The translations under genes were made by a program, and so were the position numbers. Below are positions 1 to 18,580 of a DNA stretch of 18,580 nucleotides, one piece after another. The notes under the pieces are model-generated. The model did no database searches and had not been told where the DNA came from. It saw only the letters and a list, made by a program, of their open reading frames with translations. Numbering within the stretch: position 1 is the stretch's first letter; every line of letters begins with the position of its first letter. The DNA is from an uncultured Asticcacaulis sp. GTDB taxonomy: Bacteria; Pseudomonadota; Alphaproteobacteria; Caulobacterales; Caulobacteraceae. The stretch lies in assembly GCA_946482045.1 (NCBI GenBank), contig CAMLPZ010000049.1, positions 1 through 18,580 on the forward strand, in the 5' to 3' direction.

Positions 1-52
1 CGCCGTCGCTATTGCTATCGCAATTACCTGGTGGGCTGATTGAGTCTCGAAC

Positions 53-706
53 CTAGCGGCAATAGGCGCGGAGCGCCTCCGGCCGGGTCAAGGCAATGCG
101 ATGCGGATCCGCCATTTGGATAAGGCCCGATCTGCGCAGCTTGGTCAGTACCCGTGAGACCGTTTCGACCGTCAGGCCGAGATAGTCCGCTATGTCACCG
201 CGCATCATGGGCAAGCGGACAACGCCGCGATTTCCCGGCGATTGACGCTCCGCCATTTCGACCAGGAAGGTTGTTACGCGTTCGACGGCGCTTTGGCGGG
301 TAAGTGTCACAAGGTGATCATTCGTGCGCCGCAAAAGGGATGCGGCCAGGAACAGGCGCGCGGCATTGCAGTCGTCACCCTTACCGCATGGCAAGGCGCG
401 CAAGCCGGTCGGGGCAAGCGTGTCGGCTTGAAAACCCTGACGGCCCTGGTCCAGCAAGCCGAAGACGTCTCCGGAAAAAAGGAAGTCGCACACCTGACGC
501 TGCCCGTCACAATGGATATGGTAGAGGCGCACAATGCCAAACAGCACCTCGTACAACTGGTCCTCACCTTCGACATTTGGAAAAACAGTCTCGCCCGTAC
601 CAAAGCGAAGCACAGGGGCGAAAGCTGAGGGCGGGATTTTGGGTGAAGGCTCAGAGCGTGGCTGTACAGCTGTGAGTGGGTTTTGGGCAAGTGTGGCGGC
701 AATCAT
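53..706 (-). CDS. fixK: FixK-type Crp/Fnr transcriptional activator
   Basis: A 217-aa Crp/Fnr family regulator. Residues about 30-125 form the cyclic-nucleotide-binding-like beta-roll, followed by the dimer helix (about 128-153) and a winged helix-turn-helix (about 169-197). The recognition helix carries E181, S184 and R185, the E-x-x-S-R pattern that in FNR and FixK reads TTGAT half sites. The N-terminal cysteine cluster that binds 4Fe-4S in FNR/FnrN is absent, so it should not sense oxygen directly, as in FixK. I chose the ATG at 706 because GGAGGG lies five bases upstream; a longer frame from 775 would run through a FixJ-site-like sequence. It follows fixJ on the same strand after about 100 bases, which fits the FixJ-to-FixK cascade. 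Its likely targets are the TTGAT-N4-ATCAA boxes elsewhere in this window. An FnrN-like or other Crp/Fnr subgroup remains possible. Confidence 0.88.
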   Translation of the reverse strand: MIAATLAQNPLTAVQPRSEPSPKIPPSAFAPVLRFGTGETVFPNVEGEDQLYEVLFGIVRLYHIHCDGQRQVCDFLFSGDVFGLLDQGRQGFQADTLAPTGLRALPCGKGDDCNAARLFLAASLLRRTNDHLVTLTRQSAVERVTTFLVEMAERQSPGNRGVVRLPMMRGDIADYLGLTVETVSRVLTKLRRSGLIQMADPHRIALTRPEALRAYCR

Positions 707-774
707 GGCACCCTCCGTTTCCGTGATCCCGTTTATGGAACCTGGCCAGCGCGAAGACCATTCAGGACTTGCCA

Positions 775-791
775 CTAGGGGAAGTCCCGTA
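775..791 (-). promoter_or_regulatory. candidate FixJ binding site upstream of fixK
   Basis: On the minus strand this reads TACGGGACTTCCCCTAG. It resembles FixJ sites of rhizobial fixK/nifA promoters as I remember them (a TACG half, then TTCCC-N-TAG). It lies about 70-85 bases upstream of the fixK ATG, inside the fixJ-fixK gap. The consensus is recalled, not computed, so this is tentative. Confidence 0.35.
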
Positions 792-809
792 ATCCGGGTC
801 GACTAAGCG

Positions 810-1424
810 TCAGGACGGTTGACGCGCGCCGACGACCATTCGCACCAGCTCTGGAAGGCTGCGCGCTTTCAGCTTCGCCATCATGTTTGCGCGATGAATT
901 TCGACAGTCCTGACGCTAATTCCGAGATTGAAGGCAATCAGCTTGTTAGGAAGCCCGTTCATAACGCCCTCTAACACGTCACGCTCGCGCTTCGTGAGGG
1001 TATCGAGCCGTGCGGTTACGTCGCCTGGATCCGGGGCGTCGCCGTCTTCGTTGGAAAGGCGCGCGCAGGCGCGCTCGACCGCCCGCAGCAGGTTATGGTC
1101 CGCAAATGGCTTTTCCAGAAAGTCCACGGCGCCGTTACGCATGGCCGAGACGGCTGTTTGGACATCGCCATGGCCGGTGATCATAAGCACGGGCAAATGG
1201 GAATTCTTGGCCTTCAACTCCTGGAGCAAGGTGAGGCCGTCGATCTCCGGCATTTGCAAATCGGTGATGACGCAGGCGTTTTTCTCGCCGTCCAATCGGG
1301 ACAAAAAGGTTTGGCAACTGTCGTGGGTAGCAACGGCGTAGCCGGCGCTCATCAGAAGAAAGGCCAGGGATTGACGATCGGCGTCATCGTCGTCGACCAC
1401 ATGAACGAGATAGCTTGTGTTCAT
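810..1424 (-). CDS. fixJ: FixJ-type two-component response regulator
   Basis: A 204-aa response regulator with an N-terminal receiver domain (about 5-120) and a C-terminal LuxR/GerE helix-turn-helix (about 140-200). The receiver has the acidic cluster D11-D14, phosphoacceptor D55 (in VITDLQMP), T83 (in MITGHGD) and K105 (in EKPF), matching FixJ closely. The output domain has the T-x-R-E-R-D-V-L and V-R-T-V-E-I-H-R signatures. The ATG at 1424 is preferred over a frame open to 1517 because GGGAG sits at SD distance and the receiver begins right after it. FixJ proteins are phosphorylated by the haem kinase FixL and activate fixK; fixK follows directly here. No histidine kinase gene is in the window, so the partner must be encoded elsewhere. 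Other NarL/FixJ-family roles (such as NodW or TodT type) cannot be excluded. Confidence 0.88.
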   Translation of the reverse strand: MNTSYLVHVVDDDDADRQSLAFLLMSAGYAVATHDSCQTFLSRLDGEKNACVITDLQMPEIDGLTLLQELKAKNSHLPVLMITGHGDVQTAVSAMRNGAVDFLEKPFADHNLLRAVERACARLSNEDGDAPDPGDVTARLDTLTKRERDVLEGVMNGLPNKLIAFNLGISVRTVEIHRANMMAKLKARSLPELVRMVVGARQPS

Positions 1425-1631
1425 AAATCCGCTCCCAGCGTAGTCCGCCGTGGTGGGCGGTGCTAACCCAATAATCGACGCACCTTTGCTACGCCGCGAA
1501 ATGTTGCATATGCCCAACTACTGATGTCTGCGCGTGACACGCCAAATGTCGTTTCAAGGTGCTTCAAATCGATTGCGCGATGAGGAGCGCCTTTGAACCG
1601 CACATAACTCGCCTTATAGGTGAATGCCATT

Positions 1632-1657
1632 AGCAAATTGGACTAACTCCATTTGCT
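1632..1657. repeat. imperfect inverted repeat in the fixJ/crp gap
   Basis: AGCAAAT (1632-1638) pairs with ATTTGCT (1651-1657), extended inwards by TGGA/TCCA with one bulged base around a CTAAC centre. It lies in the divergent gap about 210 bases upstream of fixJ. It could be an operator or an RNA stem-loop; no function is assigned. Confidence 0.35.
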
Positions 1658-1780
1658 GACTTCAGATTTTTGTGAACTGTTCGAAGACGGGAAGGTGCAA
1701 CCTTAAGGGGCGCTGGCTTGCAAACGGTTGTGGTAACTAAGTTTTTTGCGGCGATGTGAAAGTGCGCAAGTCAAAACCTG

Positions 1781-1796
1781 CGGCAACATGTTGCCG
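1781..1796. repeat. perfect 16-bp palindrome CGGCAACATGTTGCCG
   Basis: A perfect dyad in the 499-base gap between divergent fixJ and the Crp/Fnr gene at 1924. It looks like a binding site for a dimeric regulator. No match to a known operator is claimed. Confidence 0.5.
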
Positions 1797-1816
1797 ACAA
1801 TCAATCACCCTCATTG

Positions 1817-1827
1817 TACGAAGCGTA
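1817..1827. promoter_or_regulatory. operator-like motif copy 1 (TACGAAGCGTA)
   Basis: An 11-bp dyad, TACGA-A-GCGTA in form, about 97 bases upstream of the Crp/Fnr start at 1924. The same motif with one changed base recurs 54 bases downstream (1871-1881), about five helical turns away. Two phased copies upstream of a regulator gene suggest a real operator, possibly for autoregulation. Confidence 0.45.
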
Positions 1828-1870
1828 CGAACTTTTTCAAATTCTACAATGGCTTCGCATTGAGGTCTTA

Positions 1871-1881
1871 TACGAATCGTA
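1871..1881. promoter_or_regulatory. operator-like motif copy 2 (TACGAATCGTA)
   Basis: A perfect dyad (TACGA-A-TCGTA), the second copy of the motif at 1817-1827. It ends 43 bases before the ATG at 1924, so it would sit near or just downstream of a promoter for that gene. Confidence 0.45.
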
Positions 1882-1923
1882 AAGGGTATCCGGACTTTCC
1901 TGACGCTCAACCAAACGTCCGCT

Positions 1924-2640
1924 ATGTCTACGGTTCCGCAATCTGAGGTGGGCAACCGCATCCTCTCAAGCCTCCATGTCGATGACTTCCGGCATCTGGA
2001 GCAAGGGTTGGAGCGTGTCGAGTTGCCTGCGCGACACGAGCTTGAGACGGCCGGACGGCGCATCAAGTCGATCTGCTTCCTCGAGGAGGGGCTGGCATCC
2101 GTGGTGGCGGTCTCCAGGCCGAGCGGAAGGCAGGCCGAGGTCGGGCTGGTAGGCAGCGAAGGCGTCACCGGCTTTTCGCTGATTCACGGCATCGACCACG
2201 CCCCCTACAACGTGTTCATGCAAGCGCCGGGCTGGGGCTATGTCGTTCCAGCCGATGTCCTGCGAAAGCTCCTCGAAGCCAATCGGCGGCTCCAGGCCTT
2301 TCTGCTGCGTTTCAGCTATGTTTTTCATGTCCAGGCAGGTGGCGCCGTGCTCGCCAATGCCACGGCCAGTATCGAAGAACGCCTCTGCCGTTGGTTACTG
2401 ATGACCCACGACCGAATACGGGGCGACGAATTGCACATCACCCATGAATTCTTTTCCGTAATGCTGGGTATTCGCCGTCCCGGCATTACGATTGGACTGC
2501 GCCGCCTCGAAACCGAAGGGCTCATCGCCTTGCGCCGCGGGGTGACGGTCATCGTCGATCGCGAAGGCTTGATCGCGCGCGCCAATGGCATGTACGGCAA
2601 GCCAGAAGCCGAATATGAGCGTGTATTCCCGTCAGCATAA
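1924..2640 (+). CDS. Crp/Fnr family transcriptional regulator (non-FNR specificity)
   Basis: A 238-aa Crp/Fnr regulator. The effector-binding roll covers about residues 15-125, the dimer helix about 128-160 and the winged helix-turn-helix about 174-202. Unlike the FixK at 53-706, the recognition region reads R-R-P-G-I-T-I-G-L-R-R-L, with no E-x-x-S-R, so it should not bind TTGAT boxes. There is no N-terminal cysteine cluster, and only isolated cysteines are visible (C51, C155), so an iron-sulfur cluster is unlikely. No clear Shine-Dalgarno precedes the ATG at 1924, but downstream starts are no better and the N-terminus fits the family length. It is divergent from fixJ and converges on the phasin gene with a 12-base gap. 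Its ligand and targets are unknown; the TACGAA motifs upstream are candidates for its own operator. Confidence 0.85.
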   Translation: MSTVPQSEVGNRILSSLHVDDFRHLEQGLERVELPARHELETAGRRIKSICFLEEGLASVVAVSRPSGRQAEVGLVGSEGVTGFSLIHGIDHAPYNVFMQAPGWGYVVPADVLRKLLEANRRLQAFLLRFSYVFHVQAGGAVLANATASIEERLCRWLLMTHDRIRGDELHITHEFFSVMLGIRRPGITIGLRRLETEGLIALRRGVTVIVDREGLIARANGMYGKPEAEYERVFPSA

Positions 2641-2652
2641 ACACGTATGGCC

Positions 2653-3102
2653 TTATTTCGCCGCTTGCCGGACCGGGACCCGACGGGTGCCTGAGCCGGT
2701 GGACGCTGTCGCAGCCGGTGACGTCAGACTCGTCTTCCACGTTTCGAAAAGATCCGAATAGATCCGTCCGCACGCGTCTAAAGCTGCGTTGACGGCATCA
2801 AAGGTCTGGGTCTGCAATTTCACCATGTCGCTGGGGGATCGGCAGGTCAGGCCTGTGTGACCGAGGTCGATGAGGTGCGCGGTCGAAATCGCGCATGCTT
2901 CGACGCCATCCTTGCACACCTGCGACAGCAGCCGTGTGGTGTCGTGGCCTCGCCTGGCCAGAACCGCCAGGCCGTCGGAATAGGTCGCTGCATAATCGGC
3001 GGCAATCCGATCGAGAGGATCGTTCCGGCTGTTCGTCAAGATGTCCATTTTCGCCTGCGGGCGGGGAGCATTCTCGCTTGTGGTGCTGTCTTCGGAGGGC
3101 AT
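2653..3102 (-). CDS. phasin family protein
   Basis: A 149-aa, mostly helical protein with the look of Phasin_2-type proteins: amphipathic helices over about residues 20-125 (including D-P-L-D-R-I-A, A-H-L-I-D-L and Q-T-Q-T-F-D-A-V) and a short Ala/Thr/Ser-rich tail. Phasins coat polyhydroxyalkanoate granules in the cytoplasm and control granule number and size. The ATG at 3102 is chosen over one at 3132 because AAAGGA lies about eight bases upstream. In addition, a promoter predicted from the FNR/FixK box at 3162-3175 would start transcription near 3127, downstream of the longer start. No PHA synthase or depolymerase is in the window. The gene appears to be transcribed alone. Strict identification as a granule phasin, rather than a phasin-like stress protein, is uncertain. 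Confidence 0.75.
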   Translation of the reverse strand: MPSEDSTTSENAPRPQAKMDILTNSRNDPLDRIAADYAATYSDGLAVLARRGHDTTRLLSQVCKDGVEACAISTAHLIDLGHTGLTCRSPSDMVKLQTQTFDAVNAALDACGRIYSDLFETWKTSLTSPAATASTGSGTRRVPVRQAAK

Positions 3103-3134
3103 GGGGCGGTCCTTTCGAGTGACGGATTTCACGC

Positions 3135-3175
3135 AGTTTACGCCCTGGCAATGACGTGGGTTTGATTCCGATCAA
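3135..3175 (-). promoter_or_regulatory. FNR/FixK-dependent promoter of the phasin gene
   Basis: A perfect box TTGAT-N4-ATCAA lies at 3162-3175. On the minus strand a -10-like TAAACT (3135-3140) starts 29 bases from the box centre, the spacing of a class II FNR promoter with the box at -41.5. The predicted transcript start is near 3127, giving a 5' leader of about 25 bases before the phasin ATG. Confidence 0.75.
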
Positions 3176-3205
3176 CTCGTTCCCGGTATCGTGCCCTGAT
3201 CCACA

Positions 3206-5780
3206 TCAACGGCTGGACGGGTGCCGCGGTAGCCGACCACGCAAGTGATGCCGTCGCCGTTCGTAGGCGAAGAACGCGCGTTTGGCCGCTTCGGTCGTTG
3301 CGAGATAGACGAGCGTAATCCCGAGTAGCCCCCCGACGGTCGGAAAGGGCAAGGGAACGAAGCCCAGCCACTGGGCGACGGGGCTATAGGGCAGGGCGAC
3401 CGCAACCACGGCTGTCACTGCACTCAGCCTGGTCAGCCAGCGGCCGGGGCGGTCCGACCAGAACGGTTTGCGGGTGCGGATGATAAACACGATGGCAATT
3501 TCTGTGAGCAGGGATTCCACAAACCATCCTGTCTGGAAAGGTGCGGGGGCTGCGTCCGCCATGTGAAACAGAAAGACAAATGTCACGACGTCGAAAAATG
3601 TGCTGATCAGGTCGAAGCAGATCATGAACCGGCTGACGAACCCGATGTCCCATCGCCGGGGTGACCGCAGGGCGCCCGGCTCGACATGATCGGCGGCAAT
3701 GGCCATCGCGGGAATATCGGACAGAAGATTGTTCAGGAGTATCTGCTTTGGCAGAAGCGGAAGGAAAGGCAGGAATATCGAAGCCAGCGCCATGCTGATC
3801 ATATTGCCGAAATTTGCGCTGGTCGTGATCGAAATGTATTTCAGTGTGTTCGCGAAGGTTTGGCGGCCGTTGCGAATGCCGGTCAGAAGAACCCCGAGAT
3901 CCTGTTGCAGGAGAACCATATCCGCCGCCTCGCGGGCCACCTCTACGGCATTGTTTACCGAAATGCCGATGTCGGCTTCGACGAGGGCCGGCGCGTCGTT
4001 GATGCCATCGCCCATATAGCCGACGACGTGTCCCGCCTGGCGGAGGGCCGCAATGATTCGCTCCTTTTGACTGGGCCCGATCTCAGCGAAGATATCGGTT
4101 CTGGCCGCCGCGGCGAACAGCGCGTCCAGCGACATGCCGTCGAGCGCGTCTCCCGTGAGCACCTTGGGTGGCAGACCAATCAGTTCGCCCGTATGTGCGG
4201 CGATGTAGCGGTTGTCGCCGGAAATAATCTTCAGGCGGATGCCGCGCGAGGCCAAGGTCGTCACCATGTGGGTTATGCCGGACTTCAACGGGTCGAGGAA
4301 CAGCAGAAAGCCGTTGAGGAGCATGCGGCATTCCGCTGACCGCTCGACGGCCATCCCGTCAGGCAAGATGCGCGTGGCCACGGCCAGCACACGAAAACCT
4401 TGCCGGCTCCAGGCTTGGAAACGGGCATCGATTTCCATACGCCTTACGTCCGTCAGCGGCTGGGGACCGGCCGTCCCAGCGATGTCGGTGCAGACCTCAA
4501 GCACGTTGGCCACGGCGCCCTTGCAGATAAGCACGCGCTGATCCTGCGATAGAATCGCCACGGACAGCCGCTTGCGATGAAAATCGTAGGGGATTTCTCC
4601 GCATTTGATGGCACGGGTCGCCTCGGGGCCGGCCTCAAGGATGGCGGAATCAAGCGGGTTGGCGAGGCCACTTTGCAAGGCCGCATTGTCGCGTGCCAGC
4701 GTCAGGACCGCCTCCGAGGTCTCGCCGAAAGCGTCATAGGCGGCATGCAGTGCAACATGTCCTTCCGTCAGCGTTCCGGTCTTGTCGGTACACAGGACCG
4801 TCATGCTGCCGAGGTTCTCGATCGCTTCGAGGCGACGGACAATCACTCCGTCCCTGGCCATCCGGCGCGCGCCTCTCGCCAGGGTAACGCTGACGATGGC
4901 CGGCAGGAGCTCGGGTGTTATGCCGACGGCGAGCGCGACACTGAACAACAGGGAGTCGATGACGGGGCGCTGGAGCAGGAGGTTTGCAGCCAGAACCCCC
5001 AACCACGAGGACCGTCATGATCTGCGTCATGAGAACCCCAAACTGCCGCAGGCCGCGCGCGAAGTCCGTTTCGGGGATCTGCCGTTCCAGGCTGGCGGCG
5101 ATGCCGGCAAATTCCGTATCGCGACCTGTACACGCCACGAGCATGCGGCCTGTTCCGCTGCGGACCGAGGTGCCGGCAAACAAGGCATTGCTGCGTTTGC
5201 TGACGGGAGCGTCGGGGGCGCTTACGCCTGGGGTCTTCAGCGTGGGAAAGGTTTCGCCCGTCAAGTCGGCTTCGCTGACGTTCAGGTCGCAGGTCTCCAG
5301 CACGACACCATCGGCCGGTATAAGCGCACCCGCCCGCAGGCAGACAAGGTCGCCCGGGACGACGTCTTCCGCCGGCAGGTCCAGCGTCTCGCCGCCACGG
5401 ATGACGCTCACCCGGTAAGCCAGCTGGTGCTGAAGCGCCTGCATCGCACGCGAAGCGCTCCATTCCTGCGAAAAGCCGATCGTGCAACTGAGGACCAGGA
5501 TCACAATGATGATCAGGGCTTCGTGGGGCTCTCCGGACACGGCGGCAACGACCGCCGCCGCCAGGAGAATCAGCATCAAGGGGCTGGAGAACTGGCGGAG
5601 GAAAAGGCGCACGCCGCGGGTGCGGTTCGCAGGCGCGATTCGATTGGGTCCGTGGAGAACGAGACGCTCTGCCGCCGTGCGCGGCGCCAACCCGTTTTCG
5701 CTGCTTGACAACGCAGAGGCTAGCTCCGACGCCGGCCGGGTCCAAAAGGGCGGAGCCCCGGCGGACAGAGGATCTGTCAT
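3206..5780 (-). pseudogene. mgtA: magnesium-type P-type ATPase (MgtA/MgtB-like), split by a one-base frameshift
   Basis: A P3B-like ATPase, the family that imports Mg2+ across the inner membrane. It is encoded in two frames: the N-terminal part from the ATG at 5780, and the C-terminal part open from about 5002 to the stop at 3206. Removing one G from the run at 4996-5000 joins them into an 857-aa protein of normal family length. In the joined numbering: cation-ATPase N-terminal segment and first membrane helices (about 60-105), actuator TGE at 174-176, GITPELLP in the next membrane helix, phosphorylation site D332 in DKTGTLT, K-G-A nucleotide-binding motif, GDGINDAPAL hinge at about 590-599, and C-terminal membrane helices. 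The ATG at 5780 lies one base after the stop of the upstream gene, with AGGA as SD, so translation is coupled. Both halves look intact, so a sequencing error or recoding is as possible as a recent mutation. Confidence 0.85.
4996..5000 (-). other. frameshift site in the P-type ATPase gene (run of five G on the coding strand)
   Basis: The upstream frame reads L-V-V up to this run; the downstream frame continues V-L-A-A-N-L. Dropping one G joins them as V-V-G-V-L-A-A-N with no other change. The site is in the membrane stretch just before GITPELLP. Confidence 0.85.
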
Positions 5781-5781
5781 G

Positions 5782-6309
5782 TTAATCCTGCGGCCCCTCC
5801 CGGGCCGGCCAATGGTGGCTCAGCCGGTCGGCGAGGTCTGTCGCATTAAGCGCTGTGAAATCCTTGTCGATTTCCAGGAAGAGACTGTCGCGCACGCCTT
5901 GGCCGTAATGCGAACGCAACATGCCAAGAAAGTGGGGTGGCGCGACCACGGCAAGGCGATCGAAGCGCCTGGCAGCGAACGCCGTGTTCAACTGATCGGC
6001 CACCCGCTTGGCAAGCTCCATCTTGCTTCGCGATCTCGGATCGGGCTGCACTTCCGGTGCGTGGCGGAGCGCACCGACACTCTCGAACACAAGCCCAGGC
6101 GGATGATGTCGACCCGTGGTAATCGGCTCTGCCATCGCGCCGAGGCCGGGAATGGGCTCCAGCGTCCAGGTTTCGATCTCATCCGTCCTGGGCGCGGACG
6201 GATCGATGCGGCTCCCAGGCTTTCGAGCGAATATCCGGGCCTGATGTCCGTCGGCAACGACAACCCATGTTTTGGTGGCATGGTGGGGAAGGGGGGGCGA
6301 GTTTGTCAT
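5782..6309 (-). CDS. Host_attach family protein (possible release-factor-like fold)
   Basis: A 175-aa protein of the Host_attach family, named for proteins required for attachment to host cells. It has the N-terminal strand T-W-V-V-V-A-D-G and R-I-F, a basic central helix, and the C-terminal signature F-D-R-L-A-V-V-A-P-P followed by L-G-M-L-R. From memory, this family belongs to a wider group of bacterial proteins related to archaeal/eukaryotic release factor eRF1, which would suggest work on stalled ribosomes rather than adhesion; that is inference. No signal peptide or membrane segment is visible, so it should be cytoplasmic. The SD (GAGGA) overlaps the stop of the SDR gene, eight bases upstream, and its own stop is one base from the ATPase ATG, so it is the middle gene of a coupled operon. 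A divergent relative lies at 7220-7780. Confidence 0.8.
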   Translation of the reverse strand: MTNSPPLPHHATKTWVVVADGHQARIFARKPGSRIDPSAPRTDEIETWTLEPIPGLGAMAEPITTGRHHPPGLVFESVGALRHAPEVQPDPRSRSKMELAKRVADQLNTAFAARRFDRLAVVAPPHFLGMLRSHYGQGVRDSLFLEIDKDFTALNATDLADRLSHHWPAREGPQD

Positions 6310-6317
6310 TTTGGTCC

Positions 6318-7085
6318 TCAGCGCGCGGTGTAGCCGCCGTCAATCACAAATTCGGCCCCGGTCACGAACTTGCTTTCGTCAGAGGCGAGATAAACGATGG
6401 CCCAGCCGACATCGTTCGGTTCGCCGATGCGTCCGAGCGGATGAAGCTTTGCCGCTTCGCTGCGGAACACGTCGACCCCGGCCTCGCTCTCCTGCGCGAC
6501 CTGATGCACCATGTTTGTCCAGATATAGCCGGGATGAATGGAGTTCACGCGGATATGATCAGGGGCGTAAAGCATAGCATCCGTCTTGGTCATCAGGCGG
6601 ACGGCGCCCTTGGAGGCATGATAGGGCGGGCTATCCGGCGCGCCGATCAGGCCATAGATCGACGACAGATTAATGATGGAGCCACCGTGCCCCTTGCGCA
6701 TGTAGGGGATGACGTGCTTGGTGCAGAAGAACACGCCCTTGACATTGACGTCCATCACCGCGTCCCATTCGTCTTCGGTGACTTCGTGCGTAGGCTTGTT
6801 GACCCCGGCGATGCCGGCATTGTTGACCAGGATATCAATGCTGCCGAGGGCCGAAACAATATTGGCGAATGTGTCCTTGACCTTGCCTTCGCTGGCCGTG
6901 TTCAGCACCCAAAGATGCGCGCGGCCGCCAGCTTCACGGATGTCGGCCGCCACCTTTTCGCCGGCCTGGTCGATATCGCAGATGGCGATTGTTGCGCCCT
7001 CGCTCGCCAGCAGCCGGCAGGCGGCCTCACCTATTCCGGTCGCCCCGCCGGTGACGATGGCGACCTTGCCCTTGACCCTGTCCAT
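6318..7085 (-). CDS. SDR family NAD(P)-dependent oxidoreductase
   Basis: A 255-aa classical short-chain dehydrogenase/reductase. The Rossmann motif T-G-G-A-T-G-I-G is at about 12-19, D37 after the second strand suggests NAD(H) preference, N-N-A-G is at about 88-91, and the catalytic S141/S142, Y155 and K159 (Y-H-A-S-K) are present. The C-terminus has the usual V-T-G-A-E-F-V-I-D-G-G-Y. It resembles cyclopentanol/glucose dehydrogenase-like SDRs, but the substrate cannot be read from sequence. The ATG at 7085 is preceded by GGGAG and AGGA. It is the first gene of the operon with the Host_attach protein and the P-type ATPase, and is transcribed from the FNR/FixK-type promoter at 7120-7160. Confidence 0.9.
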   Translation of the reverse strand: MDRVKGKVAIVTGGATGIGEAACRLLASEGATIAICDIDQAGEKVAADIREAGGRAHLWVLNTASEGKVKDTFANIVSALGSIDILVNNAGIAGVNKPTHEVTEDEWDAVMDVNVKGVFFCTKHVIPYMRKGHGGSIINLSSIYGLIGAPDSPPYHASKGAVRLMTKTDAMLYAPDHIRVNSIHPGYIWTNMVHQVAQESEAGVDVFRSEAAKLHPLGRIGEPNDVGWAIVYLASDESKFVTGAEFVIDGGYTAR

Positions 7086-7119
7086 GATCCTGCTCCCGGA
7101 TGCTGTTTCGGATCGTCAC

Positions 7120-7160
7120 AGTTTATCGCACGCGTCCCCACGTAATTTGATCCTGGTCAA
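7120..7160 (-). promoter_or_regulatory. FNR/FixK-type promoter of the SDR operon, possibly bidirectional
   Basis: The box TTGAT-CCTG-GTCAA (7147-7160, one mismatch) is followed on the minus strand by TAAACT at 7120-7125. Hexamer and spacing are the same as in the phasin promoter. The predicted start near 7112 gives a 27-base leader to the SDR gene. On the plus strand a weaker TAGTTT lies at the same distance towards the gene at 7220, so one box may serve both directions. Confidence 0.7.
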
Positions 7161-7219
7161 GCCGCCCGCCCGCCGACGTCCTAGTTTACGGTTATTAACC
7201 TTTTGCTAGGGAGTTCCTC

Positions 7220-7780
7220 ATGATGCACGTGGCAACCAACTATATTGAAATGGCGCGATCAGTGGCGCTTGAGCCCTTCAGCGCGGACGGGGCGAAGGCC
7301 ATGCCGGTGACGTGGGTGGTGTGCATCACGGCGCGTGAGGCCCGGGTACTTTCCCGGACTGTCGCGGATATCAGTGACCGGTTTCCGGGGACGATGGACT
7401 CCTGGCGCGGGCGAACCGCGTGGTGGCTTGAGCCGGAGGCCGGGATGCAATTGGGCGTTTACCGTGAGCCAAGGGGTCACTGTCCCGAGGTCGAAGGCCA
7501 ACTGGCGCGACTGATCGGCCCACTTTTGAACCTGTCGAAAGCCGCGGGACATCTCGACCAACTGGTAACGGTCGCACATCCTGAGACACGCAGTTGTCTA
7601 TCGCACTATCTGAACTTTGCCACGCGGGCTTGCATTATCGCGGAATTGAATTTGCCCGAGGACGACAGTCCGGCGGGTTTGCAAAACTGGCTGTCTGCTC
7701 AATTGCCGGCGACTTTTCCAGCGGACTCGTGCTTTCCACTGGATCTGCCGCCGAGGCCCGCAAACGCACCGGCCGCGTAG
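7220..7780 (+). CDS. divergent Host_attach-like protein
   Basis: A 186-aa protein that I would first call hypothetical, but it can be aligned by eye with the Host_attach protein at 5782-6309. Both have T-W-V-V near the start of the domain, A-R-V/I shortly after, and near the C-terminus D-Q/R-L-V-x-V-A-x-P followed by a L-x-S-H-Y segment. The basic middle part of the classical family is shortened and replaced by a Trp/Pro-rich stretch (about residues 55-95). An AGGGAG Shine-Dalgarno lies six bases before the ATG at 7220. It is divergent from the SDR operon and shares the FNR-type box at 7147-7160. No signal peptide or membrane helix is seen. It converges on the LuxR gene. The function is unknown; the family link is by pattern only. 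Confidence 0.65.
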   Translation: MMHVATNYIEMARSVALEPFSADGAKAMPVTWVVCITAREARVLSRTVADISDRFPGTMDSWRGRTAWWLEPEAGMQLGVYREPRGHCPEVEGQLARLIGPLLNLSKAAGHLDQLVTVAHPETRSCLSHYLNFATRACIIAELNLPEDDSPAGLQNWLSAQLPATFPADSCFPLDLPPRPANAPAA

Positions 7781-7822
7781 ATGAAAGGACGCTCGGTCTA
7801 TGATTGACAACTCGCCGGGGCG

Positions 7823-8473
7823 TCAGTCGAGTAGGCGCAGGACAAGCGACCGGGAGGCATTGCTGCCATGCGTCCCAAGCTTGCCGTATATGGCACGCAG
7901 ATGCGCGCGAACCGTATTCACGGAAATATTGTTAATCGTTGCGATACGTTTCGGACAAAGACTGCTCACCAGACCGGCGAGGATCTTGGATTCCGCCGCC
8001 GTAAGACCGAAGCTCGTGGTGATCGAAGCCATGTCGGGTGCGGTTTGCGGTTGAGGCGAGCCTATCAGCACGTCGAAAACTTTCGGCGTCTGTCCCATGC
8101 AACGAACAGAAAGGCCCACCCAGTCGCCATCTCCGACGGCCAGGATACCGTGGTGCCACCGATTTGCATCCCGTTTTGCAGTCTTGAGCGCCTCCTCAAA
8201 GGTGGCTTGGGCGCGCGCCGAGTGAAACCGCAACTGGCCTTGTCCGTTCATTGACAGCATCTCACTCTGAAGCAGATCACGGGCGGATGCATTCGCGCAT
8301 TCCACCCTTTGGTTGGCGCTGATGATGAACCTGACCTTCCGGTCGTACTCGAAACACTCCCAAAACAGCGTCGACGAACGTTGGCGGGCGATATCCTCGT
8401 GAGGATCAAGAGTATCGTTTCCTGAAGGTGAGGCGCCGGCTTTGAAGGCAGTGGCCGAGCTAAGGTCGGGCAT
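7823..8473 (-). CDS. LuxR family helix-turn-helix regulator
   Basis: A 216-aa protein with a C-terminal LuxR/GerE DNA-binding domain at about residues 150-216: L-T-x-A-E-S-K-I-L, K-R-I-A-T-I-N-N-I-S, V-N-T-V-R-A-H-L-R-A-I-Y-G-K-L. The N-terminal 140 residues contain a possible PAS-like sensor segment (A-N-Q-R-V-E-C-A-N, then a glycine-aspartate turn G-D-G-D-W-V-G), but I cannot assign a ligand. It has no receiver domain, so it is not a two-component regulator. AGGAG lies seven bases before the ATG at 8473. It stands alone: the convergent Host_attach-like gene ends 42 bases beyond its stop, and a 770-base gap lies upstream. Targets are unknown. Confidence 0.8.
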   Translation of the reverse strand: MPDLSSATAFKAGASPSGNDTLDPHEDIARQRSSTLFWECFEYDRKVRFIISANQRVECANASARDLLQSEMLSMNGQGQLRFHSARAQATFEEALKTAKRDANRWHHGILAVGDGDWVGLSVRCMGQTPKVFDVLIGSPQPQTAPDMASITTSFGLTAAESKILAGLVSSLCPKRIATINNISVNTVRAHLRAIYGKLGTHGSNASRSLVLRLLD

Positions 8474-9245
8474 GACATGCTCCTGTCCGATAGGGGACGG
8501 CTATAGCGGTGTTCGAATGCGCCGCTGCAGTCCAGAAGGAAGATCGCCCCTGCATGGCTGGGTGTTTGAAAACCGTCCGCGCCGGGTCTTTGGGGCGACG
8601 GCCGACATGACGCGGTAAGTCACCGCTGGGAATGATGGCAGGAACAGGCGTCATTGAAAGCACAGGCTTATTCATCAGTAGAAAGTCCCGGAAACTACAC
8701 CGAAAGCAGCATGGGGTTTTTGACCTCCATCAATTGGTTTCGCAGGTGCCACGTGCGGCGGATCACGCGGCAGCGCCTGCGTATTGAGCGGGCTTAACGC
8801 CTAGAGCGATGTGGAGAAAAGTGTCAGCGGTTTTTGCCAAAATAGCAATATAAATCAACATGTTACATAGGAATGGTGTTTCCATCTAACCCCATTCCGA
8901 TCTAGGGTGCCCAAGAAACGCTCAGCCCGTCAGGTCACGGCAATCGCAATTGATCGCGATCAATATTTCACTCTGGACATACCGGCAGAGTGATCCTGGC
9001 TCTGAGCTTTGGACACAAGGGGCTGATGTTCAGATTGAGCACATGGCTCCGCAATCGTGGACCCGTCCCTGCGCCAATCTACGTTGGCCGCTTCGATCCG
9101 AAAAATCGGGTGTTGCCGTCCAGATCACGTGCCTCTGCAGACCGGCGTCAACTGCATGAGCACCGGCGAAGCGGCCAACGCGGCCTTAGGCCGTGATCTG
9201 GGGGGAACGGTTGGCATATTTTCAATGTAAGCAGCGGGAACAAAG
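8474..9245. other. long intergenic region between the LuxR gene and the ECF sigma gene
   Basis: No convincing gene in 772 bases; the open frames here lack SD sites and protein-like composition. It holds a perfect FNR/FixK box at 8950-8963, an inverted repeat GGAATGG/CCATTCC (8870-8876 and 8892-8898) and a palindrome CGGCCTTAGGCCG (9181-9193). It may hold the promoters of both flanking genes, or an unannotated RNA. Confidence 0.5.
8950..8963. promoter_or_regulatory. perfect FNR/FixK box, target unclear
   Basis: TTGAT-CGCG-ATCAA, fully palindromic. Towards the plus strand only a weak -10 candidate (CAGAGT, 8986-8991) lies at class II spacing, which would start a transcript near 8998, about 250 bases before the sigma factor ATG. 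No -10 is visible in the other direction. Confidence 0.65.
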
Positions 9246-9827
9246 ATGAATGTACAAACTATGACGCGTGCTTATGAGCACACCGTCGACCCCCACCAGG
9301 TCGATCGGCTCCTCGAGAGGGTCGCGCAAGGCGAGCAATTTGCGCTCTCTAGCCTCTATAAAGTTGTGGCGCCCAAGCTATTTGCCAAGCTGCTGTTAAC
9401 TGTCCGGAGCCGCGGAGCGGCTGAAGATATTCTTCAAGAGGCTTTCATAACAATATGGCGCAAATCCCATCAGTTCGATCGCTCGAAAGGAAGCGCCGAG
9501 GCCTGGCTACACACGGTCGCAAAACGGAAAGCAATAGATCAGCTTCGAAGAGAATACAGGTTGAACGCCGCAGCTCGACTTGAGGCAACCGAACCGGAGC
9601 CCGACCGGCCTGAGGATAGCGCCGAGGTGGAAACCGCATTGGCGGTCCGCACCTGCTTGCAACATATGCGACCGGAAATCCGCGATGCCGTGTTGTGGTC
9701 GTTTGTTCACGGCTTTACGAACACCGAAATAGCGGATCGAATGAATGTTCCGGTTGGCACGGTTAAGAGCTGGATACGTCGCGGGCTGATTTCACTGAGG
9801 GTCTGGCTGGAGGGGCACGGAGAATAA
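9246..9827 (+). CDS. ECF-type RNA polymerase sigma factor
   Basis: A 193-aa sigma-70 family protein with only regions 2 and 4. Region 2 covers about residues 36-103 (A-E-D-I-L-Q-E-A-F, then F-D-x-x-K-G-S-A-E-A-W-L, then R-x-x-A-I-D-x-L-R-R). Region 4 covers about 134-188 (F-x-x-G-x-T-N-T-E-I-A-D-R-M-N-V-P-V-G-T-V-K-S-W-I-R-R-G). The proportions resemble the RpoE/SigK group. ECF factors are usually held by an anti-sigma encoded next door, but none is present: the next gene is a LysR regulator on the other strand. GGGAAC lies upstream of the ATG at 9246 as a modest SD. A perfect FNR/FixK box sits 280 bases upstream, so control by oxygen is possible but not shown. Confidence 0.87.
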   Translation: MNVQTMTRAYEHTVDPHQVDRLLERVAQGEQFALSSLYKVVAPKLFAKLLLTVRSRGAAEDILQEAFITIWRKSHQFDRSKGSAEAWLHTVAKRKAIDQLRREYRLNAAARLEATEPEPDRPEDSAEVETALAVRTCLQHMRPEIRDAVLWSFVHGFTNTEIADRMNVPVGTVKSWIRRGLISLRVWLEGHGE

Positions 9828-9831
9828 GACG

Positions 9832-9846
9832 AGCCCAGTTTGGGCT
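9832..9846 (+). terminator. possible hairpin terminator after the ECF sigma gene
   Basis: AGCCCA-GTT-TGGGCT forms a six-base stem with a three-base loop, five bases after the sigma stop codon, followed by TTCG. The U-tract is very short, so termination strength is uncertain. Confidence 0.4.
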
Positions 9847-9903
9847 TTCGAGCGCGCGGTTTGCGCCCCCTATGGGTTGGAGCCCGCCCCAATGGCGCCC
9901 GGA

Positions 9904-10809
9904 TTAAGCTATGCGCACCGCGGGCACGCACACGCGCTTAACCAGTTCTCTAAGCCAACGGTGGCCAGGATCGCCCTCCATTCGCGGATGCCATAACAAG
10001 GAAACGGTCATATCCTGGATAGGGAAGGGGAGCTCAAATATGGTTAACCCTGACTGTAGGCCGCGCGTGTGCGCGTCCGGGACGGAAGCGACCAAATCAG
10101 TCGACCTCGCCATTGCCAAGGCGGCAGAGAACCCGCCAACGACGACAGCGACATCACGTCTCAGACCTTGCGGTTCAAGCGCATCCTCGATAGGGCCTGT
10201 GGCAACGCCTCGTCGCGACACATTGATGTGCTTGTGTTCAAGGAAGCGTTCGCGCGTGACTTCACCGCGACAGAGCGGGTGCCCAGCGCGCACGGCGCCA
10301 ACAAAGCGGTCCTTGAAGAGCGCTTGTGTCCTTACCTCGGGGCTGGTCTTGGTTCCAATTACGCCGGTTTCCAGATCGACAAGCCCGTCCCGAAGCGGCG
10401 TGCTGTCCTTGTCGGGCTTCTGCAGGAAGCACAGCCGCACGCGGGGCGCTTGTCGTTCGACCTGATCGATCAGCTTCGGCCCGAACGTCTCGACAAAGCC
10501 ATCGCTGGATCGCAGGGTGAAGGTACGGTTGAGTCTTTCCAGGTCAAGCGCTTCGGCCGGACGTAGTACCGTTTCGGCCTCCTGGACGAGCGTTCCCACG
10601 CGGTCTCGCAATTCAAGCGCCCGCGGCGTTGGAACAAGCGTTCGGCCGGCACGAACGAGTAGCGGATCGTTCAACGTTTCTCTAAGGCGGGCCAGGGCTC
10701 GGCTCATTGCCGAAGGGCTCAGCTTTAGCCGCCTGGCAGCCTTGGCAACGCTGCCTTCCGACAGAAGGACCTCCAAGGTCAAGAGCTGGTTCAGATCAGG
10801 GCGGGCCAT
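9904..10809 (-). CDS. LysR family transcriptional regulator
   Basis: A 301-aa LysR-type regulator: N-terminal winged helix-turn-helix (about 5-62, with L-x-x-F-like L-T-L-E-V-L-L-S-E-G-S-V-A-K-A-A-R-R-L and S-P-S-A-M-S-R-A-L-A-R-L-R), linker helix, and a substrate-binding-type effector domain (about 90-295). The combination L-L-V-R-A-G-R and T-P-R-A-L-E-L recalls the NodD/PcpR-like subgroup. It is divergent from the MFS exporter at 10924 with a perfect inverted repeat between them (10838-10854), the usual layout in which the LysR protein controls both itself and its neighbour. The inducer is unknown. Confidence 0.88.
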   Translation of the reverse strand: MARPDLNQLLTLEVLLSEGSVAKAARRLKLSPSAMSRALARLRETLNDPLLVRAGRTLVPTPRALELRDRVGTLVQEAETVLRPAEALDLERLNRTFTLRSSDGFVETFGPKLIDQVERQAPRVRLCFLQKPDKDSTPLRDGLVDLETGVIGTKTSPEVRTQALFKDRFVGAVRAGHPLCRGEVTRERFLEHKHINVSRRGVATGPIEDALEPQGLRRDVAVVVGGFSAALAMARSTDLVASVPDAHTRGLQSGLTIFELPFPIQDMTVSLLWHPRMEGDPGHRWLRELVKRVCVPAVRIA

Positions 10810-10837
10810 TTCCTAGTGTACCATACATAGCGCCTCA

Positions 10838-10854
10838 TGCACTTGTTAAGTGCA
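10838..10854. promoter_or_regulatory. inverted repeat, likely operator between LysR and MFS genes
   Basis: TGCACTT-GTT-AAGTGCA, a perfect 7-bp dyad with a three-base centre, 28 bases upstream of the LysR start. It is a good candidate for the LysR binding site. It overlaps a possible MFS start at 10837, which favours the start at 10924. Confidence 0.55.
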
Positions 10855-10923
10855 AACCGTGCGTCTTCCGCCAGATATAAGCCTTCGGTACTGTGCTTCA
10901 TCTTTGAGCGCACGGGTGCCGTT

Positions 10924-12372
10924 ATGTCCAAGATCACCGATTCGACAAATCCAGGATATTTGACGCGGGGAACGTCACTTCTGTCGGGTGGGCTGTTGCC
11001 GCTGTCTGCCGCCGTTCTATTGTCCTCCCTGGGCACAAGCATTGCGAATGTGGCCTTGCCGAATTTTGCCACCGCCTTCGGTGCGCCATTCCATGCAGTC
11101 CAATGGGTGTCCATTGCCTACCTTCTGACCATGACCGCACTGGTCGTCGCCGCGGGCAGGCTCGGAGACATGTACGGCCGCCGGAAACTCTTGCTGGTGG
11201 GCCTGGGTATTTTTACCGCTGCGTCTGTTCCGGCGTCCCTGGCACCGGGCTTGGAGGTGTTGGTCGCGGCCAGGGCCAGCCAAGGTGTCGGTGCGGCGCT
11301 GATGATGTCGCTCGGCATGGCCCTGGTTAGTGAAAGCGTTCCCGCTGAAAAAACGGGGAGTGCGATGGGGTTGCTGGGGACCATGTCCGCCGTCGGCACG
11401 GCACTGGGCCCCACTCTGGGTGGCCTTATGATCGATCTGTGGGGTTGGCCATCAATCTTTCTGGTCAACGTCCCGGCTGGGGTTATTGTTCTTGTCATGG
11501 TGCAGATGAATGTGCCTAAACAGACGGTTATCAGGGCGCCTCAACTCGGCCTGGACATGCCGGGCCTTCTGACCCTGGCAGCTACGCTGGCCACCTACGC
11601 GCTCTCCATGACGATTGGCCGCGGCCACTTCGGCATGAGCAGCCTCGCGATGCTGGTCTTGGTCGTCATCGGTATCGCGACCTTCGTACTGATCGAGCGT
11701 CAGGCCAAAACACCTCTTGTGCCGTTGAAACTGCTTAATGGCCGCGCGATGAGTGTCGGCTTGTTCACGAACATGGTCGTTTCGGCCGTTCTGATGTCGA
11801 CGCTTGTTGTCGGTCCCTTCTACCTGTCGATTGCACTCGGCCTGAAGGCTGCCATGGTCGGCGTGGTTATGTCCGTTGGTCCCTTACTGTCAGCTCTGAC
11901 CGGTGTTCCCGCCGGCCGATTGGTCGACCGTATCGGTGCGCCGCAAGTTTCCATTCTGGGATTGTTCGGCATTCTCCTTGGATGCGGACTGCTGGTGGTG
12001 TTGCCCGAAACTTTGGGTGTCGCCGGGTATGTCGGTCCGATCGCGATGATTACCGTCAGTTATGCACTGTTTCAGGCCGCCAACAATACCGCGATCATGA
12101 AGGACGTTGCGCAACAGGACAGGGGAGTAACGTCGGGTTTATTGAACCTGTCCCGCAATCTTGGACTGGTCACGGGTACGTCCGTAATGGGTGCCATCTT
12201 CGCCCTCGGCGTTGGCTCACCCAATCTTGCGGCTGCTGGCTCTGAAGCGGTTGTCAGTGGAATGCACCTTGCCTTCACAGTGTCCGCGGCCTTCGTGGTG
12301 CTAGCCTTGCTCGCGGCCGGCTTGAACCTCAGCCTCGCCGCCCGGAACACCGGTCCCGAAGGGGAGGCCTGA
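10924..12372 (+). CDS. MFS transporter, DHA2 family (drug:H+ antiporter type)
   Basis: A 482-aa, very hydrophobic protein with about 14 predicted membrane helices, typical of the DHA2 (EmrB/QacA) family of proton-driven exporters in the inner membrane. Motif A appears as G-R-L-G-D-M-Y-G-R-R-K after the second helix, and motif C-like G-P-T-L-G-G followed by W-G-W-P-S-I-F-L-V-N-V-P-A-G, the DHA2 hallmark. The ATG at 10924 is used: the frame is open from 10837, but that start lies at the edge of the operator-like repeat and has no SD. The SD at 10924 is also poor. No EmrA-type membrane fusion partner is adjacent. The divergent LysR regulator probably controls it. Substrate unknown. Confidence 0.88.
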   Translation: MSKITDSTNPGYLTRGTSLLSGGLLPLSAAVLLSSLGTSIANVALPNFATAFGAPFHAVQWVSIAYLLTMTALVVAAGRLGDMYGRRKLLLVGLGIFTAASVPASLAPGLEVLVAARASQGVGAALMMSLGMALVSESVPAEKTGSAMGLLGTMSAVGTALGPTLGGLMIDLWGWPSIFLVNVPAGVIVLVMVQMNVPKQTVIRAPQLGLDMPGLLTLAATLATYALSMTIGRGHFGMSSLAMLVLVVIGIATFVLIERQAKTPLVPLKLLNGRAMSVGLFTNMVVSAVLMSTLVVGPFYLSIALGLKAAMVGVVMSVGPLLSALTGVPAGRLVDRIGAPQVSILGLFGILLGCGLLVVLPETLGVAGYVGPIAMITVSYALFQAANNTAIMKDVAQQDRGVTSGLLNLSRNLGLVTGTSVMGAIFALGVGSPNLAAAGSEAVVSGMHLAFTVSAAFVVLALLAAGLNLSLAARNTGPEGEA

Positions 12373-12434
12373 GCTACGCTGGCTCAAGATGCGATCAAGA
12401 GGCGGGCACCGGTGCACGGCTCAGCGACACCTGC

Positions 12435-12917
12435 TCAGCGCCTTGGGAATTCCGCGTATATGACTGTTCCTTCGGCAAGCTGGCACCTGCCGAAGCCGCC
12501 GCCGGATAACCCGGACAAGGGGTGGGAAAGGCTGAACCGGCACCGCATCTTTCTGCCAGAAGGATCCTGCAGATTCGCCAGGACCGTGCCTGAATAGGTC
12601 GTCACTCTGAAGTCTTCGGCACCCCATCCCGGCCAACCGCGCCAGCGGTCTCGCCCCTCCCAGCCGGACCAAAGGGGGCCAAGATCATTAACCCGCGTTT
12701 CCTGAGTGATCTGAAAGAAGGGGCCCGTGTACGTCTGGCCATTCATCAAGTCGGCGGTCATCGTCCCGCGCACTCCGTCGTCCGACGTCCAATTGAACCT
12801 TCCCTGGATCGCACCGGCTTGCGATGTCGCCACGCCGCTTCCGGTTGTCGTGCATGCGCTGACAAACAGACTCGCGGCCAGGGCCATGACGACTGATGCG
12901 ACGGGAGATTGTGACAT
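12435..12917 (-). CDS. small predicted lipoprotein of unknown function
   Basis: A 160-aa protein with a signal peptide and lipobox: a hydrophobic stretch (residues 6-20) ending in V-S-A-C, so C22 should be lipid-modified and the protein anchored in the periplasm or outer membrane. The mature part starts Thr/Gly/Ser-rich and contains a Trp- and Gly-rich middle (W-S-G-W-E-G-R, W-R-G-W-P-G-W-G, about 95-115) and two further cysteines near the C-terminus (R-C-R-F, G-R-C-Q-L). I do not recognise the family. The ATG at 12917 has GGAG at SD distance; a longer frame to 12959 has no SD and would bury the signal peptide. It converges on the MFS gene. Upstream is a 250-base structured leader driven by an FNR/FixK-type promoter. 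Confidence 0.7.
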   Translation of the reverse strand: MSQSPVASVVMALAASLFVSACTTTGSGVATSQAGAIQGRFNWTSDDGVRGTMTADLMNGQTYTGPFFQITQETRVNDLGPLWSGWEGRDRWRGWPGWGAEDFRVTTYSGTVLANLQDPSGRKMRCRFSLSHPLSGLSGGGFGRCQLAEGTVIYAEFPRR

Positions 12918-13031
12918 ATGTGTCTCCAGTGCGTGGGCTGGGAAAAGTATCCGCTCCACGGGCGTTCGTGTTGACCGGGACCAAGCCTGCCGGCTGAACG
13001 TACAATGCGGTGCGCGGCCGCGACATTCTCA

Positions 13032-13064
13032 CTGGCGCGGATGGATATTGACCATCCGCGCCAG
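13032..13064. repeat. 13-bp perfect inverted repeat (strong hairpin)
   Basis: CTGGCGCGGATGG (13032-13044) and CCATCCGCGCCAG (13052-13064) with a 7-base loop. There is no U-tract on either side, so it is not a classical terminator. It lies in the predicted leader of the lipoprotein mRNA. Confidence 0.8.
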
Positions 13065-13074
13065 CAAACCCCGA

Positions 13075-13113
13075 TAGGCTCCATGCGGTTCGTAAGTCCC
13101 TCCACGGAGCCTA
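13075..13113. repeat. second inverted repeat TAGGCTCC/GGAGCCTA
   Basis: TAGGCTCC (13075-13082) pairs with GGAGCCTA (13106-13113) across a 23-base loop, ten bases from the 13-bp hairpin. The two together make the leader strongly structured. Confidence 0.6.
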
Positions 13114-13183
13114 CGCCCGTCCGCGAGAGGGGGCGTCGCGGGCAAGGTCCGGGTCATGGCAGCGCCGTGCCCGAACACCTGTC

Positions 13184-13224
13184 ACTATGATCAGTTTCAC
13201 GAGCGGCCGGTTGATCAGGATCAA
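13184..13224 (-). promoter_or_regulatory. FNR/FixK-dependent promoter upstream of the lipoprotein gene
   Basis: A perfect box TTGAT-CAGG-ATCAA at 13211-13224. On the minus strand CATAGT (13184-13189) lies at class II spacing, predicting a start near 13176. The only recognised gene downstream is the lipoprotein at 12917, so the leader would be about 260 bases and would include two hairpins. Confidence 0.6.
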
Positions 13225-13331
13225 TCGGCGAGCAGGTTGTTGCTTTCGGGGTAACGGAGACAGAGATGGTTGAAGTCTGTCGTACGGAGGATCGGCGAGC
13301 CCCGCTCCCCGCTGCGAGCCTTTTTCCGCGC

Positions 13332-14954
13332 TCAGATGCCAAGGTCCGGACCTGCCGCCGGCTGAGTCTTCGCGTCAGGCGCTTCGGTCATGGTTGCCTC
13401 TGTCAACAGCAGGACACTTGCCACCGAGACGGCGTTTTCAAGCGCTATCCGAACCACCTTGGTCGGATCGACAACGCCGGAAGCCATCAGGTCGACATAG
13501 GTTTTCCGGCTGGCGTCGAACCCTTCATTGCCGCTGGAGGCAAGCATACGGCCAACCACGACCCCTCCATCGACCGCGGAGTTTTCGGCAATCTGTCTGG
13601 CGGGAGTCTCAAGGGCATGTTTGAGAATTCGCACTCCGGTTCGCTCATCGCCTTCGACCAAGGCCTCCTCCTGGGAGATAGCATCGAGACACCGCAGCAA
13701 CGCCAGGCCGCCGCCGGGGACGATTCCTTCGGCCACCGCGGCCTTCGCGGCGCTGATGGCATCTTCAAGCGCCTCCTTTCTTGATCGCATTTCCGCTTCG
13801 GACGGCGCGCCGACACGGATAACCGCCACGCCGCCCGAGAGTTTGGCCAGTCTTTCCTGAAGTTTCTCACGGTCGTAATCGCTGTCCGCCGTTTCGATTT
13901 CGCGACGAATCTGCTTGATCCGCCCGTCTATGACAGCCGGCTCCCCTGCGCCGCCGATAAGGGTCGTCGTATCCTTGTCGACTATGGCGCGCCTAGCCCT
14001 GCCGAGGTGCTCAAGGCGGACGTGTTCGAGTTTTAGTCCGAGGTCTTCCGATACGACTTGCCCGCCGGTCAGCACCGAAAGGTCCTGCAACAGGGCCTTG
14101 CTCCGCTCACCAAAGCCCGGAGCCTTGATACCACAACTCTTTAGCGCGCCATTGATCTGATTGACGATCAGGGTCGCCAAGGCTTCACTTTCGATATCCT
14201 GGGCGATGACAAGGAGGGGATGGCCTGATTTAGCGACGAGTTCCAAGAGTGCGACCATATCGTTCAGGACCCCAATCTTTCGATCGCACAACAGGATCAG
14301 GGGATCTTCCAGAACCGCTTCCATCTTATCGGGATGCGTGATGAAGTAGGGGGACAGGAAACCGCGATCGAACTGCATGCCCTCCACAATATCGAGCGTC
14401 GTTTGTGTGGACTTCGAGTCTTCGACAGTGATGACGCCATCCTCGCCGACCTTGTCCATCGCGTCGGCCACGAGATCCCCCATGGCCGTATCGTTGTGCG
14501 CCGAAATGGTGGCGACCTGAGCTTTCTCCTGCCGCGTCTTTACGGCGCGGGACATTCCTTTCAAAGCCTCGATGGCGCGTTTCGTGGCCCGGTCCAGACC
14601 CCGCTTGAGCTCGATTGCGCTGGCGCCCGCCACCACGTTGCGGACGCCCTCGGCGAATATCGCCTGGGCGAGGAGCGTGGAGGTGCTCGTCCCGTCGCCG
14701 ACCATTTCGCCTGTCTTTTCCGCCGCCTGACGCAATACGCGCGCGCCAAGATTTTCTTCTGGGTCCTTAAGTTCAAACGCCTTGGCGATGGTAACCCCGT
14801 CATTGCAGATGATCGGTGTGCCCCATCGGCTTTCGATCAATACCGATTTTGACCGCGGCCCCAGGGTGACACGGACCGCGTCGGCGAGTTGGGTCGTGCC
14901 GCGCAGTATTTTTTCCCTCGCCGTCGATCCGAAAAAGACTGTCTTGTAGGCCAT
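13332..14954 (-). CDS. groEL: GroEL-type chaperonin, divergent paralog
   Basis: A 540-aa group I chaperonin subunit; such proteins form the double-ring ATP-driven folding chamber in the cytoplasm. The nucleotide-binding motifs are present ([28 protein letters not shown] and D-P-T-K-V near the C-terminus), so it should bind ATP. It differs from housekeeping GroEL: it starts with [12 protein letters not shown], has W-G-T-P-I-I-C-N-D instead of the usual G-x-P-x-x-T-K-D, has S for T in the GDGTT motif, and lacks the Gly-Gly-Met tail, ending in a short Pro/Ala-rich segment. No groES lies beside it, so it probably borrows a GroES or works in mixed rings. The ATG at 14954 is chosen for GGAAG seven bases upstream. 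It follows a 64-aa ORF by 29 bases; both appear driven from an FNR/FixK-type promoter. Confidence 0.93.
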
Positions 14955-14983
14955 GGCCATTCTTCCATTTCCATCGTGAGGTT

Positions 14984-15178
14984 TCAATCTTCAAAGCCCG
15001 GCAGGACATGTCCTGCGTCTTCAACCCGCTCAACGGCGGTATTGGGTTCGCACGGACGTTCTCCTTCGACGTCCACGGCCTCGCTATTGATGGCCTTCGC
15101 GAACGCATCTGCGCCTTCGCAGGAGCCATGGTTACGCCTGCGTTTGCCGGGCGAGAACGTTGTGGTTTTACCGGTCAT
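14984..15178 (-). CDS. small hypothetical protein upstream of groEL
   Basis: A 64-aa, hydrophilic ORF: a basic N-terminal part (K-R-R-R at about 12-15) followed by an acidic C-terminal half. Codon third positions look like those of neighbouring genes. GGGAG lies ten bases before the ATG at 15178, slightly far. It ends 29 bases before groEL and begins about 43 bases after the transcript start predicted from the box at 15256-15269, just where the first gene of the operon should start. I do not recognise a family. It could be a non-coding leader instead. Confidence 0.45.
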   Translation of the reverse strand: MTGKTTTFSPGKRRRNHGSCEGADAFAKAINSEAVDVEGERPCEPNTAVERVEDAGHVLPGFED

Positions 15179-15228
15179 ACGGTTTCAACTCCCGATGCGC
15201 ACCGCCTGCGCCAGCCAGACGCGCAGCC

Positions 15229-15269
15229 ATGCTAGCCGCTCAGGAGGACGCAAGGTTGACATTAATCAA
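15229..15269 (-). promoter_or_regulatory. FNR/FixK-type promoter of the groEL operon
   Basis: The box TTGAC-ATTA-ATCAA at 15256-15269 (one mismatch) has TAGCAT at 15229-15234 on the minus strand at class II spacing. The predicted transcript start is near 15221, ahead of the 64-aa ORF and groEL. Confidence 0.6.
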
Positions 15270-15396
15270 ACCGCACGAAGGCGGCGGACCTGTCCGTGCC
15301 AAGGTCTTCGCCGCGAAAGGCGTGGAGCGTCCGCGACCTGCGTCGTTATCAACCGCCGGTGCAATGCCTTTGATCCGCCAGTACGGACGGTCCCGA

Positions 15397-15438
15397 TTGA
15401 GCAGGATCAAATTTGAACCTCAACCCACGGCTTAAAAT
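15397..15438 (+). promoter_or_regulatory. FNR/FixK-type promoter of the phosphoribosyltransferase operon
   Basis: The box TTGAG-CAGG-ATCAA at 15397-15410 (one mismatch) is followed by TAAAAT at 15433-15438, a five-of-six match to a -10 hexamer at class II spacing. The predicted start near 15445 gives a 130-base leader before the ATG at 15578. Confidence 0.6.
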
Positions 15439-15455
15439 CAACGTGACCAAAGGCC

Positions 15456-15475
15456 GTTGGTGATCGTTGGTGATC
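15456..15475 (+). repeat. tandem 10-bp direct repeat GTTGGTGATC x2
   Basis: Two exact, adjacent copies, about 12 bases after the predicted transcript start of the phosphoribosyltransferase operon, with a degenerate third TGGTGA after them. It may be a chance duplication or a binding site in the leader. Confidence 0.5.
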
Positions 15476-15577
15476 TGGTGACCGCTCATGCGGTTGGCGA
15501 GGTCGCCGGCAGGCCGATGCCGAACCCCGAGAACCGCATCCGTTTGGTGGCGGAAGATCGGTCAACGGAGACACAAC

Positions 15578-16237
15578 ATGTATAAAGACCGTTACGATGC
15601 CGGCAGGCAGCTTGCGAACGTCATGGCCCGCCGGCGCAGCCAATGGTCGGGCATTGTCCTGGCCCTGCCGCGCGGAGGCGTGCCTGTCGGTTTCGAGATC
15701 GCGCATCGTCTGGATCTGCCTCTCGATATTTGTCTTGTACGGAAACTCGGGTTGCCAGCTCAGCCCGAACTGGCCATCGGGGCGATCGCGGAGGGCGGCG
15801 TCCTCGTACTGAATGATGACCTGGTTCGTCGTCTACGCGTAACCTCGGCGACGATAGAGCGCATTGCCGAGAACGAAAGACGGGAATTGGATCGGCGGTC
15901 GATAGCCTACCGCGGTACATGCAACCTGCCGGACCTGCGAGGCCAGACGGTGATTTTGGCGGACGACGGTTGTGCAACAGGCGCCAATATGTGTGCCGCT
16001 ATCCAGGCCGCGGGACGCGCTGGCGCGGCGTGGATCATTGTTGCTGTCCCGGTCGCGTCGAAGGAGGCTTCCAGGCTTCTTGAGAAGCTCGCTGATGAGG
16101 TGATCTGTCTGGCCGTTCCATCGCCTTTTGGCGCCGTAGGTCAGTACTACCAGGACTTCGCGCAAGTTCCGGACCAGGCGGTTACCTTGCTCCTCGCTCA
16201 GGTCAAGCCGCCAGGCAGAGTCGCGTCGGGAGGCTAA
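15578..16237 (+). CDS. phosphoribosyltransferase family protein
   Basis: A 219-aa type I phosphoribosyltransferase-like protein. The PRPP-binding loop is seen as V-I-L-A-D-D-G-C-A-T-G-A at about 125-136, preceded by the P-R-G-G-V-P-V-G pyrophosphate-loop motif at about 31-38 and the V-R-K-L-G segment at about 54-58. It matches the group of predicted phosphoribosyltransferases that are often linked to dienelactone-hydrolase-like proteins; the substrate is not known. ACGGAG lies seven bases before the ATG at 15578; longer frames to 15488 have no SD. It is the first gene of a plus-strand operon with an alpha/beta hydrolase and ExoD, behind an FNR/FixK-type promoter. It may act in nucleotide salvage, but in these clusters that is unproven. 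Confidence 0.85.
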   Translation: MYKDRYDAGRQLANVMARRRSQWSGIVLALPRGGVPVGFEIAHRLDLPLDICLVRKLGLPAQPELAIGAIAEGGVLVLNDDLVRRLRVTSATIERIAENERRELDRRSIAYRGTCNLPDLRGQTVILADDGCATGANMCAAIQAAGRAGAAWIIVAVPVASKEASRLLEKLADEVICLAVPSPFGAVGQYYQDFAQVPDQAVTLLLAQVKPPGRVASGG

Positions 16238-16238
16238 C

Positions 16239-16442
16239 ATGTTCGCTTCAATGGTTTCGCCTGATGCCAAGAGCCTTTCGCCGCGGACGCGCGGGAGCGC
16301 GGTCGGACGGCCGGACCGCTCAATTCCACTTACCAGACGGTGTTGCGTGACAGGCGATGTCAAAAATCTTCGCGCTCCGGCGGATGTAATCACCGGATCC
16401 ATTTGCGCCGGTTCGCCCTCCAGCCTTCAGGAGCACCCATGA
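16239..16442 (+). CDS. possible small 67-aa protein between phosphoribosyltransferase and hydrolase
   Basis: An open frame with a very good SD (GGGAGG, six bases before the ATG) one base after the phosphoribosyltransferase stop. Its own TGA overlaps the ATG of the hydrolase gene in an ATGA junction, the classical mark of translational coupling. The protein is Ser/Arg/Pro-rich with three cysteines, has no recognisable domain, and its codon third positions are less GC-rich than in the neighbours. It could be a real small protein, a coupling ORF, or a decayed gene. Confidence 0.4.
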   Translation: MFASMVSPDAKSLSPRTRGSAVGRPDRSIPLTRRCCVTGDVKNLRAPADVITGSICAGSPSSLQEHP

Positions 16443-17107
16443 GCGTCCTCACAAACCCGGATATCGTAGACAAGGACGTCGTACTCACGCTTTCCGGCGT
16501 CCGTCTATATGGTCATCTTACCTTGCCACCATCGATGTCTGGCCTGGTCATCTTCGCGCATGGCAGTGGATCGAGCTCGCGGAGCCCACGCAACCGCTCC
16601 GTCGCAACAGCGATGAATAAAATGGGAGTTGGCACTTTGGTCATGGATTTGCTGGCATCCGGCGAAGCGGCGACCGACGAACGCACGGGCCGCCTGAGGT
16701 TCGACATACCTTTTCTGGCGAACCGTTTGGACTCTATCGTGGATTGGGCGAGGCGGCAGGCATTTGCCCGGGAATGCCCGATCGGCCTTTTTGGTGCGAG
16801 TACGGGCGCCGCCGCGGCGTTGATGGTGGCCGGCCGTCGCGGCGATATCGCCGCCGTCGTTTCGCGCGGGGGAAGGCCCGATCTGGCAGCGGACGCGTTG
16901 GAAGCCGTCTCTGCGCCGGTGCTGCTGATTGTCGGCGGCAGGGATACGCACGTGCTCGACTTAAACCGGGAAGCGCTCAAACGCATGTCGGCTCCGGCCA
17001 GCCTCGATATCATCGCGGATGCCGGCCATCTTTTCGAGGAGGGCGATGCCTTGGCGATCGTGGCGCGACACGCCACCGACTGGTTTCGCCGCTGTTTTTC
17101 ACAATGA
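16439..17107 (+). CDS. alpha/beta hydrolase, dienelactone-hydrolase-like
   Basis: A 222-aa single-domain alpha/beta hydrolase. The oxyanion segment F-A-H-G-S-G is at about 39-44, nucleophile S121 is in the elbow G-A-S-T-G, and the acid and base of the triad are probably D169 (G-G-R-D-T) and H197 (A-G-H-L-F). The family covers dienelactone hydrolases and small esterases; the true substrate is unknown. The start at 16439 has CAGGAG five bases upstream; a longer frame to 16340 has no SD. It shares an operon with the phosphoribosyltransferase, a pair that is recurrent in bacteria and sometimes fused, which suggests one joint function. Confidence 0.87.
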   Translation: MSVLTNPDIVDKDVVLTLSGVRLYGHLTLPPSMSGLVIFAHGSGSSSRSPRNRSVATAMNKMGVGTLVMDLLASGEAATDERTGRLRFDIPFLANRLDSIVDWARRQAFARECPIGLFGASTGAAAALMVAGRRGDIAAVVSRGGRPDLAADALEAVSAPVLLIVGGRDTHVLDLNREALKRMSAPASLDIIADAGHLFEEGDALAIVARHATDWFRRCFSQ

Positions 17108-17204
17108 GGGACAAGTCGCCTTGAGTGCGATGTCCGACCTACCCTGGATATCACCATCGGCGACCCGTTGCCATCGCCCCGCCGGTGGCCATCGTGCCCA
17201 GAAG

Positions 17205-17873
17205 ATGAGTTACATGCCCCGTTTGGGCCCGGATGGGGGGCGCGCCGGTGACAAAGACGGAGAACTGGCGTCCTCGGAACTGTTTTTGCGGCTAGCCGCG
17301 CGCCTCTCCGGGGATCGGATATCGGTTGGCGAACTGACTGAATGTCTGGCGGGGCGAGGGATTGGCATCCTGCTGCTTATTTTCTCTCTGCCGCTTTGCA
17401 TCCCGAATGTGCCGGGGATTTCGACATTGTTCGGATTACTGCTTCTGGCGCCCGCTATTCAGCTGATCAGAGGCCAGGACGCTCTGTCAGTCCCGGGTTT
17501 CGCCCGTCGATGGGCCGTCGATGGGCGCGCACTGCGCGCGGCCTTCCGGGTGGGAAGCCGTGTGTTGCGGCCTGTCGAAATCCTCGCCAAACCACGACTT
17601 GCCGTGCTGACAAGGGGGCCGGCTTTGTCCCTTGCCGGTCTGCAGACCTTGATTCTGGCGCTTGTCCTTCTGCTGCCGATGCCGGGCGCGAACGTCATCC
17701 CGGGTATTGCCATCGCGCTCACCGGAATCGCCATCCTGCGGAAGGACGGACTATTCATGCTGATGTCCGCAGCCGTGGCCGCAGTGGCGCTGGCGTGGGT
17801 TTATCTCGGCGGAAAGTACATCATGGCATTTCTCATGTGGACGCTCGCCTTGTTCTCCGGCATTCAGAGCTGA
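17205..17873 (+). CDS. exoD: ExoD family exopolysaccharide synthesis protein
   Basis: A 222-aa membrane protein of the ExoD family. After a hydrophilic N-terminus it has R-I-S-V-G-E-L, then hydrophobic segments: I-G-I-L-L-L-I-F-S-L-P-L-C-I-P-N-V-P-G-I-S-T, a G-L-L-L-L-A-P-A-I-Q-L segment, a second half with L-L-L-P-M-P-G-A-N-V-I-P-G, and a C-terminal pair of helices. The repeated P-N/G-x-x-P-G pattern is typical. ExoD was described in rhizobia as affecting exopolysaccharide production and alkaline tolerance; its biochemistry is unclear. The start is uncertain: the frame is open from 17019, and 17130 or TTG 17121 (GAGGG upstream) are alternatives, but 17205 gives the usual family length. It lies about 100 bases after the hydrolase stop, probably in the same operon. 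Confidence 0.82.
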   Translation: MSYMPRLGPDGGRAGDKDGELASSELFLRLAARLSGDRISVGELTECLAGRGIGILLLIFSLPLCIPNVPGISTLFGLLLLAPAIQLIRGQDALSVPGFARRWAVDGRALRAAFRVGSRVLRPVEILAKPRLAVLTRGPALSLAGLQTLILALVLLLPMPGANVIPGIAIALTGIAILRKDGLFMLMSAAVAAVALAWVYLGGKYIMAFLMWTLALFSGIQS

Positions 17874-18443
17874 TGCCGGCGCTCCCTGGCATATTCGGCT
17901 GACCGGCAAGCTGACATCCTGGCTCAGCGTCTGCGTGTCCCAGGAGCATATCGTTGTAAATACCTGGAAGGGGCATGGTAACGCCTGGTTGCCGTTGACA
18001 TCCGGAAACGAGAGTTGTCCCGGCCGTGATAGCCTCCTGTATGGACGTGGCGTTTGGTCCGCGGACGAGACATAGCGTTGATATCGATCAGTTCTGGCTC
18101 CCCACAGTTCCGGATTTAACCGCCGTGCCTTGGCGATGGGGGTTTCATTAAGGATTGCCCGAGTCGATTTTTCAACAAATCCAGGCTATAGGCCTTGGAG
18201 CGGCCCAGCGATGAGAGCGCCAAGGGGGCTGCCCCGCCGACGTTCTTAGGCGTCACCGGCCTGCCACTGCCGATCGCACTCTTGGCGTGCCGTGCCCAGG
18301 TCTCTGCGTCTCGTTCTGAGCGACAAGATCTTGTCGAGGACATGATCCTTACGGTGCAAACAAGCCTGGGCCCGTAGTATATGGCTGTATCTGAGTGCGC
18401 ACGGGTGCACGTTCTGTGTCTAGTCTGTTGAAGTTGATAGAAA
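17874..18443. other. intergenic region between exoD and dusA
   Basis: No convincing gene in 570 bases. Frames open on both strands here lack SD sites and family-like features. Contents seen: an FNR-like box with one mismatch (18078-18091), a palindrome GTCCGCGGAC (18057-18066) and a weak inverted repeat TCCTGG/CCAGGA (17917-17922, 17940-17945). Confidence 0.5.
18078..18091. promoter_or_regulatory. FNR/FixK-like box with one mismatch, target unclear
   Basis: TTGAT-ATCG-ATCAG. No good -10 hexamer lies at class II spacing in either direction, and the next gene (dusA) starts about 350 bases away. It is weaker than the other boxes and could be a chance match. Confidence 0.3.
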
Positions 18444-18580
18444 ATGAGTAGAAACCAGGCGCATAGGTTCAGTGTGGCGCCCATGATGGACTGGACTGAC
18501 CGGCATTGCCGGGCGTTCCACCGTGCCCTGACGCGGCGGGCCTTGCTTTATACGGAGATGGTAACGTCAAAGGCGGTCAT
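18444..18580 (+). CDS. dusA: tRNA-dihydrouridine synthase A, N-terminal fragment
   Basis: The window ends inside this gene; 45 codons are visible. They read [27 protein letters not shown], then [11 protein letters not shown], the well-known start of DusA: the FMN-binding V-A-P-M-M-D-W-T-D strand and the T-E-M-V strand. DusA reduces uridine 20/20a in the D-loop of tRNA using FMN and NADPH. The ATG at 18444 is the first in frame; the SD is weak (GAAG about 15 bases upstream). It seems unrelated to the operons before it. Confidence 0.88.

Follow-up and report, generated by a model that had tools for sequence, protein, structure and literature searches.

Genes and boxes of the locus

The window, i.e., the entire stretch of 18,580 nucleotides that was analyzed, encodes a FixK-type CRP/FNR regulator and a FixJ response regulator side by side, a second CRP-family regulator, and the further genes listed in Table 1, among them one for a divergent GroEL. 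Distributed among these genes are sites resembling TTGAT-N4-ATCAA (anaeroboxes, or simply boxes), a type of control site through which rhizobia-type bacteria activate genes at low oxygen. One small protein was called a phasin in an earlier note on this DNA, which was made from the sequence alone. However, this protein has no Pfam or NCBIfam match and only two relatives, so we retain merely the term "phasin-like". The genes for the short-chain dehydrogenase (SDR), the Host_attach protein and the ATPase probably form an operon with the SDR gene first, as they are separated by gaps of 8 and 1 bases. Two gene assignments in the earlier note needed correction: the lipoprotein start is 300 bases from the box at 13211, and the groEL ATG is about 308 bases from the box at 15256, in each case with a small ORF in between. 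Rfam and tRNA scans of the window gave no match.

Table 1. Genes and anaeroboxes of the window. Distances are in bases; those given for -10 hexamers run from the box center to the first base of the hexamer.
Feature	Position	Strand	Remarks
FixK-type CRP/FNR regulator	53..706	-	Pfam HTH_Crp_2/Crp; best solved relative FixK2 4i2o, E=3e-28
FixJ response regulator	810..1517	-	NCBIfam NF006900 FixJ 265.8 bits (cut-off 255); 5xso FixJ E=7.5e-54
Second CRP-family regulator	1924..2640	+	Pfam HTH_Crp_2; helix region IRRPGITIGLRR
Phasin-like small protein	2653..3102	-	No family match; two relatives in the database, with identities of 97% and 91%
Perfect box	3162..3175	-	Class II to phasin-like gene; -10 TAAACT at 28.5
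One-mismatch box	3196..3209	-	Tandem with 3162; no -10 at class II spacing
Mg-type P-type ATPase	3206..5780	-	Split: frame 3206-5002 overlaps frame 4734-5780
Host_attach / baeRF family 12 protein	5782..6309	-	Pfam PF10116, PF18856
Short-chain dehydrogenase (SDR)	6318..7085	-	Pfam PF13561
One-mismatch box	7147..7160	.	Centered between two divergent genes; SDR start 68.5 away, 7220 start 66.5 away
Second, distant baeRF/Host_attach-like protein	7220..7780	+	E=0.05-0.08, sub-threshold
LuxR-like gene	7823-8473		Box 8720 upstream
One-mismatch box	8720..8733	-	Upstream of LuxR-like gene; TGTAGT at 27.5
Perfect box	8950..8963	.	No clear -10 or gene
Lipoprotein-like protein	12435..12917	-	Relatives also in sphingomonad plasmid stress islands
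Perfect box	13211..13224	-	-10 CATAGT at 28.5; 63.5 from short ORF start at 13154
Divergent GroEL	13332..14954	-	No GroES nearby, no GGM tail; separate clade
64-aa ORF	14984..15178	-	No family match; separates box from groEL
One-mismatch box	15256..15269	-	-10 TAGCAT at 28.5; 84.5 before 64-aa ORF leading to groEL
One-mismatch box	15397..15410	+	-10 TAAAAT (5/6) at 29.5; 84.5 from 15488
Phosphoribosyltransferase	15488..16237	+	True start may be 15575
Alpha/beta hydrolase	16340-17107	+	Downstream of phosphoribosyltransferase
ExoD	within 17019-17873	+	After alpha/beta hydrolase, same strand as phosphoribosyltransferase
One-mismatch box	18078..18091	+	In gap before dusA; no close gene

Density, placement and promoter spacing of the boxes

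The earlier note had reported three perfect boxes and four with one mismatch, all of which we recovered, along with two one-mismatch boxes that it had overlooked, at 3196 (CTGATCCACATCAA) and 8720 (TTGACCTCCATCAA). These 9 boxes with at most one mismatch compare to a mean of 0.39, and a largest count of 2, in 200 dinucleotide shuffles, none of which (0/200) reached 9. From the base composition of the window, 0.004 perfect sites and 0.155 sites with one mismatch would be expected, and therefore the earlier expectation, which assumed equal base frequencies (roughly 0.02 and 0.5 sites, respectively), was conservative. When spacers of 0 to 20 were tried between the half-sites, perfect matches occurred only with a spacer of 4. 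Among 142 alphaproteobacterial genomes (394 Mb), there are 1180 perfect boxes, i.e., 3.0 per Mb, which corresponds to 0.056 expected in 18.6 kb and a probability of 3e-5 for at least three. This probability becomes 1.3e-3 at the density of the 95th-percentile genome, and 0.013 at that of the densest genome. As to placement, 8 of the 9 boxes are entirely intergenic, i.e., within the 18% of the window that the 17 listed genes leave uncovered, and the box at 3196 has a 4-base overlap with the ATPase stop. The observation of a dense set of boxes is therefore confirmed: the set is unusually dense, and it is correctly placed.

We took class II geometry to mean a box centered about 41.5 bases before the transcription start, i.e., a distance of about 29 bases between the box center and the -10 hexamer. 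The five -10 hexamers proposed earlier are present as described, with their first base 28.5 or 29.5 bases from the box center. Hexamers exactly at this spacing are found at 5 of 18 box-ends, compared to 0.48 expected (p=8.5e-5). Counted by box, the spacing is present at 5/9 and absent from the other 4/9, i.e., those at 3196, 8720, 8950 (a perfect box) and 18078, which have no -10 hexamer of at least 4/6 at 28.5-29.5 bases. The box at 7147 has TAAACT at 28.5 facing the SDR gene, and a weaker TAGTTT (3/6) facing the gene at 7220. In the control stretches described below, class II spacing also occurs (5/40 box-ends, 0.86 expected), and therefore this spacing is a property of the motif generally, and not of islands alone. 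In view of these observations, the boxes resemble functional anaeroboxes of class II, and it is very likely that at least five promoters are under class II control by an FNR/FixK-type protein. A general scan of the window for sigma-70 promoters and terminators was uninformative, with results at or below the level of shuffles.

Recurrence around an orphan GroEL clade

The divergent GroEL belongs to a single clade apart from ordinary GroEL, with 24 of 24 orphan sequences on one side of a branch whose support is 100/100. The GGM tail is found in none of these 24 proteins, compared to 22 of 23 ordinary ones. Using one Burkholderia GroES as the query, we found GroES near 0/24 orphan groEL loci, versus 3/3 control loci with ordinary groEL. 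Among the matches listed there are also 80 groEL loci on genome contigs, which have 50-55% identity (closer relatives lie outside these), and GroES is present beside 50 of these 80.

As an independent test of the box pattern, we used loci that were picked through relatives of the window's GroEL, in 9 of 21 plasmids and in 14 genomes. The same design is present around this GroEL clade elsewhere. Culturable bacteria with a groEL of this clade include Bosea sp. F3-2 and R. lentis. Class II spacing to a -10 hexamer was found at 35 of 154 plasmid box-ends (p=3e-21) and 20 of 126 genome box-ends (p=3e-12). The genomic loci, 273 kb in total, contain 17 perfect and 46 one-mismatch boxes. Control stretches taken from 12 of the 14 genomes, which amount to 398 kb, contain 3 and 17, respectively. 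Three control stretches are centered on ordinary groEL and the remainder are at arbitrary coordinates; 14 of the 20 share a contig with an island, several such contigs being chromosome-sized, and 8 of the 20 control boxes come from a single stretch that is separated by about 50 kb from the orphan groEL of its genome. The control stretches are thus not perfectly clean, so the contrast between islands and controls is, if anything, conservative.

A box with at most two mismatches is upstream of the orphan groEL in 9/9 plasmids and 12/14 genomes (21/23 overall, the other 2 genomes having none there), compared to 18 of 457 control ORFs. With at most one mismatch, these numbers are 7/9 plasmids and 8/14 genomes, versus 3/457 control ORFs. 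The nearest box is 55-106 bases from groEL in relatives, as opposed to about 308 in the window. For other genes of the window, conservation is incomplete: boxes with at most one mismatch were found at 5 of 13 relatives of the phosphoribosyltransferase and 1 of 5 of the hydrolase. For the ATPase, the candidate of a conserved box was rejected, with only 1/6 relatives having one. Some of these misses may be false, because no start codon was found for 4/13 phosphoribosyltransferase and 2/6 ATPase relatives.

We tentatively propose, with close to an even chance of being correct, that the window is one of a class of movable anoxia-persistence islands of alphaproteobacteria. Their signature would be an orphan GroEL, lacking both GroES and a GGM tail, that is hard-wired to FixK/FNR anaeroboxes, i.e., a dedicated low-oxygen chaperonin distinct from those controlled by heat shock or NifA. 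In openly licensed literature, considered by titles and the openings of abstracts and with subscription papers mostly outside its scope, we found no anaerobox-controlled orphan GroEL island.

Regulators and the reading of the boxes

The recognition helix E-x-x-S-R that the earlier note attributed to the FixK-type protein is borne out by alignment, in which its ETVSR corresponds to ETVSR of FixK2 (4i2o) and to ETISR of an FNR. The Fe-S cysteines of FNR are located near the N-terminus. The FixK-type protein has cysteines only at 66, 73, 107, 113 and 216, without an N-terminal cluster. According to PMC2908626, members of the FixK subgroup lack at least one of FNR's four Fe-S cysteines, and this protein, whose first cysteine is at residue 66, agrees with that rule. 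Its score against the NCBIfam FixK equivalog NF050806, a Caulobacter-type model, is 141 bits, below the cut-off of 300, and we therefore call it FixK-type without assigning it to that equivalog. The second CRP-family regulator probably reads another site, because it lacks the E-x-x-S-R helix. A scan of the window for the FxkR K-box gave results at chance level.

We consider it likely that the window is a low-oxygen survival island, most probably from an alphaproteobacterium, in which at least five promoters are under FixK/FNR-type class II activation, with the local FixJ-FixK pair as a plausible switch. A FixK/FNR-type dimer would bind boxes whose center precedes the transcription start by about 41 bases, and, as a class II activator, it would recruit RNA polymerase. 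The predicted transcription units are the phasin-like gene; SDR, Host_attach and Mg-ATPase; the short ORF and lipoprotein; the small ORF and orphan GroEL; and phosphoribosyltransferase, hydrolase and ExoD. Induction would occur at low oxygen, transcription would read through each operon, and a FixL encoded outside the window would act with the FixJ-FixK pair.

The earlier note had proposed that one FixJ-FixK cascade drives a survival island comprising most genes of the window. FixJ, the FixK-type protein and the functional-looking boxes support this proposal, and a low-oxygen stress island is in keeping with both the gene content and the relatives. However, "most genes" was an overstatement: box and -10 hexamer occur together at five promoters, which with putative operon read-through cover 9 of 17 genes, or 10 if the divergent gene at 7220 is included. 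The LuxR-like gene is a possible further target. For 6-7 of the 17 genes there is no assignable box, and none was assigned to fixK, fixJ, the second CRP-type regulator, ECF sigma, LysR or MFS.

That a single FixJ-FixK cascade drives the island is plausible but unproven. The motifs of FNR, FixK and DNR are virtually identical in alphaproteobacteria (PMC2908626, in part), and therefore these boxes could be read by a different regulator encoded in the same genome. Anaeroboxes are likewise common to FixK and FnrN in R. leguminosarum (PMC7888657, in part). Additionally, we found no FixL sensor kinase among the window proteins scanned, and a scan of the window for a FixJ consensus gave matches at chance level only. 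It is a substantial possibility, albeit short of even, that the boxes are functional and their main reader is FnrN/FNR with an iron-sulfur cluster, or DNR, in which case the local FixK would be minor or would respond to another signal. Against this, only the FixK-type protein, of the two CRP-family proteins in the window, has the E-x-x-S-R helix, and its gene adjoins that of FixJ.

Other explanations question the boxes themselves. Perhaps only two or three of them are real (those for groEL, phosphoribosyltransferase and SDR), the others being leftovers or chance occurrences, such that there is no single regulon. The four boxes without a fitting -10 hexamer and the genes without any box agree with this idea; nevertheless, we consider it unlikely, since chance predicts 0.39 boxes and 0.48 class II pairs, versus the 9 and 5 observed. 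For the entire pattern to be due to chance or a compositional artefact is very improbable. We found no point in favor of this, as an AT-rich box is rarer, not commoner, at 60% GC, and it is contradicted by the shuffles, the spacer control, the 142-genome background, the intergenic placement, the -10 spacing and the recurrence elsewhere, the weakest of these counterpoints being the comparison to the densest genome (P=0.013).

Comparison to known systems

The best-known roles of anaerobox regulons are in respiration and nitrogen fixation. In the window, the same switch appears to control genes for protein folding, membrane functions and salvage, which would be suited to outlasting oxygen loss. 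The window largely represents a familiar type of low-oxygen survival cluster, with the anaerobox-linked orphan GroEL as a modestly new element. In rhizobia and their relatives, such islands are marked by this clade of chaperonins, which could thus provide a genomic handle for low-oxygen persistence islands, as well as a means of testing why several GroEL copies are retained in some bacteria.

The low-oxygen-activated (lxa) locus of Burkholderia cenocepacia, which is induced by low oxygen and linked to survival without oxygen, resembles the window in consisting of clustered stress genes; unlike the window, it has 50 genes, of which six are Usp genes (PMC9733578, PMC3759415 and PMC6127331, each in part). 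Among 18 window proteins scanned, none is a Usp or Hsp20, and the several Usp genes typical of lxa are thus lacking. In the Fnr regulon of Sphingopyxis granuli TFA, 9 of the 10 table rows shown, including uspA, have boxes centered at -40.5 to -42.5, which resembles class II in the window, although the TFA operons are spread across the genome with no island, and the term "chaperon" is absent from that paper (PMC7713065). Two sphingomonad plasmid stress islands share with the window the lipoprotein family (53-58% identity) and the stress-gene setting. However, they have almost no boxes (one with at most one mismatch per 32-kb stretch), so we rejected the lipoprotein as a marker of a box-driven sphingomonad island. 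A search with the lipoprotein gave 2 weak matches in 385 alphaproteobacterial genomes and none in 5 further genomes scanned, which did not help with synteny.

The rhizobial FixK/FnrN regulons share with the window the TTGAT-N4-ATCAA box and the fixed distance of activating boxes from the start (PMC7888657, PMC11784457, both in part). Their targets include fixNOQP, fixGHIS, fnrN, hypB and an sHSP, the FnrN-dependent RLV_1399 (same excerpts), whereas those of the window are stress and metabolism genes, none recognized as respiratory. In strain 3841 of R. leguminosarum/johnstonii, which uses FxkR where the window encodes FixJ, an hFixL-FxkR-FixK pathway has been shown to act on anaerobox genes (PMC7888657, in part). 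On plasmid pRL9 of this strain there is a groEL of the window's clade, which is preceded by an anaerobox at 86 bases. This groEL is about 13 kb from genes for a response regulator and a Crp/Fnr protein, which match fxkR9-fixK9b of that pathway by position.

Anaeroboxes in the window

On scanning the window for the FNR/FixK anaerobox, TTGAT-N4-ATCAA, we recovered all seven boxes that an earlier note had reported, together with two additional one-mismatch boxes, 3196 and 8720 (Table). In total, nine boxes have at most one mismatch, versus 0.39 in dinucleotide shuffles, and among spacers of 0 to 20 bases, perfect hits came from the 4-base spacer only. Eight boxes lie entirely inside the intergenic share, which is 18% of the window once the 17 listed genes are taken out; box 3196 has a four-base overlap with the ATPase stop. 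The background rate was drawn from relatives' genomes, with sizes rounded to 0.1 Mb: 142 alphaproteobacterial genomes hold 1180 perfect boxes in 394 Mb, or 3.0 per Mb. At this mean rate, the chance of three perfect boxes in 18.6 kb is P=3e-5; it is 1.3e-3 at the rate of the 95th-percentile genome and 0.013 at that of the densest.

Promoter geometry and predicted targets

The -10-like hexamers previously claimed at five boxes were borne out, starting 28.5 or 29.5 bases from the box centres on the gene-facing strand. At class II spacing, -10 matches of at least 4/6 occur at 5 of 18 box-ends versus 0.48 expected (p=8.5e-5). Measured from their centres, these five boxes have the nearest plausible start codon 63-85 bases away, and for two of them it belongs to a small ORF, not to the named gene. 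Box 7147 lies at the midpoint between two divergent genes. It is highly probable that the window boxes are, as predicted, class II FNR/FixK-type sites.

The earlier proposal that most genes of the window form one regulon stands in part: 9 of the 17 genes are covered, and only if read-through is granted; six genes have no box. Among these six, the divergent LysR/MFS transporter pair has no box at one mismatch or fewer, and probably lies outside the low-oxygen set. Among relatives, a box with at most one mismatch is kept for 5 of 13 phosphoribosyltransferases, 1 of 5 hydrolases and 1 of 6 ATPases.

Table. Boxes, predicted targets and other features of the window
Feature	Position (strand)	Match or structure	-10-like hexamer	Gene or target
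Box	3162	perfect	TAAACT	phasin-like gene
Box	3196	one mismatch		none
Box	7147	one mismatch	TAAACT	SDR, then Host_attach and ATPase
Gene	7220		weak	possible target
Box	8720	one mismatch		LuxR-like gene (possible target)
Box	8950	perfect		none
Box	13211	perfect	CATAGT	short ORF and lipoprotein
Box	15256	one mismatch	TAGCAT	64-aa ORF and groEL
Box	15397	one mismatch	TAAAAT	phosphoribosyltransferase, then hydrolase and ExoD
Box	18078	one mismatch		none
Genes without box				fixK, fixJ, second CRP gene, ECF sigma, LysR, MFS
LysR/MFS pair	9904-12372	divergent
Mg-type P-type ATPase	3206-5780 (-)	overlapping frames 3206-5002 and 4734-5780
Gap	8474-9245	770 bp, boxes 8720 and 8950
Lipoprotein	12435-12917 (-)
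groEL	13332-14954 (-)
dusA-like gene start	18444-18580 (+)	Pfam Dus; right edge

Regulators

The window's FixJ scores above the NCBI curated cut-off, and fixK adjoins fixJ in the same orientation. The closest solved structure to this FixK is FixK2 (4i2o), and the E-x-x-S-R helix attributed to it earlier is present as ETVSR. Its first 65 residues contain no cysteine; we therefore group it with FixK rather than oxygen-sensing FNR, following the rule given in PMC2908626. The protein misses the FixK equivalog cut-off, and the matching model is Caulobacter-type. No FixL was found among the window proteins scanned, scans of the window for FixJ and FxkR sites gave hits at chance level, and the second CRP-family gene lacks the E-x-x-S-R helix. 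That a single FixJ-FixK cascade drives the island is a reasonable, tentative reading. In its workings the system resembles both known anaerobox regulons and low-oxygen persistence loci, for example lxa of Burkholderia cenocepacia; we stop short of classing it as an lxa locus, since the window yielded no Usp.

Anaeroboxes and the orphan GroEL clade

In a 47-row tree, the window GroEL and 23 relatives are split from 23 ordinary GroELs by a 100/100 branch, with the caveat that the window's own branch is long. The GGM tail is present in 0 of 24 orphan-clade GroELs versus 22 of 23 ordinary ones. A search with a single Burkholderia GroES recovered GroES near 0 of 24 orphan groEL loci, compared to 3 of 3 ordinary-groEL loci and, among the matches listed, 50 of 80 genome-contig groEL loci. 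The best NCBI model for the window GroEL is PRK12851, so this subfamily has already been catalogued. The freshest point is its recurrent link to anaeroboxes, of which searches of an open-licence library gave no description.

The window GroEL shares 67.5-72.8% identity with those of 21 plasmids (hosts: Bosea, 1; Rhizobiaceae, 20). Relatives at 67-75% identity occur in at least 14 of 397 genomes from the order to which G001 (the genome behind a Xanthobacteraceae MAG locus) belongs; this is a lower bound because at most three candidates were scored per genome. Among the matches listed, the next GroELs have 55% identity or less. We compared regions from all 14 genomes, selected by GroEL alone, and from 9 of the 21 plasmids, hand-picked from GroEL hits. 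These nine include the near-copy R. lentis and NLR16a plasmids, also known from an ATPase hit.

The 14 genome stretches (273 kb) contain 17 perfect and 46 one-mismatch boxes, versus 3 and 17 in 20 control stretches (398 kb) from 12 of these genomes; whole-genome density (213 in 79.3 Mb) predicts 0.73 perfect boxes in the 14 islands. R. lentis p1 (877 kb) has seven perfect boxes, five of them within 25 kb. Each groEL of the plasmids compared (9/9) has an upstream box at two mismatches or fewer (7/9 at one or fewer), as do 12 of 14 genome groELs (8/14), the nearest being 55-106 bases away, versus 18 of 457 control ORFs (3/457), which are mechanical ORFs of at least 200 aa and not annotated genes. 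A -10 at class II spacing accompanies 35 of 154 box-ends in plasmid regions and 20 of 126 in genome regions, and likewise 5 of 40 in control stretches (0.86 expected).

Eight annotated plasmid neighbourhoods (L083-L086, L090-L092, L094) carry varying sets of Usp, Hsp20, phosphoribosyltransferase, ppsA, mgtA and host-attachment genes. ppsA with glucokinase surrounds groEL in four of the eight, RbbA in four, and an erythromycin-esterase-family gene in two. On pRL9, a Rhizobium 3841 plasmid, a response regulator and a Crp/Fnr gene lie about 13 kb from groEL; their positions match fxkR9 and fixK9b, whose starts are 27146 and 27090 in Table 1 of PMC7888657.

Other features of the window

Members of the lipoprotein family are also present in sphingomonad plasmid stress islands, which carry ClpB, DnaK, GrpE, Hsp20, Dps, Usp and YfdX and, unlike the window, almost no anaeroboxes. 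The frame break in the ATPase gene is possibly close to a G run at about 5000; it could reflect an assembly error or be real. In the 770-bp gap, no gene and no Rfam family was recognised; it could hold a small RNA or a small protein of the low-oxygen response. Genomic islands commonly insert at dusA, so the island may end at the dusA-like gene.
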